Both the position numbers and the translations under genes were made by a program. Below the pieces are notes generated by a model. It had not been told where the DNA came from, did not search any database, and saw only the letters and a list, made by a program, of their open reading frames with translations. Positions 1-64,000 of a DNA stretch of 64,000 nt are shown here, piece by piece. The DNA is from Quadrisphaera sp. RL12-1S (GTDB taxonomy: Bacteria > Actinomycetota > Actinomycetes > Actinomycetales > Quadrisphaeraceae): assembly GCF_014270065.1 (NCBI RefSeq), contig NZ_JACNME010000001.1, positions 1-64,000 of the forward strand. Reading direction: 5' to 3'. Every line of letters starts with the position of its first letter. Positions within the stretch are counted from its first letter, which is position 1.

Positions 1-461
1 AGCTTGGCGGTCTCGTAGCGGTCGGAGCCGTTGATGCGGTTGACGGTGTAGCCGTCGCCCTTGATGGCGGTCTCGACGGAGGTCGGGATGACCGTGGTGC
101 CACCGATCAGCCAGATGTTCTTGGCGCCGAGGCGCTTGATCTCGGCCTTGGTCGCGTCGTCGGCGCCCTTGTCGCTCACGTAGAGGATCGGGGCGTTGGC
201 GACACCGGCGAGGTAGGAGGCGGTGAGGCCGTCCACCGTGGCGTAGCCGTTGACGAGGATGACGTTGTCGGCCTTGTCGAACGCGGCCTTGGAGGCGGCG
301 ATCGCGGTGCCGTAGCGGTCATCGCCCTGGATGCGCTGGTCGAACTTGAAGTTGGCGTCGGCGTTGGCGGCACCGGCGAGGGCGAGGGCGCCACCACCGA
401 GGCAGACCGCGAGAGCGAGCGTCCCCGCGGCGGTGCGCTTCGCCATGTTGCGAGCAGACAT
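1..461 (-). CDS. Cell wall-binding repeat 2 (CWB2) protein, C-terminus beyond the window
   Basis: This is the N-terminal 153 residues of a secreted cell-wall protein; the gene runs off the left edge. The start is ATG at 461, preceded by GGAGG about 8 nt upstream. The first 35 or so residues are a signal peptide with a basic start (ARNMAKR) and a hydrophobic Ala/Leu/Gly core ending in GAANADA. CWB2 hallmarks follow: FDQRIQGDDRYGTA near residue 40, VDGLTASYLAG, APILYV, IKRLGAKNIWLIGG and a second NGSDRYETA. CWB2 domains hold proteins non-covalently on Gram-positive walls. Any effector domain would lie in the missing part. The gene is related to the CWB2 gene at 46009-47046 and is preceded by a strongly structured leader. 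Confidence 0.85.
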   Translation of the reverse strand, partial: MSARNMAKRTAAGTLALAVCLGGGALALAGAANADANFKFDQRIQGDDRYGTAIAASKAAFDKADNVILVNGYATVDGLTASYLAGVANAPILYVSDKGADDATKAEIKRLGAKNIWLIGGTTVIPTSVETAIKGDGYTVNRINGSDRYETAK

Positions 462-483
462 GTGAATGTCCTCCATGGAATGA

Positions 484-639
484 ACGGTTGGGGACGCTGG
501 TCCCCGGGCCTGGGAAGGACCCGGGGTTCCGGGTCTTCCAGATCCGCCGTCCGGCGGATCCGGACATTACGGACTGTGTTTCTTCCTCACCTCTCGGTGA
601 CGACAAGGAAGAAGTTAGCCGGGCCGCTGCCCCAACCGT
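484..639 (-). promoter_or_regulatory. Structured 5' leader of the CWB2 gene, riboswitch-like
   Basis: Read on the minus strand, a 10-bp closing helix pairs 630-639 (CCCCAACCGT on the plus strand) with 484-493. It encloses three hairpins: 580-613 (8-bp outer stem plus a 4-bp inner stem), 541-560 (8-9 bp) and 518-535 (7 bp, 4-nt loop). A fourth hairpin, 490-505 (6-bp stem, 4-nt loop), uses bases of the closing helix, so the two cannot form together. The Shine-Dalgarno and ATG lie about 12-30 nt downstream. The pairing is seen in the sequence; ligand sensing is inference. I could not match it to a known riboswitch class. Confidence 0.5.
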
Positions 640-1208
640 GGGATTTCCAAACATGGCGCGTGTCGGCGTGTCGCAGCGCGGCACGAACGGCCGCTGACCT
701 GCGGTGACGCCGAACCACATCGTTGTGGTCCGCGCGTGTCGCGGCGGCGTCGCCGTGGTGGGTCGCGCCTCACGGGAGCCGGAGGAAGCTCCCCCGTTCG
801 GCGTACGAGAACAGTGCCCCACCGCGACACGCCACGCGTCGCGACACGCCCCAATCGACTCGGAAATCTTTTTGCGTCCCGCTCGTCACGCGAGTCACAC
901 GAACGTCGATATCGGAAGAACCGCCACCAATCCGGACAGAACGACCCTCGCGACCTGCGAGTTTGCCCAGACTCGCCCCCCTCGCCCCCGGAGGACGGCC
1001 GCTGCGACCGAGATGTGACTCAACGTGACGGCCGGCGGAATGCCCGACAGCGCCACCCAGCGTCTCGTCGCCGCCCGCGACGGCGAAGGCGCGTCGTGCA
1101 CGTCGACCGCGGCGTCACCACCACGCACCGTGTTCTCGTGCCACGTCCGCGCCCGGGGCAGGGGTGGGCGGCCTGCCACCGACGGATGGGTGATCCCCGC
1201 ACCGGCTG
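640..1208. other. Non-coding stretch, no gene recognised
   Basis: Between the structured leader and the promoter of the first GGDEF-EAL gene I see no reading frame with recognisable protein content. Open frames here are arginine- and proline-rich, as expected from random GC-rich DNA. It should contain the promoter of the minus-strand CWB2 transcript, but I cannot name a convincing -35/-10 pair. Confidence 0.4.
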
Positions 1209-1236
1209 CTCGACCCGCCACCGCCACCTGTCGATC
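1209..1236 (+). promoter_or_regulatory. FliA (sigma28)-like promoter of the first GGDEF-EAL gene
   Basis: CTCG at 1209-1212, a 17-nt spacer, then GTCGATC at 1230-1236. The GTG start at 1245 follows after exactly 8 nt. The same motif, spacing and 8-nt offset occur before the GGDEF-EAL gene starting at 28407. This suggests sigma28-type transcription of a leaderless mRNA. Confidence 0.5.
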
Positions 1237-1244
1237 AGGGGGAC

Positions 1245-3602
1245 GTGAGAGGACTCGCCCCCGAGGCCGGCGCGCCGCGCGCTGCGCTCGGCGTGTGCGC
1301 TGCCGCGCTCGTCGTCGTCGTCCTCATCGGACTGTCTCAGCCCGACCCGGCGGCCAAGACCACGGCCATGGCCGTCTACGTGACCGGCCTTGCCAGCGCG
1401 CTGCTGACCCTGCGGTGGCGCCTGCGCCGCACTCCCCCGGCCACCCCGGACCACCAGCTGTGGGCCAACCTGGGCCGAGCGCTGGTCGCCGGGGTGCTCG
1501 CCGTGGTGGTCATCGTGGTGGGCAACGCGACCGGTGGAGCCGGGACCTGGGTGCCGCCGACCCTCGCGTCGCTGATGCTCCTGGGGGTGGCGCTCAACTA
1601 CCTGGGCGTCATCCGGTGGACCAGCCCCACGGAGCACCGCGCGCGGGTGGACCCGGACCACCTGGTCAACGCCGTCTGCTGCGCCCTCGTGCTGGTCGCG
1701 GGCGCGCTGCTGGCCGCCAGCGCGTGGACCGGGGACCAGCGCCTCCTGCACGACTCCCGCTTCCCCCTCCTGGTGCAGGCCGCCTGCTCCCTCGTGGAGG
1801 CCGCGGTGATGGCCGGCACCACGCGCGGGTGGGCGCGCCGCGGCGACCTGCGACCCGTGGTCCTGACAGCCGCCCTGCTGGCGGGCATGGGCATCAACCT
1901 CACGCTGCTGGTGGTGAGGGACCCCTCGGGGCTGCTGCCGTGGGCGCTGCTCCCCCACGGCGTGTGGGCCGCCGCGCTGGCGCTGTGCGCGCTGCTGCCC
2001 CAGGTGGCGCACCCGCGGGACCGGCACGACGTCGCCGTCAGCAGCACCAGCGGCTTCGCCGTGGTGGTCCTGGCCCTGCCCGTGGCGGCCGTGGCCGCGC
2101 AGCGCGGCCTCGGGGTGGTGGCGGTGCTCGCCACCGCGGCCCTGCTGGGCTCGGCGACCCGCCTGCTGCTGGACGTGCGCGAGCTGCGCCAGGTGCTGCT
2201 CGAGCGGCGCGCCTCCCTCGTCGACGACCTCACCTCCCTGTCCAGCCGCCGCGGCATCCACGCGGTGCTGGAGCGGGCGCTGTCCGAGCAGCGCCCCCTG
2301 GTGGTGGCCGTGCTCGACCTCAACCGCTTCAAGGACGTCAACGACGCCCTCGGCCACGCCGCCGGAGACCAGCTCCTGCGCACCGTGGCCGCCAGGCTCC
2401 GCTCCCTGCTGCTGCCCGGCGAGGTGGCCGGCCGCCTCGGCGGCGACGAGTTCGTGGTGGTGGCGCCCTGCTGCTCCCCCACCACGCCGCAGGAGCGGGC
2501 TGCGGAGCTGGGCGCCGCCATCACCTGCCAGCTCAGCGCTCCGGCGCCGCTCGGCGCGCTGGTGGTGCAGGTGGAGGCCAGCACGGGCACCAGCACCTGG
2601 CAGCCCCCGTCCTCCCCCGCTGCTCCTGAGGACGACGACGGCGACGCCGGCTCGCTGGCCGCCCGGCTGCTGCGCGCCGCCGACGCCGCCATGTACGACG
2701 CCAAGCGGTCCGGCGGCGGCTGGGTCCCCCACGACGCGGCCCGCCACGACGACACCGCGGGCCAGCTGGCACTCGCCACCGACCTGCGCGCCGCCCTGGT
2801 CACCGGGCAGCTGCTGCTGCACCACCAGCCGCAGGTGCGCGCCGACTCCGGCACCCCCGTGGGCGTGGAGGCGCTGGTGCGCTGGCAGCACCCGCGCCTC
2901 GGACTGCTCGGACCGGAGTGCTTCCTCGACCTCGCCGAGACCCACGGGCTGATGGGACTGCTCACCGAGGAGGTGCTGCGCCTCGGCGTGGCCCAGCAGG
3001 GCGCGTGGCGCCGCGACGGCCTGCTCACGCGGTTGTCGCTGAACCTGCCCGCGAGCGCCCTGCACGACCTGGACCTGCCGCGCCGCGTGGACGCGCTGCT
3101 GCTCGAGCACGGCGTGCCGGGGTCCAGCCTGGTGCTGGAGGTGACCGAGTCCGTGCTGCTGCGGGACCCGGAGCGGTCCCGGACGGTGGTGCAGGCGCTG
3201 CGCGGGTCGGGCGTCCGCGTGAGCATCGACGACTTCGGCACCGGCCACTCCTCCCTGGCGCGGCTGCAGGGCCTGGCCGTGGACGAGCTGAAGCTGGACG
3301 CGACCTTCACCGGTGAGCTGCTGGTGGACGAGCGGTCCCGCACGATCGTGGCCGGGACCGTGGCGATGGCCCACGCGCTGGGGTTGAGCGTGGTGGCCGA
3401 GGGCGTGGAGGACGACGCGACGCTGGGGGCGCTGCGCGAGCTCGGCTGCGACGAGGCGCAGGGCTACTTCGTCGCCCGGCCGATGCCGGCCGCGCAGCTG
3501 CCGGTCTGGTGGCGGGAGCGCGGGGGGCCGATCGGGTGCCTTCCGGCCGCTGGCGCCGAAGGCGACGGCTCCACCGGCCGATCCCTGGTGCATGAGCACT
3601 GA
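1245..3602 (+). CDS. Membrane GGDEF-EAL protein (cyclic di-GMP turnover)
   Basis: A 785-residue protein combining a diguanylate cyclase and a cyclic di-GMP phosphodiesterase domain behind a multi-pass membrane sensor. About eight hydrophobic segments occupy residues 12-300. The GGDEF motif is intact near residue 398 (RLGGDEF), but no RxxD inhibitory site precedes it (LPGE instead). The EAL domain keeps EALVR near 541, the Asn of SLNLP, DDFGTG, DELKLD, AEGVED and QGYF, so both domains look active. The GTG start sits 8 nt after a FliA-like -10. A close paralog of similar length lies at 7021-9342. The last residues overlap a small downstream ORF. Confidence 0.92.
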   Translation: MRGLAPEAGAPRAALGVCAAALVVVVLIGLSQPDPAAKTTAMAVYVTGLASALLTLRWRLRRTPPATPDHQLWANLGRALVAGVLAVVVIVVGNATGGAGTWVPPTLASLMLLGVALNYLGVIRWTSPTEHRARVDPDHLVNAVCCALVLVAGALLAASAWTGDQRLLHDSRFPLLVQAACSLVEAAVMAGTTRGWARRGDLRPVVLTAALLAGMGINLTLLVVRDPSGLLPWALLPHGVWAAALALCALLPQVAHPRDRHDVAVSSTSGFAVVVLALPVAAVAAQRGLGVVAVLATAALLGSATRLLLDVRELRQVLLERRASLVDDLTSLSSRRGIHAVLERALSEQRPLVVAVLDLNRFKDVNDALGHAAGDQLLRTVAARLRSLLLPGEVAGRLGGDEFVVVAPCCSPTTPQERAAELGAAITCQLSAPAPLGALVVQVEASTGTSTWQPPSSPAAPEDDDGDAGSLAARLLRAADAAMYDAKRSGGGWVPHDAARHDDTAGQLALATDLRAALVTGQLLLHHQPQVRADSGTPVGVEALVRWQHPRLGLLGPECFLDLAETHGLMGLLTEEVLRLGVAQQGAWRRDGLLTRLSLNLPASALHDLDLPRRVDALLLEHGVPGSSLVLEVTESVLLRDPERSRTVVQALRGSGVRVSIDDFGTGHSSLARLQGLAVDELKLDATFTGELLVDERSRTIVAGTVAMAHALGLSVVAEGVEDDATLGALRELGCDEAQGYFVARPMPAAQLPVWWRERGGPIGCLPAAGAEGDGSTGRSLVHEH

Positions 3603-3753
3603 GCCGCGCGGCGCCCTCACCTTCGGCAGCCTCTTCAGCGGCTCCCAGACCTGCACCCGGCTCACCCGACCCACCCGACCCGCGCTGGCCCGCGTCCTGG
3701 ACCGCGTGCGCGCCCTCGTGTGGCCCCCCGCCTGCTCCCAGCCCCACCACTGA
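3506..3753 (+). repeat. Duplicated GGDEF-EAL tail, copy 1
   Basis: This segment holds the last residues of the GGDEF-EAL protein (WWRERGGPIGCL) and the small ORF after it. It aligns with 5993-6234 on the other side of the HNH gene. The final 75 bp, 3679-3753, are identical to 6160-6234. As direct repeats about 2.48 kb apart, they could support excision or amplification of the HNH segment. Confidence 0.8.
3592..3753 (+). CDS. 53-residue hypothetical ORF, copy 1
   Basis: A small ATG ORF overlapping the end of the GGDEF-EAL gene by 11 bp in the next frame. The product begins MSTEPRGALTF, has a basic middle (TRLTRPTRPALARVLDRVRA) and ends WPPACSQPHH. The 50-residue ORF at 6082-6234 shares its last 25 residues exactly and resembles it in the first half. 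I recognise no domain. DNA identity over the last 75 bp is perfect, so recent duplication or gene conversion explains the similarity as well as protein selection does. Expression is unproven. Confidence 0.35.
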   Translation: MSTEPRGALTFGSLFSGSQTCTRLTRPTRPALARVLDRVRALVWPPACSQPHH

Positions 3754-4104
3754 CCGGGGAGGGAGCCAGCCGGACTCGAACGACCTGGACTCCCCTGACC
3801 GCCAGGATGTCGGCGACTCTTCCCGTGCACGTCGCCGTGCAGATCCTCGAAGAGCTCCAGCACCGTCCTCACGCTCCGTCATCCGCAGGTCTGTCGGTCT
3901 GTGCCTGCGGCGGCGAGCTGCTGGACTGCTCCATCGCCAGGTCGTTCCGGCCGTGAGCTGGCGGTGGCGTGGCTGCAGCGCAGCGGTCCGCGCGTAGACG
4001 TCAGCGCCGTGCCTGGACCTGCTCGACAGGTCCCGGCAACGGTCCTGCGCAGAGGCCCCGCGGAGATCCCCGGGCTGTCGGTGGTGGCCTCTAGGTTCAG
4101 AGAC
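3754..4104. other. Non-coding stretch upstream of the HNH gene
   Basis: The HNH frame is open from 3901, but the part before 4105 has no family similarity and no ribosome site. TAGGTT at 4092-4097 lies 7 nt before the GTG at 4105 and is the likely -10 element of a leaderless transcript. I see nothing else I can name here. Confidence 0.45.
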
Positions 4105-5577
4105 GTGATCGACGGCGAGGTGCTCGGCGGGTGCGCTCCCACGCACCCCGTCCTGTGCGCGCCCGGGCAGATCACCCAGGCAGCGGGTTCCCTGCTGGCC
4201 AGCTCCGGGGCGTCGCTGTCGCTGGCGCAGTTGCAGGCCGCCTACCTCCAGCTGCAGGCGGCCCAAGCCGCGGTGGCGGCCGCCCAGCTGCACCTGACCC
4301 GCATGCTCGTCGAGCACGAGCGCCCCCACCGCCGCAAGGCACCGGGCACCCAGACCAAGGGCTGGCTGGAGCGCGCCGCCCGCCTCGGGCGCGGCGCGGC
4401 CTCCACCGAGGTGGCCGCAGCGCGCGCCACCGACCCCGCGTGCGGCGCACTGCGCGGCCTGGGAGCGGCACTGGCGGCCGGTGAGGTCTCGCGCCAGCAC
4501 GTCGAGGTGGCCACGCGCCTGCTCCCGCGCCTGCCCCAGCGCGTGCTCGACGAGCGGCGCGAGGAGGTCGACGACCACCTCACCGACCAGGCCCGCGACT
4601 TCTCCCCCAGCGACACCGACACCCTCACCAAGCACCTGCGCCGCGCGGTCTGCTCCGATGACCCCGCTGACCAGTGGCCTGAGCCGCCCGCCGCCAGCTA
4701 CGAGCGCCGGCAGGGCAGCTGGTACACCGACTGGACCGGCATGGTCCAGTTCCGCTTCTCCGTGCCCGAGGCCGACGCCTTGCCGCTCACCGCCGCCCTG
4801 TCAGGTCTGGCCGCCCCCACGCGCTGCGCCTCCCCCGACTCCGGAGACCAGGACGACGACGACGGCGACCCCGGCGGCGCGGAGGCCCCGGTGGACGTGC
4901 GCACCACCACCCAGCGCAACGCCGACGCCTTCGCCGAGCTGGTCCGGCGCGGCGAGAGCGCCCCCGGAGACCTCGAGGCCGAGGTGGGACGACTCGTGGT
5001 CGTCGCCACCGAGGCCCAGCTGGCCGAAGATCCAGGTGCCGGCGGCGCGGTCTGCACCCACGACCCCGACCCGCTGTCCACCACCGCCCTGCGGCGGCAC
5101 GCCTGCGACGCCGTCGTCGACAAGGTGGTGCTCGACCGCCACGGCGCCGTGGTCCGCATGGAGTCCCTCGGACGGCTCGCCACCCGCGCGCAACGCCGTG
5201 CGCTCGCCGCGCGGGACGGCGGGTGCGCCTTCCCCCAGTGCAGCGCCCCAGCCACCTGGTGCGAGGCCCACCACATCGTCTTCTGGAGCCAGGGCGGCGC
5301 CACCGACGTGGCCAATCTGGTGCTGCTGTGCTCGCGGCACCACACCGAGATCCACCTCGGTCACTGGACGATCACCGTGCGCGCCGCAGTGCCCTGGTTC
5401 GTGCCGCCGCCGTGGGTCGACGCGGCCCAGCGGCCGCTGCGCAACTCCTTCCACCAGCGGATCGCCGCGACCCGCGCCGCCGCGGCCGACCTGCGCCGAC
5501 AACCCGGTGGACAACCCGGTGGACAACCCGGTGCGCGACCCGACCACCAGGAGGACGCAGACGCCGAGGCGGCGTGA
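4105..5577 (+). CDS. DUF222 / HNH endonuclease (13E12 repeat family)
   Basis: A protein of about 490 residues typical of the actinobacterial DUF222-HNH family, which includes the proteins of mycobacterial REP13E12 elements. The N-terminal 300 residues are the Ala/Arg-rich helical DUF222 domain (GEVSRQHVEVATRLL, YTDWTGM). The C-terminal HNH nuclease reads CAFPQC, then CEAHHIVFWSQGG, then NLVLLCSRHHTEIH: a zinc-knuckle HNH with its catalytic His. Start GTG 4105 is chosen because TAGGTT lies 7 nt upstream; the frame extends to 3901 without support. The tail is a short Gly-Gln-Pro repeat. The gene sits between two copies of a duplicated sequence, suggesting a mobile segment. Cellular role unknown. 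Confidence 0.85.
   Translation: MIDGEVLGGCAPTHPVLCAPGQITQAAGSLLASSGASLSLAQLQAAYLQLQAAQAAVAAAQLHLTRMLVEHERPHRRKAPGTQTKGWLERAARLGRGAASTEVAAARATDPACGALRGLGAALAAGEVSRQHVEVATRLLPRLPQRVLDERREEVDDHLTDQARDFSPSDTDTLTKHLRRAVCSDDPADQWPEPPAASYERRQGSWYTDWTGMVQFRFSVPEADALPLTAALSGLAAPTRCASPDSGDQDDDDGDPGGAEAPVDVRTTTQRNADAFAELVRRGESAPGDLEAEVGRLVVVATEAQLAEDPGAGGAVCTHDPDPLSTTALRRHACDAVVDKVVLDRHGAVVRMESLGRLATRAQRRALAARDGGCAFPQCSAPATWCEAHHIVFWSQGGATDVANLVLLCSRHHTEIHLGHWTITVRAAVPWFVPPPWVDAAQRPLRNSFHQRIAATRAAAADLRRQPGGQPGGQPGARPDHQEDADAEAA
5499..5533 (+). repeat. 12-bp tandem repeat in the HNH gene tail
   Basis: Almost three copies of ACAACCCGGTGG, encoding repeated Gly-Gln-Pro-Gly near the HNH protein C-terminus. 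A GC-rich minisatellite, probably prone to slippage. Confidence 0.75.
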
Positions 5578-5992
5578 CACCCGCGCTGCGACGCTCTGCA
5601 GCGCGCCGGCGTTCCGGCGCACCAGGAGGGGCGACGCGTCCTCCTGCTCGCCGACGAGGCACCGCCGCGGTCACGCGCGCCACAGGGCCGTGGTGTCGCT
5701 GTGCCGCGCAGAGTCTGCTGCTCGCGCACCAGGTGACGGAGGTGCGCTCCTCACGGCCTGGTGGCCCCGGGCCGCACGTGGACCTCACTCTCGGGTCTCT
5801 CGCGGGGGATCGGACTGATGGGGTCGTGGCGTCCACGCTGGCGGTGTCCGCCCTCCAGCGCGCCACAGGAGCGGATGGACTCTCGCTGCTGCTCCTGGGA
5901 GGTGGCCTCCACCCCGAGCACCGCCTCGGCCTGGCTGCACGGGCGATCAAGGACGTCGGTGCCCACGTCCGTGGCGGGAGCCGCGGATCTGG
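5578..5992. other. Stretch without a recognisable gene
   Basis: Between the HNH gene and the duplicated EAL tail. By position it could be a decayed EAL-domain sequence, but apart from its right edge I could not align it to the intact paralogs. I see no promoter or RNA gene. Confidence 0.4.
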
Positions 5993-6234
5993 CGATGTGG
6001 TGGCGTGAGCGTGCAGGGCTGATCGGGTGCCTTCACCGCTGCGGCGGCCCAGCCGGAGCCGCCCGCTGCCGATCCAGGTGCATGACCTCTGAGCAGCGCG
6101 GCGTCCCGACCCTCGGCAGCGTCTTCGACGGCTTCCAGACCGACACCCGGCGCACCCGGCCCGCGCTGGCCCGCGTCCTGGACCGCGTGCGCGCCCTCGT
6201 GTGGCCCCCCGCCTGCTCCCAGCCCCACCACTGA
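5993..6234 (+). pseudogene. GGDEF-EAL tail remnant, duplicated copy 2
   Basis: In one frame this reads MWWRERAGLIGCL, matching VWWRERGGPIGCL near the end of the intact GGDEF-EAL protein at 1245-3602. It then runs straight into the 50-residue counterpart of the small ORF. In copy 1 the EAL end and the small ORF are in different frames, so an indel distinguishes the copies. The last 75 bp are identical to copy 1. No GGDEF or EAL catalytic motif remains, so this is a fragment, not an enzyme. Confidence 0.65.
6082..6234 (+). CDS. 50-residue hypothetical ORF, copy 2
   Basis: ATG ORF (MTSEQRGVPTLGSVF...WPPACSQPHH) corresponding to the 53-residue ORF at 3592-3753. The last 25 residues are identical; the first half is diverged and 3 residues shorter. 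No known domain. The paired occurrence is the only argument for coding, and DNA-level duplication explains it equally well. Confidence 0.3.
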   Translation: MTSEQRGVPTLGSVFDGFQTDTRRTRPALARVLDRVRALVWPPACSQPHH

Positions 6235-6287
6235 TCCCGCGCTGCACCTCCGCGACGAACTGGCGCAGAGGCGTCACCACCCCATGC

Positions 6288-6899
6288 TCAGGCTGGCGGT
6301 GCGCTCCTGCGGAACCGGGAGGCCAGGTACTGGTCGACGGCGTGCCGGCTGCTCCGCCACGTTCCGTCGGCGTCCTGGTAGGACTCCAGACGCCCCCGAC
6401 GCGCAGCGTGCCGCAGGGCTACGAGGGCGATCTCGGGTGTGACCAGCACCGCCAGAGGGACCATGCGCGCTGGCCCGGCGATGCTCGGGATGATGAACCG
6501 GTCATGGCGGCTGCGGTCGTGCGCCTGGGTGTAGACCCAGCGAGCCGCATCTCCGCATCCCTGCACCGTCAGGTGCTCGCGCAACGGCTCGTCGCCCACG
6601 GGCCGCTGGCGTTCGAGCAGAGCCTCGACCTCGCGGAGGACGAGCGTGTTCCCCCCGAGCGCTGTGGAGTGGTGAGCCTCCAGGTGCCCGATGTCGTCCC
6701 ACACCGCCGCAGCCTCCTGCGGCGTGGGGAGTCCGCCACGCCGATCCCGCACGTCAGTGGTGGCCGTGTCGAGCCGCCGGTAGACCGTCGCCCTTGAGGG
6801 CCTTCCACGATCGACCACGGGGACCTCCGGTTCTGGCAGAGGGGAACAGCATCCAGTTGATCGGCCCCAGAAGAGCCGTGAGAGGTCTGTCCACCGCAT
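6288..6899 (-). pseudogene. Fic-family protein with the catalytic core deleted
   Basis: A 203-residue frame starting at ATG 6899, with GGTGGAG about 8 nt upstream. Residues around 75-125 match the N-terminal part of Fic/Fido AMPylases (HLEAHHSTALGGNTLVLREV, then GDAARWVYTQA). The last 75 residues resemble the C-terminal helix-turn-helix-like tail of the same subfamily (RFIIPSIAGPARMVPLA, RRGRLESYQDADGTWRSSR). The core with the HxFx(D/E)GNGR loop, normally between these parts, is absent. The two ends are joined in frame, as an internal deletion would leave them. The product cannot transfer AMP; whether it still folds or binds DNA is unknown. It diverges from the GGDEF-EAL gene at 7021. Confidence 0.7.
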
Positions 6900-7006
6900 C
6901 AGCGGAGCTCCACCGAGCTGCAAGACCATCCCCGGAAAGGGGCTCGAGGCGCCGGGGCGCAGACGGGTGACGCTCGCACCGACGAGTGGATCACCGCCCT
7001 CCACGG

Positions 7007-7013
7007 GTCGATG
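7007..7013 (+). promoter_or_regulatory. FliA-like -10 of the second GGDEF-EAL gene
   Basis: GTCGATG lies 7 nt before GTG 7021, matching the -10 of the paralog at 1230-1236. No good CTCA/CTCG box sits 16-17 nt further upstream, so this site is weaker than the others. It still favours 7021 over the longer start at 6967. Confidence 0.35.
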
Positions 7014-7020
7014 CACCACC

Positions 7021-9342
7021 GTGCCGCGCGACACCCCCCGCTCCGACAGGGCCCCCCGCCCTGCGCTGTGCGCGGCCGCCGCGTCCGCGCTCGTCGTCGT
7101 CGTCGCTCCGTTCCTGCTGCCGGGCACCACGGGCACCGCCACCAGCGCGGTGGCCTACCTGGCGCTGCTGGCCAGCGCGGGCCTGCTGATCCGGTGGCGC
7201 GGCCGGCGAGCGGCGGAGGAGCAGCGGACGTGGCGCCTGCTCGGCGCGTCGCTGTGGGCCATCACCGCTTCCGTCCTCGCGGTGGCCGTGGCGGTGCGCG
7301 CGGGGCTGCCCGCCGCCACCACCACCGCGGTCCTGTGCGCCGGGGTGCTGGTGATGATGACGCTGACGTACCTGGCGGTCATCCGCTGGACCCGGCCCGA
7401 CCCCGAGGGCCGCGGCATCGACCCCGACCACCTGGTGGGGACGGTCTGCGCGATCGTGGTGCTCACCACCGCCGCCCAGGCGCTCACGCACCTCGCCGGC
7501 CTGGCCGTGGGCTTCGGACCCGCGCTGCCCGGCCTGGTGTCGATCAGCGGCAACCTCGTGGTGGTGGGCGTGCTCACCGCCACCACGCGCGGGGCCCTGC
7601 GCCGCGGCGACCCGCGGCCCGCGGTGCTCAGCGCCGCCCTGCTGCTCGTGGCGGCGGGGACCGCGGCCGTGCTGGCGAGCCAGCTCCCGCTCATCCCGTG
7701 GGCCCTGCTGGTGCGCGCGCCGTGGCCGCTGGCGCTGGCCGTCTGCGCGGCGCTGCCCGCGGTGCCGCACCCCCGCGAGCGGCAGGACGTGGTCATCAGC
7801 AGCACCACGGGGTACGCGGTGGTGGCCGGGGCGCTGCCCGTGGTCACCCTCGCCCTGGTCGAGCGGATGACGGGCGTGGCCGTGGTGGCCTCCCTGGCGG
7901 CGCTGGCCGCCTCGGGGCGGCTGCTGCTGGACGTCCGCGAGCTGAGGGCGCTGGTGGCCAACCGCCGCTCCTCCCTCGTCGACGAGCTGACCGGGCTGCC
8001 CAACCGGCGCGCCGTGACAGCGCTGCTGGCCCGGGTGCTGGTGCAGCGCCAGCCGGTGGTGGTGGCCGTCATCGACCTCGACCGCTTCAAGGACGTCAAC
8101 GACGCCCTCGGCCACGCCGCCGGCGACGAGCTGCTGCGCTGCGCCGCCGACCGTCTGCGCGAGGTCCTCCTGCCCGGGGAGGTGGTGGCGCGCCTGGGCG
8201 GCGACGAGTTCGTGGTGGTGGCCCCCTGCGAGCCCGGCTCCGGTGCGGCGCTGCGCGCCGCGACCCTGGGCACCTCGGTGGTGACCGCGCTGGGCGAGCC
8301 GGTGGAGCTCGGCGCGGGCAGCGTGCTGGTGGGCGCGAGCACCGGCACCGCCTCCTGGCTCCCGCCGCTCTCCCCCGCCGCCGGAGCCGAGGACGACGAC
8401 GACGCGGTCGCGCTGACCTCCTGGCTGCTGCGCGCCGCCGACGCCGCGATGTACGACGCCAAGCGCTCCGGCAGCGGTTGGGTGGCCCACGACCCCGCGC
8501 GCCACGACGACGCCGCCGGCCAGCTGGCGCTGGTGGCCGACCTGCGCGTCGCTCTGGCCCAGCGGCAGCTGGTGCTGCACCACCAGCCCCAGGTGGACGC
8601 CACCACGGGGCGGCCGGTGGGCGTGGAGGCCCTGGTGCGCTGGGAGCACCCGGCCCGCGGGCTGCTGGGCCCAGCGCGCTTCCTCGACCTGGCCGAGGCG
8701 CACGGGCTGATGGGGCCGCTCACCGAGGAGGTCCTCCGCCTCGGCGTGGAGCAGCTGGCGGCGTGGCGCACCGGCGGGCTCACGCCGCGGATGTCGTTGA
8801 ACCTGCCTGCCAGCGCCCTGCACGACGTCGAGCTGCCGCACCGCGTCTCGGTGCTGCTGCTCCAGCACGGCGTGCCCGCGTCCAGCGTGGTGCTGGAGGT
8901 GACGGAGTCGGTGCTGCTGCGCGACGTCGAGAGGTCCAAGGACGTGGTGCAGGCGCTGCGCGGGGCGGGAGTGCGCGTGAGCATCGACGACTTCGGCACC
9001 GGCCAGTCCTCCCTGTCCCGGCTGCGCGACCTCGCGGTGGACGAGCTGAAGCTCGACGCGTCCTTCACCGCCGGCCTGCTGGCGGACGATCGCGCCCGCA
9101 CGATCGTGGGCAGCACCGTGGCGCTGGCGCACGCGCTCGGCCTGAGCGTGGTGGCCGAGGGCGTGGAGGACGCCGAGACCCTGGCCTGCTTGGCCGCCCT
9201 CGGCTGTGACGAGGTGCAGGGCTACCTGTACGCCGCGCCGATGCCCGCCGAGCGGTGCGCGGCGTGGTGGACCGCCCGAGCAGGGGCGCACGCGCCCGCG
9301 TCGATCTTGGGTGCCCAAGATCCTCAAGTGCCCGCGCGGTGA
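7021..9342 (+). CDS. Membrane GGDEF-EAL protein, paralog 2
   Basis: A 773-residue paralog of the protein at 1245-3602. It has multiple N-terminal membrane segments up to about residue 280, an intact GGDEF near 393 (ARLGGDEF, no RxxD site before it) and an EAL domain starting near 535 (EALVRWEHP). SLNLP, DDFGTG, DELKLD and AEGVED are all present. The first membrane helix follows about 17 residues after GTG 7021, as in paralog 1; an open frame to 6967 would add a Pro/Ser/Thr-rich tail. Paralogs 1 and 2 are about 60-70% similar by eye. The HNH segment and Fic remnant lie between them, so an ancient tandem duplication was probably interrupted. Confidence 0.9.
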   Translation: MPRDTPRSDRAPRPALCAAAASALVVVVAPFLLPGTTGTATSAVAYLALLASAGLLIRWRGRRAAEEQRTWRLLGASLWAITASVLAVAVAVRAGLPAATTTAVLCAGVLVMMTLTYLAVIRWTRPDPEGRGIDPDHLVGTVCAIVVLTTAAQALTHLAGLAVGFGPALPGLVSISGNLVVVGVLTATTRGALRRGDPRPAVLSAALLLVAAGTAAVLASQLPLIPWALLVRAPWPLALAVCAALPAVPHPRERQDVVISSTTGYAVVAGALPVVTLALVERMTGVAVVASLAALAASGRLLLDVRELRALVANRRSSLVDELTGLPNRRAVTALLARVLVQRQPVVVAVIDLDRFKDVNDALGHAAGDELLRCAADRLREVLLPGEVVARLGGDEFVVVAPCEPGSGAALRAATLGTSVVTALGEPVELGAGSVLVGASTGTASWLPPLSPAAGAEDDDDAVALTSWLLRAADAAMYDAKRSGSGWVAHDPARHDDAAGQLALVADLRVALAQRQLVLHHQPQVDATTGRPVGVEALVRWEHPARGLLGPARFLDLAEAHGLMGPLTEEVLRLGVEQLAAWRTGGLTPRMSLNLPASALHDVELPHRVSVLLLQHGVPASSVVLEVTESVLLRDVERSKDVVQALRGAGVRVSIDDFGTGQSSLSRLRDLAVDELKLDASFTAGLLADDRARTIVGSTVALAHALGLSVVAEGVEDAETLACLAALGCDEVQGYLYAAPMPAERCAAWWTARAGAHAPASILGAQDPQVPAR

Positions 9343-9350
9343 TGTCGATC
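9323..9350 (+). promoter_or_regulatory. FliA-like promoter of chemoreceptor 1
   Basis: CTCA at 9323-9326, a 17-nt spacer, GTCGATC at 9344-9350. It overlaps the end of the upstream GGDEF-EAL gene and lies 40 nt before the chemoreceptor start, leaving room for the GGAGG ribosome site. Confidence 0.55.
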
Positions 9351-9390
9351 TCTAGGGAGACACACCCTTCCCCTGACCGATGGAGGTCTC

Positions 9391-10977
9391 GTGCTCCACC
9401 GCCTCGCCGACCTGCGGGTCGCTCACAAGCTCTACGTCGGCTTCGCCGTCGTCTGCCTGCTACTGCTCGTCGTGGCGGGGGTGAGCGCCTCCCGGCTCAC
9501 CCAGGCCCAGGCCAACCTCGACCAGCTCGCCGGGTCCGGCCTCGCCTCCGTCGACACCGCCGACCGGGCGGCACTGGCGCTGCTGCAGGTCCGCTTCGAC
9601 GCCGCCAACCTCGCGCTGGTCACGGACCCGTCCGCCATCGCCGACGCTGTGAAGACCCTCCAGACCGACGATGCCGCCCTCGACGCGGCGTGGACGAAGT
9701 ACCAGGAGTCCGGGCCCGCCTCCTCGGCCGACCAGCAGAGCGCCTTCACCTCGGCGCTGACGGCCTACCGGGCCGCCCTCCAGAAGATGGTCCCGCTGGC
9801 GCAGAGCAACCAGGTCGAGGCCTTCCTCGAGGTCCGCACGCAGGAGGCGACGCCGGCGGCCAAGGCGGCCTTCACCGCCGTCGACGCCATCACCCAGACC
9901 GAGCTCAAGTCCGCCGCGGACCTGGCAGCGCAGGGGCAGACCGCCTACCGGGCCGCCCTGGCCCTCCTCGTCGGCTGCGCGGTGACCGCCCTGGCGCTGG
10001 CCGTCGGCATCGCCCTGGTGGTGGCCCGGTCGGTGACCCGGCCGCTGGCCAAGGTCGTCGCCGTCATGGCCGGCGTCGCCCAGGGCCGCCTCGACCAGCG
10101 CGTGGCCCTGACCACCAAGGACGAGGTCGGCCAGCTGGCGGTCTCCACCGACGCCTCCCTGGAGTCCCTGTCAGCGGCGATGCAGGAGATCACCACCGAG
10201 GCCCGCTCCCTGGCCACGGCCTCGGCCTCCCTGTCCAGCGTGTCCACCCAGATGGCCTCCGGCGCCGAGGAGGCCGCCACCCAGACCCAGGTCGTCTCGG
10301 CAGCCTCCGAGCAGGTCACCGCCTCCATCTCCACCGTCGCCGCCGCCGGGGAGGAGATGACCGCCGCCATCGCCCAGATCGCCTCGGCCACCGCCGACGC
10401 CTCGGCGATGGCCTCCTCGGCGGTCAGCGCTGCTGGCTCGGCCGGGACCGCCATCGAGCGCCTCGGGGTCTCCTCCCGCGAGATCGGTGACGTGGTCAAG
10501 CTCATCACCTCCATCGCCGAGCAGACCAACCTCCTGGCCCTGAACGCCACCATCGAGGCCGCCCGCGCCGGTGAGCTGGGCAAGGGCTTCGCGGTGGTGG
10601 CCGGGGAGGTCAAGGAGCTGGCCCGCCAGACCGCTCAGGCCACCGAGGAGATCGTGGGCAAGGTGACCGCCACCCAGGCCGACACCGCGGCCGCGGCCTC
10701 GGCGGTCACCCAGATCGGTGAGGTCATCGCCCGCATCGACGAGGTGCAGTCCACCATCGCCGCGGCGGTGGAGGAGCAGTCGGCGACCACCAGCGAGATG
10801 GTCCGCAACGTCACCGAGATCTCCACCGGGTCGGCGCAGATCTCCGCGAACGTCTCCGACATCGCCGCGGGCACCGAGCAGAACCGGGAGTCCGCTGGTC
10901 ACACCGCCACCACCGCCGGGTCCCTGGCGGCCTCGGCCAGCCGTCTGCAGGAGCTCACGGGCCGCTTCACCGTCTGA
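9391..10977 (+). CDS. Methyl-accepting chemotaxis protein (membrane), paralog 1
   Basis: A 528-residue chemoreceptor. GTG 9391 is preceded by GGAGG at 6-7 nt. TM1 spans about residues 14-34. The extracellular four-helix-bundle sensor covers 35-188 and is Ala-rich. TM2 is about 188-210, HAMP 210-265 (RPLAKVV, then TKDEVGQLA) and the signalling coiled coil 265-528. The highly conserved hairpin tip ([19 protein letters not shown]) starts near 375. The protein ends GRFTV; no CheR-docking pentapeptide is seen. It signals through CheA/CheW, which are not in this window. The paralog at 11172 is closely similar, mainly in the cytoplasmic half. Confidence 0.94.
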
Positions 10978-11009
10978 CCCCGTCGGACGAGGTCCCGCCC
11001 GGGACCCTA

Positions 11010-11054
11010 CGAGAGCCCCCGGCCAGCGCTGCCCGCGCCGGCCGGGGACTCTCG
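11010..11054 (+). terminator. Terminator after chemoreceptor 1
   Basis: Inverted repeat beginning CGAGAG and ending CTCTCG, about 14 bp with one C-A mismatch and a 15-nt loop, 33 bp after the stop codon. Nearly the same hairpin follows chemoreceptor 2. No U-run follows, as is common in high-GC actinobacteria. Confidence 0.75.
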
Positions 11055-11100
11055 CCTCTCTCCAGGGGACGTCGACGGGCGAGACGCACCCGACGTACCC

Positions 11101-11127
11101 CTCAAGGCAGACGGCGACCGACCGATA
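11101..11127 (+). promoter_or_regulatory. FliA-like promoter of chemoreceptor 2
   Basis: CTCA at 11101-11104, 16-nt spacer, ACCGATA at 11121-11127, 45 nt before the GTG start. Confidence 0.55.
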
Positions 11128-11171
11128 CAGGGACTCACAGCCGTCTCCCAGCAACCGCATCGGAGGGTCCC

Positions 11172-12755
11172 GTGCTCCACCGCCTCGCAGACCTGCGCAT
11201 CGCGCACAAGCTCTTCGCCGGCTTCGGCGCCGTCTGCCTCCTGGTCGGCCTCGTCGGCGGGCTGGCGCTCACGCGCCTCGCCCAGTCGCAGGCGAACCTC
11301 GACCGGCTGGCCACGTCCGGTCTGGTCTCGGTCGACACCGCGGACCGCTCGTCGCTGGCGCTCCTGCAGGTCCGCTTCGACGTCGCCAACCTCGCCCTCG
11401 CCAAGGGGGGTGACGTGGCCGCCGCGGCGGACGCGCTGGCGACGAGCGACGCAGCGCTCGACACCGCGTGGAAGGCCTACACGGACTCCGAGCCGTCGTC
11501 GACGGCCGAGCAGCGGACCGCCTTCACCACGGCCCTGTCCCAGTACCGTGCCGCGCTGGCCGAGATGGTGCCGCTGGCCAAGGCCGGAGACTCGGCGGGC
11601 TTCATCGAGGTCCGCAAGCAGAAGGCCACCCCGGCGGCCAAGGCCGCCTTCGCCGCCGTCGACGCCATCACCAAGACCGAGCTGACCACCGCGAGCGAGA
11701 TGGCCGCCGAGGGGAAGGCCTCCTACCGCGCCTCGGCGCTCCTCGTGGCCGGCTGCGCCGTGGCCGCCATCGTCCTCGCCGTCCTCATGGCGCTCCTGGT
11801 CTCCCGGTCCGTGAGCGGGCCGCTGTCCCGGGTCGTCGCGGTCATGGTCGAGGTCGCCCAGGGCCGCCTGGACCGCCGCGTCGGCCTGACCACCAAGGAC
11901 GAGGTCGGCCAGCTCGCCGACGCCGTGGACACCACCGTGGCCACCCTCGGCACCGCCATGCGCGACATCGCCGCCGAAGCCCGCTCCCTGGCCACGGCCT
12001 CGGCCTCCCTGTCCAGCGTCGCCGCCCAGATCTCCGCCGGCGCCGAGGAGGCCGCCACCCAGACCCAGGTCGTCTCAGCAGCCTCCGAGCAGGTCACCGC
12101 CTCCATCTCCACCGTCGCCGCCGCCGGGGAGGAGATGACCGCCGCCATCGCCCAGATCGCCACCGCCACCGCCGACGCCTCCGCCATGGCCTCCAACGCC
12201 GTCACCGCCGCCGGCTCGGCCGGCGGCGCCATCGAGCGCCTCGGGGTCTCCAGCAAGGAGATCGGCGACGTCGTCAAGCTCATCACCACCATCGCCGAGC
12301 AGACCAACCTGCTGGCCCTGAACGCCACCATCGAGGCCGCCCGCGCCGGAGAGCTCGGCAAGGGCTTCGCGGTGGTGGCCGGGGAGGTCAAGGAGCTGGC
12401 CCGCCAGACCGCCCAGGCCACCGAGGAGATCGTCGGCAAGGTCAACGCCACCCAGAACGACGCCGCCGCGGCCGCGGCCGCCGTCACGGAGATCGGGGAC
12501 GTCATCGGTCGCATCGACGAGGTGCAGTCCACCATCGCCGCGGCGGTGGAGGAGCAGTCGGCGACCACCAGCGAGATGGTCCGCAACGTCACCGAGATCT
12601 CCACCGGGTCCGCGCAGATCTCCGCGAACGTCTCCGACATCGCCGCCGGCACCGAGCAGAACCGGGCCGGCGCAGGCCAGACGGCCGCCACGGCGACCTC
12701 CCTGGCGGACTCGGCGAGCCGGCTGCAGGAGCTCACGGGCCGCTTCACCGTCTGA
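11172..12755 (+). CDS. Methyl-accepting chemotaxis protein (membrane), paralog 2
   Basis: A 527-residue tandem paralog of the 9391 receptor. GTG start with GGAGG 6 nt upstream. TM1 about 14-34, four-helix-bundle sensor to about 190, TM2 190-212, HAMP to 265, signalling domain to the C-terminus. The hairpin tip is near 375 and the end is again [10 protein letters not shown]. The cytoplasmic half is nearly identical to paralog 1, while the sensor differs more (for example [13 protein letters not shown] against [13 protein letters not shown]). This is the usual pattern of receptor duplication with ligand-domain divergence. It has its own promoter and terminator, so the two are separate transcription units. 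Confidence 0.94.
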
Positions 12756-12776
12756 CGAGGTCTGGCTCCGCACCCC

Positions 12777-12823
12777 ACGAGAGCCCCCGGCCAGCGCTGC
12801 TCGCGCCGGCCGGGGGCTCTCGT
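12777..12823 (+). terminator. Terminator after chemoreceptor 2
   Basis: A perfect 16-bp stem (12777-12792 with 12808-12823) and a 15-nt loop, 21 bp after the stop. It is nearly the same sequence as the terminator after chemoreceptor 1, so the duplication included the terminator. Confidence 0.85.
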
Positions 12824-12893
12824 GGTCCTCCGACCACGGCGCTGGCCCGGTCCGTGACGGCGCCACCCCCGTGGATCTTGTGGCCCCCCGTTG

Positions 12894-12920
12894 ATCAAGT
12901 GCGGCGTCTCCCGGTCGATA
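12894..12920 (+). promoter_or_regulatory. FliA-like promoter of chemoreceptor 3
   Basis: ATCA at 12894-12897, 16-nt spacer, GTCGATA at 12914-12920. The chemoreceptor frame is open from 12891, which would put translation inside this promoter. The motif therefore argues for the ATG at 12966. Confidence 0.5.
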
Positions 12921-12965
12921 GACACGGGAGACCACTTGTCGAGCAGCGGGAAGAGGAGTCGGAGC

Positions 12966-14927
12966 ATGCGCAGCATCAGAGGTCAGCTCGTCACACGGGT
13001 GCTGGCGATGACGATCGCCGTCGTGGCCGCGCTGGTGGCGGTGGTCGCCGTGCGCGCCTCCGCCACCGGGCAGCGCGAGGCCGAGCAGTACAGCCGCAGC
13101 CTGGCCGCTGGCGAGGCGACCTCGGTGGAGCTCACGCTGCGCCAGGCGCTGCTCACCGTGGACACCCTGTCGGACGCGCTGAGCGCGCTGCACCACAACG
13201 GCGGTGCGTCGCGCGCCGCCGTCTCCGCCGCCGTCCACGACACGCTCGCCGCGAACCCCGCCTTCGTGGGCATGTCGAGCGCGTGGGAGCCCAACGCCTT
13301 CGACGGTCGCGACGCGGCGTTCGCGGGCGGGACCGACAGCTCCGCGGACGGCCGCTTCGCCCCGTACTGGTACCGCAGCGGCGGTCAGCTGGCCTTCACC
13401 GCCCTCACCGGCGTGGAGGACCCCTCCCAGGGCAACTGGTACACCGGTCCGCGCCAGAGCCTGAAGACGCTGCTGACCGAGCCGTACGCGTACACGCTGG
13501 ACGGCAAGGACGTCCTCATGACCACGGCGTCGGCTCCCGTCCTGCAGGACGGGAAGTTCCTCGGCGTGGTCACCGCGGACCTGGCCCTGACCGACCTGTC
13601 CGGGCGGCTGAACGCCATCAAGCCCTACGGCGACGGGTACGTCTCGCTGCTGAGCGACAAGGGCTTCGTCGTCACCAGCCCCCGTTCCGACGCGCTCGGC
13701 AAGCCGCTGGAGGGGCCGCTGGCCGCCGTGGCCAAGCAGGTCAGCGCCCAGCGCGAGCCCCGGTCCCTGACCACCACCGACCCCGTGCTGGGCACGACGG
13801 CCCTGGCCGTGGTGGCCCCCATCGCCGTCACGCCCGACCAGACGTGGTCCCTCGTGGTCTCCGCTCCCCGGGCCACGGTGCTGGCCGAGGTCGCCCGGAC
13901 CACGTGGACGACCGTGCTGGTGGGTCTGGTCGCCGTCGCCCTGGCCGGCGCACTGACCTGGTGGATCGGCGGCGGACTGGCCCGCCCCGTGCGCACCCTG
14001 CGCGACAGCCTCGTCGACATCGCCGACGGCGACGGCGACCTCACCCGCCGCGTGGACGCCACCCGCCGCGACGAGCTCGGCCAGCTCGCCGCCGCCTTCA
14101 ACCGCTTCACCGACACCATCGCCACCACCGTGCGCGACATCACCACCGAAGCCAGCGCCCTGCACCGCGCCGCCAGCGCCCTGGACACCACCAACCGCGC
14201 CCTGACCACCGACATCGACGCCTCCGCCACCCGCTGCACCGACGTCGCCGACCAAGCCGGCGCCGCCAGCGCCGAAGTCACCACCATCGCCGCCGCCGCC
14301 GAGCAGATGGGCGCCTCCATCGCCGAGATCGCCCGCGGCACCCACGAAGCCACCCGCATCGCCGGCGAAGCCGTGGAGGTCTCCACCTCCACCGAAGCCG
14401 TCTTCGAAGCCCTCTCCACCAGCTCCACCGAGATCGGCGCCATCGTGGCCACCATCACCGGCATCGCCCAGCAGACCAACCTCCTGGCCCTGAACGCCAC
14501 CATCGAAGCCGCCCGCGCCGGAGAAGCCGGCAAGGGCTTCGCGGTGGTCTCCGGAGAGGTCAAGGACCTGTCGGTGCAGACCTCCCGAGCCACCGACGAC
14601 ATCGAACAGCGCATCACCCGCCTGCTCAGCGACGTCGGCTCCGCCTCCACCTCGGTGACCACCATCGGCACCGTGGTCGGCACCCTGGACGGCATCCAGA
14701 CCACCGTGGCCAGCGCCGTGGAAGAGCAGACCGCGGTCACCGCCGAGATCGCCACCGGCGTCACCCGCGCCGCCTCAGCCACCCGCGCCATCGCCGACAC
14801 CATCCAAGACGTGGCACGCGCCGCCGAGAGCATGCGCACCAGCGCCGCCCAGAGCGCCACCTCCGTGCGCGAGGTCAGCGCCACCGCCGACCGCATGCAG
14901 CACCTGGTCGGACGCTTCACGGTCTGA
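12966..14927 (+). CDS. Methyl-accepting chemotaxis protein with large Cache-type sensor
   Basis: A 653-residue chemoreceptor from ATG 12966, with GGAG just upstream and the FliA-like promoter 46 nt before it. TM1 is about residues 8-28. A large extracellular domain spans 29-315 with dCache features (WYTGPRQS, then [21 protein letters not shown]). TM2 is about 317-340, followed by HAMP ([20 protein letters not shown]) and a signalling domain with tip [20 protein letters not shown] near 500. Cache domains bind small ligands such as amino acids and organic acids; the ligand here is unknown. The C-terminus is GRFTV, as in the two four-helix-bundle receptors. Confidence 0.93.
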
Positions 14928-14942
14928 CGTCCTCGCCGAGCA

Positions 14943-14998
14943 CGTCACGTCACGGCGCGGCGACCACCGGAGGGTGGTCGCCGCGCCGTGACGTGACG
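14943..14998. terminator. Bidirectional terminator, 26-bp perfect stem
   Basis: 14943-14968 pairs with 14973-14998 without a mismatch around a GGAG loop. It lies between the convergent ends of chemoreceptor 3 and the histidine kinase and can stop both transcripts. Confidence 0.9.
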
Positions 14999-15004
14999 GG
15001 CGCC

Positions 15005-16231
15005 TCAGCCCTGGAGCGGCAGCACGGCCGTGAGCTGGTGCCCGCCGTCGTCGGTGGTGCCCCACCCGGCGTACCCGCCGAGGGCCTGCGCGCGCTCGCG
15101 CACGCCCGCCAGCCCGTTGCCCGTCGACAGGTCGGACCGCTCCGGCACGGCCACCGGGGACGACGACGCCGGACACGGCCCGTTGACCACGGACACCACG
15201 AGCGTGGAGGCGACCACCTCCACCCCCGCCCGGACCTGTGCGCCCGGGGCGTAGCGCACGGCGTTGGTGAGCCCCTCCTGGAGGATCCGGTAGGCGGCGC
15301 GCTGCACCGGGGCGGCCACCTCCACCCCGTCGGGCACCTGGACCACCAGCTGGCCGTCGCACCCGGCGGAGCTCCACAGCGCGTCGACCTCCCCCAGGCA
15401 CACCGCGCGGGGCCGGGAGGCGGGCTCCGCCGGCCACTCGTGGCCGCGCAGGTCGGCGAGCACCTCGCGCAGCTCGCGGGTGGTCTGCGCCGCGGCGTCG
15501 CGGATGGTCTCGGCCACCTGGCGGGTGCGGTCGTCGACGTCGGGCTGCATCCGCAGCCCCGCCGCCTGCACGGCGATGAGGGTCACCTGGGAGGCCACCA
15601 CGTCGTGCATCTCGCGGGCCAGGTGCGCGCGCTCCTCGGCGCGGGCGGCGTGCTCGGCGAGCGCCCGCTCGCGCGCCCGGCCGGCCACCAGCTCCCGCAG
15701 CGCGGCGGCCTGCTCGCGGCGGGTCCGCACGAGCCGTCCCAGGCCCGCGGCACCGGCTGACATGGCGATGGCGGCGGCGACGTCGGTGATGAGGCGCAGC
15801 GGGCCGTCCGAGACGAGGTAGCGCGAGTCCTGCCAGGTCATGAGGGCGGCGCTGGAGACCACCGTCCACGCCACCAGGCCCACCACCACGGCATCGCGGC
15901 GCTCCTTCTGCCCGGCGGTGAAGAGCAGCACCAGCGGGGTGAGGAGCAGGGCCGTCCACCCGAGGGCCGGTCCCGCCACCAGCGCGGCCGCCACCGGCCA
16001 CCGCAGCCGGGCGACCACGGCCACGAGGGTGGCCGCCGCCACCACGAAGTAGCTGTCGGCACGCACCTCCTGCCAGGCGAGCACCTCGAGCGCGCACAGC
16101 GCCACCACGCCCACCTCGAGGACCACCCGCAGCGGACCCGTGCGCCAGCCGGCCAACCGGCCGCGCAGCGCCCGCGGGGCGCCACCGCGCCCGGGCGCGA
16201 CCACCGCGCTCCCGGACGCCAGCTCACCCAC
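15005..16231 (-). CDS. Orphan NarL-type sensor histidine kinase
   Basis: A membrane histidine kinase of about 408 residues in the HisKA_3 family. Five or six hydrophobic segments fill residues 35-170. A linker coiled coil (RARERALAEHAARAEERA) leads to the phosphorylated His near 207 in AREMHDVVASQ. The HATPase domain shows ILQEGLTNAVRYAPG and GNGLAGVRERAQALGG; it ends TAVLPLQG. Start GTG 16231 is chosen because GATGAT lies 6 nt upstream, the leaderless arrangement seen for many genes here; the frame is open to 16363. No response regulator is adjacent, which is unusual for this family. Its upstream region faces the double-GAF receptor gene. Confidence 0.85.
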   Translation of the reverse strand: MGELASGSAVVAPGRGGAPRALRGRLAGWRTGPLRVVLEVGVVALCALEVLAWQEVRADSYFVVAAATLVAVVARLRWPVAAALVAGPALGWTALLLTPLVLLFTAGQKERRDAVVVGLVAWTVVSSAALMTWQDSRYLVSDGPLRLITDVAAAIAMSAGAAGLGRLVRTRREQAAALRELVAGRARERALAEHAARAEERAHLAREMHDVVASQVTLIAVQAAGLRMQPDVDDRTRQVAETIRDAAAQTTRELREVLADLRGHEWPAEPASRPRAVCLGEVDALWSSAGCDGQLVVQVPDGVEVAAPVQRAAYRILQEGLTNAVRYAPGAQVRAGVEVVASTLVVSVVNGPCPASSSPVAVPERSDLSTGNGLAGVRERAQALGGYAGWGTTDDGGHQLTAVLPLQG

Positions 16232-16365
16232 GCCCCGATCATCCCCTCCGAGGGGGACCAGTCCCAAGGCGCACTGCCCGTCCGGAGCACCACCACGGCC
16301 GGAAGTCCCCCGCAGGGGGGCTCCGCGGACGGGCAGAGCGCCGGGAGGGACCTGACCGACCACGT

Positions 16366-16393
16366 CTCAACCCCGTGGTCCCCGGTGCCGATG
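16366..16393 (+). promoter_or_regulatory. FliA-like promoter of double-GAF receptor 1
   Basis: CTCA at 16366-16369, 17-nt spacer, GCCGATG at 16387-16393, 49 nt before ATG 16443. Confidence 0.6.
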
Positions 16394-16442
16394 ACCATGG
16401 CGTCACGGCCGTGGGGGCAGTCACTGCGAGGAGCACCTGAGG

Positions 16443-18002
16443 ATGAAGCGAGCCGGCCGCACCAGCGCCGTCGACCGGGCGGCGCAGACCGCCGTCGAGG
16501 CCGAGGCCGACGTCCGCGCCGTGGTCGAGGTGGTCAAGGCCGTGGCCGCGGCCACCACCCCCGACGCCGCCGTGAGTGCCGCCCTGGAGGCCGTGCGCAC
16601 CCAGTTCGGCTGGGTCTACGGCTCCTACTGGAAGGTCGAGGGCAGGGGCAGCGCCGCCGAGCTCCGCTTCGTCCAGGAGTCCGGCCAGACCTCCGAGGAG
16701 TTCCGCGCTGTGACCCGCTCGGCCTCCTTCTGCGAGGGCGTCGGGTTGTCGGGGCGCGCGTGGAAGGCCCGCGACCTCGTCTTCGTCCAGGACATCGGCG
16801 AGCTCACCGACTGCGTCCGCGCGCCCGTCGCCCAGCGCTCCGGCGTCCGCAGCGGCGTCTGCTTCCCCGTGGTCGAGCACGGCCAGGTGGTCGGCACCAT
16901 GGACTTCTTCACCGACGAGACCCTCGACCCCGCTCCGCGCCGCCTCGACGTGCTGCGCTCCATCGGGGTGCTGGTCTCCCAGGCTCTCGAGCGCGTCCAC
17001 GAGTCCGAGCGCCAGGCCAGGGCCGCCCAGGACGTCGAGGCCGTCAACGCCGTGCTGCGCGAGCTGTCGAAGGCGGGCGACCCCGCCGCGGCCGTCCGCT
17101 TCGCGCTGGACACCGTCTGCTCCGGCTTCGGCTGGGACTACGGCTCCTTCTGGAAGCTCGACGAGCGCGGCGACGCGCTCCGCTTCTCCCAGGAGGTCGG
17201 ACAGGTCGGCGAGGAGTTCCGCCGCGTCACCGCCAGCGCGTCCTTCGCCAGGGGCGTCGGCGTGGCCGGCCGGACCTGGGCCGCCCGCGACCTCCTCTTC
17301 GTCGAGGACCTCGCGGAGGTCACGGACTGCGTGCGCGCCCCCGCCGCCCGCAGCGCCGGCGTGAAGAGCGGCATCTGCCTGCCGATCGTCGTCGACGGCG
17401 AGGTGGCAGGGACGATGGACTTCTTCGCCACCCGCACCCTGGTCATGTCCGCCAGCCGTGAGAGCGCCCTGCGCAACACGGGCTTCCTGCTGGGCCAGGC
17501 CCTGGAGCGGATCGCCTCCCGCGAGCGCCTCACCACCGCCGGCCGCGAGCTGGTGGTCTCCATCGAGGAGGTCGAGCGCAACGTGCTCGCCGCCGGGAGC
17601 GTGGCCGAGCGCGGTCGCACCCTGACCGTGGAGGCCAACGACGAGGTGGCCCAGCTGGGCGAGTCCAGCGCGCAGATCTCCAAGGTGGTCTCCGCCATCC
17701 AGGCGATCGCCGCGCAGACCAACCTGCTGGCCCTGAACGCCACCATCGAGGCCGCCCGCGCCGGCGAGGCCGGCAAGGGCTTCGCCGTGGTCGCCGGGGA
17801 GGTCAAGGAGCTGGCCAACGGCACCGCCAGGGCCACCACCGAGGTGGACGAGCGGGTGCGCCTCATCCAGACCCAGGTGCAGGACGTCATCGCCCGCCTG
17901 TCGTCCATCACCACCGTGGTGGACGAGATCAACGAGACCCAGAACGTCATCGCCGGCGTGCTCACCGAGCAGGTGGCGGTGACCCGGGCGATCCTCGCCT
18001 GA
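16443..18002 (+). CDS. Soluble chemoreceptor: GAF-GAF-MCP signalling domain, paralog 1
   Basis: A 519-residue protein with no membrane segment. Two tandem GAF domains (about 30-180 and 200-350) precede a chemoreceptor signalling domain (about 360-519) whose hairpin tip [20 protein letters not shown] starts near 421. Each GAF carries DCVRAP followed by SG(V/I)C about 15 residues on, so two Cys per domain are conserved. HAMP is absent. GAF domains bind cyclic nucleotides, haem, bilins or small redox signals; the paired Cys hint at a cofactor or redox function, which is inference. GAGGAG lies 10 nt before ATG. A paralog follows at 18172. Confidence 0.92.
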
Positions 18003-18020
18003 CGCACCCGGCTCCCCCGA

Positions 18021-18052
18021 GGGCCCTGTCTGCCGGACGGCAGGCAGGGCCC
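18021..18052 (+). terminator. Terminator after double-GAF receptor 1
   Basis: A 14-bp stem (18021-18034 with 18039-18052) with one G-U pair and a GGAC loop, 18 bp after the stop. Confidence 0.8.
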
Positions 18053-18076
18053 TGGCCGTTCACCCGGGTGACGCGC

Positions 18077-18104
18077 CTCAAGACAAGATCGCGGACGACC
18101 GATG
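18077..18104 (+). promoter_or_regulatory. FliA-like promoter of double-GAF receptor 2
   Basis: CTCA at 18077-18080, 17-nt spacer, ACCGATG at 18098-18104, 67 nt before the GTG start. Confidence 0.6.
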
Positions 18105-18171
18105 CAGTGATCACCCGGGGGGAACCACCGCGGCCGTCCTGCGCCGCTGGCATCGAGGAGCACCACCGCTC

Positions 18172-19731
18172 GTGAAGCGTTCTGCACTGCTGGCTGCGCT
18201 GTCCGCCGCCGAGACCACCGCCGCGGAGTCCCAGGAGGACGTCCGCGCCGTCGTCGAGGTGGTCAAGGCCGTCGCCTTCGCCGCCACCTCCGCCGAGGCC
18301 GTCAGCGCCGCTCTGGAGACCGTGCGCGCCCGCTTCGGCTGGGCGTACGGCTCGTACTGGCGCGTGTCCGGCACCGGCCGCGACGCCGCCCTGCGCTTCG
18401 TGCAGGACTCGGGCACCACCAGCCAGGCGTTCCGCGAGGTCACGCACGCGGCGTCGTTCGCGGAGGGCGTGGGGCTGTCGGGCCGGGCGTGGAAGAGCCG
18501 CGACCTCGTCTTCGTCACCGACATCGGGGACGTCACCGACTGCGTGCGCGCCCCCGAGGCCAAGCGCTCCGGCGTGCACAGCGGCGTCTGCTTCCCGCTG
18601 TTCTCCGGTGGCGCGGTGGTGGCCACCATGGACTTCTTCACCACCGAGACCGTGGAGCTGAGCGCCGGCCGCCTCGACGCGCTGCGCTCCATCGGCGCGC
18701 TGGTCTCCCAGGCGCTGGAGCGGGTGGTGGAGACCGAGCGCCGGGGCCAGGCCGACCAGGACGTCGAGGCCGTCAGCTCCCTGCTGCGCAGCCTCTCACA
18801 CGCCACCGACGCCCAGGAGGTGGTGCGGCTGGCGCTGCAGACGGTGAAGTCGGGCTTCGGGTGGGACTACGGCTCGTTCTGGGAGCTGGACGAGCAGGGC
18901 GCCGTGCTGCGCTTCGGACAGGAGGTCGGCTCGGTCAACGACGAGTTCCGCCGCGTCACCAGCACCTCCACCTTCGCCCGCGGCGTGGGGGTGGCCGGCC
19001 GGGCCTGGTCCACGCGCGACATGGTGTTCGTGCCCGACCTCGCCCAGGTCACCGACTGCGTGCGCGCCCCCGCCGCCCGCAGCGCCGGCGTGAAGAGCGG
19101 GGTCTGCCTGCCGATCGTCGTCGACGGCGAGGTGGTGGGGACGATGGACTTCTTCGCCACCCGCGCCCTGGCGCTGCAGCCGAGCCGCGAGAGCGCGCTG
19201 CGCAACACCGCGTACCTGCTGGGCCAGGCGCTGGAGCGGATAGCCTCCCGCGAGCGCCTCACCACCGCCGGGCGCGAGCTGGTCGGGTCCATCGAGGAGG
19301 TCGAGCGCAACGTCGCGGAGGCCAGCTCCGTCGCGCGGCGCGGGCACGCGCTGACCGCGGAGGCCAACGCCGAGGTGGCCGTGCTGGGTGAGGCCAGCGC
19401 GCTCATCTCCAAGGTGGTCTCCACCATCCAGGCGATCGCCTCCCAGACCAACCTGCTGGCTCTGAACGCCACCATCGAGGCGGCGCGGGCGGGCGAGGCC
19501 GGCAAGGGCTTCGCGGTGGTGGCCGGGGAGGTCAAGGAGCTGGCGCGCGGCACGGCGCACGCGACCACCGAGGTGGACGAGCGGGTGCGCCTCATCCAGG
19601 AGCAGACGCAGGGCGTCATCGCCCGCCTGGACGAGATCACCGCCGTCGTCGACGAGATCAACAGCACCCAGGAGGTCATCTCCGGGGTGCTGGCCGAGCA
19701 GGTCGCGACCACCCGGGCGATCCTCGCCTGA
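18172..19731 (+). CDS. Soluble chemoreceptor: GAF-GAF-MCP signalling domain, paralog 2
   Basis: A 519-residue tandem paralog of the 16443 receptor, exactly equal in length, with the same two GAF domains, no HAMP and no membrane segment. The tip [20 protein letters not shown] again starts near 421. Both GAF domains repeat the DCVRAP...SGVC Cys pair, so all four GAF domains of the two proteins share it. GTG 18172 has GAGGAG about 10 nt upstream. Both proteins end TTRAILA. The GAF domains differ more between paralogs than the signalling domains, as expected if they sense related but different inputs in the cytoplasm. Confidence 0.92.
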
Positions 19732-19754
19732 CGCCCCCGCCCCCTCGTCGCCCG

Positions 19755-19791
19755 CCCTCGTCGCACCGCCCACGGCGGGTGCGGACGAGGG
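19755..19791. terminator. Bidirectional terminator between receptor 2 and a GGDEF gene
   Basis: An 8-bp outer stem (19755-19762 with 19784-19791) encloses a second GC-rich stem. It lies between convergent genes ending at 19731 and 19801. Confidence 0.7.
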
Positions 19792-19800
19792 TGGGGCGGC

Positions 19801-21309
19801 TCAGCGGGTGAGGGCCGCCCGGCGCTCCCGGCGCTCGCGCTTGCGGGTGTACATCGAGGCGTCGGCGGCGGACAGGAGGCGCTCGGCGCCCTCGCTGCCC
19901 TCCCCCGGCGCGCTGAGCACCACGCCCACGCTGACGCCCACGCGGTGCTCCACGCCGCCCACGAGCACCGGCTCTCCGACCTCGCGCGCCAGCCGCGCGG
20001 CGATGGCCTCGGCCTCCGCGGCGTCCGCCACCCCAGGGCACACCAGCACGAACTCGTCGCCCCCCAGGCGCGCGACCACGTCCTGCGGGCGCAGTCCGGC
20101 CGACAGGCGCCCGGCGGCGGCCAGCAGCACGGCGTCCCCGGCGGCGTGGCCGTGCACGTCGTTGACGGCCTTGAAGCCGTCCAGGTCGCAGTACAGGACC
20201 GCCACCCGCCACGGCGTGCCGCCGCTGAGGTCGTGCGCCTCGGACAGCGCCAGCACCAGCCGCTCCACCAGCAGCGCGCGGTTGGGCAGCCCGGTCAGCA
20301 CGTCGTGCGTGGCGGCCTCGCGCAGCTGCGCCTCCAGGGCGCGCTGGGCGGTGACGTCGCTCAGGACGACGACGGCCCCCAGCAGCCGTCCCGCGGCGTC
20401 GCTCACCCGCGACCCCGCGCCGGAGATGGTGCGCGCCGGCCCGTCCGCCGGCCGCATGACGTACTCCGCGCCGCTGACCGAGCCCTCCCGGAAGGCCCGG
20501 GCCATGGGGACGCGCTCGGGCGCCAGCGGCGTGGTCCCGTCGCTCTCGAAGAGGGCGTAGCGGGCGCTCCACGCATCCGGTAAGCCCCCGCCGTCGTCGG
20601 TGGTGTCGTCGTCGCCCTTCCCGTACCAACCGCGCAGGGCGTCGTTGACGTGCGTGAGGCGCCGGTCGGCGTCGGCCACCACCACGCCCACCGGCAGTGC
20701 CTTCAGCACGGCGGCGTCGAAGGCCCGGGCCCGCTCGTGGGCCTCCCGGTCGGCGCGGGCGACCAGCGCCTCGCGGCGGCGCGCGAAGAGCGCCGAGGTC
20801 AGCGCCGCCAGGTCCACCAGCTGCGCCAGCCGGTCGGCCCCCAGCGGTGCTCCGGGCTCGTCGTCGAGCACGCACAGCGTCCCCACCACGACGTCGTCCA
20901 GGTGCAGCGGTGCCATCGCGTACCGGCGAGCGGCGCCGAGGCGCCCGTCCACCCACGGCAGGTCGGCGAAGAGCGGGTCCGCGGCGCAGTCGTCGGAGAC
21001 CACGGGACCACCCACGAGGCTCGCGCGGTGGCACAGCGACTCCTCGCGCACCATCGGGACCGCCTCGCCGCCCATCCGGGCCAGCGAGCACGTCCGCTCG
21101 GGCAGCAGCACGTTGACCATCGCCGTGGACCAGCCGGTCAGCGCCGCGGCGACGCGGGCGGCGGCGGCGAGCTCGGCGTCATCAGCGGCGGCGCCGGCGC
21201 CCCGGCAGGGGTCCGCCAGGTCGCAGTCCGCCAGGTCGCAGTCCGCCAGCGCGCGCAGCTGGCGCTCACGGAGCCCGTCGGGCTCCACCACAGCGTCGCG
21301 CTCCCCCAC
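19801..21309 (-). CDS. GAF-PAS-GGDEF diguanylate cyclase
   Basis: A soluble cyclase of about 502 residues. A GAF domain (about 30-170; RRYAMAPLHLDDVVVGTLCV) and a PAS domain (about 200-330; LPVGVVVADADRRLTHVND) precede GGDEF (about 335-500). The signature ARLGGDEF is near 415, with RPQD five residues before it: a canonical RxxD product-inhibition site. Start GTG 21309 is chosen because AAGGGAC lies 8 nt upstream and the FliA-like promoter at 21367-21394 overlaps the longer frame to 21375. N-terminal residues repeat LADCDLADCDLAD. It is expected to make cyclic di-GMP under control of cytoplasmic signals. Confidence 0.9.
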   Translation of the reverse strand: MGERDAVVEPDGLRERQLRALADCDLADCDLADPCRGAGAAADDAELAAAARVAAALTGWSTAMVNVLLPERTCSLARMGGEAVPMVREESLCHRASLVGGPVVSDDCAADPLFADLPWVDGRLGAARRYAMAPLHLDDVVVGTLCVLDDEPGAPLGADRLAQLVDLAALTSALFARRREALVARADREAHERARAFDAAVLKALPVGVVVADADRRLTHVNDALRGWYGKGDDDTTDDGGGLPDAWSARYALFESDGTTPLAPERVPMARAFREGSVSGAEYVMRPADGPARTISGAGSRVSDAAGRLLGAVVVLSDVTAQRALEAQLREAATHDVLTGLPNRALLVERLVLALSEAHDLSGGTPWRVAVLYCDLDGFKAVNDVHGHAAGDAVLLAAAGRLSAGLRPQDVVARLGGDEFVLVCPGVADAAEAEAIAARLAREVGEPVLVGGVEHRVGVSVGVVLSAPGEGSEGAERLLSAADASMYTRKRERRERRAALTR

Positions 21310-21366
21310 GCACCCGTCCCTTCGCGGCGAGGCGGCCACCGGTCGCGGCCCACCCCTCCCCGAGGG

Positions 21367-21394
21367 CATCGGCACCCGGGCGCACCGGCTTGAA
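21367..21394 (-). promoter_or_regulatory. FliA-like promoter of the GAF-PAS-GGDEF gene
   Basis: On the minus strand: TTCA (21391-21394), 17-nt spacer, GCCGATG (21367-21373). Confidence 0.55.
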
Positions 21395-21422
21395 CGGTGC
21401 GAGCGGTCCCAGGCTCACGCGC

Positions 21423-22487
21423 TCAGACCCGCGGCGGCGCGGTGCTGCGCCGCACCACCAGCTCCGGCTGCAGCTGGACGGACCGGGCCGCGGCCTGCGG
21501 CTCCCCGTCCTGCGCGGGCCGCCCGCCGTCGAGCTCCTCGACCATCTGCAGCACCACCCGCAGCGCCGTGCGCCCCAGCTCGGAGAACTCCTGACGCACC
21601 GTGGTCAACGGCGGCAAGAAGAACGCACTCTCCGGCACGTCATCAAAACCCACCACGCTCACCTCCCCCGGCACACTGCGACCGCGCTCGGTCAGCGCAC
21701 GCACCACCCCCAGCGCCGAAGGATCGTTCGCCGCGAACACCGCCGTCACCTCCGGCACCCGCGCCAACAGCTCCCCCGCCCGGAACCCCGCATCCGCCGA
21801 CCAGGCACCCTCCAGCACCGGCGGCACCTCCCGCCCCGCGCCCTCCAGCACCTCCCGCCAGCCCTGCTCGCGCTGGTCGGCCTCGTACCAGCCCCGCGGC
21901 CCCCGCACGTGCCAGACCGTCTCGTGCCCCAGGTCCAGCAGGTGCTGCACCGCCAACCGGGCTCCAGCGCGGTGGTCGACCGAGACCTCGGTGGCGCCCC
22001 CGCCACCGCTGCTCACGGCCACCACCGGCACCAGCAGCTGCGCGCCGGCGAGGGCCTCGTAGGCCTCGCGCACCGGCGCGACCACCACCACGCCCGCGGC
22101 GTACTGGTCCTCCAGGCGCGACAGGGCGTGGCGCACCGAGTCGACCTCGTAGTCGACCACGTGCTCCACCGCGAGGTGCACGCCCGCCTCGGTGGCCGCC
22201 AGGCCGAGCGCGGCCGTCACCGACGCCGGCCCGTACAGCGCTGAGCTCGAGGTCAGCACGCCCACCACCCCGCCGCGGCCCGTGGCCAGCGCCCGCGCCG
22301 CGGGGTTGCGCCGGTACCCGAGCTCGGCGATGGCCTGCTGCACCCGCTGCCGCGTGCCGACGGCGACCTTCGGCGCTGAGTTGAGCACCCTCGAGACGGT
22401 CTGGATCGACACGCCGGCGCGCGCGGCGACGTCCGTGATGGACGGGCTGCGCCCCGGCGACGACGCCGGCGGCGTGAGAGCGCTCAC
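21423..22487 (-). CDS. LacI-family transcriptional regulator
   Basis: A repressor of about 354 residues. The LacI helix-turn-helix opens the protein (SITDVAARAGVSIQTVSRVL, then GYRRNPAARALATGR), followed by a periplasmic-binding-protein-like sugar domain (VGVLTS, HRAGARLAVQHLLDLGH, VFAANDPSALGVVRAL, VVGFDDVPESAFFLPPLTTVRQ). Start GTG 22487 has CACAAT about 7 nt upstream and sits inside a perfect inverted repeat, a likely self-repression operator. Neighbours are signalling genes with no sugar gene adjacent. The mannoside operon 14 kb away is a possible target, but that operon has its own ROK regulator. The effector is unknown. Confidence 0.9.
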   Translation of the reverse strand: MSALTPPASSPGRSPSITDVAARAGVSIQTVSRVLNSAPKVAVGTRQRVQQAIAELGYRRNPAARALATGRGGVVGVLTSSSALYGPASVTAALGLAATEAGVHLAVEHVVDYEVDSVRHALSRLEDQYAAGVVVVAPVREAYEALAGAQLLVPVVAVSSGGGGATEVSVDHRAGARLAVQHLLDLGHETVWHVRGPRGWYEADQREQGWREVLEGAGREVPPVLEGAWSADAGFRAGELLARVPEVTAVFAANDPSALGVVRALTERGRSVPGEVSVVGFDDVPESAFFLPPLTTVRQEFSELGRTALRVVLQMVEELDGGRPAQDGEPQAAARSVQLQPELVVRRSTAPPRV

Positions 22488-22493
22488 GCCGCC
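22468..22493 (-). promoter_or_regulatory. Perfect inverted repeat at the lacI start, probable operator
   Basis: GGCGGCGTGAG (22468-22478) and its exact complement (22483-22493) are separated by 4 nt, with the palindrome GAGCGCTC nearby in the centre. It covers the GTG start. LacI-family operators are often GC-centred palindromes at their own promoters; an RNA hairpin masking the start is the alternative. Confidence 0.55.
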
Positions 22494-22601
22494 GATTGTG
22501 GCGCGCCGCGCCCGCCGGTGACCAGCAGCTGGACGGCGGGCGTCCACCGGACGGGCGCGTCCGGCCCGTCAGGGACGGGCCGGCCCGCCGTCCCGGTGCT
22601 G

Positions 22602-23933
22602 TCAGCGCTCGGCGCGCTGGGCCCGCTTGACGCGGTACATGGCGGTGTCGGCCTCGCGGATGAGCGCGTCCGCCGCGACCCGGCCCACCGTGGTGGCGGA
22701 CCCGGTGCTCATGCCCAGCTGCACGACGACCCCCGACGGGAGGGTGAACGGGCCCTCCACCGACGCCGCCACGCGCCCCAGCACCGTGGGCACGTGCTCC
22801 TCGACCAGGCCGGGGCAGATCACCGCGAACTCGTCGCCGCCCAGGCGGGCGACGGTGTCCTCCTCGCGCACGCCGCGGCGCAGGCGCTCGGCGACCTCCA
22901 CCAGCACGGCGTCGCCGGCCTCGTGGCCGTGGTCGTCGTTGACGGGCTTGAACCCGTCCAGGTCCGCGTAGAGCAGGGTCAGCCCGCGCTGCGCGCGCGC
23001 CTCCGCGGCGAGCGCGTGCTCGAGGCGGTCGGTGAAGAGCGCGCGGTTGGCCAGGCCCGTCAGCGGGTCGTGCAGGGCCGCGTGCGCGAGCGCCTCCTGC
23101 GCCGCGTGCTGCTCGGTGACGTCCTGCAGCTGCACCAGCAGGTGCCGCTCGCGGGCCCCGCGGGGGGTCACCAGGGCCGTGGACTTGCGGGCCAGGCGCA
23201 CCGATCCGTCGCGGTGCACGAAGCGGCGCAGCACGCCGTCGGGCTCGGTCAGCCCGTCCTCCGCGGCGCCGAGCAGGTAGCCGCGGTGCGCCGCGCGCTC
23301 GTCGGGGTGCAGCAGGTCCACCACCGCCATGCTGAACAGCTCCCGGCGGCGGCGGCCGGTGAAGGACTCCATCGCCGCGTTGGCGCGGCGGACCCGGCCG
23401 CGGGTGCCCGCGGCGAGGCTGACCACGGCCATCGCCGTCGGGGACTCGTCGAAGACCAGGCGGAACTGCTCCTCGGAGTCGGCCAGCTGGTCGCGCGCGT
23501 GGTCGGCGGTCTGCACCTCGGCGGCCGCCAGCACCCCGCCGCGCACGCGGCCGTCGTCGTCGTGGTCCAGGGCCGCGGTCACGACGGCGGTGCGCAGCCC
23601 GCCATCGGCCGTCCTCAGCTGCCAGCGCCCGCGGACGGCGTCGTCGTGCAGCGCGCGGCCCACCACCTCCGAGAGGGAGGCCTCCTCGGCGTCGTCCCCC
23701 GTGCGGGGGGCGGGCAGCACCTTGAGCGGCACCAGCAGGTCCGCCGCCCAGCGCCCGACCAGCGCCCCCTCGGGCCAGCCGAGGAGACCGGACACGCCCG
23801 GCCCGGTGGCGGTGATGCGCAGGTCGGCGTCCAGCAGCAGCACCGCGAGCGAGGCCGTGCCGCGCAGCAGGCATGCGACCAGCGCGGCGTCGGGTGGGCC
23901 GGTGGGCGCCGCCACCACGGGGCCTTCGAGCAC
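22602..23933 (-). CDS. PAS-PAS-GGDEF diguanylate cyclase
   Basis: A soluble protein of about 443 residues. A first PAS-like domain (about 20-130; LAVLLLDADLRITATGPGV), a second PAS with PAC (about 150-275; FRLVFDESPTAMAVV, HPDERAAHRGYL) and GGDEF (about 280-440) are visible. The motif ARLGGDEF is near 365, with REED five residues upstream, a good RxxD inhibitory site. Start GTG 23933 has GGAGG 5 nt upstream. The longer frame to 23990 begins inside the FliA-like promoter. It is divergent from the SpoIIE phosphatase at 24095; the two promoters share about 100 bp. Confidence 0.9.
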   Translation of the reverse strand: MLEGPVVAAPTGPPDAALVACLLRGTASLAVLLLDADLRITATGPGVSGLLGWPEGALVGRWAADLLVPLKVLPAPRTGDDAEEASLSEVVGRALHDDAVRGRWQLRTADGGLRTAVVTAALDHDDDGRVRGGVLAAAEVQTADHARDQLADSEEQFRLVFDESPTAMAVVSLAAGTRGRVRRANAAMESFTGRRRRELFSMAVVDLLHPDERAAHRGYLLGAAEDGLTEPDGVLRRFVHRDGSVRLARKSTALVTPRGARERHLLVQLQDVTEQHAAQEALAHAALHDPLTGLANRALFTDRLEHALAAEARAQRGLTLLYADLDGFKPVNDDHGHEAGDAVLVEVAERLRRGVREEDTVARLGGDEFAVICPGLVEEHVPTVLGRVAASVEGPFTLPSGVVVQLGMSTGSATTVGRVAADALIREADTAMYRVKRAQRAER

Positions 23934-23981
23934 GGGACCTCCAGCGGGGCGGTGTCGCAGACGGTCGTCCGCGCAGGTCAG

Positions 23982-24009
23982 CATCGGCACGGACGGCGCG
24001 CGGGTTGAT
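23982..24009 (-). promoter_or_regulatory. FliA-like promoter of the PAS-PAS-GGDEF gene
   Basis: On the minus strand: ATCA (24006-24009), 17-nt spacer, GCCGATG (23982-23988), 49 nt before GTG 23933. Confidence 0.55.
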
Positions 24010-24082
24010 CACTGGAGCGCTGCCGGTCGACCACGCGACCGCGCTGTTGGGCCGTCCGGGGGCCGCCGGCGCGCTGATCGCC

Positions 24083-24088
24083 CATACT
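24083..24088 (+). promoter_or_regulatory. -10 element of the SpoIIE phosphatase gene
   Basis: CATACT, exactly 6 nt before GTG 24095, implying a leaderless mRNA. No convincing -35 is seen. Confidence 0.45.
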
Positions 24089-24094
24089 CGCGGG

Positions 24095-26428
24095 GTGGAA
24101 GGCCCCCCGACCCCGGCGACGGCGCCGGACGTGGTCACCGCCCACGAGCTGCTCCAGGCCCGCCTGGTGGTGGCCACCGAGGCGGCGCAGCTGGGGCTGT
24201 GGGAGTGGGACCTCACCACCGACGCCCTCGAGTGGGACGCCCGCAGCCGTGCCATGTACGGCCAGACCGACATGCCGCTGACCGGGCTGGTCGGCGACAT
24301 CAACCGGACGATGCACCCCGACGACCAGGCGCCGCTGGCCGACCTGCTGGCCCGGGCCATCGCGCAGCGGGGCACCCTCGAGGCCGAGTTCCGCACCCTC
24401 CAGCCCGACGGCTCCGAGCGCGTGGTCTACGCCCGCGGCCAGGTGCTGGTGGACGCCCACGGCGCGGCGGTGCGCATGGTGGGCACCAACGCGGACGTCA
24501 CCGACCTGCGCCGCGCCCAGCGCGAGGCCGCCCAGGACGCGGAGCGGATGGCGCGCCTGGTGCACGTGGCCCGCGCCCTGGGGGACGCCGAGGACGAGCA
24601 GGCCGTGCTGCGCGTGGTCAACGGCGCCGCCACCGAGGTGTTCGGCGCCTCCTCGGTGGCGCTGGTGCTGCAGACCGAGCAGGACGGCGGCGGCGCGCTG
24701 CGCACCCTGACCGTCCACGGCGACGGCTCCACCGCCACCACCGCCCACCTCCCCGCCGACGCCCCCCTGCCCGCGGTGCACACCGCCACGAGCGGGACCA
24801 GCTGGTTCGTCGAGGCGCGCGTCCGCGCCCCGCAGGCCTTCGCGGCGGGCGCGGCGGCGTGGGAGGCCTCCGGCACGGACGCCGTCGGCTGCGTGCCGCT
24901 CGAGTCCGACTCCGGCGTCTTCGGCGCCCTGTCGGTGGGCTTCCCGGCGCCGCGGACGTGGCGCGAGGCCGACCGCCAGCTGCTCACCACCTTCGGCTCG
25001 CTGACGTCCCAGGCGCTGCGGCGGATCTGGGCGCGCTCCGCCGAGCTCGCCGCCCTGCACGCGGCACGCCGCTCCGCCGCCCAGCAGACGGCGCTGGTGG
25101 CCCTCGCCCAGTCCCTGGAGCTGGCCGAGGACGAGGAGGAGGTGCTCGCCGTGGTCACCGGCGGCGGCGTGAGCCTGCTGGGAGCGCGCGGCGCCGTGCT
25201 GTGCCTGCGCGCCCCGGACCGCGAGCGCAGCGGGGACGACGACGGCGAGGGCGTGCTGCGGGCCCTGACCACCAGCTTCTTCGCCGACACGGTCCGGGCC
25301 GAGGTGGCCGAGCTCCCCGCGGACTTCCCGCTGCCGATGGTGGACGCCGCCACCAGCGGGCGCTCCCACTTCCTGCCCGACAGCGCCGCCGCGGTGGCGC
25401 TGTTCCCCGGGCAGGAGCAGGTGGTCGAGGAGCTGTACGCGGCCGCCGGCACGCAGGCGTCAGCGGCCGTGGCCCTCACCGACGCCGGCGTCGTCGTCGG
25501 GTCCCTGTCGGTGGCGCTGGAGTCGGCGCACACCTGGACCGAGGACGAGCAGGCGCTGCTGCAGGCGTTCACGTCGCTGACCGCCACGGCGCTGTCCCGG
25601 ATCCACGCCCAGGAGGCCGAGCGGGCCGCCAACGCCGCCGTGCGCCGGTTCTCCGAGACCCTGCAGCGCAGCCTGCTGACCCGTCCGCCCGAGCCGGACC
25701 ACCTGCACCTGGCCGTCCGCTACCTGCCCGCCGCCACCGAGGCGCAGGTCGGCGGCGACTGGTACGACGCGTTCATGGTGGGTGACGGCGCCACGAGCAT
25801 CGTGGTGGGTGACGTCACCGGCCACGACCGGGACGCCGCCGCGGCCATGGGCCAGATGCGCAACCTGCTGCGCGGCATCGCCCACGTCAGCGGCGCGGAG
25901 CCCGCGCAGGTGATGAGCAGCCTCGACGCCGCCGTCCGCGACCTCGACGTGGGCGCCATGGCCACCGTGGTGCTGCTGAAGGTCGAGCAGTCGCCGGCCC
26001 AGCGGGCCCGCGGGGAGCGCAGGCTGCGCTGGTCCAACGCGGGGCACCCGCCGCCGCTGCTGGTGGGACCGGACGGGCGCGCCCGCTACCTGGAGAGCGA
26101 CCCGGACCTGCTCGTCGGGCTGGCTCCCGAGGTGCCGCGCACCGAGCACGAGGTGCCGCTGCCGGCCGGGTCGACGCTGCTGGTCTTCACCGACGGCCTG
26201 GTGGAGCGACGGGGCGCCGACCTCGCCGACGGGCTCGCCTGGCTGGCGCGCACCGTCGAGCAGCTGCACGACCGGTCCGTCGAGGAGATCTGCGACGAGC
26301 TGCTGGCCCAGGTCGGCGACGCGGTGGAGGACGACGTCGCGATCGTCGCTCTGCGCGCCTACCCCGAGGACGAGCCCAGGCCCGCCGAGGCCGGCCCGGT
26401 CATCTCACCGGTGAGCACCCGCCCCTGA
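24095..26428 (+). CDS. PAS-GAF-GAF-SpoIIE serine phosphatase (RsbU-like)
   Basis: A 777-residue soluble regulator. PAS_3 (about 29-140; LGLWEWDLTTDALEWD, HPDDQ), two GAF domains (about 160-315 and 325-515), then a PPM/SpoIIE phosphatase (about 523-775). The latter shows VGGDWYD, VVGDVTGHDRDAAAAMG, NAGHPPPLL, FTDGLVERRG and EDDVAIVAL, so the metal-binding Asp residues are kept. Such proteins dephosphorylate anti-sigma-factor antagonists in partner-switching modules; none lies nearby. The GTG start lies 6 nt after CATACT. The last 70 bp overlap the convergent GGDEF-EAL gene. Confidence 0.9.
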   Translation: MEGPPTPATAPDVVTAHELLQARLVVATEAAQLGLWEWDLTTDALEWDARSRAMYGQTDMPLTGLVGDINRTMHPDDQAPLADLLARAIAQRGTLEAEFRTLQPDGSERVVYARGQVLVDAHGAAVRMVGTNADVTDLRRAQREAAQDAERMARLVHVARALGDAEDEQAVLRVVNGAATEVFGASSVALVLQTEQDGGGALRTLTVHGDGSTATTAHLPADAPLPAVHTATSGTSWFVEARVRAPQAFAAGAAAWEASGTDAVGCVPLESDSGVFGALSVGFPAPRTWREADRQLLTTFGSLTSQALRRIWARSAELAALHAARRSAAQQTALVALAQSLELAEDEEEVLAVVTGGGVSLLGARGAVLCLRAPDRERSGDDDGEGVLRALTTSFFADTVRAEVAELPADFPLPMVDAATSGRSHFLPDSAAAVALFPGQEQVVEELYAAAGTQASAAVALTDAGVVVGSLSVALESAHTWTEDEQALLQAFTSLTATALSRIHAQEAERAANAAVRRFSETLQRSLLTRPPEPDHLHLAVRYLPAATEAQVGGDWYDAFMVGDGATSIVVGDVTGHDRDAAAAMGQMRNLLRGIAHVSGAEPAQVMSSLDAAVRDLDVGAMATVVLLKVEQSPAQRARGERRLRWSNAGHPPPLLVGPDGRARYLESDPDLLVGLAPEVPRTEHEVPLPAGSTLLVFTDGLVERRGADLADGLAWLARTVEQLHDRSVEEICDELLAQVGDAVEDDVAIVALRAYPEDEPRPAEAGPVISPVSTRP

Positions 26429-28407
26429 GCCGGCGCGCGCCACCAGCGCCGGCTGGTGGCCAGCAGCTCCGGCGCCAGCGCCGCGGCGGGCGCGGGCCGG
26501 GCGAACAGGTAGCCCTGCGCCACGTCGCACCCCAGGGCGCGCAGCGCCCGGGTCTCCGCCGGGTCCTCCACGCCCTCGGCCACCACCTTCATGCCCAGGC
26601 GGTGGGCCAGGTCGATGATCGAGGCGACCAGCACCTCGTCACCGCCCTCACCACCAGCGGCGGAGCCCAGGCCCGTGACGAAGGAGCGGTCCAGCTTGAC
26701 CTCGTCCACGGGGAGCCGCCGCAGGTAGCTCAGCGAGGAGTACCCGGTGCCGAAGTCGTCGATGGAGGTGGCCACGCCCAGCTCGCGCAGCTGGGTGATG
26801 ACGGTGGACGCCGTCTCCGGGTCCGCGACGAGCGCGTCCTCGGTGATCTCCAGGCGGAGCAGGTGCGCCGGCAGCCCCCGGACGTGCAGCGCGTGCGCCA
26901 CGTGCGGCAGGAAGTCGGGGTGGGTGAGGCAGCGCGGGAAGGCGTTGACGGCGATCGGCACCTCGTGCCCGGACAGGAACCACGCCTGCGCCTGGTCGAG
27001 CGCCATGTCGATCATGTAGGCGGTGAAGGAGTGCACCAGGTCGGTGGTCTCCAGCAGCGGGATGAAGTCCCCCGGCGGCATGAAGCCGCGCACGGGGTGC
27101 TGCCAGCGCACGAGCGCCTCGACCCCCACCAGCGTCCCTGACGCCGGGCCAGCGCTGGCCCCGCTCTCACCGACGAGGCTGATCTTCGGCTGGTAGTGCA
27201 GCACCAGCTGGTCGCGCTGGGCGATCGCGGTGCGCAGCTCGCGCGCCACCTCCAGCCGGGCGGTGCTGTGGTGGTCCATGGCCGGGTCGTAGACCACGGC
27301 GCCGCCGCCGCCGCGCTTGGCGGTGTACATCGCGATGTCCGCGTGGCGCAGCAGCTCCCCGCTGGCGGTGTGCGCGGCCGCGGCGTCCAGCTCCTGGTCC
27401 GCGACGTGCAGCGCCACCCCGGCGGACAGGTCCAGGTCCAGCGCGATGCCGGCCACGGTGGAGCGCTCGCGCACCTGCTCGCGCAGCTGCTCGGCCACGG
27501 CGCACGCGGTGCGCCCGTCGGCGCCCGGCAGCACCAGGGCGAACTCGTCACCGCCCAGGCGCGCCAGCACGCCCCGGTCCCCGACCGTCTCCACCATCAC
27601 CTGGGCCACCCCGCGCAGCAGCACGTCACCGGCGTCGTGGCCGAGGGTGTCGTTGACCTCCTTGAACCTGTTGAGGTCGACGACCACCACCGCCAGGTCC
27701 TGCGGCGTCCCCGTCAGGGCGGAGCCCAGCACCCGGGCGAGGCCGGCGCGGTTGGCCAGCCCCGTCAGCTCGTCGTGGGTGGCGCGCTCGCGCAGCAGGG
27801 ACACCACGCGGGCAGCCTCCCGGCGCGCGCTGCGAGCACCGCGCCAGGCCAGCACCGACCCGGCGCACCCGGCGGCGAACAGCGCCGAGTGCACGGCCGC
27901 CGCGACCCACACGTCCTCGCTGCCGGGGTACCCGTACCCGAAGACCGCCTGGGGCCACAGGCTGCCCACCACGCCGTGCTCCAGGAACACGAAGCCGCCG
28001 AGCACGAGGAACGGCACGGCCATCTCGTAGAGCGCGACGAGGGGCACCAGGACGAAGAAGAGGAAGTGCGCCTCGGCGGCCCCTCCCGTCAGCGCCACCA
28101 CCAGGCTCGCCGCCGCGAAGCAGCCCGTGGAGGTGGCGGTGGCGCGCAGGGTGCACGAGGCGCGGGCGGACAGCGACCGCCACGGGCGCAGCGCCACGAG
28201 CGCCGTCGCCGCCGTGAGCGCCACGAACACCAGCAGCGGTGTCAGGGGGACCGTGGAGGCCCGGGGCGTCCCGGGGGTGAGCACCCACACGGCCAGCCCG
28301 AGCGCGAGGCCGACGAGCACGCCGGTCACCCACCGGTGCCGCAGCTCGAAGACCTCGGAGGACAGCTCGGCCCCCTGCGGGGGCTCAGGTCCCGGGCTCG
28401 ACGTCAT
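26359..28407 (-). CDS. Membrane GGDEF-EAL protein, third copy
   Basis: A 682-residue protein with about five membrane segments in residues 25-190, GGDEF (LARLGGDEF near 285, no RxxD before it) and EAL (EALVRWQHP near 427). Also visible are VNAFPRCL (Asn kept), DDFGTGYSSL, DEVKLDRSF and AEGVED. Both active sites look intact. It is more distant from the 1245/7021 pair than they are from each other. Start ATG 28407 lies 8 nt after a FliA-like -10, so the mRNA may be leaderless. The stop codon TAG at 26359 lies inside the convergent SpoIIE gene, giving a 70-bp tail-to-tail overlap. Confidence 0.92.
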   Translation of the reverse strand: MTSSPGPEPPQGAELSSEVFELRHRWVTGVLVGLALGLAVWVLTPGTPRASTVPLTPLLVFVALTAATALVALRPWRSLSARASCTLRATATSTGCFAAASLVVALTGGAAEAHFLFFVLVPLVALYEMAVPFLVLGGFVFLEHGVVGSLWPQAVFGYGYPGSEDVWVAAAVHSALFAAGCAGSVLAWRGARSARREAARVVSLLRERATHDELTGLANRAGLARVLGSALTGTPQDLAVVVVDLNRFKEVNDTLGHDAGDVLLRGVAQVMVETVGDRGVLARLGGDEFALVLPGADGRTACAVAEQLREQVRERSTVAGIALDLDLSAGVALHVADQELDAAAAHTASGELLRHADIAMYTAKRGGGGAVVYDPAMDHHSTARLEVARELRTAIAQRDQLVLHYQPKISLVGESGASAGPASGTLVGVEALVRWQHPVRGFMPPGDFIPLLETTDLVHSFTAYMIDMALDQAQAWFLSGHEVPIAVNAFPRCLTHPDFLPHVAHALHVRGLPAHLLRLEITEDALVADPETASTVITQLRELGVATSIDDFGTGYSSLSYLRRLPVDEVKLDRSFVTGLGSAAGGEGGDEVLVASIIDLAHRLGMKVVAEGVEDPAETRALRALGCDVAQGYLFARPAPAAALAPELLATSRRWWRAPAQGRVLTGEMTGPASAGLGSSSG

Positions 28408-28415
28408 GGTGGAGA

Positions 28416-28443
28416 GATCGGGATGTCCCGATCACCGGTCGAG
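28416..28443 (-). promoter_or_regulatory. FliA-like promoter of the third GGDEF-EAL gene
   Basis: On the minus strand: CTCG (28440-28443), 17-nt spacer, CCCGATC (28416-28422), then 8 nt to ATG 28407. Box, spacer and offset match the promoter at 1209-1236. Confidence 0.5.
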
Positions 28444-28465
28444 TAGGCCTCTCGGCAGACTCCCC

Positions 28466-28499
28466 GAGGGGGGACGGGCGCTGGAACCCGTCCCCCCTC
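28466..28499 (-). terminator. Terminator of the mannoside operon
   Basis: A perfect 13-bp stem (28466-28478 with 28487-28499) and 8-nt loop, about 14 bp after the AGE-family stop codon. It separates the operon from the GGDEF-EAL promoter. Confidence 0.85.
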
Positions 28500-28512
28500 C
28501 CCTCGCCCGGCC

Positions 28513-29847
28513 TCAGCCGAGCAGCAGCCCCCGGCGCACGGCTGTAGCCTGGCTGGGAGCCAGCGGGAGCCGCGGCACCAGGGTGGCGCCGACGGCGTGG
28601 TAGAGGTCGGCCTTGCCCGGCCAGACCGTGCCGCTGGGGCGGTTGCGCTCGTCGAGCTGGTGGTGCCAGGAGCCGTCCTCGTGGTCCAGGACGACGTCGG
28701 CGATGTGGTCCCACCACAGCGCGTAGGAGTCGGCGTAGGACTGCTCCCCGGTGGCCAGGGCCAGGGCGGCCGCGGCGGCGGTCGCCTCGGCGGGCACCCA
28801 GTGCATGCGGTCGCGCACCACGGGCTTCCCGGACCAGTCGGTGGTGTAGACGAAGCCGGGGAGCCCGTCGACGTGCCAGCCGTCCAGGACGGCCCGCTCG
28901 AACAGCGCCGTCGAGGCCTCCACCAGGCCGGCCGGCGGCTCCTCCCCCGCGGCGCGGGCGGTGGCGTCGCCGTGGAGCAGCAGGCGGGACCACTCCAGGC
29001 CGTGGCCGATGGTCGCGCCGTACGGCTTGAAGGGGTCGGCCTTCTTGTCGGCGTTGAACTCCAGCTGCACCGACCAGGCGGAGTCGAAGTGCTCCGGCAC
29101 GCGCCAGCCGTTGTCGCGCGACCACGCGGCGACCTTCGCGAGGATGCTCAGGGCCCGCCCGCGCCAGCGAGCGGAGCCCTCGTCGTCCCCGAGGACGTCG
29201 GACAGCACGTCGGAGGCCGCCAGCGACGCCTCCACGGAGTGCATGGCGCCGTTGATGCCGCGGTAGTCGTCCAGGGTGGTGAACGCGGTGTCCCACGTGT
29301 CCACGGGCATGCCCGCGTCCTCGTCCCAGAACCGCTCCTCGTAGACGGCGAGGGCCTCGCGGAACAGGTCGGCCGCGCCGAGACGGCCTGCGGCCGTCGC
29401 GGTGGAGGAGGCGAGCACCACGAAGGCGTGGTCGTAGCAGGCCTTGCCCTGGGCGGGGGTGCCGCTCTCGTCGAGCTTGCTGAACCAGCCGCCGTGCTCG
29501 GCGTCCCGCAGGGGCGCCTCGCCGTCGGCGCCGTGCTCGGCGTCCCACAGCCCGGCGAGCGCCTCGTCGGCCAGGGCACCCGCCCCGGGCACGCCCAGCA
29601 GGTGGCCCAGGGAGTAGACGTGCGCCATCCGGGCGGTGATCCACGTCTGCACGCCGTGGCTGGGGTCGGGATCGCCCTGGTCGTCGAGCCAGGCCGCTCC
29701 CCCGCCGTCGGCGGGGAAGAGCTGGCCGAACGCCAGCAGGTCCCGGCAGTGCTCGTCCAGCCATGCGCGGTGCGTGGGCTGCCCGAGCCAGCCGGGCAGC
29801 CGCTGGCCGGTGGTCGGGGTCGCCGGGGTGGTCCCCGCCGCGCTCAC
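28513..29847 (-). CDS. AGE-family sugar epimerase/isomerase
   Basis: A 444-residue (alpha/alpha)6-barrel protein of the N-acylglucosamine 2-epimerase family, which includes mannose isomerases and YihS-like enzymes. Family features: ITARMAHVYSLG, DAEHGGWFSKLD, ACYDHAFVVLASS, GINGAMHSVEASLAA, IGHGLEWSRLLL and the late WWDHIADVVLDHEDGSWHHQLD with catalytic His residues. It overlaps the alpha-mannosidase gene by 4 bp (ATGA), indicating translational coupling. The context suggests it converts mannose released by the mannosidase to fructose. That substrate is inferred; the family also has epimerases. Confidence 0.88.
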   Translation of the reverse strand: MSAAGTTPATPTTGQRLPGWLGQPTHRAWLDEHCRDLLAFGQLFPADGGGAAWLDDQGDPDPSHGVQTWITARMAHVYSLGHLLGVPGAGALADEALAGLWDAEHGADGEAPLRDAEHGGWFSKLDESGTPAQGKACYDHAFVVLASSTATAAGRLGAADLFREALAVYEERFWDEDAGMPVDTWDTAFTTLDDYRGINGAMHSVEASLAASDVLSDVLGDDEGSARWRGRALSILAKVAAWSRDNGWRVPEHFDSAWSVQLEFNADKKADPFKPYGATIGHGLEWSRLLLHGDATARAAGEEPPAGLVEASTALFERAVLDGWHVDGLPGFVYTTDWSGKPVVRDRMHWVPAEATAAAAALALATGEQSYADSYALWWDHIADVVLDHEDGSWHHQLDERNRPSGTVWPGKADLYHAVGATLVPRLPLAPSQATAVRRGLLLG

Positions 29848-32800
29848 AGGGCGCTCCGGGAGAAGCGCAGGGTCACGATCTGGAAGGGGCGCAGGTGCAC
29901 GGCAGCATCCTGTCCCTGCCCCGCTTCGGCCAGGGCGCCGGGCTCGACCAGGGACCGCGGCTCGGCCACCGGCCGCTCCAGGAGGTCCACCTCGCTGACG
30001 CCCGCGTGCGCGAAGCCCGCGACCACGCGCGCCGAGGCCCGGCCGCCGAGGGACTCGTACAGGCGGACCACCACGTCACCGCTGCGGTCCTCCGCCAGCT
30101 TCACGGCCTCCACGACCACGCCCTCGTGGCCGCTGACCTGGCCCGCGAGCGCGTCCAGGCGCACCACGGGGGCGGTCTGGGCGGCCTCGGGGGCACCGGT
30201 CACCTGGCGCACCGGCAGGTTGGCGCGGTAGCCCTCGCGGACGGCGTCGGCGATGCCGGCGCCCACCACCAGGCCCGCGCGCAGGCGGTGCTCGCCCTGG
30301 TCGGCCTCGGGGTCGGGGTACACCGGTGCGCGCAGCAGCGACATCCGCACCGTGGTGGTGGTGCCGCCGTCCTCGCGGGTCGCGCGGCCGATGTCGTAGC
30401 CGTAGGTGGAGTCGTTGACCACGGCGGCGCCGTAGCCGGCCTCGCCCACGTGCACCCACCGGTGCGCGCTGGTCTCGAAGCGCGCGGCGTCCCAGCTGGT
30501 GTTGGTGTGCGTGGCGCGCATGACGTGCCCGAACTGGATCTCGCTGGCCGCGCGGTCGGCGTGCACGTCCACGGGGAAGGCGAGCTTGAGCATCTTCTGC
30601 TTCTCGTGCCAGTCGACGTCCAGCTCGAACCCGACCACCGGGCTACCGGCCTCGAGGGTGATGAGCTGCTCGACCCGCGAGGAGCCGAAGCCGCGGACCA
30701 CGCGGACCGCGGCGCGGTCCTCGGAGCTGGCCGCCAGCTGCACGGACTCGGCGGCGGTGAGCTCGGTGGTGTGGCGCTGGTAGTGCACGTCCACGTCCCA
30801 CGCGTCCCACTGGGTGGGGGTGTCGCGGTGCAGCGTCAGCAGGCCGCCGCGGGTGCCGGGCGGCAGCACCTCGCGCCCCGCACCGCCCTCGGCGGTGAGG
30901 TCGCGCACCGAGGCGAGCAGCCCGTCGGTGTCGACCACCACGCGCACCAGGCCGTTGTCGAGCACCGTCCACGGCGCGGTGGCGGTGGGCTCCTGGACGG
31001 TCACGCGGGCCGCGCCGGTCGCGGTGGCCGCGGCGCGGACGCCGGCCCCCAGGGCCGGTGCGCCGTCGCGCCGGTGCGGTGCGGCGTTGAAGGCCAGGGC
31101 GCTGTCGCCGTCGCCGGCCAGGAAGGCCAGCGCGTCGGCGATGAGCGCCTCCAGCTCCACCGCGATGCGCAGGTAGTTGGCCTCCGCCTCGCGGTGCACC
31201 CAGGCGATGGAGGTGCCCGGGAGGATGTCGTGGAACTGCTGGAGCAGCACGGTGTGCCAGATGCGCTCGAGCTCCTCGTAGGGGTAGGCGTAGTCCCCAC
31301 CCCGCTGCCCGGGGGCCGCGGCCTTGACCGCCGCGGCGGTCGCCCACAGCTCGGCCTCGCGCAGCAGGTGCTCGCTGCGGCGGTTGCCGCGCTTGGTCCG
31401 CGCCTGGGACGTGTAGGTGCCGCGGTGGAACTCCAGGTACATCTCCCCGCTCCACACCGGGGGCTGGGGGTACTCCGCCTCGGCGTCGCGGAAGAACTCG
31501 TGCGGGTGGCCCAGCTCCACGCGCGGGGAGCCCTCCAGGCTCCGGGTGCGCGCGGTGGTCTCGATCATCTCGCGGGTGGGGCCGCCCCCGCCGTCGCCGT
31601 AGCCGAACAGCAGCAGCGAGGTGTTGGCGCGGCCCTTCTCGGCGAACTGGCGCTCGGCGCGGGCCAGGTCCTCCGCGGAGACCTCGGAGTTGTAGTTGTC
31701 CGCCGGCGGGAAGTGCGTGTAGACGCGCGACCCGTCGATGCCCTCCCACCAGAAGGTGTGGTGCGGGATGCGGTTGGTCTCGTTCCAGCTGGGCTTCTGG
31801 GTGAGGAAGTACCGGGCCCCCGCCAGGCGGGCGATCTGCGGCATCGCCGCGGTGTAGCCGAAGGAGTCGGGCAGCCACACGTCCAGCGGCTCCACCCCGA
31901 ACTCCTCGGAGAAGAAGCGCTTGCCGGCCACGAACTGGCGGGCCAGGGCCTCACCGCCGGGCAGGTTGGTGTCGGACTCCACCCACATGCCGCCCACCGG
32001 CACGAAGCGGCCCTCGGCCACGCGCTTCTTGATGCGCTCGAACAGCTCCGGCTGGTGCTCCTTCACCCACGCGTACTGCTGCGCGGAGGAGCAGGCGAAG
32101 GTGAAGTCGTCGTGCTCGTCCATGAGGCTGAGCACGTTGGAGAAGGTGCGGGTGCACTTGCGCGCGGTCTCGCGGGTCGGCCACAGCCACGCGGAGTCGA
32201 TGTGCGCGTGGCCCACGGCCACGGTGCGGTGCGCGGTCGCGTCGGCCTGGGCGGCCAGCGCCGGGGCCAGTGTGGCGCGGCCGGCGGCAGCGGTGCCGGC
32301 GACGTCGTCGGGGTCGACCGCATCGACCATGTCCTCCAGGGCGCGCAGCACGCTGGCGCGCCGGCTCGTGGCCGGCGGCAGCTGCTCCAGCAGCCCGCGG
32401 AGCACCGCGACGTCCCGCGTGAGGTCGTACACGTCGAGGTCCAGCTCGACGACGTCGACGGCGCGCATCCGGTACACCGGGTCCGTGCCGGCGCCCTCCT
32501 TGGTGCCCACCTGCGTCGGCTCGAAGTACCAGTCGTGCCCGCCGGAGGCACCGGAGACGTCGGGGTTGGAGGACGCCTCGAGGAGGACGTCGACGGCGGC
32601 GCCGGGCCCGGCGGGCGCGCCACCGGTGCTCACCTGCGACAGCGGCAGGTAGCGGTTGCGCGGGTGCAGGCCCTTCACCACGGACCCGTCCGGGCGGTAC
32701 GCCGTGGCCTCGCACTGGAAGCCGGGCTGCACCGCGAGGTAGCCCAGGTCGACGTCGACCTCCACGCGCACGCGGGGGTCCTCGCCGAAGCCGGCCGGCA

Positions 32801-33038
32801 CCTCACCGGTGACGCGGAACCACGTGGTCCCCCACGGCGGCCCCCACGGGGTGCCGGTCGGGCCGATGGGGAACGGCGCGAACTCCTGGGCCGCCGCGTG
32901 CGCGAACGGCACCGGCTCCCCCGGGGCCTCCCAGCGGGACACCGCCAGCGGGTGGCGACGGCGGTGGAGGGCGGGGACGAGGCGCTCGCGGACGAAGCGC
33001 TCGACCCGCATCTCCACGAGGTGGGAGTCGTCGTGCAC
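29844..33038 (-). CDS. GH38 alpha-mannosidase
   Basis: A cytoplasmic glycoside hydrolase of about 1064 residues that releases mannose from alpha-mannosides. The GH38 core shows GHAHIDSAWLW near 273 (zinc His/Asp), WLPDSFGY near 386 with the Asp nucleophile, and HDILPGTSIAWVHREAEANY. The C-terminal beta-sandwich follows. There is no signal peptide, so short oligosaccharides must be imported first, in keeping with the adjacent ABC transporter. Start GTG 33038 has AGGAAGG 9 nt upstream; the frame to 33134 is Pro/Arg-rich and unsupported. Length fits the bacterial family (about 1000-1050). Confidence 0.93.
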   Translation of the reverse strand: MHDDSHLVEMRVERFVRERLVPALHRRRHPLAVSRWEAPGEPVPFAHAAAQEFAPFPIGPTGTPWGPPWGTTWFRVTGEVPAGFGEDPRVRVEVDVDLGYLAVQPGFQCEATAYRPDGSVVKGLHPRNRYLPLSQVSTGGAPAGPGAAVDVLLEASSNPDVSGASGGHDWYFEPTQVGTKEGAGTDPVYRMRAVDVVELDLDVYDLTRDVAVLRGLLEQLPPATSRRASVLRALEDMVDAVDPDDVAGTAAAGRATLAPALAAQADATAHRTVAVGHAHIDSAWLWPTRETARKCTRTFSNVLSLMDEHDDFTFACSSAQQYAWVKEHQPELFERIKKRVAEGRFVPVGGMWVESDTNLPGGEALARQFVAGKRFFSEEFGVEPLDVWLPDSFGYTAAMPQIARLAGARYFLTQKPSWNETNRIPHHTFWWEGIDGSRVYTHFPPADNYNSEVSAEDLARAERQFAEKGRANTSLLLFGYGDGGGGPTREMIETTARTRSLEGSPRVELGHPHEFFRDAEAEYPQPPVWSGEMYLEFHRGTYTSQARTKRGNRRSEHLLREAELWATAAAVKAAAPGQRGGDYAYPYEELERIWHTVLLQQFHDILPGTSIAWVHREAEANYLRIAVELEALIADALAFLAGDGDSALAFNAAPHRRDGAPALGAGVRAAATATGAARVTVQEPTATAPWTVLDNGLVRVVVDTDGLLASVRDLTAEGGAGREVLPPGTRGGLLTLHRDTPTQWDAWDVDVHYQRHTTELTAAESVQLAASSEDRAAVRVVRGFGSSRVEQLITLEAGSPVVGFELDVDWHEKQKMLKLAFPVDVHADRAASEIQFGHVMRATHTNTSWDAARFETSAHRWVHVGEAGYGAAVVNDSTYGYDIGRATREDGGTTTTVRMSLLRAPVYPDPEADQGEHRLRAGLVVGAGIADAVREGYRANLPVRQVTGAPEAAQTAPVVRLDALAGQVSGHEGVVVEAVKLAEDRSGDVVVRLYESLGGRASARVVAGFAHAGVSEVDLLERPVAEPRSLVEPGALAEAGQGQDAAVHLRPFQIVTLRFSRSAL

Positions 33039-33128
33039 GGTGGTGCCTTCCTGGGGCGAGGGGCTGGGGAGGTCGGGGCCCGGTGGTCGCGTCCCGCGGT
33101 CGGGGGCGGGGCGGTGCCCGGGTGGAGG

Positions 33129-33196
33129 GCGCACGGCCGGCCGCTGGGGGCAGGACCGGCCGTGCGCGTCTGGGGGCCCGGCGCTGCTGCCGGGCC
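33129..33196 (-). promoter_or_regulatory. Two intercistronic hairpins between permease and mannosidase
   Basis: A 12-bp perfect stem (33129-33140 with 33156-33167, 15-nt loop) and an 8-bp stem (33175-33182 with 33189-33196, 6-nt loop) lie in the 165-nt gap. Such hairpins in transport operons often act as partial terminators or 3'-end stabilisers, giving more transporter than enzyme. Confidence 0.6.
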
Positions 33197-33203
33197 GCGG
33201 GGG

Positions 33204-34160
33204 TCAGCCCTTCACGCCGCCGGCGAGGGCGAAGCCCCCGGACAGGCGCTGCACCAGCAGGTACAGGAACAGCACGGGCAGCGTGTAGAGCACGGAGAAC
33301 GCGGCCAGCTGCCCGTAGGCGACGGCGCCGTTCACACCGAAGAAGTTGTAGATGCTCACCGCGGCGGGCTGCTTGTCGGGGTCGAGCAGCAGCACGAAGG
33401 GGACGAAGAAGTTCCCCCACGCCTGGGTGAAGACGAAGATGAAGACCACCGACAGCCCCGGGCGCATCAGCGGGACCACCACGCGGGCCAGGGCCTGCAT
33501 CGCGCTCGCGCCGTCCACCCACGCGGCCTCCTCGAGGGAGACCGGGACGGAGTCGATGAAGTTCTTCATCATCCAGATGGCCATGGGCAGGCTCGTGGCG
33601 GCGAGGAACATCACCGTGCCCGGCAGGGAGTCGAGCAGGCCGAGGGCCACGAAGAGCGCGTACACCGGCACCATCACCGCGGTGATCGGCAGGCAGCTCG
33701 CGAAGAGCACCGTGTAGAGGAACGACTTGTTCCACCGCATCTGGTAGCGGCTCAGCGGGTAGGCCGCCAGGGTGGCGATGAGCACCGTGATGATGGCCGT
33801 CCCCCCGGAGACCACCAGGGAGTTCCACAGCGGCACGAACGTCAGGTCCGGCGTGAGCACGGTGGTGAAGTTGTCGAGGGTGAGGCTGCCCGGGATGCCG
33901 ATGGCGACCGTCGCCGCCGGGTCCACCGAGGCCAGCACGATCCACGCCAGCGGCACGAAGAACGCCACCCCGACGACGACGAGCGCGATGCTGGCGGCCA
34001 CGGCCGTCCCGCGCTTGCGCGGCGAGGCCATCGCCAGGGCGTCGCGGCGGCTCCGGCGGGCCGGGCGGCCGGGCGTGCCGGCGGGCACCGGTGACTGCGC
34101 GGCGGCCGGGCCGGAGGGGAGCTCAGCGGGAGCGCTGGGACCAGCGGTCGGGATCGTCAT
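33204..34160 (-). CDS. Sugar ABC transporter permease, MalG-type
   Basis: A 318-residue inner-membrane protein with six predicted membrane helices after a basic, Pro/Ala-rich N-terminal 50 residues. The cytoplasmic coupling motif EEAAWVDGASAMQALARVVV is near 205-225. A shorter start (MASPRKRG) is possible. Its ATG overlaps the TGA of the upstream permease by 1 bp. No ATPase is encoded here, so a shared MsiK-type ATPase elsewhere is expected, as is usual for actinobacterial sugar importers. Confidence 0.93.
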   Translation of the reverse strand: MTIPTAGPSAPAELPSGPAAAQSPVPAGTPGRPARRSRRDALAMASPRKRGTAVAASIALVVVGVAFFVPLAWIVLASVDPAATVAIGIPGSLTLDNFTTVLTPDLTFVPLWNSLVVSGGTAIITVLIATLAAYPLSRYQMRWNKSFLYTVLFASCLPITAVMVPVYALFVALGLLDSLPGTVMFLAATSLPMAIWMMKNFIDSVPVSLEEAAWVDGASAMQALARVVVPLMRPGLSVVFIFVFTQAWGNFFVPFVLLLDPDKQPAAVSIYNFFGVNGAVAYGQLAAFSVLYTLPVLFLYLLVQRLSGGFALAGGVKG

Positions 34161-35104
34161 CAGTCCACCTCCGGCTTGAGGATCTTCACGTAGACCACCG
34201 CGAAGATCGCGCCGACCATGAGCGTGACGGTGGCGATGGCCGTGCCGTAGCCGACCTGGGAGAGCTTGAAGGCCTCCTGGAACGCCAGCAGCGGGAGCGT
34301 GGTGCTCCGGGTGCCGGGCCCACCCGCGGTCATGACCCAGATCAGGGTGAACACGCCGAGGGTCTGCAGCGTCACGAGCATCATGTTGGTGGCGATGGCC
34401 CGGCGGACCATCGGCAGCGTGATGCGGAAGAAGCGCTGGAGCGGGGTGGCGCCGTCGATCTGGGCGGCCTCGTCGACCTCCGGCGGCACCTCCGCGAGGG
34501 CCGCGCCGTAGACCATCATCGAGAACGCCGTGCCGCGCCAGATGTTGGCGAGGATCACCGACAGCAGCGGGAAGCTGATGAGCCAGGTGACGCTGCTCGC
34601 TCCGAAGAACTGGAGCACCGCGTTGAGCGTGCCGTTGGTGGAGAAGAACGCGTAGAGCGCGAACGCCGCCACGATCTCCGGCATCACCCAGGCGCCCACC
34701 ACGAGGGCGCCGACGACGCCGCTGACGGGCTTGGGCGCCTTCTCGATGAGCACGGCGAGGAACATGCCCAGCGCGTTCTGGCCGATCACCGCGGAGGTGA
34801 GCACGAACACCAGCGTCAGCAGCGCCGACTGCCAGAAGGCGCCGCTGGACAGCAGCCGCGTGTAGTTGTCGATCCCGACGAAGTCGGGGTTGACCGCTCG
34901 GTAGCCCGACAGCGTCGCGTTGGTGAGGGACCCGTACAGCGCGTAGCCGATGGGGCCCGCGAGGAACACGCCCATCAGGGCGATGGCCGGCGTCAGCGGC
35001 AGGAGGCGGCCCGCGGTCCGGGCCGCCTCCTTGCCCCTGCCCCGGGGGCGCAGCTGGTCGCTGCCCCCCCGGGTGGCCGAGCCGTCGAGCTCGAGGGTGG
35101 ACAT
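34160..35104 (-). CDS. Sugar ABC transporter permease, MalF-type
   Basis: A 314-residue permease with six membrane helices starting near residue 36 (TPAIALMGVFLAGPIGYALY). The EAA loop reads VDEAAQIDGATPLQRFFRITLP near 220. It lies 2 nt after the binding-protein stop and overlaps the next permease by 1 bp, so all three are co-translated. The partner permease and binding protein define a CUT1-type carbohydrate importer. Confidence 0.93.
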   Translation of the reverse strand: MSTLELDGSATRGGSDQLRPRGRGKEAARTAGRLLPLTPAIALMGVFLAGPIGYALYGSLTNATLSGYRAVNPDFVGIDNYTRLLSSGAFWQSALLTLVFVLTSAVIGQNALGMFLAVLIEKAPKPVSGVVGALVVGAWVMPEIVAAFALYAFFSTNGTLNAVLQFFGASSVTWLISFPLLSVILANIWRGTAFSMMVYGAALAEVPPEVDEAAQIDGATPLQRFFRITLPMVRRAIATNMMLVTLQTLGVFTLIWVMTAGGPGTRSTTLPLLAFQEAFKLSQVGYGTAIATVTLMVGAIFAVVYVKILKPEVD

Positions 35105-35106
35105 CG

Positions 35107-36477
35107 TCAGCTCGCGGCCTGGGTCTTGTCCTGGCCGACGATCCCGACGAGCGCCTCGTCGTAGGCCTTCGCGGCGTCAGCGGGGCTGGAGCTGCCGGTG
35201 ACCACGGACTCCACGGCGACCTGGATGTTGCTCGAGATCTGCGAGTAGTCAGGGGTGGCCGGGCGGAAGTGCGTCACCGGCACCAGCGACGAGAAGAACT
35301 TGAACGAGGGGTTGTAGTCCAGGTACGCCGAGTCGGTGGCGACGTCCTTGCGGACGGCGATCTGCGACGCCTCGGTGCCGTACTTGAGGGCGTTCTCCTT
35401 GTTGAGCGCGGTGCTGACGAAGTCGAACGCGGCCTGCTTGTCGGGGGCGTTGGCGCCCACCGAGAGCAGCCAGCCACCGGACATGGAGGTGGAGCCGGGG
35501 CTCGCGCCGTCCTGGGTCGGCATGGGCGCCATGCCCATGGTCTCCTGCCACTGCGGCCAGGCGTTGTCGCCCTTCATCCACTGGCCGGGGAGCCAGGAGC
35601 CGTCCAGGGCGATGGCGATCTTGCCCTGCGGGATGAGCGTGGTGGAGACCTGGCTGCCCAGCGTGGAGTCGAGCGCGAGGCTCTGGTCCGGGCCGAGGCC
35701 CTCGGAGAACACGGTCTTGTAGAAGTTCAGCGAGTCGGTGAAGCCCTTCGACCCGGTCAGCCACTTCTTGGTGGAGGTGTCGTACAGCGGGTCCTTGGTG
35801 CCGTACAGGAGCATCTCGAAGCCCTGCATCGAGGTCTGCTCACCGGCGGCCTTGGAGCCGTAGATGTTGAACGGCGTGACGCCCGGCACCTTCGCCTTGA
35901 TGGTGCGCGCGGCGGAGAGGACGTCGTCCCAGGTCTTGGGCTGCCAGTCGGTGGGGAGGCCGGCCTGGGCGAAGAGCTTCTTGTTGTAGTAGAGCGCGCG
36001 GGTGTCGGTGCCCATGCTCACGCCGTAGGTCTTGCCGTCGTCACCGAGGCCGGCCTGCTTGGCGGTGTCGTCGAACTGGCTCCAGTCGGACCACTTGCCC
36101 AGCTCGTCGTCGATCGGGGCGAGGTAGCCGGCGGCGGCGTCGGAGCGGACCTGGAAGCTGTCCTCGTAGATGACGTCCGGAGCGGTGGCCTTGGACTTGT
36201 TCATCAGGGCCAGCTTGGTGAAGTACTGGTCGGCCTCGGACTCGATCGGCTTGAGCTCGACCGTGGTGCCCGGGTGGGCGGACTCGTACTCGCCCTTGGC
36301 CTTGGTCAGGACGTCGTCGAGCTGCGTGAAGCTCGCGGTCTTCTGGTAGACGACCGTGACGGTCTTGCTGTCGCCGCTGCTGCCGCTGCCGTTGCTCCCC
36401 GACGAACCGCAAGCGGTCATCGCCAGGCTGAGGGTGACGGCTGCTGCGGCGATGCCCGCGATGCGCCTGCGCTGCAT
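35107..36477 (-). CDS. Sugar-binding lipoprotein of the ABC importer
   Basis: A 456-residue extracellular solute-binding protein (family 1). The signal peptide ends in the lipobox MTAC with Cys23 as the lipidated residue, followed by a Gly/Ser linker. Family features are DVIYEDSFQVRSDAAAGYLAPID, RALYYNKKLFAQAGLPTDW, PQGKIAIALDGSWLPGQW and the late AFDFVSTALNKENA. First gene of the leftward operon with a clear promoter and an inverted repeat in its leader. The ligand is probably a manno-oligosaccharide or mannoside, inferred from the downstream GH38 enzyme. Confidence 0.93.
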   Translation of the reverse strand: MQRRRIAGIAAAAVTLSLAMTACGSSGSNGSGSSGDSKTVTVVYQKTASFTQLDDVLTKAKGEYESAHPGTTVELKPIESEADQYFTKLALMNKSKATAPDVIYEDSFQVRSDAAAGYLAPIDDELGKWSDWSQFDDTAKQAGLGDDGKTYGVSMGTDTRALYYNKKLFAQAGLPTDWQPKTWDDVLSAARTIKAKVPGVTPFNIYGSKAAGEQTSMQGFEMLLYGTKDPLYDTSTKKWLTGSKGFTDSLNFYKTVFSEGLGPDQSLALDSTLGSQVSTTLIPQGKIAIALDGSWLPGQWMKGDNAWPQWQETMGMAPMPTQDGASPGSTSMSGGWLLSVGANAPDKQAAFDFVSTALNKENALKYGTEASQIAVRKDVATDSAYLDYNPSFKFFSSLVPVTHFRPATPDYSQISSNIQVAVESVVTGSSSPADAAKAYDEALVGIVGQDKTQAAS

Positions 36478-36495
36478 GGGGTGGCCCCTTCGCTC

Positions 36496-36520
36496 ACTCG
36501 ACGAGTCCTCTGCGACTCGT
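36496..36520 (-). promoter_or_regulatory. Candidate operator in the mannoside operon leader
   Basis: Two overlapping inverted repeats between the -10 and the start: ACTCGACGAGT (36496-36506) and ACGAGTC-N6-GACTCGT (36501-36520). They lie downstream of the transcription start, a suitable place for repression. Candidate proteins are the ROK regulator at 38487 and the LacI protein at 21423. Confidence 0.6.
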
Positions 36521-36531
36521 GCTGGGAGGTT

Positions 36532-36560
36532 TATACATCAAATGGAGTTACCTGCGTCAA
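36532..36560 (-). promoter_or_regulatory. Promoter of the mannoside operon
   Basis: On the minus strand TTGACG (36555-36560), a 17-nt spacer and TGTATA (36532-36537). A near-consensus housekeeping promoter, the clearest in the window, about 55 nt before the ATG. Confidence 0.75.
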
Positions 36561-36841
36561 GAGCCGCAGACCACCGTGATGCATCCGTGACTGGACCCCG
36601 ACCGACCGGTCGGGGTCCAAGCGCGCCAGCCCCTGTCCACCTGCGGCGGAGCCCGCCCGCGAACGCCTCCTCGCGTCCCAGCAGCCGCTCCCGCACCAGA
36701 CGACCACGGCCGTGCCGCCTCCAGGACGTCCCCCTCCGGCGGACACTCCCCCCCCACCGCCGCACCGACGCGCCGTCGCGCCGTCGCTCCAGATCAGCCC
36801 CCGCGCGGTCACCTGCTCCCCCGCCCCCGCCCCTCCGCGAC
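36561..36841. other. Non-coding stretch before the repeat array
   Basis: No credible gene. It contains a degenerate half of the palindromic repeat (CGGTCACCTGC near 36806) and C/G-rich sequence otherwise. Confidence 0.4.
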
Positions 36842-37059
36842 TGACCGAGGTCACCTGCAGATGCGAAGGCCCAGCCCCCCAGCCCCACCGCGACCGACCG
36901 AGGTCACTCGCAGACGCGAAGCCCCAGCACCACCCCACCGCAACTGACCGAGGTCACCTGCGGACGCACAGGCCCAGCCAGCCCACACGTCCGCGACCGA
37001 CCGAGGTCACTCGCAGACGCGAAGCCCCAGCACCACCCCACCGCAACTGACCGAGGTCA
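36842..37059. repeat. Array 1 of the TGACC-N2-GGTCA repeat, five copies
   Basis: Cores at 36842, 36895, 36945, 36998 and 37048 (TGACC or CGACC, then GA, then GGTCA). Spacing alternates 53, 50, 53, 50 bp, giving a 103-bp higher-order unit; 36895-36978 and 36998-37081 are almost identical. Conserved text after the core reads CCTGCGGACGCA or CTCGCAGACGCG. No protein explains it. Confidence 0.85.
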
Positions 37060-37127
37060 CCTGCGGACGCACGGCGGACCCGGCGAACCCGGCGGAAGGC
37101 CCGGGCTCGCCGCGTGCGCGGTCTCCC

Positions 37128-38117
37128 TCAGGCGGCCTCGCCCAGCAGCTGGTCCCGCAGCGACGCCACGACCGCCCCGCGCGAGACGGTGTCGGCCCAG
37201 GTGAATCGGACGACGCAGAACCCGAGGCCGGTGACCGCGTTCTGGCGGCGCCGGTCCCAGATGAAGGCGTCCTCGAGCTCGTCGTCGAGGTCGGGGTGGT
37301 AGCGGCGCCCGTCCGCCTCACCCAGCAGCGGCAGCCTGCGCAGCGGTCCCGGCGGCAGGGGGACGCCCAGCGCCTGGTGGAGCTGGTCCCAGTCGAAGGA
37401 GAAGTCCGCCCGTGCGACCAGCTCCCCGTGACGGCCGAGCACCACGCGCTGCAGCTCGACCGGGAACACTCCGCGGTCCACGCACCTCCACCTGACCCTG
37501 CTCTCCAGCGGAGATGCGGCGCGGCCGTCGGCCATGGCCCAGACGCGCGCGGTGATCGGATGGCCGGCGAAGCGCTCGGCGGTCGCGTGCGCCGCGACGA
37601 GGTCGGAGTCCGAGGCCAGCCCGGTGTGCAGCGCCGAGTCGAGGACTGCGAGCCCGGTCATCGGGTCGAGCCGGGGCACGACGTCCGCCAGCGTCCGCCT
37701 CGGGCTGGTCACGAGCAGACCTCCCAGGTCGACCACGTCGTCCGGGCCGAGCACCGCCCGGTGCGGGACGAGGAGCTTCCGGGGCGCGGCCTTCGCCGAC
37801 CGCGTCACGTGCACGACCCCGGTCCGAGGGACGCCCTGCAGCCCCATCAGCACGGCGGCCGTGTGGTGCGACACGACGGATCCCGGCACCAGCAGGACAC
37901 CGCTGCGCCCCCACGACCGCTGGAGGTCGCTGCCCTCGCGGTCGGGCTCGACCAGGTACGTGCCGCGCTGCAGGCGCTTCCAGTCGCCGGCCGCCACGAG
38001 CATCCTCAGCAGCTGCTCCGGGACACCGCTGTCCAGCACCTGCTGTCGCGTCACGACGTCGTCCTGGGCGGCGGCCAGTGAGCGCAGTCTGCTCAGCGCC
38101 GCGGTCGGGTGGGTCAC
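37128..38117 (-). CDS. AbiEi-like winged-helix protein with DUF559-like C-terminal domain
   Basis: A 329-residue protein. Residues 1-80 look like the winged-helix region of AbiEi-type antitoxins (VTRQQVLDSGVPEQLLRMLV, then WKRLQRGTYLV). The middle has SHHTAAVLMGLQG and TSPRRTLADVVPRLD. The C-terminal 110 residues resemble a DUF559/Vsr-like nuclease fold (ESRVRWRCVDRGV, ADFSFDW, GEADGRRYH, RRQNAVTGLGFCVVRFTW). Such proteins are frequent and scattered in actinobacterial genomes. No AbiEii-type nucleotidyltransferase toxin is adjacent, so a toxin-antitoxin role is not supported. Start GTG 38117 lies 6 nt after GACGGT. Palindromic repeat arrays flank it on both sides. Confidence 0.75.
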   Translation of the reverse strand: MTHPTAALSRLRSLAAAQDDVVTRQQVLDSGVPEQLLRMLVAAGDWKRLQRGTYLVEPDREGSDLQRSWGRSGVLLVPGSVVSHHTAAVLMGLQGVPRTGVVHVTRSAKAAPRKLLVPHRAVLGPDDVVDLGGLLVTSPRRTLADVVPRLDPMTGLAVLDSALHTGLASDSDLVAAHATAERFAGHPITARVWAMADGRAASPLESRVRWRCVDRGVFPVELQRVVLGRHGELVARADFSFDWDQLHQALGVPLPPGPLRRLPLLGEADGRRYHPDLDDELEDAFIWDRRRQNAVTGLGFCVVRFTWADTVSRGAVVASLRDQLLGEAA

Positions 38118-38254
38118 GCGCCCACCGTCGTCCGCCGCCGCCCTCCCGCGCACCCCCCGCGGACCAGCTGTGGACCGCCCCCCTCTCGGCAGGCGCGGAT
38201 CCCTCCCTGTGGGCGCACGACGACGACGGCGAGCGCGGCGGGCGGCTTCGGAGC

Positions 38255-38359
38255 TGACCGCGGTCATCCCCGGGACTGACCGAGGTCACCTGCGAGGGCC
38301 GCTCCTGCGCCGACGCGTCCGCACCTGACCGCGGTCACCCCCGGGACTGACCGAGGTCA
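38255..38359. repeat. Array 2 of the TGACC-N2-GGTCA repeat, four copies
   Basis: Cores at 38255 (perfect palindrome TGACCGCGGTCA), 38277, 38326 (TGACCGCGGTCA again) and 38348. Spacing is 22, 49, 22 bp, so a 71-bp unit is tandemly duplicated. Confidence 0.85.
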
Positions 38360-38373
38360 CCTGCGGGGGGGCA

Positions 38374-38461
38374 CCGCCCGACCAGCCGCCCGACCGGCCG
38401 CCCGACCGGCCGCCCGACCGGCCGCCCGACCAGCCGCCCGCCCGACCGACCGACCGGCCGC
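38374..38461. repeat. 12-bp minisatellite downstream of the ROK gene
   Basis: About seven imperfect copies of CCGCCCGACCGG between array 2 and the ROK stop codon. Probably expanded by slippage. Not part of a supported gene. Confidence 0.8.
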
Positions 38462-38486
38462 CGTGCCGGGTCGGCGAGCGGGCGTC

Positions 38487-39785
38487 TCAGTGCTCCAGCA
38501 GCAGGGTCGCCGACCGGGGGCTGAAGGCGTCCTCCAGCACCAGGCAGCCCGCGCCGACGGCGGCCACGTCCGCGCCGACCAGCGTCCCGCGGACCTCCAC
38601 CGGGTGGATCTCCCGCGCCACGGCGCCGGACTGCACCAGCGGCGGCACCACCCGCAGGAACGTCCGCTCCAGCCGCGACCACAGCGGCCCGCCGAACACC
38701 ACCTGCTCCACGTCGAGCATGTCCACGAGGTCGGTGGCGGCCTTCGCCATGCGGCGGGCGAGGTCCTCCAGCAGCGCCGACGCCTCCGGGTGACCGGCGT
38801 CGGCCAGAGCGCACACCTCGGCGAACGCCGACGCCACCGACGCCCGGTGCTCCGCCACCTCCGCCGTCGGCCGGCCCGCCAGGTCGTCACCGGAGTCGAG
38901 GTCCCACCGGCCCACGCCGAGCCGCTCGGCCTCCCGCACCAGGTGCAGCGGGCCGCTCGACTCCCCCAGGCAGCCGGCGAGCCCGCACGGGCACTCGGCG
39001 CCGCCGCGGCCGGTGACGAGGTGCCCGACCTCCCCGGCGTTGCCGGACGCGCCGCGGTACACCTCGCCGCGCAGCACCAGCCCGGTGCCGACGCCCGTGC
39101 CCAGGTAGAAGAAGACCGCGCTGCCGGTGCCGGTCACGCCACCGGACCACACCTCCCCCACCGCGGCCGCCACGACGTCCTTGTCGAGCACCACCGGCAG
39201 GCCCGTGGCCTGCGAGAGCAGGTCCCGCACGTCCACCCGGTCCCACCCCGGCAGGTTGGGCGGGTGCACCACGGCGCCCGCGGCGCTGTCCACCGGGCCG
39301 GGCGCCGCGACGCCCAGCCCCACGATGCGCTCCCGGTCGACGCCGGAGTCGGCGACGACGGCGTCGACGTCCCGCGCGACGTCGGCGAGCACCTGCCCGG
39401 GCCCGGCCCCGGGCCGCAGCGGGTGGTCCCGACGCGCCACCACGTGGCCCAGCAGGTCGAGGACGACGACGGTGACCACGGCCGGGTCGAGGTGCACGCC
39501 GATGGCGTACCGCCCCTGCGGCACCAGGCGCAGCAGCGTGCGGGGCTTGCCCGGGCCGCCGCCCTGCTTGCCCGCCTCCTCGACGAGGCCGTCGTCGAGG
39601 AGGCGCCGGCAGATGTTGGAGACCGTCTGCGCCGACAGGCCCGTCAGCACCGCCACCTCGACGCGGCTCAGGCCCGTGGCGTGGCGCCGGATCGCCTCGA
39701 GCACGACCACCTGGTTGTAGTCACCCACGCGGGGGAGGTTGGAGCCCCGACGCACACCCGTCGTCGTCGTCCTGGTCGGCGCCAC
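38487..39785 (-). CDS. ROK-family transcriptional regulator
   Basis: A 432-residue protein: an N-terminal MarR-like winged helix (YNQVVVLEAIRRHATGLSRVEVA, then LSAQTVSNICRRLLDDGLV) followed by a ROK sugar-kinase fold with GVHLDP, LGVAAPGPVD, LGTGVGTGLVL, GNAGEVGHL and the zinc motif CPCGLAGCLG. ROK repressors sense sugars or sugar phosphates. Its position upstream of the mannoside operon, same strand, makes it the likely regulator, perhaps through the inverted repeats at 36496-36520. The GTG start lies 6 nt after GACCCT, suggesting a leaderless mRNA; an internal start near 39755 is possible. Confidence 0.9.
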   Translation of the reverse strand: MAPTRTTTTGVRRGSNLPRVGDYNQVVVLEAIRRHATGLSRVEVAVLTGLSAQTVSNICRRLLDDGLVEEAGKQGGGPGKPRTLLRLVPQGRYAIGVHLDPAVVTVVVLDLLGHVVARRDHPLRPGAGPGQVLADVARDVDAVVADSGVDRERIVGLGVAAPGPVDSAAGAVVHPPNLPGWDRVDVRDLLSQATGLPVVLDKDVVAAAVGEVWSGGVTGTGSAVFFYLGTGVGTGLVLRGEVYRGASGNAGEVGHLVTGRGGAECPCGLAGCLGESSGPLHLVREAERLGVGRWDLDSGDDLAGRPTAEVAEHRASVASAFAEVCALADAGHPEASALLEDLARRMAKAATDLVDMLDVEQVVFGGPLWSRLERTFLRVVPPLVQSGAVAREIHPVEVRGTLVGADVAAVGAGCLVLEDAFSPRSATLLLEH

Positions 39786-39923
39786 CCGGCCAGGGTCGCA
39801 CGCCGGGCGCGCCGCTGGTCACGGCGCTGCCGCGATCCGCTGCCGTGGTCACCTGACCGCTCGCGCCCCACGAGCCGCGCCGAAGTCCAGCGCACCGGCC
39901 CGCTCCGCCGTACCGTCGAGGGC

Positions 39924-40595
39924 GTGCTGGTGGAGGACGCCTGGGTGGTCGTGCCGCTCTACGACGAGGCCGCCGTCGTCGGTGACGTGGTGGCCGGGCT
40001 GCGCCGCACCTTCGCCCGCGTCGTGTGCGTGGACGACGCCAGCCGCGACGGCTCGGGCGAGGTCGCCGCGCGCGCCGGCGCCCGCGTGGTGCGGCACCCG
40101 GTCAACCTCGGGCAGGGCGCCGCGCTGCAGACCGGCCTCGCCTGGGCCCTGGCGGACCCGGGCTGCCGCTACGTGGTCACCTTCGACGCTGACGGCCAGC
40201 ACCAGGTGGCGGACGCCCTCGCCATGGTCGAGCGCCTGCGCGCCGACGAGGCCGACGTGGTGATCGGCAGCCGCTTCCTCGACGGGCGCACCCGCGTGGG
40301 AGCGCTGAAGCGGGCCGTGCTGCGCGCCGGGGTCGTCTACTCCAACGCCACCACGGGTGTGCGCATGACCGACGCCCACAACGGGCTGCGGGCCATGACG
40401 CGGGAGGTGGCCCAGTCGCTGGACATCACGCAGAACCGGATGGCTCACGCCAGCGAGATCGTCGAGCAGATCGGACGCGGCGGCTGGCGCTGGGTGGAGC
40501 ACCCCGTGGAGATCCTCTACACCGACTACTCCGTGAAGAAGGGGCAGTCGGTGCTCAACTCGGTGAACATCGTCACCGAGCTCATCTTCAAGTGA
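39924..40595 (+). CDS. GT2 glycosyltransferase (polyprenyl-phosphate sugar transferase type)
   Basis: A 223-residue single-domain GT-A enzyme without membrane helices. VVPLYDEA, VDDASRDGS and TFDADGQHQ (DxD-like metal site) are clear, followed by VIGSRFLDG and NGLRAMTREVA. Similar proteins transfer a nucleotide sugar to a polyprenyl phosphate or wall glycan. The frame is open far upstream, but GTG 39924 lies 7 nt after TACCGT. It is followed by a DUF2304 gene, a common pairing in actinobacteria that supports a membrane-associated complex. Sugar and acceptor unknown. Confidence 0.9.
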   Translation: MLVEDAWVVVPLYDEAAVVGDVVAGLRRTFARVVCVDDASRDGSGEVAARAGARVVRHPVNLGQGAALQTGLAWALADPGCRYVVTFDADGQHQVADALAMVERLRADEADVVIGSRFLDGRTRVGALKRAVLRAGVVYSNATTGVRMTDAHNGLRAMTREVAQSLDITQNRMAHASEIVEQIGRGGWRWVEHPVEILYTDYSVKKGQSVLNSVNIVTELIFK

Positions 40596-40701
40596 CTCCC
40601 ACCGAGCTCCGAGGCACCCGCCCGGGTGTCGACGTTGCTCCGTGTGGACAGGACCGCCACGCTGGGTTCCCGACGGCGTGCACGACAGCGAGGTGGACAG
40701 C

Positions 40702-41148
40702 GTGCTGATCAAGGCTCTGCTCATGGCGGGCATCGGCGTCGTGGCGCTGTTCTTCGTGCGCGGGCACTCCACGGCCCGCCACCAGGCGCTGCGCCGGGTG
40801 GCCGTGGTCGGCTTCGTCGGGCTGGCCGTGGCGTCCCTGCTCTTCCCGCAGACGTGGCAGTCGGCGGCGTCCCTGCTGGGCGTCGGCCGCGGAACCGACC
40901 TGCTGCTCTACGCCACGATCATCGCGTTCCTGGGCTTCATGGCCACCTCCTACCTGCGCACCCGCGACCTGCAGCGCCAGGTCACGGTGCTCAGCCGCCG
41001 GCTCGCGCTCGACGAGGCCGCGGCGCGCGCCGCCGCCGACGACGCGGCTGCCGCGCAGGCCGCCGCCCTCGCTGCCATGGCGACGACGACGGCGGCGCAG
41101 CTCGCGCCGCGGGCCCTGCCCACTCCGCGCTCGGTCGCCGCGGGCTGA
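40702..41148 (+). CDS. DUF2304 membrane protein
   Basis: A 148-residue protein with three membrane helices (about 3-16, 32-50 and 70-88) and an Ala-rich, probably coiled-coil C-terminal 50 residues after TRDLQRQVTVLSRRLAL. Start GTG 40702 has AGGTGG 6 nt upstream; the first helix begins at once. DUF2304 proteins usually follow small GT2 enzymes, as here, and may anchor or activate them. Function of the family is not established. Confidence 0.85.
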   Translation: MLIKALLMAGIGVVALFFVRGHSTARHQALRRVAVVGFVGLAVASLLFPQTWQSAASLLGVGRGTDLLLYATIIAFLGFMATSYLRTRDLQRQVTVLSRRLALDEAAARAAADDAAAAQAAALAAMATTTAAQLAPRALPTPRSVAAG

Positions 41149-41212
41149 CGCCGGGCTGAGGCTTCAGCGCGTTCTCAGCCTCGACGGCGCCCCCGCGACC
41201 TACCCTCGGCAG

Positions 41213-42445
41213 GTGGCTGACGAACCGCGCTGGGGACCCGCGACGACCTACCGGTCGTCGCCGGGACTGCGCCGCGGCGCCGCCGGCCAGCGCAGCGGCT
41301 CCTCCTCGAAGCGCCCCGGCAGCGCCCAGCAGTCCCGCGCGGAGCGCGCCTACCGGGAGGACGGCGGCGGCGCGGGGCGCGTGGGCCCTGCCGCGGGGAC
41401 CCCCCGCCGCCCGAACGCGCAGCCCCCGCTGCAGGGGCCGGGCGCGCGCCGCAGGCGGCGGCCGGTGAGGGCCGTCGTCGTCCTGGTCCTCCTGGCGCTC
41501 GTGGCGTACCCGGTGGCGCTCGGCGCGGTGGCCTACACGTCCGTGACGCGCGTCGGCGCCCTGCCCAGCTCCTCCGCGGCGGTGACGCCGGGGCAGACCA
41601 TCCTGCTGGTCGGCTCCGACAGCCGCGAGGGCCTCACGCGCGACCAGATGGTGCAGCTGTCCACCGGGACCGACGTCCAGGGCAAGCGGACCGACACGAT
41701 CATGCTGCTGCACCGGCCCAGCGGCGGCGGCCCCACGGTGCTGCTGAGCATCCCCCGCGACAGCTACGTGAAGATCCCCGGGCACAGCTCGAACAAGATC
41801 AACGCTGCGTACGCCTTCGGCGGGCCCTCGCTGCTGGTGCAGACGGTGGAGGGCGCGACCGGCATCCACGTCGACGGCTACGTGGAGACCGGGCTCGGCG
41901 GCTTCGCCAACCTCGTCGACGCGGTCGGCGGCGTGCGGATGTGCCCGGAGAAGGCCATCAAGGACCCGAAGGCGGGTCTGGACGTGCAGGCCGGCTGCCA
42001 GACCATGGACGGGCCGACGGCGCTCGGGTACGCCCGCACCCGCGACTTCGACGTCAACGGCGACCTCGGCCGCGCCCAGCGCCAGCGCGCCATCATCGGC
42101 GCCGTCGCCCACGAGGCGGCCTCCCCCGCCGTGCTGCTCAACCCGTTCCGGTCGTTCCCGCTGGCCGAGGCCGGTGGCTCGGCGCTGTCCGTGGACGACG
42201 GCTTCGGGCCCACGGACCTGTACGGCTTCGTCATGGGAGTCCGCGCTGTCGCCGGTGGCCAGGCGGTCTCGCTCAACGTGCCGGTCGCCAGCGCCAACCG
42301 CCGCACCAAGGCCGGTCTGGTGGTGGACTGGGACCAGGCGAAGGCCGAGCAGGTCTTCCAGGCCATCAAGGACGACGACACCGAGTCCGTCAAGGCCATC
42401 GCCGCCGCCGAGTCCACCGGCTCCGCGACCAGCGCCACCTCCTGA
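41213..42445 (+). CDS. LytR-CpsA-Psr (LCP) family protein
   Basis: A 410-residue envelope enzyme that attaches glycopolymers to peptidoglycan. A basic cytoplasmic tail of about 85 residues (ARRRRRPVRA), one membrane helix (about 86-108) and an extracellular LCP domain: ILLVGSDSRE, KRTDTIMLLH, VLLSIPRDSYVKIPGH, NKINAAYAFGG, LGYARTRDFDVNGDLGRAQRQR. The conserved Asp and Arg residues that bind the polyprenyl pyrophosphate are present. The GTG lies 6 nt after TACCCT (leaderless). Downstream of the GT2/DUF2304 pair, it fits a small wall-glycan locus. Confidence 0.93.
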   Translation: MADEPRWGPATTYRSSPGLRRGAAGQRSGSSSKRPGSAQQSRAERAYREDGGGAGRVGPAAGTPRRPNAQPPLQGPGARRRRRPVRAVVVLVLLALVAYPVALGAVAYTSVTRVGALPSSSAAVTPGQTILLVGSDSREGLTRDQMVQLSTGTDVQGKRTDTIMLLHRPSGGGPTVLLSIPRDSYVKIPGHSSNKINAAYAFGGPSLLVQTVEGATGIHVDGYVETGLGGFANLVDAVGGVRMCPEKAIKDPKAGLDVQAGCQTMDGPTALGYARTRDFDVNGDLGRAQRQRAIIGAVAHEAASPAVLLNPFRSFPLAEAGGSALSVDDGFGPTDLYGFVMGVRAVAGGQAVSLNVPVASANRRTKAGLVVDWDQAKAEQVFQAIKDDDTESVKAIAAAESTGSATSATS

Positions 42446-42477
42446 CGCTCCCCCGGCGGGCCGGCAGGGGTACGGAA

Positions 42478-42520
42478 CCGGCGGGCCGCGGCCCAGAGGG
42501 GGTGGACCGCGACCCGCCGG
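42478..42520. terminator. Terminator between LCP and GT39 genes
   Basis: A 14-bp stem with one C-A mismatch (42478-42491 with 42507-42520) between convergent genes. Confidence 0.7.
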
Positions 42521-42538
42521 GGTCTGTGGGGCCGGGGG

Positions 42539-44794
42539 TCAGGCGCTGGCCGCCCCGGTGGCCGACGGGGCCGTGAGGTCGTAGACGGTGGTCCCGTCGA
42601 CGTCCTGCGACGTGAAGTGGGACTCCACCCAGTCGCGGACCTGCGCGGAGTCGCGCTCAGCGGTGCCGCTGCCGCCCTGGAAGCCACCGACGGTGGCGCT
42701 GGCGATGAAGTAGTGGATGTCGCCGTCGGCCACGTAGCGCTGGAACTGCGCGAGGGTGGGCGAGGGGTCGGTGCCGTTGAAGCCGCCCACCGGCATCACC
42801 GGGTCCTGGGTGGCCAGCTGGTACCCGGCGGCGTTCTGCGAGCCGATGGCGGCCGCCACCCAGCGGTAGCGGCCGGCGTCCTGCTCGAGCAGCTGGACCA
42901 GCGCCGCGCTGGGACGGCTGGCGCTGAGCAGGCCCCCGCCGCCAGCGGCACCGCCGAACCCCCCGGTCCCGCCCGCTGCGCCGAGGCCCCCGAACCCGCC
43001 GGCCGTTCCCGGGAACTGCTGGGGCCCCGCCCCCGCCCCGGCCCCCGAACCGCCGCCGCGCGGGCCCGCCTGCCACTGCCGGCCCTGGACGGGCGGGACC
43101 GCCTGCCACTGCTGGCCCTGCCCACCCAGCTGGCCGCCGAGCTGACCCGGCTGGCCGCCCATCTGACCGCCGTGCTGACCACCGTGGCTGCTCCCCGACC
43201 AGCCGCCGTGCCCCGTGCGGCCGAAGCCCCCCGGTCCCGCCATCCCGGCTCCCAGCCCCCCGCTGACCGCCGGGCCGGCGCTCGGCAGCGACCCGGTGTG
43301 CGGGTTCCCCGCGGTGTCGACGGCGTAGGCGGTCGGTGCGGCCAGCGAGGCGACCACCGCGGCCCCCACCACGGACAGCCCCGCCGTGCGCGCCAGGCGC
43401 GGCAGCACCGGCACCGCCCGCAGCAGCACGAAGCCCAGGGCGGCGAGCAGGCCCACCGCGAGCACCAGCCACTTCAGCAGCGGGTAGTAGTCGCTGCTGC
43501 GCGTCAGCAGCACGAAGGCCCAGGCGGCGGTCAGACCGGTGGCCGCCGCGAGGGCCGCGGTCCCGAGCCACGAGGCGCGGGCCCGCCACACCACGGCGGC
43601 CCCCAGGCCCACCAGGGCGGCGATCGCGGGCGCCAGCGCCACCGTGTAGTACGGGTGGAAGATCCCGGACATGTAGCTGAAGACCAGCCACGTGGTGAGC
43701 AGCCAGGTGCCCCACAGCACCAGCGCGGCGCGCAGCGGGGAGGTCCGCGCGGACCGGCGCAGCAGCCACAGCGCCACCGCGCCGAGCACCAGCGCCGCGG
43801 GCACCAGCCACGTCACCTGGCCCCCGAAGGTGGTGCCGAGCAGCCGCAGCAGGCCGGTGTCGCCCCAGTGGCCGGCGCCCCCCGGGCCCACGGTGGTGCC
43901 CACGGAGCCCGTCTCCTGGCCGGTCAGCCGGCCGACGCCGTTGTAGCCGAAGGTCAGCCCCAGGAAGCTGTCGTCCTGCGAGCCGCCGATGTACGGGCGC
44001 GAACCGGCCGGCACCAGCTCCACCACGGCCACCCACCAGCCCGCCGAGACCACCAGCGCGGCCCCCGCGGCGAGCAGCTGCACCACGCGGCGCCCGAGAT
44101 CGGGGCGCCCGAGCAGCAGGTAGGTGAGGCCGAACGCCGGCAGCACGAGGAAGACCTGCAGCTGCTTGGTGAGGAAGCCGAGCCCCACGAGCACCCCGGC
44201 GAGCAGGAGCCAGCGCGTCTGCGCCGACGTCGCCGCGGCCTCCACCGCCCTCAGGACGGCGACGGCGGCACCCGTCATGAGCAGCACGAGCAGCGCGTCG
44301 GGGTTGTCGAAGCGGAACATCAGCGCGGCCACGGGCGTCACCGCCAGCGCGAGCCCCGCCAGCAGCCCGGCGGGTGCTCCGGCCACGCGGCGCACCGACC
44401 CGTGCAGCAGCCACACGGCCCCGACGCCCATGAGCGCCTCCGGCACCAGCAGCGACCAGCTGGACAGGCCGAACAGCCGCACCGACAGCGCCATCACCCA
44501 CAGCGAGGCGGGCGGCTTATCCACGGTGATGGAGTTGCCGGCGTCGGAGGAGCCGTAGAAGAAGGCCTCCCAGCTGCGCGACCCCGCCTGCGCCGCCGCG
44601 GAGTAGAAGGCGTTGGCCCAGCCGGACTCGCTGAGGTCCCACAGGTAGAGCACGGCCGTGCCGAGCAGCAGCACCACGAGGGCGGCGCGCGCCCAGGCCG
44701 GGTCCGCCGCGCGGCCGCGCCACCACCGGGTGGCCGCGCTCGGGGCGGGCACCTCGGCGGGGGCCGCGCTCGAGGCGGAGTACGAGAAGGTCAT
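42539..44794 (-). CDS. GT39 (ArnT/PMT-like) membrane glycosyltransferase
   Basis: A 751-residue polytopic protein. About 11-12 membrane helices lie in residues 35-480. The first extracellular loop carries the catalytic Asp region of the family (NAFYSAAAQAGS, then VDKPPASLWV). FRFDNPDALLVLL follows. A Gly/Gln-rich low-complexity segment (about 530-620, repeated GGQ) separates the membrane core from a C-terminal domain (YRWVAAAIGSQNAAGYQLA, VMPVGGFNGTDPSPTL). These enzymes use polyprenyl-phosphate sugars to decorate envelope polymers. It is convergent with the LCP gene, and the small GT2 upstream could make its donor (inference). Confidence 0.9.
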   Translation of the reverse strand: MTFSYSASSAAPAEVPAPSAATRWWRGRAADPAWARAALVVLLLGTAVLYLWDLSESGWANAFYSAAAQAGSRSWEAFFYGSSDAGNSITVDKPPASLWVMALSVRLFGLSSWSLLVPEALMGVGAVWLLHGSVRRVAGAPAGLLAGLALAVTPVAALMFRFDNPDALLVLLMTGAAVAVLRAVEAAATSAQTRWLLLAGVLVGLGFLTKQLQVFLVLPAFGLTYLLLGRPDLGRRVVQLLAAGAALVVSAGWWVAVVELVPAGSRPYIGGSQDDSFLGLTFGYNGVGRLTGQETGSVGTTVGPGGAGHWGDTGLLRLLGTTFGGQVTWLVPAALVLGAVALWLLRRSARTSPLRAALVLWGTWLLTTWLVFSYMSGIFHPYYTVALAPAIAALVGLGAAVVWRARASWLGTAALAAATGLTAAWAFVLLTRSSDYYPLLKWLVLAVGLLAALGFVLLRAVPVLPRLARTAGLSVVGAAVVASLAAPTAYAVDTAGNPHTGSLPSAGPAVSGGLGAGMAGPGGFGRTGHGGWSGSSHGGQHGGQMGGQPGQLGGQLGGQGQQWQAVPPVQGRQWQAGPRGGGSGAGAGAGPQQFPGTAGGFGGLGAAGGTGGFGGAAGGGGLLSASRPSAALVQLLEQDAGRYRWVAAAIGSQNAAGYQLATQDPVMPVGGFNGTDPSPTLAQFQRYVADGDIHYFIASATVGGFQGGSGTAERDSAQVRDWVESHFTSQDVDGTTVYDLTAPSATGAASA

Positions 44795-44954
44795 GGGTCA
44801 GCGCTCCCGGGGCTCACCGCGCCGGCGCCGCTCGAGGGCGCGCCGCGGCGCGAGGTCTGCTGGGGAGCCTCACCCCCGCCCCTGTGGACGGCGTCGGCAC
44901 CGGCTGGGAGTGCGCTGGACGTCGTCGTCGTCGTCCTGCTGGCGGTCGGGGACG

Positions 44955-44995
44955 ACGAGGGGCCCCGCCGGCGGTGCGCCGGCGGGGCCCCTCGT
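44955..44995 (-). terminator. Terminator of the ferritin-like/CWB2 operon
   Basis: A perfect 18-bp stem (44955-44972 with 44978-44995), 5-nt loop, 25 bp after the stop of the last gene. Confidence 0.9.
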
Positions 44996-45019
44996 GACGA
45001 GCTGCGGGAGCGGCGGGGA

Positions 45020-45952
45020 TCAGGTGGTGCGCAGGTCGCCGTTGAGCCCCTGGGGGTAGAAGCCGCCGCCGGAGACCCCGGAGGCGCCGTTGAGGTAGAC
45101 GATGTTCAGCACCTGCTGCGGCGTGCGGCTGAAGGCGATGCCGTTGTCGTCGGTGGGCACGATGTTCGCGGTGGCGCCGCCGTCGGGGGTCAGCCCCTGG
45201 TCGAGGTCCGTGGATCCGTCCACGGCGTCGCGCACGTCGGAGATCTTCTGCGCGACGCCCTGCACGTCGGTGCCCATCTCGAACAGCGCCGACCGCACGA
45301 TGCCCGCGTGGTACGCCTCCACCGCGAGGATGCCGGCGGCGGCCTCGAGGTAGGTCTTGTTGGTGATGAGGGGGGCCGCGCCCTTGTAAGCCGTGACGCC
45401 GACGTCCTCGAAGATGAACGCGCCGAGCAGGAAGCTCGTGTCGTCGGCGAACGGGTCGAAGGTCTGGCCCTGCTTGATGATGCCGGCGGCCACGGCCGCC
45501 GCGGTGAAGGACGCCTTGAGGTCGATCGCCGGGCGCGAGACCTTGGCGCCGCCCAGGGCGGAGCGCAGGAACGCCACGTGGGCGAGCTCGTCCTTGGCGA
45601 TCTCCTCGGCGTACTGGCGGACGGCGCGGTTCTTGAACAGCACCTTGCGGCCGCCGGAGACGCCGCCCATCGTCCCGTTCCCGTCCGCCATGGACTGCGT
45701 GAGCCCGTGGCCGAAGGCGGCGTAGGAGTAGAACTCGGCCTCCAGGTACTCCAGGTTGAGCGCGAAGTTGAGCACGGTCGCGTCGCTGGGGGCGTCCGCG
45801 GCGTTCGCCGCGGACGCACCGGCGGTGCCGAGCGCGGTCGCACCGAGCGCACCCAGGCCGAGCAGGCCCGCGCCGCGGAGCATGGTGCGGCGGTCGTGCG
45901 CCGTCTCGCTGCTCCTGGTGATCATGTCGTTGACCAGTGCCTTGCCGAACAT
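45020..45952 (-). CDS. Tat-exported ferritin-like domain protein, copy B
   Basis: A 310-residue protein of the ferritin-like family PF13668. A twin-Arg signal (DRRTMLRGAG, Arg21-22) and an Ala/Gly hydrophobic stretch end near residue 52. The four-helix bundle shows LEYLEAEFYSYAA, AEEIAKDELAHVAFLR and AVEAYHAGIVRSALF, giving the Glu and His residues typical of diiron sites. The C-terminus (SRTPQQVLNIVYLN, SGVSGGGFYPQG) is shared with copy A. Tat export implies folding with metal inside. Last gene of a three-gene operon with a CWB2 protein. Role in metal storage or oxidative protection of the wall is inferred. Confidence 0.88.
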   Translation of the reverse strand: MFGKALVNDMITRSSETAHDRRTMLRGAGLLGLGALGATALGTAGASAANAADAPSDATVLNFALNLEYLEAEFYSYAAFGHGLTQSMADGNGTMGGVSGGRKVLFKNRAVRQYAEEIAKDELAHVAFLRSALGGAKVSRPAIDLKASFTAAAVAAGIIKQGQTFDPFADDTSFLLGAFIFEDVGVTAYKGAAPLITNKTYLEAAAGILAVEAYHAGIVRSALFEMGTDVQGVAQKISDVRDAVDGSTDLDQGLTPDGGATANIVPTDDNGIAFSRTPQQVLNIVYLNGASGVSGGGFYPQGLNGDLRTT

Positions 45953-46008
45953 GGTGTCCTCGTCTCGTCAGCGTGTCAGGGGGTGGCGGTGGCGGGTCGC
46001 TGCGCGCG

Positions 46009-47046
46009 TCACTGCGCGGCGTCGGTGGCCTGCTGGGCCGCCTTGTCGGACACGGCGCTCTTGCCGCCGAAGATGAAGCCCGGGCCCGTGAAGTCCACGG
46101 CGTGCTTCTTGAGGTAGTTCGCCGTGGGCGCGCCGATGTCGTCGGGCGTCCAGGTGTAGAGGATCGGCACGCCGTAGTAGCCGGCCAGCGCCGAGGCCGA
46201 CAGCGCGTCGACGGCGTTGAGGTTGGCCCCGCCCACCAGCGCCGCACCGGCGTAGGTGAAGTTCGCGGTGGCCACCGAGTCCTCGGCCACCGCCACGGCG
46301 GTGCCCTGGCGGTCGTCGCCGGCGAGGCGGCTGTTGGCTCCGAGGGCCTTGTAGGTGTCGTCGGAGACGACGGCCTTGCCGCCCACCACGGTGCGGTAGC
46401 TCACGCCGAGCTTGTCGAGGGCGCCCTTGGTGGCGTCCGGCACGTGGCCGGCCTCGGTGAGGAGGATCGGGGTGTTGTTCGCCCACGCCTGCGGGCCGAC
46501 CGTCACGGCGTCGGCCAGCGAGGTGCCGGAGGTGATGTAGACGCGCTCGGGGGCGTAGTCCCCGGCGGTCGCCACGGCCGCGGCGGTGGCGTAGCGGTCG
46601 TCACCGCCGAAGCGCTTGACGGTGTAGTCGCCGGCGATGGCCATCTCCTGGCTCTTGGAGATGACGGCCTCGCCGCCGACCAGCCAGACGCGCTTGACGC
46701 CGAGGCGCTTGATCTCGTCGCGGGTGGCCTGGGGCGCCGCGTCGGTGTCGGTGTAGAGGATCGGCGCGCTCTTGAGGCCGGCGAGGTACGAGGCCGAGAG
46801 GCCGTCGACGGTGCGGGACAGGTTGACGAGGACGACGTCGTCGCTGCCGCCGTTCGGGTACAGCGCCTTCGAGGACTCGACGGCGGTCTCGACGCGGGTG
46901 GCGCCGCCGGTGCGCTGGTCGAACTTCACGCCGGTGGCGGCGGTGGCCGCGGACGCGCCGAGCAGGGTGATCGGCGCCACGGCGAGCGCGGCGAGCAGGG
47001 TGACGGCGGCGGCGCGAGTGCGCCGGCGCGGGGTGGGGCTGGTCAC
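46009..47046 (-). CDS. Cell wall-binding repeat 2 (CWB2) protein
   Basis: A complete 345-residue secreted protein made only of a signal peptide (ending ASAATA near 36) and three CWB2 repeats: FDQRTGGATRVETAV, KRFGGDDRYATAAAVA and RLAGDDRQGTAVAVA, each with a following APILYT/TPILLT-type strand and VGG turn. GTG has GGAGG about 6 nt upstream. It has no separate enzymatic domain, so it may act as wall ligand or scaffold. It lies between two ferritin-like genes, 80 and 56 bp away. Similar to the gene at the left edge of the window. Confidence 0.92.
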   Translation of the reverse strand: MTSPTPRRRTRAAAVTLLAALAVAPITLLGASAATAATGVKFDQRTGGATRVETAVESSKALYPNGGSDDVVLVNLSRTVDGLSASYLAGLKSAPILYTDTDAAPQATRDEIKRLGVKRVWLVGGEAVISKSQEMAIAGDYTVKRFGGDDRYATAAAVATAGDYAPERVYITSGTSLADAVTVGPQAWANNTPILLTEAGHVPDATKGALDKLGVSYRTVVGGKAVVSDDTYKALGANSRLAGDDRQGTAVAVAEDSVATANFTYAGAALVGGANLNAVDALSASALAGYYGVPILYTWTPDDIGAPTANYLKKHAVDFTGPGFIFGGKSAVSDKAAQQATDAAQ

Positions 47047-47126
47047 GGGGTGCCTCCTGGACGGGTCTGCTGGTCTGGTGGGGCTGACGACGGGACTGGC
47101 TGCTCGACGGGCCGGAGCTGCGCTGC

Positions 47127-48080
47127 TCAGGTGGTGGTCAGGCGCGCGTCGTCGTTGTTGGTGCCGTCGGGGAAGAACCCGCCCTTGGTGACGCCGGACG
47201 CCGGGTTCAGGTAGGCGATGTTGTGCACCTGCTGCGGGGACCGGCTGTACGCGATGGCGTTCTTGTCGGCCGGCACGAGGTTGGCGCGGTAGGCCTTCGG
47301 GTTGCCGGCGAGGACGCCCTGGTCGTCGTCGTTCGTGCCGTCGAGGGAGTCGCGGGCGTCGGAGATCTTGTTGGTGATCACCGCGACGTCGATGCCGAGG
47401 TTGTACAGCGACCGGCGGACCAGGCCCGCGTGGTAGGCCTCGACGGCCAGGATGCCGGCGGCCGCGCCGAGGTAGTCCTTGTTCGAGATGAGGGGGGCGC
47501 CGCCCTTGTAGGCGGTGACGCCGAGGTCCTCGAAGATGTAGGCGCCCAGCAGGAAGCTGGTCTCGTCCTTGAACGGGTCGAAGCTCTCCCCGGCCTTGAT
47601 GACGCCGGCTGCGGTGGCCGCGGCGTTGAAGGCGTCGGTGAAGTTGATCGTCGGGCGGGCCACCGCGGCCGAGCCGAGCGCCCCGCGCAGGAACTTCACG
47701 TGCGCGAGCTCGTCGCCCGCGATCTCCTTGGCGTACTTCGCCACGGTGCTGCCGGCCTTGAACGGCACCTGCGAGCCGCCGGTGACCCCACCCAGCGCCT
47801 TGGTGCCGGTGGTGAGGCTGTCCGGCAGGCCCTGGCCGGTGGTGGCTCGGAGGTAGAACTCCGCCTCGAGGTACTCGAGGTTCAGCGCGAAGTTGAGGAT
47901 CGCGCTGTCGGAGATGGGGGCGTCGGCGGCGTGGGCGTCCTGCGCCCCGACCGTCATGGCGGTCACCGCCCCCACGGCGCCGAGGCCGGCGAGGCCGGCG
48001 GCGCGCAGGAAGTTGCGGCGGTCCGCGGGGTTCTCAGCGCTGCGGCTGATCATGTCGACGACGAGCGGCTTCCCGAACAC
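47127..48080 (-). CDS. Tat-exported ferritin-like domain protein, copy A
   Basis: A 317-residue paralog of copy B. Twin-Arg signal DRRNFLRAAG at residues 21-22, cleavage likely near AHAADA (residue 50). LEYLEAEFYLRA, AKEIAGDELAHVKFLR and AVEAYHAGLVRRSLY supply the presumed metal ligands. It shares the C-terminal signature SRSPQQVHNIAYLN...SGVTKGGFFPDG. The GTG start has GGAAGAGGG upstream. First gene of the operon A-CWB2-B, so all three products should reach the cell surface together. Confidence 0.88.
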   Translation of the reverse strand: MFGKPLVVDMISRSAENPADRRNFLRAAGLAGLGAVGAVTAMTVGAQDAHAADAPISDSAILNFALNLEYLEAEFYLRATTGQGLPDSLTTGTKALGGVTGGSQVPFKAGSTVAKYAKEIAGDELAHVKFLRGALGSAAVARPTINFTDAFNAAATAAGVIKAGESFDPFKDETSFLLGAYIFEDLGVTAYKGGAPLISNKDYLGAAAGILAVEAYHAGLVRRSLYNLGIDVAVITNKISDARDSLDGTNDDDQGVLAGNPKAYRANLVPADKNAIAYSRSPQQVHNIAYLNPASGVTKGGFFPDGTNNDDARLTTT

Positions 48081-48200
48081 GGTGCCCTCTTCCTGCTGTC
48101 CGGGCAGCAGGGAGCGGCGTCCGCCGTCGACCCTGACCCGGTGGCTGTCCGGCGCCGCGACTGCATTGCGGCACCCCTCCCCCCAGCGGGGACGTCCGTG

Positions 48201-48206
48201 ACGCTA
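48201..48206 (-). promoter_or_regulatory. Putative -10 of the ferritin-like operon
   Basis: TAGCGT on the minus strand, about 120 nt before the GTG at 48080. No firm -35. Within 48081-48415, an 8-bp inverted repeat GGCACCGA (48288-48295 with 48316-48323) lies upstream of it and could bind a regulator. I see no gene in this 335-bp stretch. Confidence 0.4.
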
Positions 48207-48368
48207 GGTGCTCACCACGGCAAGACCCGGGACGTCTGTCGGCGCGTCGCGCGCGACATCGTCGGGAACGACGGCATGGGCCGGCACGGCACCGACATGC
48301 CCATGAACAGGTCTTTCGGTGCCGATCAGAAGGGTTCGCAGCCAACAGGACTGCGGATGGGTCATCCA

Positions 48369-48390
48369 CTGTCTCCATCTCGGGAGACAG
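48369..48390 (-). terminator. Terminator after purE
   Basis: A perfect 8-bp stem (48369-48376 with 48383-48390) and 6-nt loop, 25 bp after the purE stop. Confidence 0.65.
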
Positions 48391-48415
48391 CTGGGGCGAC
48401 GCAGAGTGACGCTCG

Positions 48416-48937
48416 TCAGGTGGCGCGGCGCTCCCGCAGCCGCGCCCCCTTGGCGTGCGCGACGTCGCGCAGCTCGCCCTGGAACTCGACCATGGCCGCG
48501 CGCAGCCGCGCGCCGAGGGCGTCCCCGCCCGCCGCGAGCACCCGCACGGCGAGCAGCCCGGCGTTGCGGGCCCCGCCGATGCTCACCGTGGCCACCGGCA
48601 CGCCCGCGGGCATCTGCACGATGGACAGCAGCGAGTCCATCCCGTCGAGGTGCGCCAGGGGCACCGGCACACCGATGACGGGCAGGGGGGTGACGGCCGC
48701 CAGCATGCCCGGCAGGTGCGCCGCTCCCCCGGCTCCCGCGACCACCACCCGCAGGCCGCGGTCGGCGGCCCGGCGCCCGTAGTCGATCATCTCGTCCGGC
48801 ATGCGATGCGCGGAGACGACGTCGACCTCGTGCGGCACGCCGAACTCGGCCAGCGCCTCCGCGGCGGCGCTCATGACCGGCCAGTCGGAGTCCGAACCCA
48901 TGACGACGCCGACCAGCGGCAGCTCAGCAGCGCTCAC
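48416..48937 (-). CDS. purE: N5-carboxyaminoimidazole ribonucleotide mutase
   Basis: A 173-residue enzyme of purine synthesis that converts N5-CAIR, the PurK product, to CAIR. Family signatures are [41 protein letters not shown] and PVIGVPV. GTG 48937 has GGAGG 8 nt upstream and is preferred over GTG 48946, which overlaps that site. Its usual partner purK lies 6 kb away, with unrelated genes between, which is unusual because actinobacterial purK and purE are commonly adjacent. Confidence 0.95.
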
Positions 48938-49006
48938 GGGCGCCACCCTCCCACCTGCTCCGCAGCAGCGAGGACGCAGCCCGCGCCGTGCGCCCTCCGC
49001 CCCGGG

Positions 49007-49507
49007 TCACAGCCGCCGCGGGTCCACCTCGACGCCCCCGATGTGCACGTCCACCTCCACCACGGACTCGGCCGCAGACCCGAGGGCGCCCGCCCCGAGG
49101 ACGGACTCCAGCGCCGAGGCGGTGCGCCGGCGGACCTCGTCGGCCACGGACAGCAGCGGCGCGCCGTACGCGGCCACCACCGAGACGGCGATGCGCTCCA
49201 GCCGGTCGTCCTCCCCCGTCGACAGGCGCACCGCGTCCGCGGAGGCGTCGGGGAGGGGCTCCAGCGCCCGCCGGACCACGGTGACGACCACCTCGGAGGC
49301 CACGGTGAAGCTGCCGGCCGCGTGGACGGCGCGGACCGGCGACGACGGCCGGAACGCCTTCATCGCGGCGGCGACCACGTCGCCGCGGACCTGCTCCCAG
49401 CCGTGGTCGGTGTGCTGGCGCATGGCGGCGGTGGCGGCGGCCAGGCGGTCGGCGCCGCGCGCCGGGCCCGCGGTCCCGCCGGTCATGCTGGGCTGCTCGC
49501 CCGTCAT
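49007..49507 (-). CDS. Asp23/Gls24-like protein downstream of the sigma factor
   Basis: A 166-residue soluble protein. The C-terminal half has the Asp23 pattern: IAVSVVAAYGAPLLSVADEVR, then SALESVLG, then VVEVDVHIGGVEVDP. This parallels LIAEYGVSIADLAAGVR and VTEVNIDVNDVHIP in the product at 50404. The N-terminal half is variable. It overlaps the sigma-factor gene by 4 bp (ATGA), so the two are coupled. It could be an anti-sigma-like partner or a membrane-complex subunit; no zinc anti-sigma motif is seen. Confidence 0.65.
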   Translation of the reverse strand: MTGEQPSMTGGTAGPARGADRLAAATAAMRQHTDHGWEQVRGDVVAAAMKAFRPSSPVRAVHAAGSFTVASEVVVTVVRRALEPLPDASADAVRLSTGEDDRLERIAVSVVAAYGAPLLSVADEVRRRTASALESVLGAGALGSAAESVVEVDVHIGGVEVDPRRL

Positions 49508-50232
49508 CGCCAGTCCTCCATCGCGACCTCGAGGGATGCGCGCGCCCGGGACAGGCGGCCGCGCACGACGTCAGGTGTGGTGGCAGCCACCTCCGCGATC
49601 TCCGCGTACGACAGACCCTCCACCTCGCGCAGCAGCCACGTGGACCGCTGCCCGGCCGGGAGCGTGCCGAGCGCCGCGTCCAGTGCGCGCACGAAGTCCT
49701 CCATCTCGACGATCCGCGCCGGGTCGCCGCTGGTGCTGGCGCCGACCCGGGTCCGGATCTGCTCGTCGTCCACCGGCTTCGGGGTCTTGCGCAGGTGGCG
49801 GCTCTGGTGGCGCCGGACGGCGTTGGTGACCAGCGTGAACAGCCACGTCCTCACGGCCGCGCGCCCCTCCCACCCGGGCAGCCCGCGCCAGGCGTCGGCG
49901 AAGGCGTCCTGCAGGCAGTCCGCGGTCTCGCTGGGGTCGTCCAGCATGCGCGAGGCGTAGCGGTGGAGCGCGGGACCGTGCCGGTCCACCAGCTGCGCGA
50001 AGGCGTCGCGGTCTCCGACCCGCGCGCGCCGGGCGAGCACGTCGTCGTCGATGCTCGACGCGCTGCGCTCCTCCAGCACCTCGCTGCCCGCGGGCGGGCG
50101 GTCGTCGTCGGCGGTGATGGCGTGCTCCCGCGGGTCGTGGCTCGACGTCCGAGCCGTGTGCTCGGAGCAGATCACCACCGATCGGGGGCGGCAACCCGAA
50201 CTCGTCGTGCGCGATCCGAACGGCTGGTGCAC
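49504..50232 (-). CDS. ECF-type RNA polymerase sigma factor
   Basis: A sigma70-family protein of up to 242 residues with region 2 (DAFAQLVDRHGPALHRYASRML, ETADCLQDAFADAWRGL, TWLFTLVTNAVRRH) and region 4 (LDAALGTLPAGQRSTWLLREVEGLSYAEIAEVA, VVRGRLSRARASL). GTG 50232 has GGAG about 5 nt upstream, but the first 55 residues are not conserved, so a later start is possible. Followed by an overlapping Asp23-like gene and divergent from the Asp23 operon, which it may control as part of an envelope stress response (inference). No classical anti-sigma factor is next to it. Confidence 0.88.
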   Translation of the reverse strand: MHQPFGSRTTSSGCRPRSVVICSEHTARTSSHDPREHAITADDDRPPAGSEVLEERSASSIDDDVLARRARVGDRDAFAQLVDRHGPALHRYASRMLDDPSETADCLQDAFADAWRGLPGWEGRAAVRTWLFTLVTNAVRRHQSRHLRKTPKPVDDEQIRTRVGASTSGDPARIVEMEDFVRALDAALGTLPAGQRSTWLLREVEGLSYAEIAEVAATTPDVVRGRLSRARASLEVAMEDWR

Positions 50233-50256
50233 GCTCTCTCCGAGGTCGTCACGATC

Positions 50257-50272
50257 TGTGACTCAGGTCACA
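50257..50272. promoter_or_regulatory. CRP/GlxR-type binding site
   Basis: TGTGACTCAGGTCACA, a perfect TGTGA-N6-TCACA palindrome, in the 171-bp divergent region between the sigma-factor gene and the Asp23 operon. The motif is that of cAMP-receptor-type regulators (CRP in enterobacteria, GlxR in corynebacteria). It lies 25 bp from the sigma-factor start. Confidence 0.7.
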
Positions 50273-50403
50273 CCTGGTGGAGCGTGACGATCCAGCACCA
50301 CCTGACTCTCACCTTGTGTCACGCACTCCGGGGGCAGCCCCGGGGCGAACGTGGAAGACCCGCCAGACGGCCACGAGGCCGACGATCGAGAGGACCGCAC
50401 ACC

Positions 50404-50865
50404 ATGTCCCAGACGACTGACAAGACTTCTGCCGCCGTCGTCAGCTCGGCCAAGCCGGGCGCGCTGGCCAGCACGCAGGGCTCCACCACGATCGCCGACA
50501 CCGTCGTGTCGAAGATCGCCGGCATCGCCACCCGCGAGGTCAACGGCGTGTTCGCCCTCGGCGGCGGTGCCGCCCGCGCGATCGGCGCCCTGCGCGAGCG
50601 CATCCCGGGTGCCACCACCAACCACGCCCAGGGCGTCTCGGTGGAGGTCGGCGAGAAGCAGGCCGCCGTCGACATCAACCTCATCGCCGAGTACGGCGTG
50701 TCCATCGCCGACCTGGCCGCGGGCGTGCGCCGCAACGTCATCGCCTCCGTGGAGCGCATGACCGGCCTGCAGGTCACCGAGGTCAACATCGACGTCAACG
50801 ACGTGCACATCCCGTCCGAGGACGACGAGGACGACGAGCCGGCCAAGCCCGCCCGGGTGCAGTGA
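50404..50865 (+). CDS. Asp23/Gls24 family envelope stress protein
   Basis: A 153-residue Asp23 protein: TTIADTVVSKIAGIATREVNGV, then GEKQAAVDINLIAEYGVSIADLA, VIASVERMTGLQVTEVNIDVNDVHIP, and an acidic tail (EDDEDDE). Asp23 proteins polymerise under the membrane and are tethered by AmaP; loss triggers a cell-wall stress response in Staphylococcus. ATG 50404 has GAGAGG about 11 nt upstream. First gene of the operon ending with amaP at 53288. Confidence 0.92.
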   Translation: MSQTTDKTSAAVVSSAKPGALASTQGSTTIADTVVSKIAGIATREVNGVFALGGGAARAIGALRERIPGATTNHAQGVSVEVGEKQAAVDINLIAEYGVSIADLAAGVRRNVIASVERMTGLQVTEVNIDVNDVHIPSEDDEDDEPAKPARVQ

Positions 50866-50872
50866 CGTCCCG

Positions 50873-51274
50873 ATGACCCCGTCCAGCCCCGCGGAGCCCG
50901 TCCGCGTCGACCCAGAGGCCCAGACCCTCGTGCCGGGTGAGGTCCTCAGCACCACGGACGACACCGTCATCGAGGGACGCGTCCTCGAGCCCGTCGACGT
51001 CGTCGCCGCCGCGGTGCTGGCCGTGCCGGGGGTGGCCGCCCTCCACAGCGGCCCCCTCGGTGGAGTCGCCACCTTCCTGCCCGGTCGCCGGGTGGCGGGG
51101 GTGGCCCTGCGCGAGAGCGGCACCTCGGTGCACCTCGTGCTGGAGACCACCGCGGACATCCGCGCCACGGCCGAGGCCGTGCACCGCGCGGTGGACGCGC
51201 TCGGTCCCGCTGTCGCTCCGCAGCCGGTCCACGTCCACGTGGAGGACCTCGCGGCCCCGGCGCCCCGCGCCTGA
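50873..51274 (+). CDS. Asp23-related small protein
   Basis: A 133-residue soluble protein 7 bp after the first asp23 gene. It shares the general Asp23 layout, with one PGV-type hinge (VVAAAVLAVPGVAALHSG), a strand pair (FLPGRRVAGVALRESGTSVHLVLETTADI) and an amphipathic helix (ATAEAVHRAVDAL), but is shorter and lacks the usual EYG motif. No membrane helix. It is likely another component of the Asp23 complex. A 20-bp terminator-like hairpin follows it. Confidence 0.6.
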   Translation: MTPSSPAEPVRVDPEAQTLVPGEVLSTTDDTVIEGRVLEPVDVVAAAVLAVPGVAALHSGPLGGVATFLPGRRVAGVALRESGTSVHLVLETTADIRATAEAVHRAVDALGPAVAPQPVHVHVEDLAAPAPRA

Positions 51275-51287
51275 CCCGCGCAGCGGT

Positions 51288-51331
51288 GGGGCGCGCCGGC
51301 CGCGGTCACCAGACCGCGGCCGGCGCGCCCC
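51288..51331 (+). terminator. Internal terminator/attenuator of the Asp23 operon
   Basis: A perfect 20-bp stem (51288-51307 with 51312-51331) with an ACCA loop, 14 bp after the second gene and 67 bp before the third. It must end or strongly reduce transcription, unless a second promoter serves the downstream genes. Confidence 0.85.
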
Positions 51332-51398
51332 CCGCACCCCACCCCGACCGCCTGACGGATCCGCGGTCACCCACGTACCGACTCGGAGGAGAACCACC

Positions 51399-51590
51399 AT
51401 GTCCAACGCAGTTCCCGCTTCCTGGGCCGCCGCTCTCGCCGGTCTGCTCCTGGCGATCGCCGGCATCGAAGGCGGCTTCGGCGGTCTGGTCGCCGCCCTC
51501 GTCCTCGGCGCCATCGGCTGGCTCATCGGCGCACAGGTCGAAGGCCGCATCGACGTCCTCGGCGCCCTCGGCCGCCGCAGCCGTGGCTGA
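51399..51590 (+). CDS. Small DUF2273-like membrane protein
   Basis: A 63-residue protein with two hydrophobic helices (about 7-24 and 28-47) rich in Gly and Ala, and a basic end (GRRSRG). ATG has GGAGGAG 5-8 nt upstream, one of the best ribosome sites here. Small DUF2273 proteins occur in Asp23/AmaP operons of Gram-positive bacteria, probably as membrane partners. Assignment rests on size, topology and context. Confidence 0.7.
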   Translation: MSNAVPASWAAALAGLLLAIAGIEGGFGGLVAALVLGAIGWLIGAQVEGRIDVLGALGRRSRG

Positions 51591-51631
51591 CCCGCGCTCC
51601 GGCAGCAACCACAGGCAGAGCTGAGGTCTCC

Positions 51632-52084
51632 ATGACCACCCTCACCGACACCCCGCACAGCGAGCAGCTGGCAGAACCCGGCCAGCGCGGCTCCCTCCAG
51701 GTCTCCGAGCGCGTGGTGGTCGCCATCGCCCGCGCCGCCGCCATGGAGGTCACCGGGGTGGCCACCCCCACCCAGAACAAGAGCGCCTCCAAGGCCGCCG
51801 GTGGCGTCAGCGGCATCACCAGCCAGATCGGCGACCAGCTCACCTCCGCGGTGGGACGCACCCTGCCCCGGGCCTCCGCCCAGGTCGCCGGCGACCGCGC
51901 CCGCCTCAGCGTCGAGATCGCCCTGCTGTGGCCCCACTCCGCAGCCACCGTCGCCGCCGCCGTGCGCGAGCACGTCGCCGCGCGCCTGCGCGAGTACGCC
52001 GCCACCACCACCGACACCGTCGCCGTCACCATCTCCACCGTCGTGCGCGACCAGCGCACCACCACCACCAGGAGGGTCCAGTGA
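51632..52084 (+). CDS. Asp23/Gls24 family protein, second copy
   Basis: A 150-residue Asp23 protein (GSLQVSERVVVAIARAAAMEVTGVATP, then DRARLSVEIALLWPHSAATVAAAVREHVAARL, TTDTVAVTISTVV). It lacks the acidic tail of the first copy and has WPHS in place of EYGVS. ATG with GAGG upstream. Its stop overlaps the next start by 4 bp (GTGA). Confidence 0.85.
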   Translation: MTTLTDTPHSEQLAEPGQRGSLQVSERVVVAIARAAAMEVTGVATPTQNKSASKAAGGVSGITSQIGDQLTSAVGRTLPRASAQVAGDRARLSVEIALLWPHSAATVAAAVREHVAARLREYAATTTDTVAVTISTVVRDQRTTTTRRVQ

Positions 52085-52701
52085 GCACCCCCACCCAGAC
52101 CCGCCAGCAGACCAGTCAGACCAGTCAGGCCAGTCAGAACGGTCAGGCCGGTCGGTCCGGCGCCCCGCTGCGCCCGGCTCCCCTGCCCACCGGCGCCGGC
52201 CGCATCGGCTGGCTCGGGCCCCTGCTGGCCGTCCTGCTCATCGCCGTCGCCGTGCTGCTGGGCCAGGACGCCTGGGTCCGCCTCAACGGCGCCCAGAGCT
52301 CCTGGCTCGGATCGGTCATCTCCGCCCTGAACGGCCTGGCCCCCTCTGCGGCCCTGGCCGTGCCCGCCGCCATCGCCATCATCATCGGCCTGCTGCTGCT
52401 GGGCGCGGCCTTCTCCCGCCGCAAGCGCAAGGCCCTGGTCCTGCGCGGAGACCTCGGCGCCCACCTGACCACCCGCGACGTGGCCCGCCTGGCCTCCGGC
52501 GCCGCCCGCCAGGTCGACGGGGTCCTGGACGCCTCCGCCTCGGCCACCCGCCGCAAGGTCACCGTCGAGGTCACCACCACCGGTGATGGCGCCACCCGCA
52601 CCGCCGTGCAGACCGACGTCCAGCGGGCCCTGTCGGCCCTGGCCGACGCCCCCAAGGTCACCATCAACGCCACCACCGCCGACAAGGAGGCGAGCCGATG
52701 A
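52081..52701 (+). CDS. DUF6286-type membrane protein of the Asp23 operon
   Basis: A 206-residue protein: a polar Gln/Ser/Thr-rich N-terminus (about 1-45), two membrane helices (about 45-63 and 95-117), then a soluble domain (VLRGDLGAHLTTRDVARLASGAA, KVTVEVTTTGD, VQTDVQRALSAL). The GTG start overlaps the upstream stop and its stop overlaps the next ATG, so it is translationally coupled on both sides. The family name is recalled from similar operons; function unknown. Confidence 0.7.
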   Translation: MSTPTQTRQQTSQTSQASQNGQAGRSGAPLRPAPLPTGAGRIGWLGPLLAVLLIAVAVLLGQDAWVRLNGAQSSWLGSVISALNGLAPSAALAVPAAIAIIIGLLLLGAAFSRRKRKALVLRGDLGAHLTTRDVARLASGAARQVDGVLDASASATRRKVTVEVTTTGDGATRTAVQTDVQRALSALADAPKVTINATTADKEASR

Positions 52702-53288
52702 GCCGCAAGACCGCAGGCTTTGACCGCCTGGCCGTCTTCGTCCTCGGCCTGGTCCTGCTCGCCGGTGGCGCCCTCGTGGGCGCCTGGGCCCTGGACCTGC
52801 TGCCCCAGCTCGGCGTGCCCGCCTCCGCGGTCCCCCAGAAGATCTCCACCGCCGGCGCCACCGACCTCACCGGGGCCTCGTGGTGGGCCTACGCCACCGC
52901 CGCCGCCGCCGTCGTGCTGGGCCTGCTGGGCCTGTGGTGGCTGCTGGCCCACATCCCCCACCGCGGCGCCGACCCGGTGCGCCTCCCGGGTTCTTCGGCG
53001 GCGGGGACCCTGGTCCTGGACGGGGACGCCGCCGTGGCGGTGGCCGCCCAGGTCATCTCCGAGGTGCCCGGGGTGCGCTCGGCCAGCGGGAAGATGGTCT
53101 CCGAGCGCGGTCAGCTGATCGCCGAGCTGGACGTGGTCGCTGACCCCGAGGTGGACCTGGTCGCCCTGGACCACGCCATGGTCGCCGCCAGCGCGGACCT
53201 GAACACCGTCCTGTCCCGCGCGGACGTGCGCGGACGGGTGCACGTGGCCATCGCCCGCCGCTCCAAGGGCCTGACCCGCGTCGCCTGA
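52698..53288 (+). CDS. amaP: AmaP-like Asp23 membrane anchor
   Basis: A 196-residue protein with two N-terminal membrane helices (about 10-30 and 63-85) and a cytoplasmic domain (LVLDGDAAVAVAAQVISEVPGVRSASGKM, GQLIAELDVVADPEVDLVAL, ADVRGRVHVAIAR) that resembles an Asp23 fold. In Staphylococcus AmaP holds Asp23 at the membrane. It overlaps the upstream gene by 4 bp and ends the operon just before an 18-bp terminator. Confidence 0.75.
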   Translation: MSRKTAGFDRLAVFVLGLVLLAGGALVGAWALDLLPQLGVPASAVPQKISTAGATDLTGASWWAYATAAAAVVLGLLGLWWLLAHIPHRGADPVRLPGSSAAGTLVLDGDAAVAVAAQVISEVPGVRSASGKMVSERGQLIAELDVVADPEVDLVALDHAMVAASADLNTVLSRADVRGRVHVAIARRSKGLTRVA

Positions 53289-53310
53289 CACCACCGTCAC
53301 GACAACACCC

Positions 53311-53349
53311 AGGTGAGAGCCCCGCACGCCCCGCGTGCGGGGCTCTCAC
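53311..53349. terminator. Terminator of the Asp23 operon
   Basis: A perfect 18-bp stem (53311-53328 with 53332-53349) with a 3-nt loop, between convergent genes ending at 53288 and 53366. Confidence 0.9.
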
Positions 53350-53365
53350 CGTCCCCGGACGGGGG

Positions 53366-54805
53366 TCAGGGCTCGTAGGTCTGGATCCGCCCTGCGTCCC
53401 GACGCGTCAGCTCAGCCAGGCGCGGGCGGAGCTCGGCGAGCACGGCCGGCACGTCGACGGTGAGGAGCCGCCGGTCGCGCACCACCACCCGGCCGTCCAC
53501 CACCACGTGCCTGACGTCGCCGGGGCGCGCGGCGTGCACGAGCGTCGCCGCGAGGTCGTGCACGGGCTGGAGGTGGGGCGCGGACAGGTCCAGCAGCGCC
53601 ACGTCCGCCCGGTGGCCGGGAGCCAGCCGCCCCACCGCGCCGCGCGCCGAGCCCGGGTCGGCCAGGTGCAGCGCCTGCGCGCTCTGGGTGGTGGCGTGGT
53701 GCAGCACCTGCCGGCTCGTCATCCAGCGGGGGTCGGCCTCGCCGCCCAGCGACTTCTGCACCAGCGACGTGACCTCCAGGCTGGCCCACAGGTCGAGGTC
53801 GCCGTTGCTCGCCGCGCCGTCGGTGGCCATCCCCACCGGGACCCCCGCCCCCCGCAGCGCCCTGATGGGCGTCGTCCCGTGCGCGGACTTGAGGTAGAAC
53901 CGCGGGCTCGACGCCACCCCCACCAGGCCGCGCTCCGCGGCGCGCGCGAGCAGGGGCAGGTCGGTCTCGACCACGCCGGTGGCGTGCGCCACGAGCAGCG
54001 GCACGTCGAGGAGCCCGGTGCGGTCCAGCACCTGCACCGGGGTCACCCCCGAGCGCTCGAGGCTGGCGCGGGTCTGCTCGGCGGTCTCCGCGGCGTGCAG
54101 GTGCACCGGCAGGTCGTGCTCGCGCGCCAGGACCGCGAACGCCGCGAGGTCCGGCTCGCTCACCGTGTAGGGCGCGTGGGGCGCGAGCCGCGTGGTCACC
54201 CGGCCGCCCGCCGCCCCGCGCTGCCGCAGGGCGAAGTCGAGGCCGCGCTCACGGCCGGCCTCCCCGTCGGAGGAGAAGCTGGCCCAGCCGAGGTCAGCCC
54301 GGGCGCCGCTCACCTCGACCGCACGGGCGACGGCGTACATGTGGAAGTAGTGGTCGGCGAACGTCGTCGTCCCGCCGAGCAGCATCTCCGCGCAGGCGAG
54401 CAGGGCGCCCAGCTCCACGTCGCGCTCGGTGAGGTTGGACTCCATCGGCCAGATGCGCTCGTTGAACCAGGTGTGGACGTCGACGTCCTCGGCGGCTCCC
54501 CGGAACAGCACCATCGCCGCGTGCGTGTGGCAGTTCACCAGGCCGGGGACGGCGAGGAACCCGCGCCCGTCGAGCACCTCCGCCGGTGGCGGGGCGCCCT
54601 GGTGCTCCGACCGCTCGCGGGCGGGACCGACGCGCGTGATGAGACCGCCGCTGACCTCGACGTCGACGTCCTCGGCGAAGCCGATGCCGTCCGGGCCCTC
54701 GTCACCCCCGACGCCGTGCACGAGCGCGGTGCAGCCCTCGACCCGCAGGTCGACGCGCTGGGCCGTCGCGTCGTGCGGGCTCGCGTCAGGCGGGGACTGG
54801 TCCAC
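53366..54805 (-). CDS. Amidohydrolase, MTA/SAH deaminase-like
   Basis: A 479-residue TIM-barrel amidohydrolase. Metal ligands are visible: PGLVNCHTHAAM (HxH), HLHAAET (third His), VAHATGV (His) and GMATDGAASNGDLDLW (Asp). TTTFADHYF and RLAPHAPYTVS complete the ATZ/TRZ-like deaminase pattern, so it probably deaminates a nucleoside or aminoheterocycle such as 5'-methylthioadenosine or S-adenosylhomocysteine; the exact substrate cannot be told. GTG 54805 is chosen because the longer frame to 54847 starts inside the palindromic repeat. CAGAGT lies 6 nt before it. Confidence 0.85.
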   Translation of the reverse strand: MDQSPPDASPHDATAQRVDLRVEGCTALVHGVGGDEGPDGIGFAEDVDVEVSGGLITRVGPARERSEHQGAPPPAEVLDGRGFLAVPGLVNCHTHAAMVLFRGAAEDVDVHTWFNERIWPMESNLTERDVELGALLACAEMLLGGTTTFADHYFHMYAVARAVEVSGARADLGWASFSSDGEAGRERGLDFALRQRGAAGGRVTTRLAPHAPYTVSEPDLAAFAVLAREHDLPVHLHAAETAEQTRASLERSGVTPVQVLDRTGLLDVPLLVAHATGVVETDLPLLARAAERGLVGVASSPRFYLKSAHGTTPIRALRGAGVPVGMATDGAASNGDLDLWASLEVTSLVQKSLGGEADPRWMTSRQVLHHATTQSAQALHLADPGSARGAVGRLAPGHRADVALLDLSAPHLQPVHDLAATLVHAARPGDVRHVVVDGRVVVRDRRLLTVDVPAVLAELRPRLAELTRRDAGRIQTYEP

Positions 54806-54834
54806 GCCTGCACTCTGCCAGCGGCCCGCGGAGC

Positions 54835-54918
54835 TGACCTCGGTCACCTCCGCGGCTGACCGAGGTCACCTGCGGACGCGTCGGCCCAGCACCGATGCGC
54901 CGGAACTGACCGAGGTCA
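54835..54918. repeat. Array 3 of the TGACC-N2-GGTCA repeat, three copies
   Basis: Cores at 54835 (TGACCTCGGTCA), 54857 and 54907, spaced 22 and 50 bp, in the intergenic region between the amidohydrolase start and purK end. The tail CCTGCGGACGCG matches array 1. Confidence 0.85.
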
Positions 54919-54948
54919 CCTGCGGTGGAGGCCCGCACGACCCCGGGG

Positions 54949-55003
54949 TGCGCACAACGCCCATGATCACGGCGGGGTGTGCGCAGAACGCCCATGATCA
55001 CGG
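54949..55003. repeat. 24-bp direct repeat containing CCCATGATCACGG
   Basis: Two copies (54949-54972 and 54980-55003) differ at one base and start 31 bp apart, just before the purK stop codon. A related CATGATCGTGG sequence forms an inverted repeat at 59926-59986. Confidence 0.7.
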
Positions 55004-55012
55004 GGCGGAGGG

Positions 55013-56299
55013 TCAGCCGTCGACGGTGCCGGTGATGTAGTCGGCGGCGTGAGCGGCGCGGGCGCGGACGGCGTCGAGGTCGTCGCCCCAGGCGGTGACG
55101 TGCCCGATCTTGCGGCCCGGCCGCACCGACTTGCCGTACAGGTGCACCTTGACGGCGGGGTCGCGCGCCATGACGTGCAGGTGGGAGTGGAAGAGGTCGG
55201 GGTAGTCACCGCCGAGGGCGTTGACCATCACCGTCCAGCGGGCGCGCGGCTCGGTGGAGCCCAGCGGCAGGTCCAGCACGGCGCGCAGGTGCTGCTCGAA
55301 CTGGGAGGTCACCGAGCCCTCGATGGTCCAGTGACCGCTGTTGTGCGGCCGCATCGCCAGCTCGTTGACGAGGAACCTCGACGAGCCGTGCGCGCCGCCA
55401 CCGTCGGTGACGGGCACCTCGAACCCCTCGACGGCCATGACGCCCGTGACGCCCAGCTCCCCGGCCAGGCGCAGCGCCAGCGCCGTCGCCTGGGCTGACA
55501 GGTCGTCGTCGAGGTCCGGCGCCGGGGCGATGACCTCGCGGCAGACGCCGCCCACCTGGACGGTCTCCACCACGGGCCAGGCCGCCGCCTGCCCCGAGGG
55601 CGAGCGGGCCACCATCACGGCCACCTCGCGGGTGAAGCGCACGGCCTCCTCGGCCAGCAGCGGCTCCCCCGCCGCGCGCTCCAGCCAGGCGGCGGCCTCC
55701 TCGAGCGAGGACACCACGAGGACGCCCTTGCCGTCGTAGCCCCCGCGGGGGGTCTTCAGCACCAGCGGCCACCCGGCGCGCTCGCCGAAGGCGCGCAGGT
55801 CGTCCGCCGAGCGGACCTCCGCCCACGCCGGCCCGGCCACGCCCATGGCGTCGAGTCGGCGCCGCAGCAGCAGCTTGTCCTGGGCGTGCTCGAGCGCCTC
55901 CGGGCCCGGCCGGACGGCGACGCCCTCGGCCACGAGCGCGCGCAGGTGCTCGGTGGGGACCTGCTCGTGGTCCAGGGTGAGCGCGGCGGCGCCCTCGGCC
56001 AGGCGGCGCAGGGCGGCGAGGTCGTCGGGGCTGCCGAGCTGCACGTCGGGCACCACCTGCGCGGCCGACTCGGCGGCGTCGGTGGCGAGCACCCGCAGCC
56101 GGGCGCCGAGCCCCACCGCGGGCGGCACGGTCATCCGGGCGAGCTGGCCCGCACCGACCACGGCGACCACGGGGAAGGTGGTCTCGGTGGCCCCCGCGGT
56201 GCCGTCGCGCGCGTCGCGCGCGTCGTCGGCTCCGCCGGGTGCGCCAGCGGGCGACCCGGCGGGGGTGTCAGCGGAGGTGGCGTCGGGCGTGGCGGTCAC
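55013..56299 (-). CDS. purK: N5-carboxyaminoimidazole ribonucleotide synthase
   Basis: A 428-residue ATP-grasp enzyme making N5-CAIR from AIR, bicarbonate and ATP. The N-terminal Rossmann part has VVGAGQLARM. The ATP-grasp body shows PLVLKTPRGGYDGKGV, VNELAMRPHNSGHWTIEGS (Glu/Asn metal site) and LDLPLGS. The first 40 residues before the Rossmann fold are Ala/Gly/Asp-rich and not conserved. GTG 56299 has TACCCT 8 nt upstream. It is divergent from gtrA as in other actinobacteria, but its usual downstream neighbour purE is 6 kb further on. Confidence 0.93.
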   Translation of the reverse strand: MTATPDATSADTPAGSPAGAPGGADDARDARDGTAGATETTFPVVAVVGAGQLARMTVPPAVGLGARLRVLATDAAESAAQVVPDVQLGSPDDLAALRRLAEGAAALTLDHEQVPTEHLRALVAEGVAVRPGPEALEHAQDKLLLRRRLDAMGVAGPAWAEVRSADDLRAFGERAGWPLVLKTPRGGYDGKGVLVVSSLEEAAAWLERAAGEPLLAEEAVRFTREVAVMVARSPSGQAAAWPVVETVQVGGVCREVIAPAPDLDDDLSAQATALALRLAGELGVTGVMAVEGFEVPVTDGGGAHGSSRFLVNELAMRPHNSGHWTIEGSVTSQFEQHLRAVLDLPLGSTEPRARWTVMVNALGGDYPDLFHSHLHVMARDPAVKVHLYGKSVRPGRKIGHVTAWGDDLDAVRARAAHAADYITGTVDG

Positions 56300-56307
56300 G
56301 GCCCCCG

Positions 56308-56313
56308 AGGGTA
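56308..56313 (-). promoter_or_regulatory. -10 element of purK
   Basis: TACCCT on the minus strand, 8 nt before GTG 56299, consistent with a leaderless or near-leaderless mRNA. Confidence 0.45.
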
Positions 56314-56374
56314 GGGGGTGCCTCGCGACTCCACCGCAGGCGCCGCACGGGCGCCCCGGCGTCCGCGCGACGCC

Positions 56375-56380
56375 TACGGT
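56375..56380 (+). promoter_or_regulatory. -10 element of the GtrA gene
   Basis: TACGGT, exactly 6 nt before GTG 56387. The overlapping GGAGG could instead be a ribosome site, so the two readings compete. Confidence 0.4.
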
Positions 56381-56386
56381 GGAGGC

Positions 56387-56896
56387 GTGCAGGTCCTCGC
56401 CAGCTCCCGCGCCCTCGCGGGCCGCCTCTGGCGCTCGCACGGCCGCGAGCTCGGGGCGTTCGGCGTAGTGGGCGGCCTCGCGTTCGTCGTCGACGTCGGC
56501 CTGTTCAACCTGCTGCGCTTCGGCGGCAGCGGCCTGCTCGCCGACCAGCCCCTCACGGCCAAGGTGGTGTCGGCGTCGGTCGCCACGGTGGTCGCGTGGG
56601 CCGGCAACCGGTGGTGGACGTTCCGGCACCGCAACCGGCCCGCTGCCCTGCGGGAGCTGGGCCTGTTCGTGCTGATGAACGCCGCCGCCCTGCTCATCGG
56701 CCTGGCGGTGCTCGCCACCAGCCACTACGTGCTGGACCTGCGCGGGCCGCTCGCCGACAACACCGCCAACCTCGTGGGCATCGCCCTGGGCACCGCGTTC
56801 CGGTACGTCGCCTACCGGCTCTGGGTGTTCCGCCGTCCCCGTGCCGCCGGTGGGGACGGGCGGTCCAGCTCGGACCGGAGCACCGTCCGGGCCTGA
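56387..56896 (+). CDS. GtrA-family membrane protein
   Basis: A 169-residue protein with four membrane helices (about 20-40, 55-75, 85-105 and 120-140) and the GtrA signatures FGVVGGLAFVVDVGLFNLL, KVVSASVATVVAWAGNRWWTFRHR and NLVGIALGTAFRYVAYRLWVF. GtrA proteins help flip or handle undecaprenyl-phosphate sugars for envelope glycosylation. Divergent from purK with about 90 bp between starts. Start GTG 56387 follows from the -10 position. Confidence 0.88.
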   Translation: MQVLASSRALAGRLWRSHGRELGAFGVVGGLAFVVDVGLFNLLRFGGSGLLADQPLTAKVVSASVATVVAWAGNRWWTFRHRNRPAALRELGLFVLMNAAALLIGLAVLATSHYVLDLRGPLADNTANLVGIALGTAFRYVAYRLWVFRRPRAAGGDGRSSSDRSTVRA

Positions 56897-56919
56897 GGAC
56901 CGTCCGCACCCGAGCACCG

Positions 56920-58188
56920 TCAGGGCCGCGAGGGGGCGGCCCGCAGGAACACCGCGAAGGTCGCCGGGCGCATCCGCGCCAGCTCCAGCCGACCGCCCTC
57001 GGCGGTGACGAGGTCCCGGGCCAGCGGCAGGCCGAGCCCCGTGCCCGACGCCCCGCTCACGGCCCGCTCGAAGACGCGCCCGCCCAGCTCGGGCGGGACC
57101 CCCGGCCCGGAGTCGCTCACCTCGAGCACCACCCACTCCCCGCCGCGCTCGCTGCTGGCGCGCACGCGGACCCGGGTGGTGCCGTCGCCGTGCACGAGGC
57201 TGTTCTCCAGCAGCACCGCCAGCGCCTGGGCGAGCGGTCCGGCGCCGGCCACCACCCGGGTGGTCGGCGAGAGCGGCTCCACCACCAGCTCGCGGCGGGC
57301 GCGCTCGAACGCGGGTCGCCACTCGGCGCGCTGCTGCTCCAGCACCCCTGCCAGCACCAGCGGCTCACGGGGCGCGCTGGCCTGCAGGCGGGCGCGGGCG
57401 AGGAGGTCGTCGACCACCCCTGACAGGCGCTCGACCTGCTCCAGGGCCACCTGCGCCTCGGTGGCGACGGCGGGCTCGCTGGTGGTGGCGAGCACCTCCT
57501 CCAGCCGCATGGACAGCGCGGTGAGGGGCGTGCGCAGCTGGTGGCTGGCGTCGGAGGCGAACTGGCGCTCCACGGCCAGCCGCGCCTGCAGCTGGGCGGC
57601 GCTGCGCACAAGGGCCTGTGCCACCGAGTCGACCTCCTCCACGCCGCTGGGCGGCGGGGTGGTGGGCACCTGGCCGGACCCGAGGCGCTCGGCGCGCTCG
57701 GCGAGGTCCTCCAGGGGGCGCACCAGGCGGCGGCCCTGCACGAGGCCGACGGCGGAGCCGGCCGCCACCGCGCCGGCGGCCAGGCCCACCACGAGCACCA
57801 CCAGCTGGGCGTCCGCGGCCCACAGGCTGCTGCGCGCGGCGGTGACGGTGACCGCGAGGCCGTCGGCGGTGCCGGCGTGACCCACCACGGTGGAGCCGGT
57901 GGTGTCGGGTCCGGCCCTGACGGTGCTGCCGTCGGGAAGGTCCACCACCACGCTGGCCGGCCAGCGCCCGTCGCTGCGGGCGCTGCGCTCCAGCACCTGC
58001 GGGTCCACGCGGCCGCCGGTGGCCAGCCGGCTGCTCGCGGCGGCGAGCACGGCGTCGGCGCGCACCTGCACGCTGGTCCGCGCCTGCTCCGTCTGCAGCA
58101 CGAGCCCGGCCACGCACAGGGGCAGGCCGAGCAGGAGGACGGCGAGGACGACGGCGGCCATGGTGGCCGCCTGCACGCGGCGGTGCAC
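56920..58188 (-). CDS. Sensor histidine kinase of a two-component pair
   Basis: A 422-residue membrane kinase. TM1 is about 10-32, the extracellular sensor 33-120, TM2 about 126-148, then HAMP (RRLVRPLEDLAERAERL). The H box FASDASHQLRTPLTAL has His near 215, the N box LLENSLVHGDG, G1 DSGPGVPPE and G2 GTGLGLPLARDL. It follows the response regulator by 15 bp on the same strand, so the two form an operon. Signal unknown. Confidence 0.92.
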   Translation of the reverse strand: MHRRVQAATMAAVVLAVLLLGLPLCVAGLVLQTEQARTSVQVRADAVLAAASSRLATGGRVDPQVLERSARSDGRWPASVVVDLPDGSTVRAGPDTTGSTVVGHAGTADGLAVTVTAARSSLWAADAQLVVLVVGLAAGAVAAGSAVGLVQGRRLVRPLEDLAERAERLGSGQVPTTPPPSGVEEVDSVAQALVRSAAQLQARLAVERQFASDASHQLRTPLTALSMRLEEVLATTSEPAVATEAQVALEQVERLSGVVDDLLARARLQASAPREPLVLAGVLEQQRAEWRPAFERARRELVVEPLSPTTRVVAGAGPLAQALAVLLENSLVHGDGTTRVRVRASSERGGEWVVLEVSDSGPGVPPELGGRVFERAVSGASGTGLGLPLARDLVTAEGGRLELARMRPATFAVFLRAAPSRP

Positions 58189-58203
58189 CCGCTGACCCCG
58201 CCG

Positions 58204-58926
58204 TCAGTCGCGCTCGAAGCGGAAGCCGACGCCGCGCACGGTGGTGATGTACTGCGGGTCGCCCGCCTCGTCGCCGAGCTTCCTGCGCAGCCAGGAGACG
58301 TGCATGTCGAGGGTCTTGCTGGAGCCGAACCACTCCAGCCCCCAGACCTCCTCCATGAGGACCTGCCGGGGCACCACGGTGCCGACCTCGCGCAGCAGGA
58401 CGCGCATGAGCTCGTACTCCTTGGCGGCCAGGACGAGCGGCACCTCCTGCCCGGGCTCCAGGGGGCGGCCGTCGTCGTCGACGTCGCCCTCCCTGGCCAC
58501 CTTCCACGCCTTGCGGGCCGTCGGGTCCAGACGGACCCCGCGCCCGTGCAGCTGCAGGGCGGTGACGTCCCCGCGGCGCAGGAGGGCGCGGGCGCGGGCC
58601 AGGAGCTCGGCCACCCGGAAGGGCTTGGAGACGTAGTCGTCGGCGCCGGCGTCCAGGCCCACCACCAGGTCGACCTCGTCGGAGCGGGCGGTGAGCACGA
58701 GGATCGGCACGGCCACCCCGTCGGCGCGGATGCGGCGGGCCACGTCGAGCCCGTCCATGTCCGGCAGGCCCAGGTCGAGCACGACGAGGTCGAGCTGGCG
58801 CCGCGCCGAGGCCAGGGCGCCGGCGCCGTCGCTCTGGACGTCGACCTCGTACCCCTCCCGCTTGAGCGCGCGGGCCAGCGGCTCGGAGATGGCCGTGTCG
58901 TCCTCGACCAGCAGCACGCGCTTCAC
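58204..58926 (-). CDS. OmpR/PhoB-type response regulator
   Basis: A 240-residue regulator: receiver domain (VLLVEDDTAIS, phospho-Asp near 51 in VVLDLGLPDMDG, LTARS, YVSKPF) and a winged-helix DNA-binding domain (AAKEYELMRVLLREVG, SSKTLDMHVSWLRRKLGD, YITTVRGVGFRF). A longer linker around residue 130-160 is acidic. GTG 58926 lies 7 nt after TACCCT, so the mRNA is probably leaderless. First gene of the pair with the kinase at 58188. Confidence 0.94.
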   Translation of the reverse strand: MKRVLLVEDDTAISEPLARALKREGYEVDVQSDGAGALASARRQLDLVVLDLGLPDMDGLDVARRIRADGVAVPILVLTARSDEVDLVVGLDAGADDYVSKPFRVAELLARARALLRRGDVTALQLHGRGVRLDPTARKAWKVAREGDVDDDGRPLEPGQEVPLVLAAKEYELMRVLLREVGTVVPRQVLMEEVWGLEWFGSSKTLDMHVSWLRRKLGDEAGDPQYITTVRGVGFRFERD

Positions 58927-58933
58927 GGACGCC

Positions 58934-58939
58934 AGGGTA
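58934..58939 (-). promoter_or_regulatory. -10 element of the response-regulator operon
   Basis: TACCCT, 7 nt before the GTG start, with TCGACG about 16 nt further upstream as a possible -35. Confidence 0.5.
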
Positions 58940-58981
58940 TTGACAGGGCTGCGCGCGTCGAGCCGGCGAGCGGCGCCGGGG

Positions 58982-59863
58982 TCAGCGGACGTGGACGACG
59001 TCACCCGCCGAGACGGGCACCGGCCCCTCGTCCGCCGCGGCGCCCTCGCGCCGCACGAGCAGGCGCCCGTCGCCGTCCAGGCCCTCCGCGACACCGCGCA
59101 GCTGCGCCCCGCCGGGCAGGTGGACGACGACGTCGCGCCCGAGGGTCGTGCACGCCTCCGCGGCCCGCGCGGCCAGGCCGCTGGCCGCGGCGTCCCCGCC
59201 GGCGGCCTCGAAGCGGGCCAGCTCGGCGGTCAGCGCCCGGACGAGGGCCCGGACGAGCACGTCGCGGTCGGTGGAGGCCGCCCCCTCCAGGCGCAGGGAC
59301 GTCGCGCCCCCCAGCCCCCCGCCGTCGAGCTCCGCCCGCGTGGTGGTCGCGTTGACCCCCACGCCGACGACGACGCCGGCGGGCCCCGTTCCCGCGACCG
59401 CCCCGGGGAGGACCTCGACGAGGATCCCGCAGAGCTTGCGGCCCTCGACGAGCACGTCGTTGGGCCACTTCACCTGCGCCGGCAGCCCCGCGAGGTCGCG
59501 GACCACGCCCACCACGGCCACGCCCGCGAGCAGCGGGAGCCACCCCCACGCCTCCACGGGCGCCTGGGGGCGCACCAGCAGCGACAGCGCCACCCCGGAC
59601 CGGGGCGGCGCCTCCCACTGCCGTCCCAGCCGGCCTCGCCCACGGGTCTGGGAGTCGGTGGTGAGCACCGACGGCGCGGGCCAGGCCCCGGGGTCGGCCG
59701 CGGCGCGGGCCAGCAGCTCGGCGTTGGTCGACCCGACCTGCCCCACCACCTCCAGGCGCGCCAGCGGGCCGCCGGGCGCCAGCAGGGCCCGGCCCAGCGC
59801 CTCTGCGGACAGCGGCGGTCGGTCGAGGTCGCTCCAGCGTCCCGGGGTGCTCACGGGCTCCAT
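58982..59863 (-). CDS. birA: Biotin-[acetyl-CoA-carboxylase] ligase
   Basis: A 293-residue biotin protein ligase without the DNA-binding domain of E. coli BirA. Motifs: VGSTNAELLARAA, TDSQTRGRGRLGRQW (biotinyl-AMP loop), VKWPNDVLVEGRKLCGILVE, VVGVGVNATTT and the C-terminal SH3-like part (GVAEGLDGDGRLLVRR). ATG 59863 gives a normal length; the frame to 59929 begins in an inverted repeat. It lies near the biotin-dependent AccD gene, its likely pathway partner through the biotinylated AccA-type subunit (not in the window). Confidence 0.93.
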   Translation of the reverse strand: MEPVSTPGRWSDLDRPPLSAEALGRALLAPGGPLARLEVVGQVGSTNAELLARAAADPGAWPAPSVLTTDSQTRGRGRLGRQWEAPPRSGVALSLLVRPQAPVEAWGWLPLLAGVAVVGVVRDLAGLPAQVKWPNDVLVEGRKLCGILVEVLPGAVAGTGPAGVVVGVGVNATTTRAELDGGGLGGATSLRLEGAASTDRDVLVRALVRALTAELARFEAAGGDAAASGLAARAAEACTTLGRDVVVHLPGGAQLRGVAEGLDGDGRLLVRREGAAADEGPVPVSAGDVVHVR

Positions 59864-59925
59864 CCTCACCGGGGCTCGGGCGCCGGGCGCAGCGGCGCCG
59901 CCCCGGGCCGTGGTGGCGCCCAGAC

Positions 59926-59986
59926 GCATGATCGTGGGCGGGGACGGGAGCGGCGGCCGCCCACCCCACTCCCGCCACGATCATGC
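59926..59986. repeat. Inverted repeat between birA and the SMP-30 gene
   Basis: GCATGATCGTGG (59926-59937) and its exact complement (59975-59986), 37 nt apart, in the divergent intergenic region. Related to the CATGATCACGG direct repeat at 54949. Possible regulator-binding sites or a small intergenic repeat element. Confidence 0.6.
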
Positions 59987-60040
59987 GGCTCCGCGCCAGC
60001 TGCACCGCACCGCCGCTGCGCGGTCGTCGGCGTCCTCGCC

Positions 60041-60046
60041 TAGCGT
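60041..60046 (+). promoter_or_regulatory. -10 element of the SMP-30 gene
   Basis: TAGCGT exactly 6 nt before GTG 60053; probable leaderless transcript. Confidence 0.45.
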
Positions 60047-60052
60047 CGAGGG

Positions 60053-60979
60053 GTGCCCACCGCCGCGCAGCTGACCGAGCCGATCGCCGAGCACGGGGAG
60101 GGGCCGGTCTGGGACGCCGACGGCGGCCGCCTGCTCGCCGTGGACCTCGAGCGGGGCGACCTGCTGGCCGTCTCCACCGGCGGGGAGGTGTCGACGCACC
60201 ACGTGGCCGACGCGCTGGCCTGCGTGAGGCCCCGCCGCGAGGGCGGCTGGGTGGTGGCGGCCCGGCGCCGGTTCGCGCTGGTCGACAGCGTCACCGACCT
60301 GCTCGCCGGCCGCGAGGAGCCCCGCATGCTCCCGCCGTTGTGGGACGACGCGGAGCTGCGGTTCAACGAGGGCGGGTGCGACCCGCAGGGCCGGTTCTTC
60401 TGCGGGTCGATGGCCTACGGCGACGGCGGCAAGGGCGGCGAGCCGGTCGGGGTGCTGTGGCGGCTCGACCCTGACGGCAGCGCCCGCCCGGTGCTCGACG
60501 GGCTGACCATCCCCAACGGCCTGGCGTGGAGCCCCGACGGGCAGCGGGCGTACCACGTCGACTCGCCCTCGGGGGAGATCAGCCTGCTCCACGTGGCGCC
60601 CGACACCGGTGAGGTGCTGGACCGGGAGCCCTGGGTGCGGCTGGCCGACGTGCTCGGCGCAGACCCCGGCGGCGTGCCGGACGGCCTCGTCGTCGACGCC
60701 GAGGGCGGCGTGTGGGTGGCCGTCAACGGCGCGGGGGCCGTGGTGCGCCTGGACGCCGGCGGCGGGCTGAGCGAGCGCGTGGACGTCGGCGTCCCCGGCG
60801 TCACCGCGTGCACCCTCGGCGGCACCGGCGAGGGGGACGACGGCACGCGCGGCGGCGCGGTGCTCTACGTGACCACCTCCACGCAGGGGGTCGACCTGGA
60901 CGCCCACCCGGCCTCGGGCTCGGTGTTCAGCCTGCCGGTGGAGGTGGCCGCCCTGCCGCCCCTGCGCTACGACGGCTGA
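60053..60979 (+). CDS. SMP-30/gluconolactonase-family hydrolase
   Basis: A 308-residue six-bladed beta-propeller. Metal-site residues of the family are visible: EHGEGPVWDADGG (Glu), FNEGGCDPQGRFFCGSM (Asn), IPNGLAWSPDGQRAYHVDS (Asn) and PDGLVVDAEGGVWVAV (Asp). Members hydrolyse sugar lactones such as gluconolactone; the substrate here is not defined by neighbours. It ends 33 bp before AccD, which has its own -10, so co-transcription is possible but not required. Confidence 0.88.
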   Translation: MPTAAQLTEPIAEHGEGPVWDADGGRLLAVDLERGDLLAVSTGGEVSTHHVADALACVRPRREGGWVVAARRRFALVDSVTDLLAGREEPRMLPPLWDDAELRFNEGGCDPQGRFFCGSMAYGDGGKGGEPVGVLWRLDPDGSARPVLDGLTIPNGLAWSPDGQRAYHVDSPSGEISLLHVAPDTGEVLDREPWVRLADVLGADPGGVPDGLVVDAEGGVWVAVNGAGAVVRLDAGGGLSERVDVGVPGVTACTLGGTGEGDDGTRGGAVLYVTTSTQGVDLDAHPASGSVFSLPVEVAALPPLRYDG

Positions 60980-61000
60980 GGCGGTCGCGCGCGACCTGGC

Positions 61001-61006
61001 TACCCT
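61001..61006 (+). promoter_or_regulatory. -10 element of the AccD gene
   Basis: TACCCT exactly 6 nt before GTG 61013, the same arrangement as the LCP gene. Confidence 0.5.
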
Positions 61007-61012
61007 CGCGGG

Positions 61013-62650
61013 GTGACTGTGACTCGCGGGAGCGACGGCGGACCCACCACCTCCACCGGACCGGACCTGACGACCACCGCGGGCAAGCTGGAGGACGCCC
61101 GCGCCCGCCGCGAGGCGACCCTGGCCCCGGGCTCGGCGCGGGCCGTGGAGCGCCAGCACGCCAAGGGCAAGCGCACCGCCCGCGAGCGCCTGGAGGCGCT
61201 GCTCGACGAGGACAGCTTCGTGGAGGTGGGCGCCCACACCCGCGCGCTGTTCGGGGACCCGGCGGCCGGGCGCACCGAGCGCCCCCCGACGGACGGCGTG
61301 GTGGCCGGCCACGGCACGGTGGACGGGCGCCCCGTCGTCGTCTACTCCCAGGACTTCACCGTCTCCGGCGGGTCGCTCGGGGAGGTGCACGCCTCGAAGA
61401 TCGTCAAGGTGATGGACCACGCGCTGCGCGTGGGCTGCCCCGTCATCGGCATCAACGACTCCGGCGGCGCCCGCATCCAGGAGGGCGTCTCCTCCCTCGC
61501 CGGGTACGGCGACATCTTCCTGCGCAACGTGCGCGGCTCCGGCGTGGTCCCCCAGGTCTCGCTGATCATGGGGCCGTGCGCCGGTGGCGCCGTCTACTCC
61601 CCCGCCATCACCGACGCGGTGGTCATGGTCGAGGCGACCTCGCACATGTTCGTCACCGGGCCGGACGTCATCCGCACCGTCACCGGTGAGGACGTCGCCA
61701 TGGAGGAGCTGGGCGGGGCGCACACGCACAACGCCGTCTCGGGCGTCGCGCACCACATGGCGCCGTCGGAGGACGACGCCATCACGTGGGTCAAGGACTG
61801 GCTGGCGCACCTGCCCAGCAACAACCTGTCCGAGCCGCCGGTGCTGGCGCCGCTGGACGACACCGACCCGCTGCTGGTCACCGACGCGGACCTCGAGCTG
61901 GACGCGCTCGTGCCCGACTCCGCCAACGTCCCCTACGACGTCCACGAGGTCATCGCGCACGTCCTGGACGACGGCGAGCTGCTCGAGGTCCAGGACCTGT
62001 TCGCGCCCAACGTGGTCATCGGGTTCGGGCGCGTGGAGGGGCACTCCGTCGGCGTCGTCGCCAACCAGCCCGCCCGGCTGGCGGGCACGCTCGACATCGA
62101 CGCCTCCGAGAAGGCCGCGCGGTTCGTGAGGCTGTGCGACGCGTTCGGCATCCCGGTCATCACGCTGGTGGACACCCCCGGGTTCCTGCCGGGCACCGAG
62201 CAGGAGTGGAACGGCATCATCCGCCGCGGCGCCAAGCTGCTGTACGCCTACGCCGAGGCCACCGTCCCCAAGATCACCGTGATCACGCGCAAGGCGTTCG
62301 GCGGGGCGTACATCGTCATGGGGTCCAAGCACCTCGGCGCCGACGTCAACCTGGCCTGGCCGACGGCGCAGATCGCGGTGATGGGCGCGCAGGGCGCGGT
62401 GGAGATCGTGCACCGCCGCACGCTGTCGGCCGCCGCCGAGCAGGGCCACGACGTCGCCTCCGTGCGCGCCGGGCTGGTGCAGGAGTACGAGGAGCGCCTC
62501 GCCACGCCGTACGTGGCCGCCGAGCGCGGCTACGTCGACGACGTCATCGAGCCCTCCCAGACCCGCGCGCACGTGGTGCGGGCGCTGCGCGCGCTGCGCA
62601 CCAAGCGCGAGCAGCTGCCCGCCAAGAAGCACGGGAACATCCCGCTGTGA
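61013..62650 (+). CDS. Acyl-CoA carboxylase beta subunit (carboxyltransferase)
   Basis: A 545-residue carboxyltransferase of the acetyl/propionyl-CoA carboxylase type (AccD/PccB). Features: [112 protein letters not shown] and [13 protein letters not shown], covering both oxyanion-hole regions. It works with a biotinylated alpha subunit, not in this window, and with the small epsilon subunit that overlaps it by 4 bp. Product: malonyl- or methylmalonyl-CoA for fatty-acid or propionate metabolism. Confidence 0.96.
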
Positions 62651-62886
62651 GCGTGTCCGGCACCTCGGGCCCCTCCGAGGACGACGTCGTCAAGGTCGTC
62701 GCCGGAGGGCCGACCGAGGAGGAGGTCGTGGCGCTGGTCGCGGCGCTCGCCGCCGCGGCGTCGGTGCGCGGCGGAGCGGTGGAGCCCGACCCGGGCCCGG
62801 ACCTGTGGGCTGACAAGCCCACCCTCCTGCGCGTGCCCCCCGCCCCGGGCCCCGGCGCGTGGCGCGCCGCCGCCTGGCGCCGCTGA
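62647..62886 (+). CDS. Acyl-CoA carboxylase epsilon subunit
   Basis: A 79-residue protein with the AccE/PccE pattern: [21 protein letters not shown] near the start, DLWADK in the middle and a Trp/Arg-rich end ([10 protein letters not shown]). GTG overlaps the AccD stop (GTGA). Such subunits raise the activity of the actinobacterial acyl-CoA carboxylase complex. Confidence 0.88.
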
Positions 62887-62983
62887 CGCCGCCCGACGCC
62901 GCCCGGGCCCTGGCACCTGGCCGCGGCTGACGCGGCTGGGCCTGGCACCTGGCTCGCGGCTGGTCGCCACACCCGCCTGCAGG
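62887..62983. other. Non-coding stretch before array 4
   Basis: A short imperfect direct repeat of a CTGGCACCTGG-containing sequence is present; no gene or terminator is clear. Confidence 0.35.
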
Positions 62984-63245
62984 TGACCGAGGTCAGTCGC
63001 GGACGCACCCCCGCACGAACGACGCACCCCCGCACCTGACCCCGGTCAGCTGCGGACGCACCGCCCCAGCAAGCACACACCGCACCTGACCGAGGTCACC
63101 CCCAGAAGTGACCGAGGTCAGTCGCGGACGCATTCCCGCACGAGCGACGCACCCCCGCACCTGACCCCGGTCACCTGCGGACGCACCGCCCCAGCAAGCA
63201 CACACCGCACCTGACCGAGGTCACCCCCAGAAGTGACCGAGGTCA
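62984..63245. repeat. Array 4 of the TGACC-N2-GGTCA repeat, seven copies
   Basis: Cores at 62984, 63037, 63087, 63109, 63162, 63212 and 63234; those at 63037 and 63162 read TGACCCCGGTCA. Spacing is 53, 50, 22, 53, 50, 22 bp, so a 125-bp unit is repeated twice almost exactly plus one core. This is the largest array. Confidence 0.9.
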
Positions 63246-63480
63246 GTCGCAGGCGTCGACGACCGGTCAGCGACACGCGTCGGGCGCGAGCCGGCGCTGC
63301 ACGGCCGCACTCGTCGTCGTCCCGGTCTGTCCTCGGCTGGTCCTCGGCTGGTCTGAGCCGGCGCTGGGACACCCTGCGCCCGAGCGGGGACGGGGACGGC
63401 GGAGGACGACGACGCGGGCCGGGTCCGGCGGTGCGGGCGCCCCGTGGACGGCGCCCGGGCGGCCACGGGAGGATCGGCGG
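63246..63480. other. Non-coding stretch before the TPM gene
   Basis: GC-rich sequence with no supported gene. A short direct duplication (GTCCTCGGCTG twice, near 63341) is visible. GAGGAT at 63469-63474 lies 6 nt before the next GTG. Confidence 0.35.
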
Positions 63481-64000
63481 GTGCCCCGCACCGCCCCCGC
63501 GCGCAGCCTGACGGCCGCCGTCCTCGCCCTCGTCTGGTCGCTCGTCGGCTTGCTGTGGCTGGCCGCACCGGCGCTCGCCGAGCCGCCGCAGCGCCTCGAC
63601 AGCGCGATCACCGACACCGCCGGTGTGCTGGACGAGACCGCCACCCAGCAGCAGCTGGAGACCCTGCGCGACGCGGCGGGCATCGACCTCTCCGTGGTCT
63701 TCGTCGACTCCTTCGACGGCGAGCAGGGGCCGCAGTGGGCTCGCCAGACCGCGCAGGAGAGCGGCCTCAGCGGCAGCGACGTCCTGCTGGCGGTGGCGGT
63801 GCGGGACCGGTCCTTCGGGTACGAGGGGTTCAGCGGCGGCCGGCTCACCGAGTCGCAGGTGTCCTCCGTGATGGAGGGCGACGTCAAGCAGGCGCTGGGC
63901 CGCAGCGACTGGAACGGCGCCGTCACCGCCGCGGTCAACGGCCTGGGCCGCGCCGCCGACGGCAGCGGCTCCGGGACCTCGGCCAGCGGCGGCTCGAGCG
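63481..64000 (+). CDS. TPM-domain (DUF477) secreted/membrane protein, 3' end beyond the window
   Basis: The first 173 residues. A signal peptide or membrane helix (about 10-33, LTAAVLALVWSLVGLLWLAA) ends near APALAEP. The TPM domain follows: RLDSAITDTAGVLDETATQQQLETLRDAAGIDLSVVFVDSF in two blocks, GLSGSDVLLAVAVRDRSFGYEG, and a Gly/Ser linker at the window edge. TPM proteins in actinobacteria usually have a later membrane helix and coiled coil; here the rest is missing. Function unknown; plant and some bacterial members are phosphatases or photosystem repair factors. GTG with GGGAGG upstream. Confidence 0.85.
   Translation, partial: MPRTAPARSLTAAVLALVWSLVGLLWLAAPALAEPPQRLDSAITDTAGVLDETATQQQLETLRDAAGIDLSVVFVDSFDGEQGPQWARQTAQESGLSGSDVLLAVAVRDRSFGYEGFSGGRLTESQVSSVMEGDVKQALGRSDWNGAVTAAVNGLGRAADGSGSGTSASGGSS

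Follow-up and report, generated by a model that had tools for sequence, protein, structure and literature searches.

What are the short palindromes that recur at fixed distances between genes in this little-studied genus of high-GC actinobacteria? Their core is TGACC-N2-GGTCA, and in the window (the whole 64,000-nt stretch of DNA analysed) it forms four intergenic arrays. The original prediction offered three explanations: binding sites for a protein, a REP/BIME-like element moved by a transposase, or structured RNA. Sequence comparison establishes the arrays themselves, their spacing and location, the conservation of their arms, the turnover of their copy number and, among the genomes searched, their restriction to the genus. 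The answer that we prefer, with a probability of roughly 60%, is that the arrays are sites for a candidate dimeric DNA-binding protein acting at the ends of transcription units.

Four arrays in the window

The window contains 17 exact cores (TGACCNNGGTCA), every one of them inside an array, against a mean of 0.10 and a maximum of 1 in 100 dinucleotide shuffles. Two further cores (CGACCGAGGTCA, at 36895 and 36998) have one mismatch and complete the nineteen first reported, distributed as 5+4+3+7 over arrays 1–4, none of which is assigned a strand. Outside the arrays, one-mismatch matches occur at seven places in the window and two-mismatch matches at many, so that single degenerate matches are uninformative alone.

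Array 1 (36842–37059) has cores at 36842, 36895, 36945, 36998 and 37048, the second and fourth beginning with CGACC. They are spaced by 53, 50, 53 and 50 bp, which places a 103-bp unit in tandem. Array 2 (38255–38359) has cores at 38255, 38277, 38326 and 38348, spaced by 22, 49 and 22 bp, with a 71-bp unit in tandem; the perfect-palindrome cores noticed earlier are found here, as TGACCGCGGTCA at 38255 and 38326. The gene between these two arrays (37128–38153, minus strand) is AbiEi-antitoxin-like (PF13338, E 2.4e-10) and is given as context only. Array 3 (54835–54918) has cores at 54835, 54857 and 54907, spaced by 22 and 50 bp, and follows the 3′ end of a purK-like gene, with the start of an amidohydrolase gene on its other side. 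In relatives the same place holds one exact core (G010) or one core with one mismatch (G009). Array 4 (62984–63245) begins 98 bp past an acyl-CoA carboxylase epsilon subunit gene. Its seven cores, at 62984, 63037, 63087, 63109, 63162, 63212 and 63234, are spaced by 53, 50, 22, 53, 50 and 22 bp, and a 125-bp unit is in tandem.

Neighbour distances in all four arrays thus fit the proposed classes of 22, 49–50 and 53 bp, and the higher-order units of 103, 71 and 125 bp are as described because they are sums of these distances (53+50, 22+49 and 53+50+22). The claim that cores are absent from genes needs one qualification: the arrays lie between called genes, but the first core of array 3 (54835–54846) overlaps the start call of the gene at 53366–54847, the sole such overlap in the window. 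That start, placed by the gene-calling script, may be too early.

Register, location and turnover in the genus

The excess of cores holds for the whole genome, with 89 exact cores and a single occurrence of the reversed pattern. The spacing classes also persist beyond the window, in this genome and in sister genomes, so that neither condition set for refuting the original prediction applies. In 55 arrays from across the genus, there are 170 neighbour distances, and 153 of them are 22, 49, 50 or 53 bp; an array had to show one spacing of the listed classes to enter this survey, and unfiltered surveys return the same classes. The commonest distances are 22 bp (70/170) and 50 bp (61/170), rarer classes of 32–33 and 35 bp occur elsewhere in the genus, and the 22/50 register is kept in five genomes. 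The suggestion that two or three modules have been recombined in different orders was right in substance. A short module has a 10-bp linker and a 22-bp register, as at 54847–54856 (plus strand, 10 nt, CCTCCGCGGC). A long module has a 37–41-bp linker and a 49–53-bp register, is found in both directions and often carries CCNNGG at its midpoint; in the 38-nt example at 54869–54906 (plus strand), linker positions 17–22 read CCCAGC, one base off this motif. With CCNNGG midway in the long linker, CC-NN-GG elements repeat about every 22–25 bp.

The arrays favour the 3′ ends of genes. As called by a codon-statistics script written for this analysis, genes exclude 190 of the 192 exact array cores. The genes around 44 arrays are convergent in 23 cases, codirectional in 18 and divergent in 3. 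Convergent gaps are over-represented (23/44; baseline 41/349; p 2.8e-9) and divergent gaps avoided (3/44; baseline 122/349; p 5.2e-5), relative to a baseline that includes the array gaps and is drawn from regions selected because they hold arrays. Both totals, 44 and 55, treat orthologous arrays as separate entries, and one gap of the window's own genome (L154) enters the counts as two arrays. In that genome every called array follows at least one gene 3′ end. Arrays also occur within the apparent operons aroK-aroB and cdd-deoA.

Among the genomes searched, sequence comparison indicates that the repeat family is restricted to the genus. Core pairs occur in 9 of 393 genomes of the class outside it, with other spacings, and a sister-genus genome (G003) has 15 cores that are background, since 14 of them sit inside genes. 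A pattern scan of a named genome collection matched at least 119 stretches; among the listed matches inspected, the single true relative was L017, which is labelled Streptomyces sp. NP160 and is identical to genus genome G010 over 8000 bases.

Many arrays occupy orthologous positions, a share inflated by the choice of sister regions, often made by likeness to the window arrays or from exact-core lists; copy number varies locus by locus from 1 to 12 cores. Linkers of seven orthologous pairs between the window's genome and G011 score 0.49–0.68, not much above a shuffled baseline of 0.43, with the core unchanged. One G008 and one G010 pair give 0.63 and 0.57, a likeness no greater than that between non-orthologous linkers. 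On these comparisons, linkers are homogenised within lineages.

Conservation of the core and rival explanations

In 16 orthologous array alignments, the arms are identical at 471 of 487 sites, linkers and flanks at 1142 of 1447 and the central dinucleotide at 68 of 96. The 97% identity of the arms is inflated, as arrays were located via their cores and alignments tend to pair cores, and recent copying could account for part of it. In-array cores comprise 192 exact copies and 33 with one mismatch. Hardly any tail of decaying cores exists, since among 491 further places where the 22/50 register predicts a core, only 5 have two or three mismatches; of 1218 control positions, 7 do. Changes fall mainly on the outermost position, with T1>C or A12>G in 22/33. 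For codirectional arrays they are near-equal along the sense strand (6 and 5), and no strand bias of core substitutions was found, the pattern of a DNA site. Conserved arms with drifting linkers and centre suggest that a dimeric DNA-binding protein recognises the site. Of the three explanations first offered, protein-binding sites are the best supported, by the conserved arms, free centre, scarcity of decayed cores, lack of strand bias and the reported use of this palindrome as an operator elsewhere; the partner protein is putative.

The strongest rival, which we consider possible but unlikely, is that the arrays act as RNA hairpins at 3′ ends, either bidirectional transcription terminators or mRNA-stabilising structures. 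Their 3′ location and convergent bias are consistent with this, and the arrays of the window's genome fold better than shuffles whichever strand is taken, with z from −0.4 to −12.9 in 40 folds. At one locus (L135), G009 lacks cores and has instead a G/C hairpin with 19 bp in the stem and 4 nt in the loop (z −4.9). Two 22-bp pairs (L153 and L157) lie inside perfect palindromes of more than 50 bp, a single core in G012 (L264) lies inside a 36-bp perfect palindrome, and complementary outer arms of at least 11 bp flank 3 of 70 short pairs (0.3 expected, p 0.002). Pairing between centres does not hold up: centres of 22-bp pairs are complementary in 38 of 64 cases against 27.9 expected, but identical in 35 of 64 against 26.5, and once palindromic centres are set aside, complementarity is seen in 8 of 34 short pairs, where 8.1 are expected, and in none of 44 long pairs, where 6.5 are expected. 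Across the long linker, bases next to the cores show less complementarity than chance would give, substitutions show no strand preference, and the arms are kept as a defined sequence and not just as partners in pairing. Arrays inside apparent operons also argue against terminators, and no T-tract terminator was found in 52000–63999, the sole stretch scanned, with arrays 1 and 2 outside it. Membership of a known Rfam family is rejected, as no array was matched; the one Rfam match (mir-1759, E 0.78) is below gathering score, outside the arrays and at chance level. The structured-RNA proposal thus lacks covariation support and a matching Rfam family, although the arrays do fold well. Array folding, the complementary outer arms and the G009 hairpin leave a minor chance of an RNA or cruciform role.

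Neutral tandem repeats, spreading and slipping without function, are a less probable explanation. The MIRU/VNTR loci of mycobacteria consist of tandem units between genes, at conserved loci where copy number changes. The genus arrays resemble them in layout and in copy number that varies between species, and homogenised linkers and a long module in both directions are also consistent with neutrality. They differ in their fixed palindrome and in distances quantised at 22 and about 50 bp. Neutral loci would not be expected to keep cores that hardly decay whereas linkers do, nor to avoid divergent gaps.

The usual explanation of BIME-like repeats is a RAYT transposase. That the arrays are non-autonomous REP/BIME/REPIN-type elements moved by such a Y1 tyrosine transposase is nevertheless improbable. 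REPs and BIMEs are described as extragenic palindromes in modular arrays within unidirectional or convergent gaps (PMC3733652, PMC2817692). The genus arrays share with them, for example with E. coli BIME-2, dispersed extragenic palindromes, regular modular spacing with two spacer lengths, the same gene orientations and variable copy number, so this part of the original prediction stands. The transposase does not. PF01797 at E ≤ 0.001 is found in none of six genus genomes, whereas the same search matches 5 of 14 control genomes. The GTAG tag lies within 15 nt of only 2 of 225 cores; CGTC lies near 77 of 225, but near 10 of 75 in G011. Membership of the RAYT/REP group is rejected on these two counts. 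Pfam searches of 38 flanking proteins gave no transposase; for 5 of the proteins no family matched. The palindrome is not kept via complementary mutations, compensatory changes having been sought and none found, and many arrays stay at orthologous positions with 1–12 cores, a share inflated by region choice. The arms are conserved as sequence, in actinobacteria, and our verdict is that the family is new: BIME-like but RAYT-free.

A role as domain markers of the chromosome, read by an organiser protein in the way of matS/MatP, has a similarly small chance. The matS consensus (GTGACRNYGTCAC; PMC6907758) is a dispersed palindrome with comparable TGAC..GTCA half-sites, and arrays are unevenly spread on contig C1 of the window's genome (the first 101 kb has five and the last 638 kb none). 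The genus core differs in spacing and centre, and is absent from contigs with dif-like sites rather than clustered there: contig C2 of the same genome (580 kb, with a dif-like site) has no exact core (chance 0.07 for 20 arrays), and contigs C4 (dif-like site) and C5 (dnaA) of G011 have no TGACCNNGGTCACC, the form of the core with the CC flank. The arrays are therefore not clustered in Ter, and Ter-region sites are rejected.

Crossover sites of a serine recombinase are hardly credible: ACC-NN-GGT resembles invertase crossover sites, the central dinucleotide is free and copy number shifts by whole units, but PF00239, present in the other four genomes, was not found in G010 (51 cores), which contradicts the idea, or in G012 (20 cores), and neighbouring 26-bp sites would overlap at 22-bp spacing.

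Proposed action at transcription-unit ends

The preferred reading, a site read by a dimeric protein, has parallels in known operators. The computed HcpR consensus reported for Desulfuromonas and Desulfotalea (ATTTGACCNNGGTCAAAT; PMC545781), that of a CRP/FNR-type regulator, is the same 5-2-5 palindrome. So is the conserved NsrR site of Thermus thermophilus (CTTGACCNNGGTCATGG; PMC5748679), which is backed by EMSA on fragments that contain or lack it. A 12-mer also occurs in PMC10999552 and PMC11083024. The likeness to the HcpR signal and the NsrR site, as these sources present them, lies in the palindrome itself, which has the same 12 bp and leaves the central dinucleotide free. They differ in that those operators are promoter sites with more A/T in their flanks, and the genus arrays lie at gene 3′ ends with G/C flanks. 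A position upstream of regulated genes, as in an operator, was not found: none of the genome's 20 own arrays lies between divergent genes. By analogy, we would favour CRP/FNR- or NsrR-type recognition over the ribbon-helix-helix protein considered first.

In the proposed mechanism, a putative dimeric protein of the genus would read TGACC-N2-GGTCA as a sequence-specific site. Sites are joined through the 10-bp and 37–41-bp linkers of the two module types, and bound dimers may cooperate across the 22–25-bp register. Action would most likely be on DNA at transcription-unit ends, as a roadblock, a boundary or a means of handling supercoils, as proposed for E. coli BIMEs. The arrays would expand and contract in place by local duplication and deletion. 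More tentatively, they may represent a new class of 3′-end chromosomal element: multi-site platforms with a fixed 22–25-bp register, on which a lineage-specific dimeric protein spreads or bridges, insulating or ending neighbouring transcription units, with sites in concerted evolution genome-wide.

A BIME-like family in which no RAYT was found, with conserved arms and a rigid register, separates the selfish-mobile-repeat explanation from that of a protein-binding element at gene ends and makes the second testable. A natural copy-number series is available in the orthologous loci, which have from 1 to 12 copies.

Repeat anatomy and neighbouring repeats

The repeat arrays form a real, strongly non-random family. 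The core is a 12-mer, TGACC-N2-GGTCA. Exact cores (TGACCNNGGTCA) number 17 in the window, every one inside arrays 1 to 4 (36842–37059, 38255–38359, 54835–54918 and 62984–63245); 100 dinucleotide shuffles of the window gave a mean of 0.10 and a maximum of 1. One-mismatch cores at 36895 and 36998 bring the total to the nineteen originally predicted, and re-measurement reproduced the predicted neighbour distances and tandem units (103, 71 and 125 bp). The genome-wide count proposed as a test returned 89 exact cores in 4.62 Mb (27 contigs) versus 1 for the pattern read backwards.

Anatomy was surveyed in 55 arrays with 225 cores from five genomes. Neighbours lie 22 (70 cases), 50 (61), 49 (11) or 53 bp (11) apart, and the predicted quantisation thus persists across the genus, these four classes covering 153 of 170 distances. 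Rarer distances are 32–33 (7), 21 (3) and 35 bp (2), plus five one-offs. Clustering without a spacing filter gave the same classes. Short linkers, which produce the 22-bp spacing, are 10 nt long, and some are self-complementary (CCTCCGGAGG, GTCCCGGGAC, GTTCCGGAAC). In 34 of the 58 distinct 38-nt long linkers, CCNNGG lies precisely at the midpoint (offset 17; runner-up offset: 7). The two middle bases are CA or TG in 47 of the 58, so that the long module is directional; it is present in both orientations. Linker flavour varies by species: CCTGCGG-like in the present genome (G000) and sister species G008, G009 and G010, and CCTGGCG in sister species G011, where 69 of 75 cores have GC at the centre.

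A second dispersed repeat, CGCACAACGCCCATGATCACGG, has two copies adjoining array 3 (54951–55003). GCCCATGATCACGG is present in 19 copies in 835 kb of the genome's own DNA; 15 copies lie outside called genes. It was also found in DNA examined from all five sister species. A lone core (position 7189 of stretch L169, 12191 of L259) lies within GTGGCTAAACGTGACCTGGGTCACAC, a sequence common to two species that precedes an NlpC/P60 gene in each; it resembles an independent promoter or leader element.

Taxonomic spread and position at gene ends

On these data, the family is confined to one genus, Quadrisphaera, assigned to the family Quadrisphaeraceae in the available text of PMC10408702. Exact-core counts in five further species of it are 37, 30, 51, 94 and 20, against 2–4 for the reversed control. 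Counts are 2–15 (control 0–3) in seven genomes spread over three further genera of the family; these are background, since 14 of the 15 cores in the richest genome lie within genes. Core pairs 22–52 bp apart number 40 in the present genome. Elsewhere in the class they occur in 9 of 393 genomes, one or two in each, and never at 22 or 49–53 bp. A record labelled Streptomyces sp. NP160 is identical to G010 (8000/8000 bases), which the collection places with the window's genus.

The gene context of 44 arrays is convergent in 23, codirectional in 18 and divergent in 3. Gene pairs with gaps of at least 150 bp in the same DNA provide the baseline (41, 186 and 122, respectively): convergent gaps are enriched for arrays (p = 2.8e-9) and divergent gaps depleted (p = 5.2e-5). 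In the present genome alone, the 20 arrays divide into 10 convergent, 10 codirectional and 0 divergent (convergent excess, p = 6.9e-5; divergent deficit, p = 3.5e-4). Codirectional arrays lie closer to the upstream stop codon than to the following start in 15 of 18 cases. At least 5 of the 44 arrays (L135, L141, L202, L204, L214) contain a core whose TGA also serves an adjacent called gene as its stop codon, as expected from any open frame entering a core. Two arrays lie within apparent operons, aroK–aroB (L147) and cdd–deoA (L135), which is evidence against obligatory termination. A scan of 38 flanking proteins (8 in the window, 30 elsewhere) found no common function and no transposase family match; 5 had no family match.

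Sequence constraint and evolution at orthologous loci

In 16 orthologous alignments, 471 of 487 core-arm sites are unchanged, compared with 1142 of 1447 sites in linkers and 30-bp flanks and 68 of 96 in the central dinucleotide. In-array cores comprise 192 exact and 33 one-mismatch copies. Only 5 of 491 further register-predicted positions carry 2–3 mismatches (7 of 1218 control positions), so that a decay tail is nearly absent. Of the 33 mismatches, 22 affect the outermost base (T1>C or A12>G); counted on the sense strand in codirectional arrays, these two changes are almost equally frequent (6 and 5). The arm conservation favours the predicted binding sites for a DNA-binding protein as the best reading; the protein itself is putative. 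Structured RNA had also been proposed, and hairpins may play a role at these gene ends. All 40 folds of arrays from the present genome are better than those of shuffles (z −0.4 to −12.9), and outer arms have at least 11 complementary bases in 3 of 70 short pairs (0.3 expected, p 0.002). At the L135 locus, after cdd, G009 lacks a core and instead has a G/C hairpin with a 19-bp stem and a 4-nt loop (L187 15801–15944; z −4.9). Pairing across linkers, however, found no support: among pairs with non-palindromic centres, the centres match as complements in 8 of the 34 short ones, where chance predicts 8.1, and in none of the 44 long ones, where it predicts 6.5, and complementarity of the two core-adjacent bases across long linkers is below chance (0.20 and 0.19 versus 0.49 and 0.39). 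A hairpin role also leaves the sequence-fixed arms unexplained.

Orthologous positions often carry arrays with differing copy number. Of the five sister species, only G011 has arrays corresponding to arrays 1 and 2; G008, G009, G010 and G012 lack them. At the position of array 3, G010 carries a single core and G009 a single core with a mismatch. Within 36842–38359, arrays 1 and 2 flank an AbiEi-like gene, whose G011 counterpart also has two arrays; the matching gap in the other four is array-free and spans 0.19–1.35 kb versus 1.7–1.9 kb here. G011 loci with 6, 12 and 4 cores correspond to exactly one core each in G012 (flanks 86–94% identical). The G012 assembly is a draft of 290 contigs, but its core flanks differ from those of G011, which makes it improbable that an identical array collapsed during assembly. 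Linkers are alike in five orthologous arrays shared with G009 (likeness 0.64–0.92). In seven pairs shared with G011 likeness is 0.49–0.68, and in all except L141 it is no higher than, or within 0.02 of, that to unrelated G011 arrays (0.50–0.60), and lower than between arrays inside each genome (0.59–0.69). We read this linker pattern as concerted change within lineages.

Relation to known sites and repeat families

Dimeric regulators can read such a palindrome. The available text of PMC545781 gives ATTTGACCNNGGTCAAAT as the computed consensus of HcpR (CRP/FNR-type) in Desulfuromonas and Desulfotalea, and that of PMC5748679 gives the conserved, EMSA-supported NsrR site CTTGACCNNGGTCATGG of Thermus thermophilus; both share the core's palindrome with a free centre. 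Those operators, as described there, lie in promoters, whereas the arrays lie at gene ends, and the parallels do not name the protein in this genus.

The original prediction of a REP/BIME-like element moved by a transposase holds for layout. As presented in the portions available of PMC3733652 and PMC2817692, REPs and BIMEs are likewise extragenic, convergent-biased and modular, and they have been proposed as places at gene ends where DNA gyrase relieves supercoiling. The defining RAYT (Y1 transposase) partner, however, was found in 0 of 6 genus genomes, and a REP-type GTAG tag near only 2 of 225 cores.

Serine recombinase sites were rejected, the recombinase being missing from two core-bearing genomes. 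A dif-like site occurs once per genome in five genomes searched; those at G000:C2:418409 and G011:C4:429671 have two mismatches to an actinobacterial consensus. The first contig has no exact core and the second no core with a CC flank, so the cores are not Ter-clustered. Searches of the open-licence PMC literature (the 12-mers, actinobacterial palindromic intergenic repeats, Quadrisphaera repeats) found no description of the family.

We infer both a binding protein and an effect at gene ends. On sequence grounds, the family is best read as genus-limited 3'-end repeat arrays that would serve as DNA platforms for a bound protein and would resemble BIMEs in how they work, though they are not classed among them.
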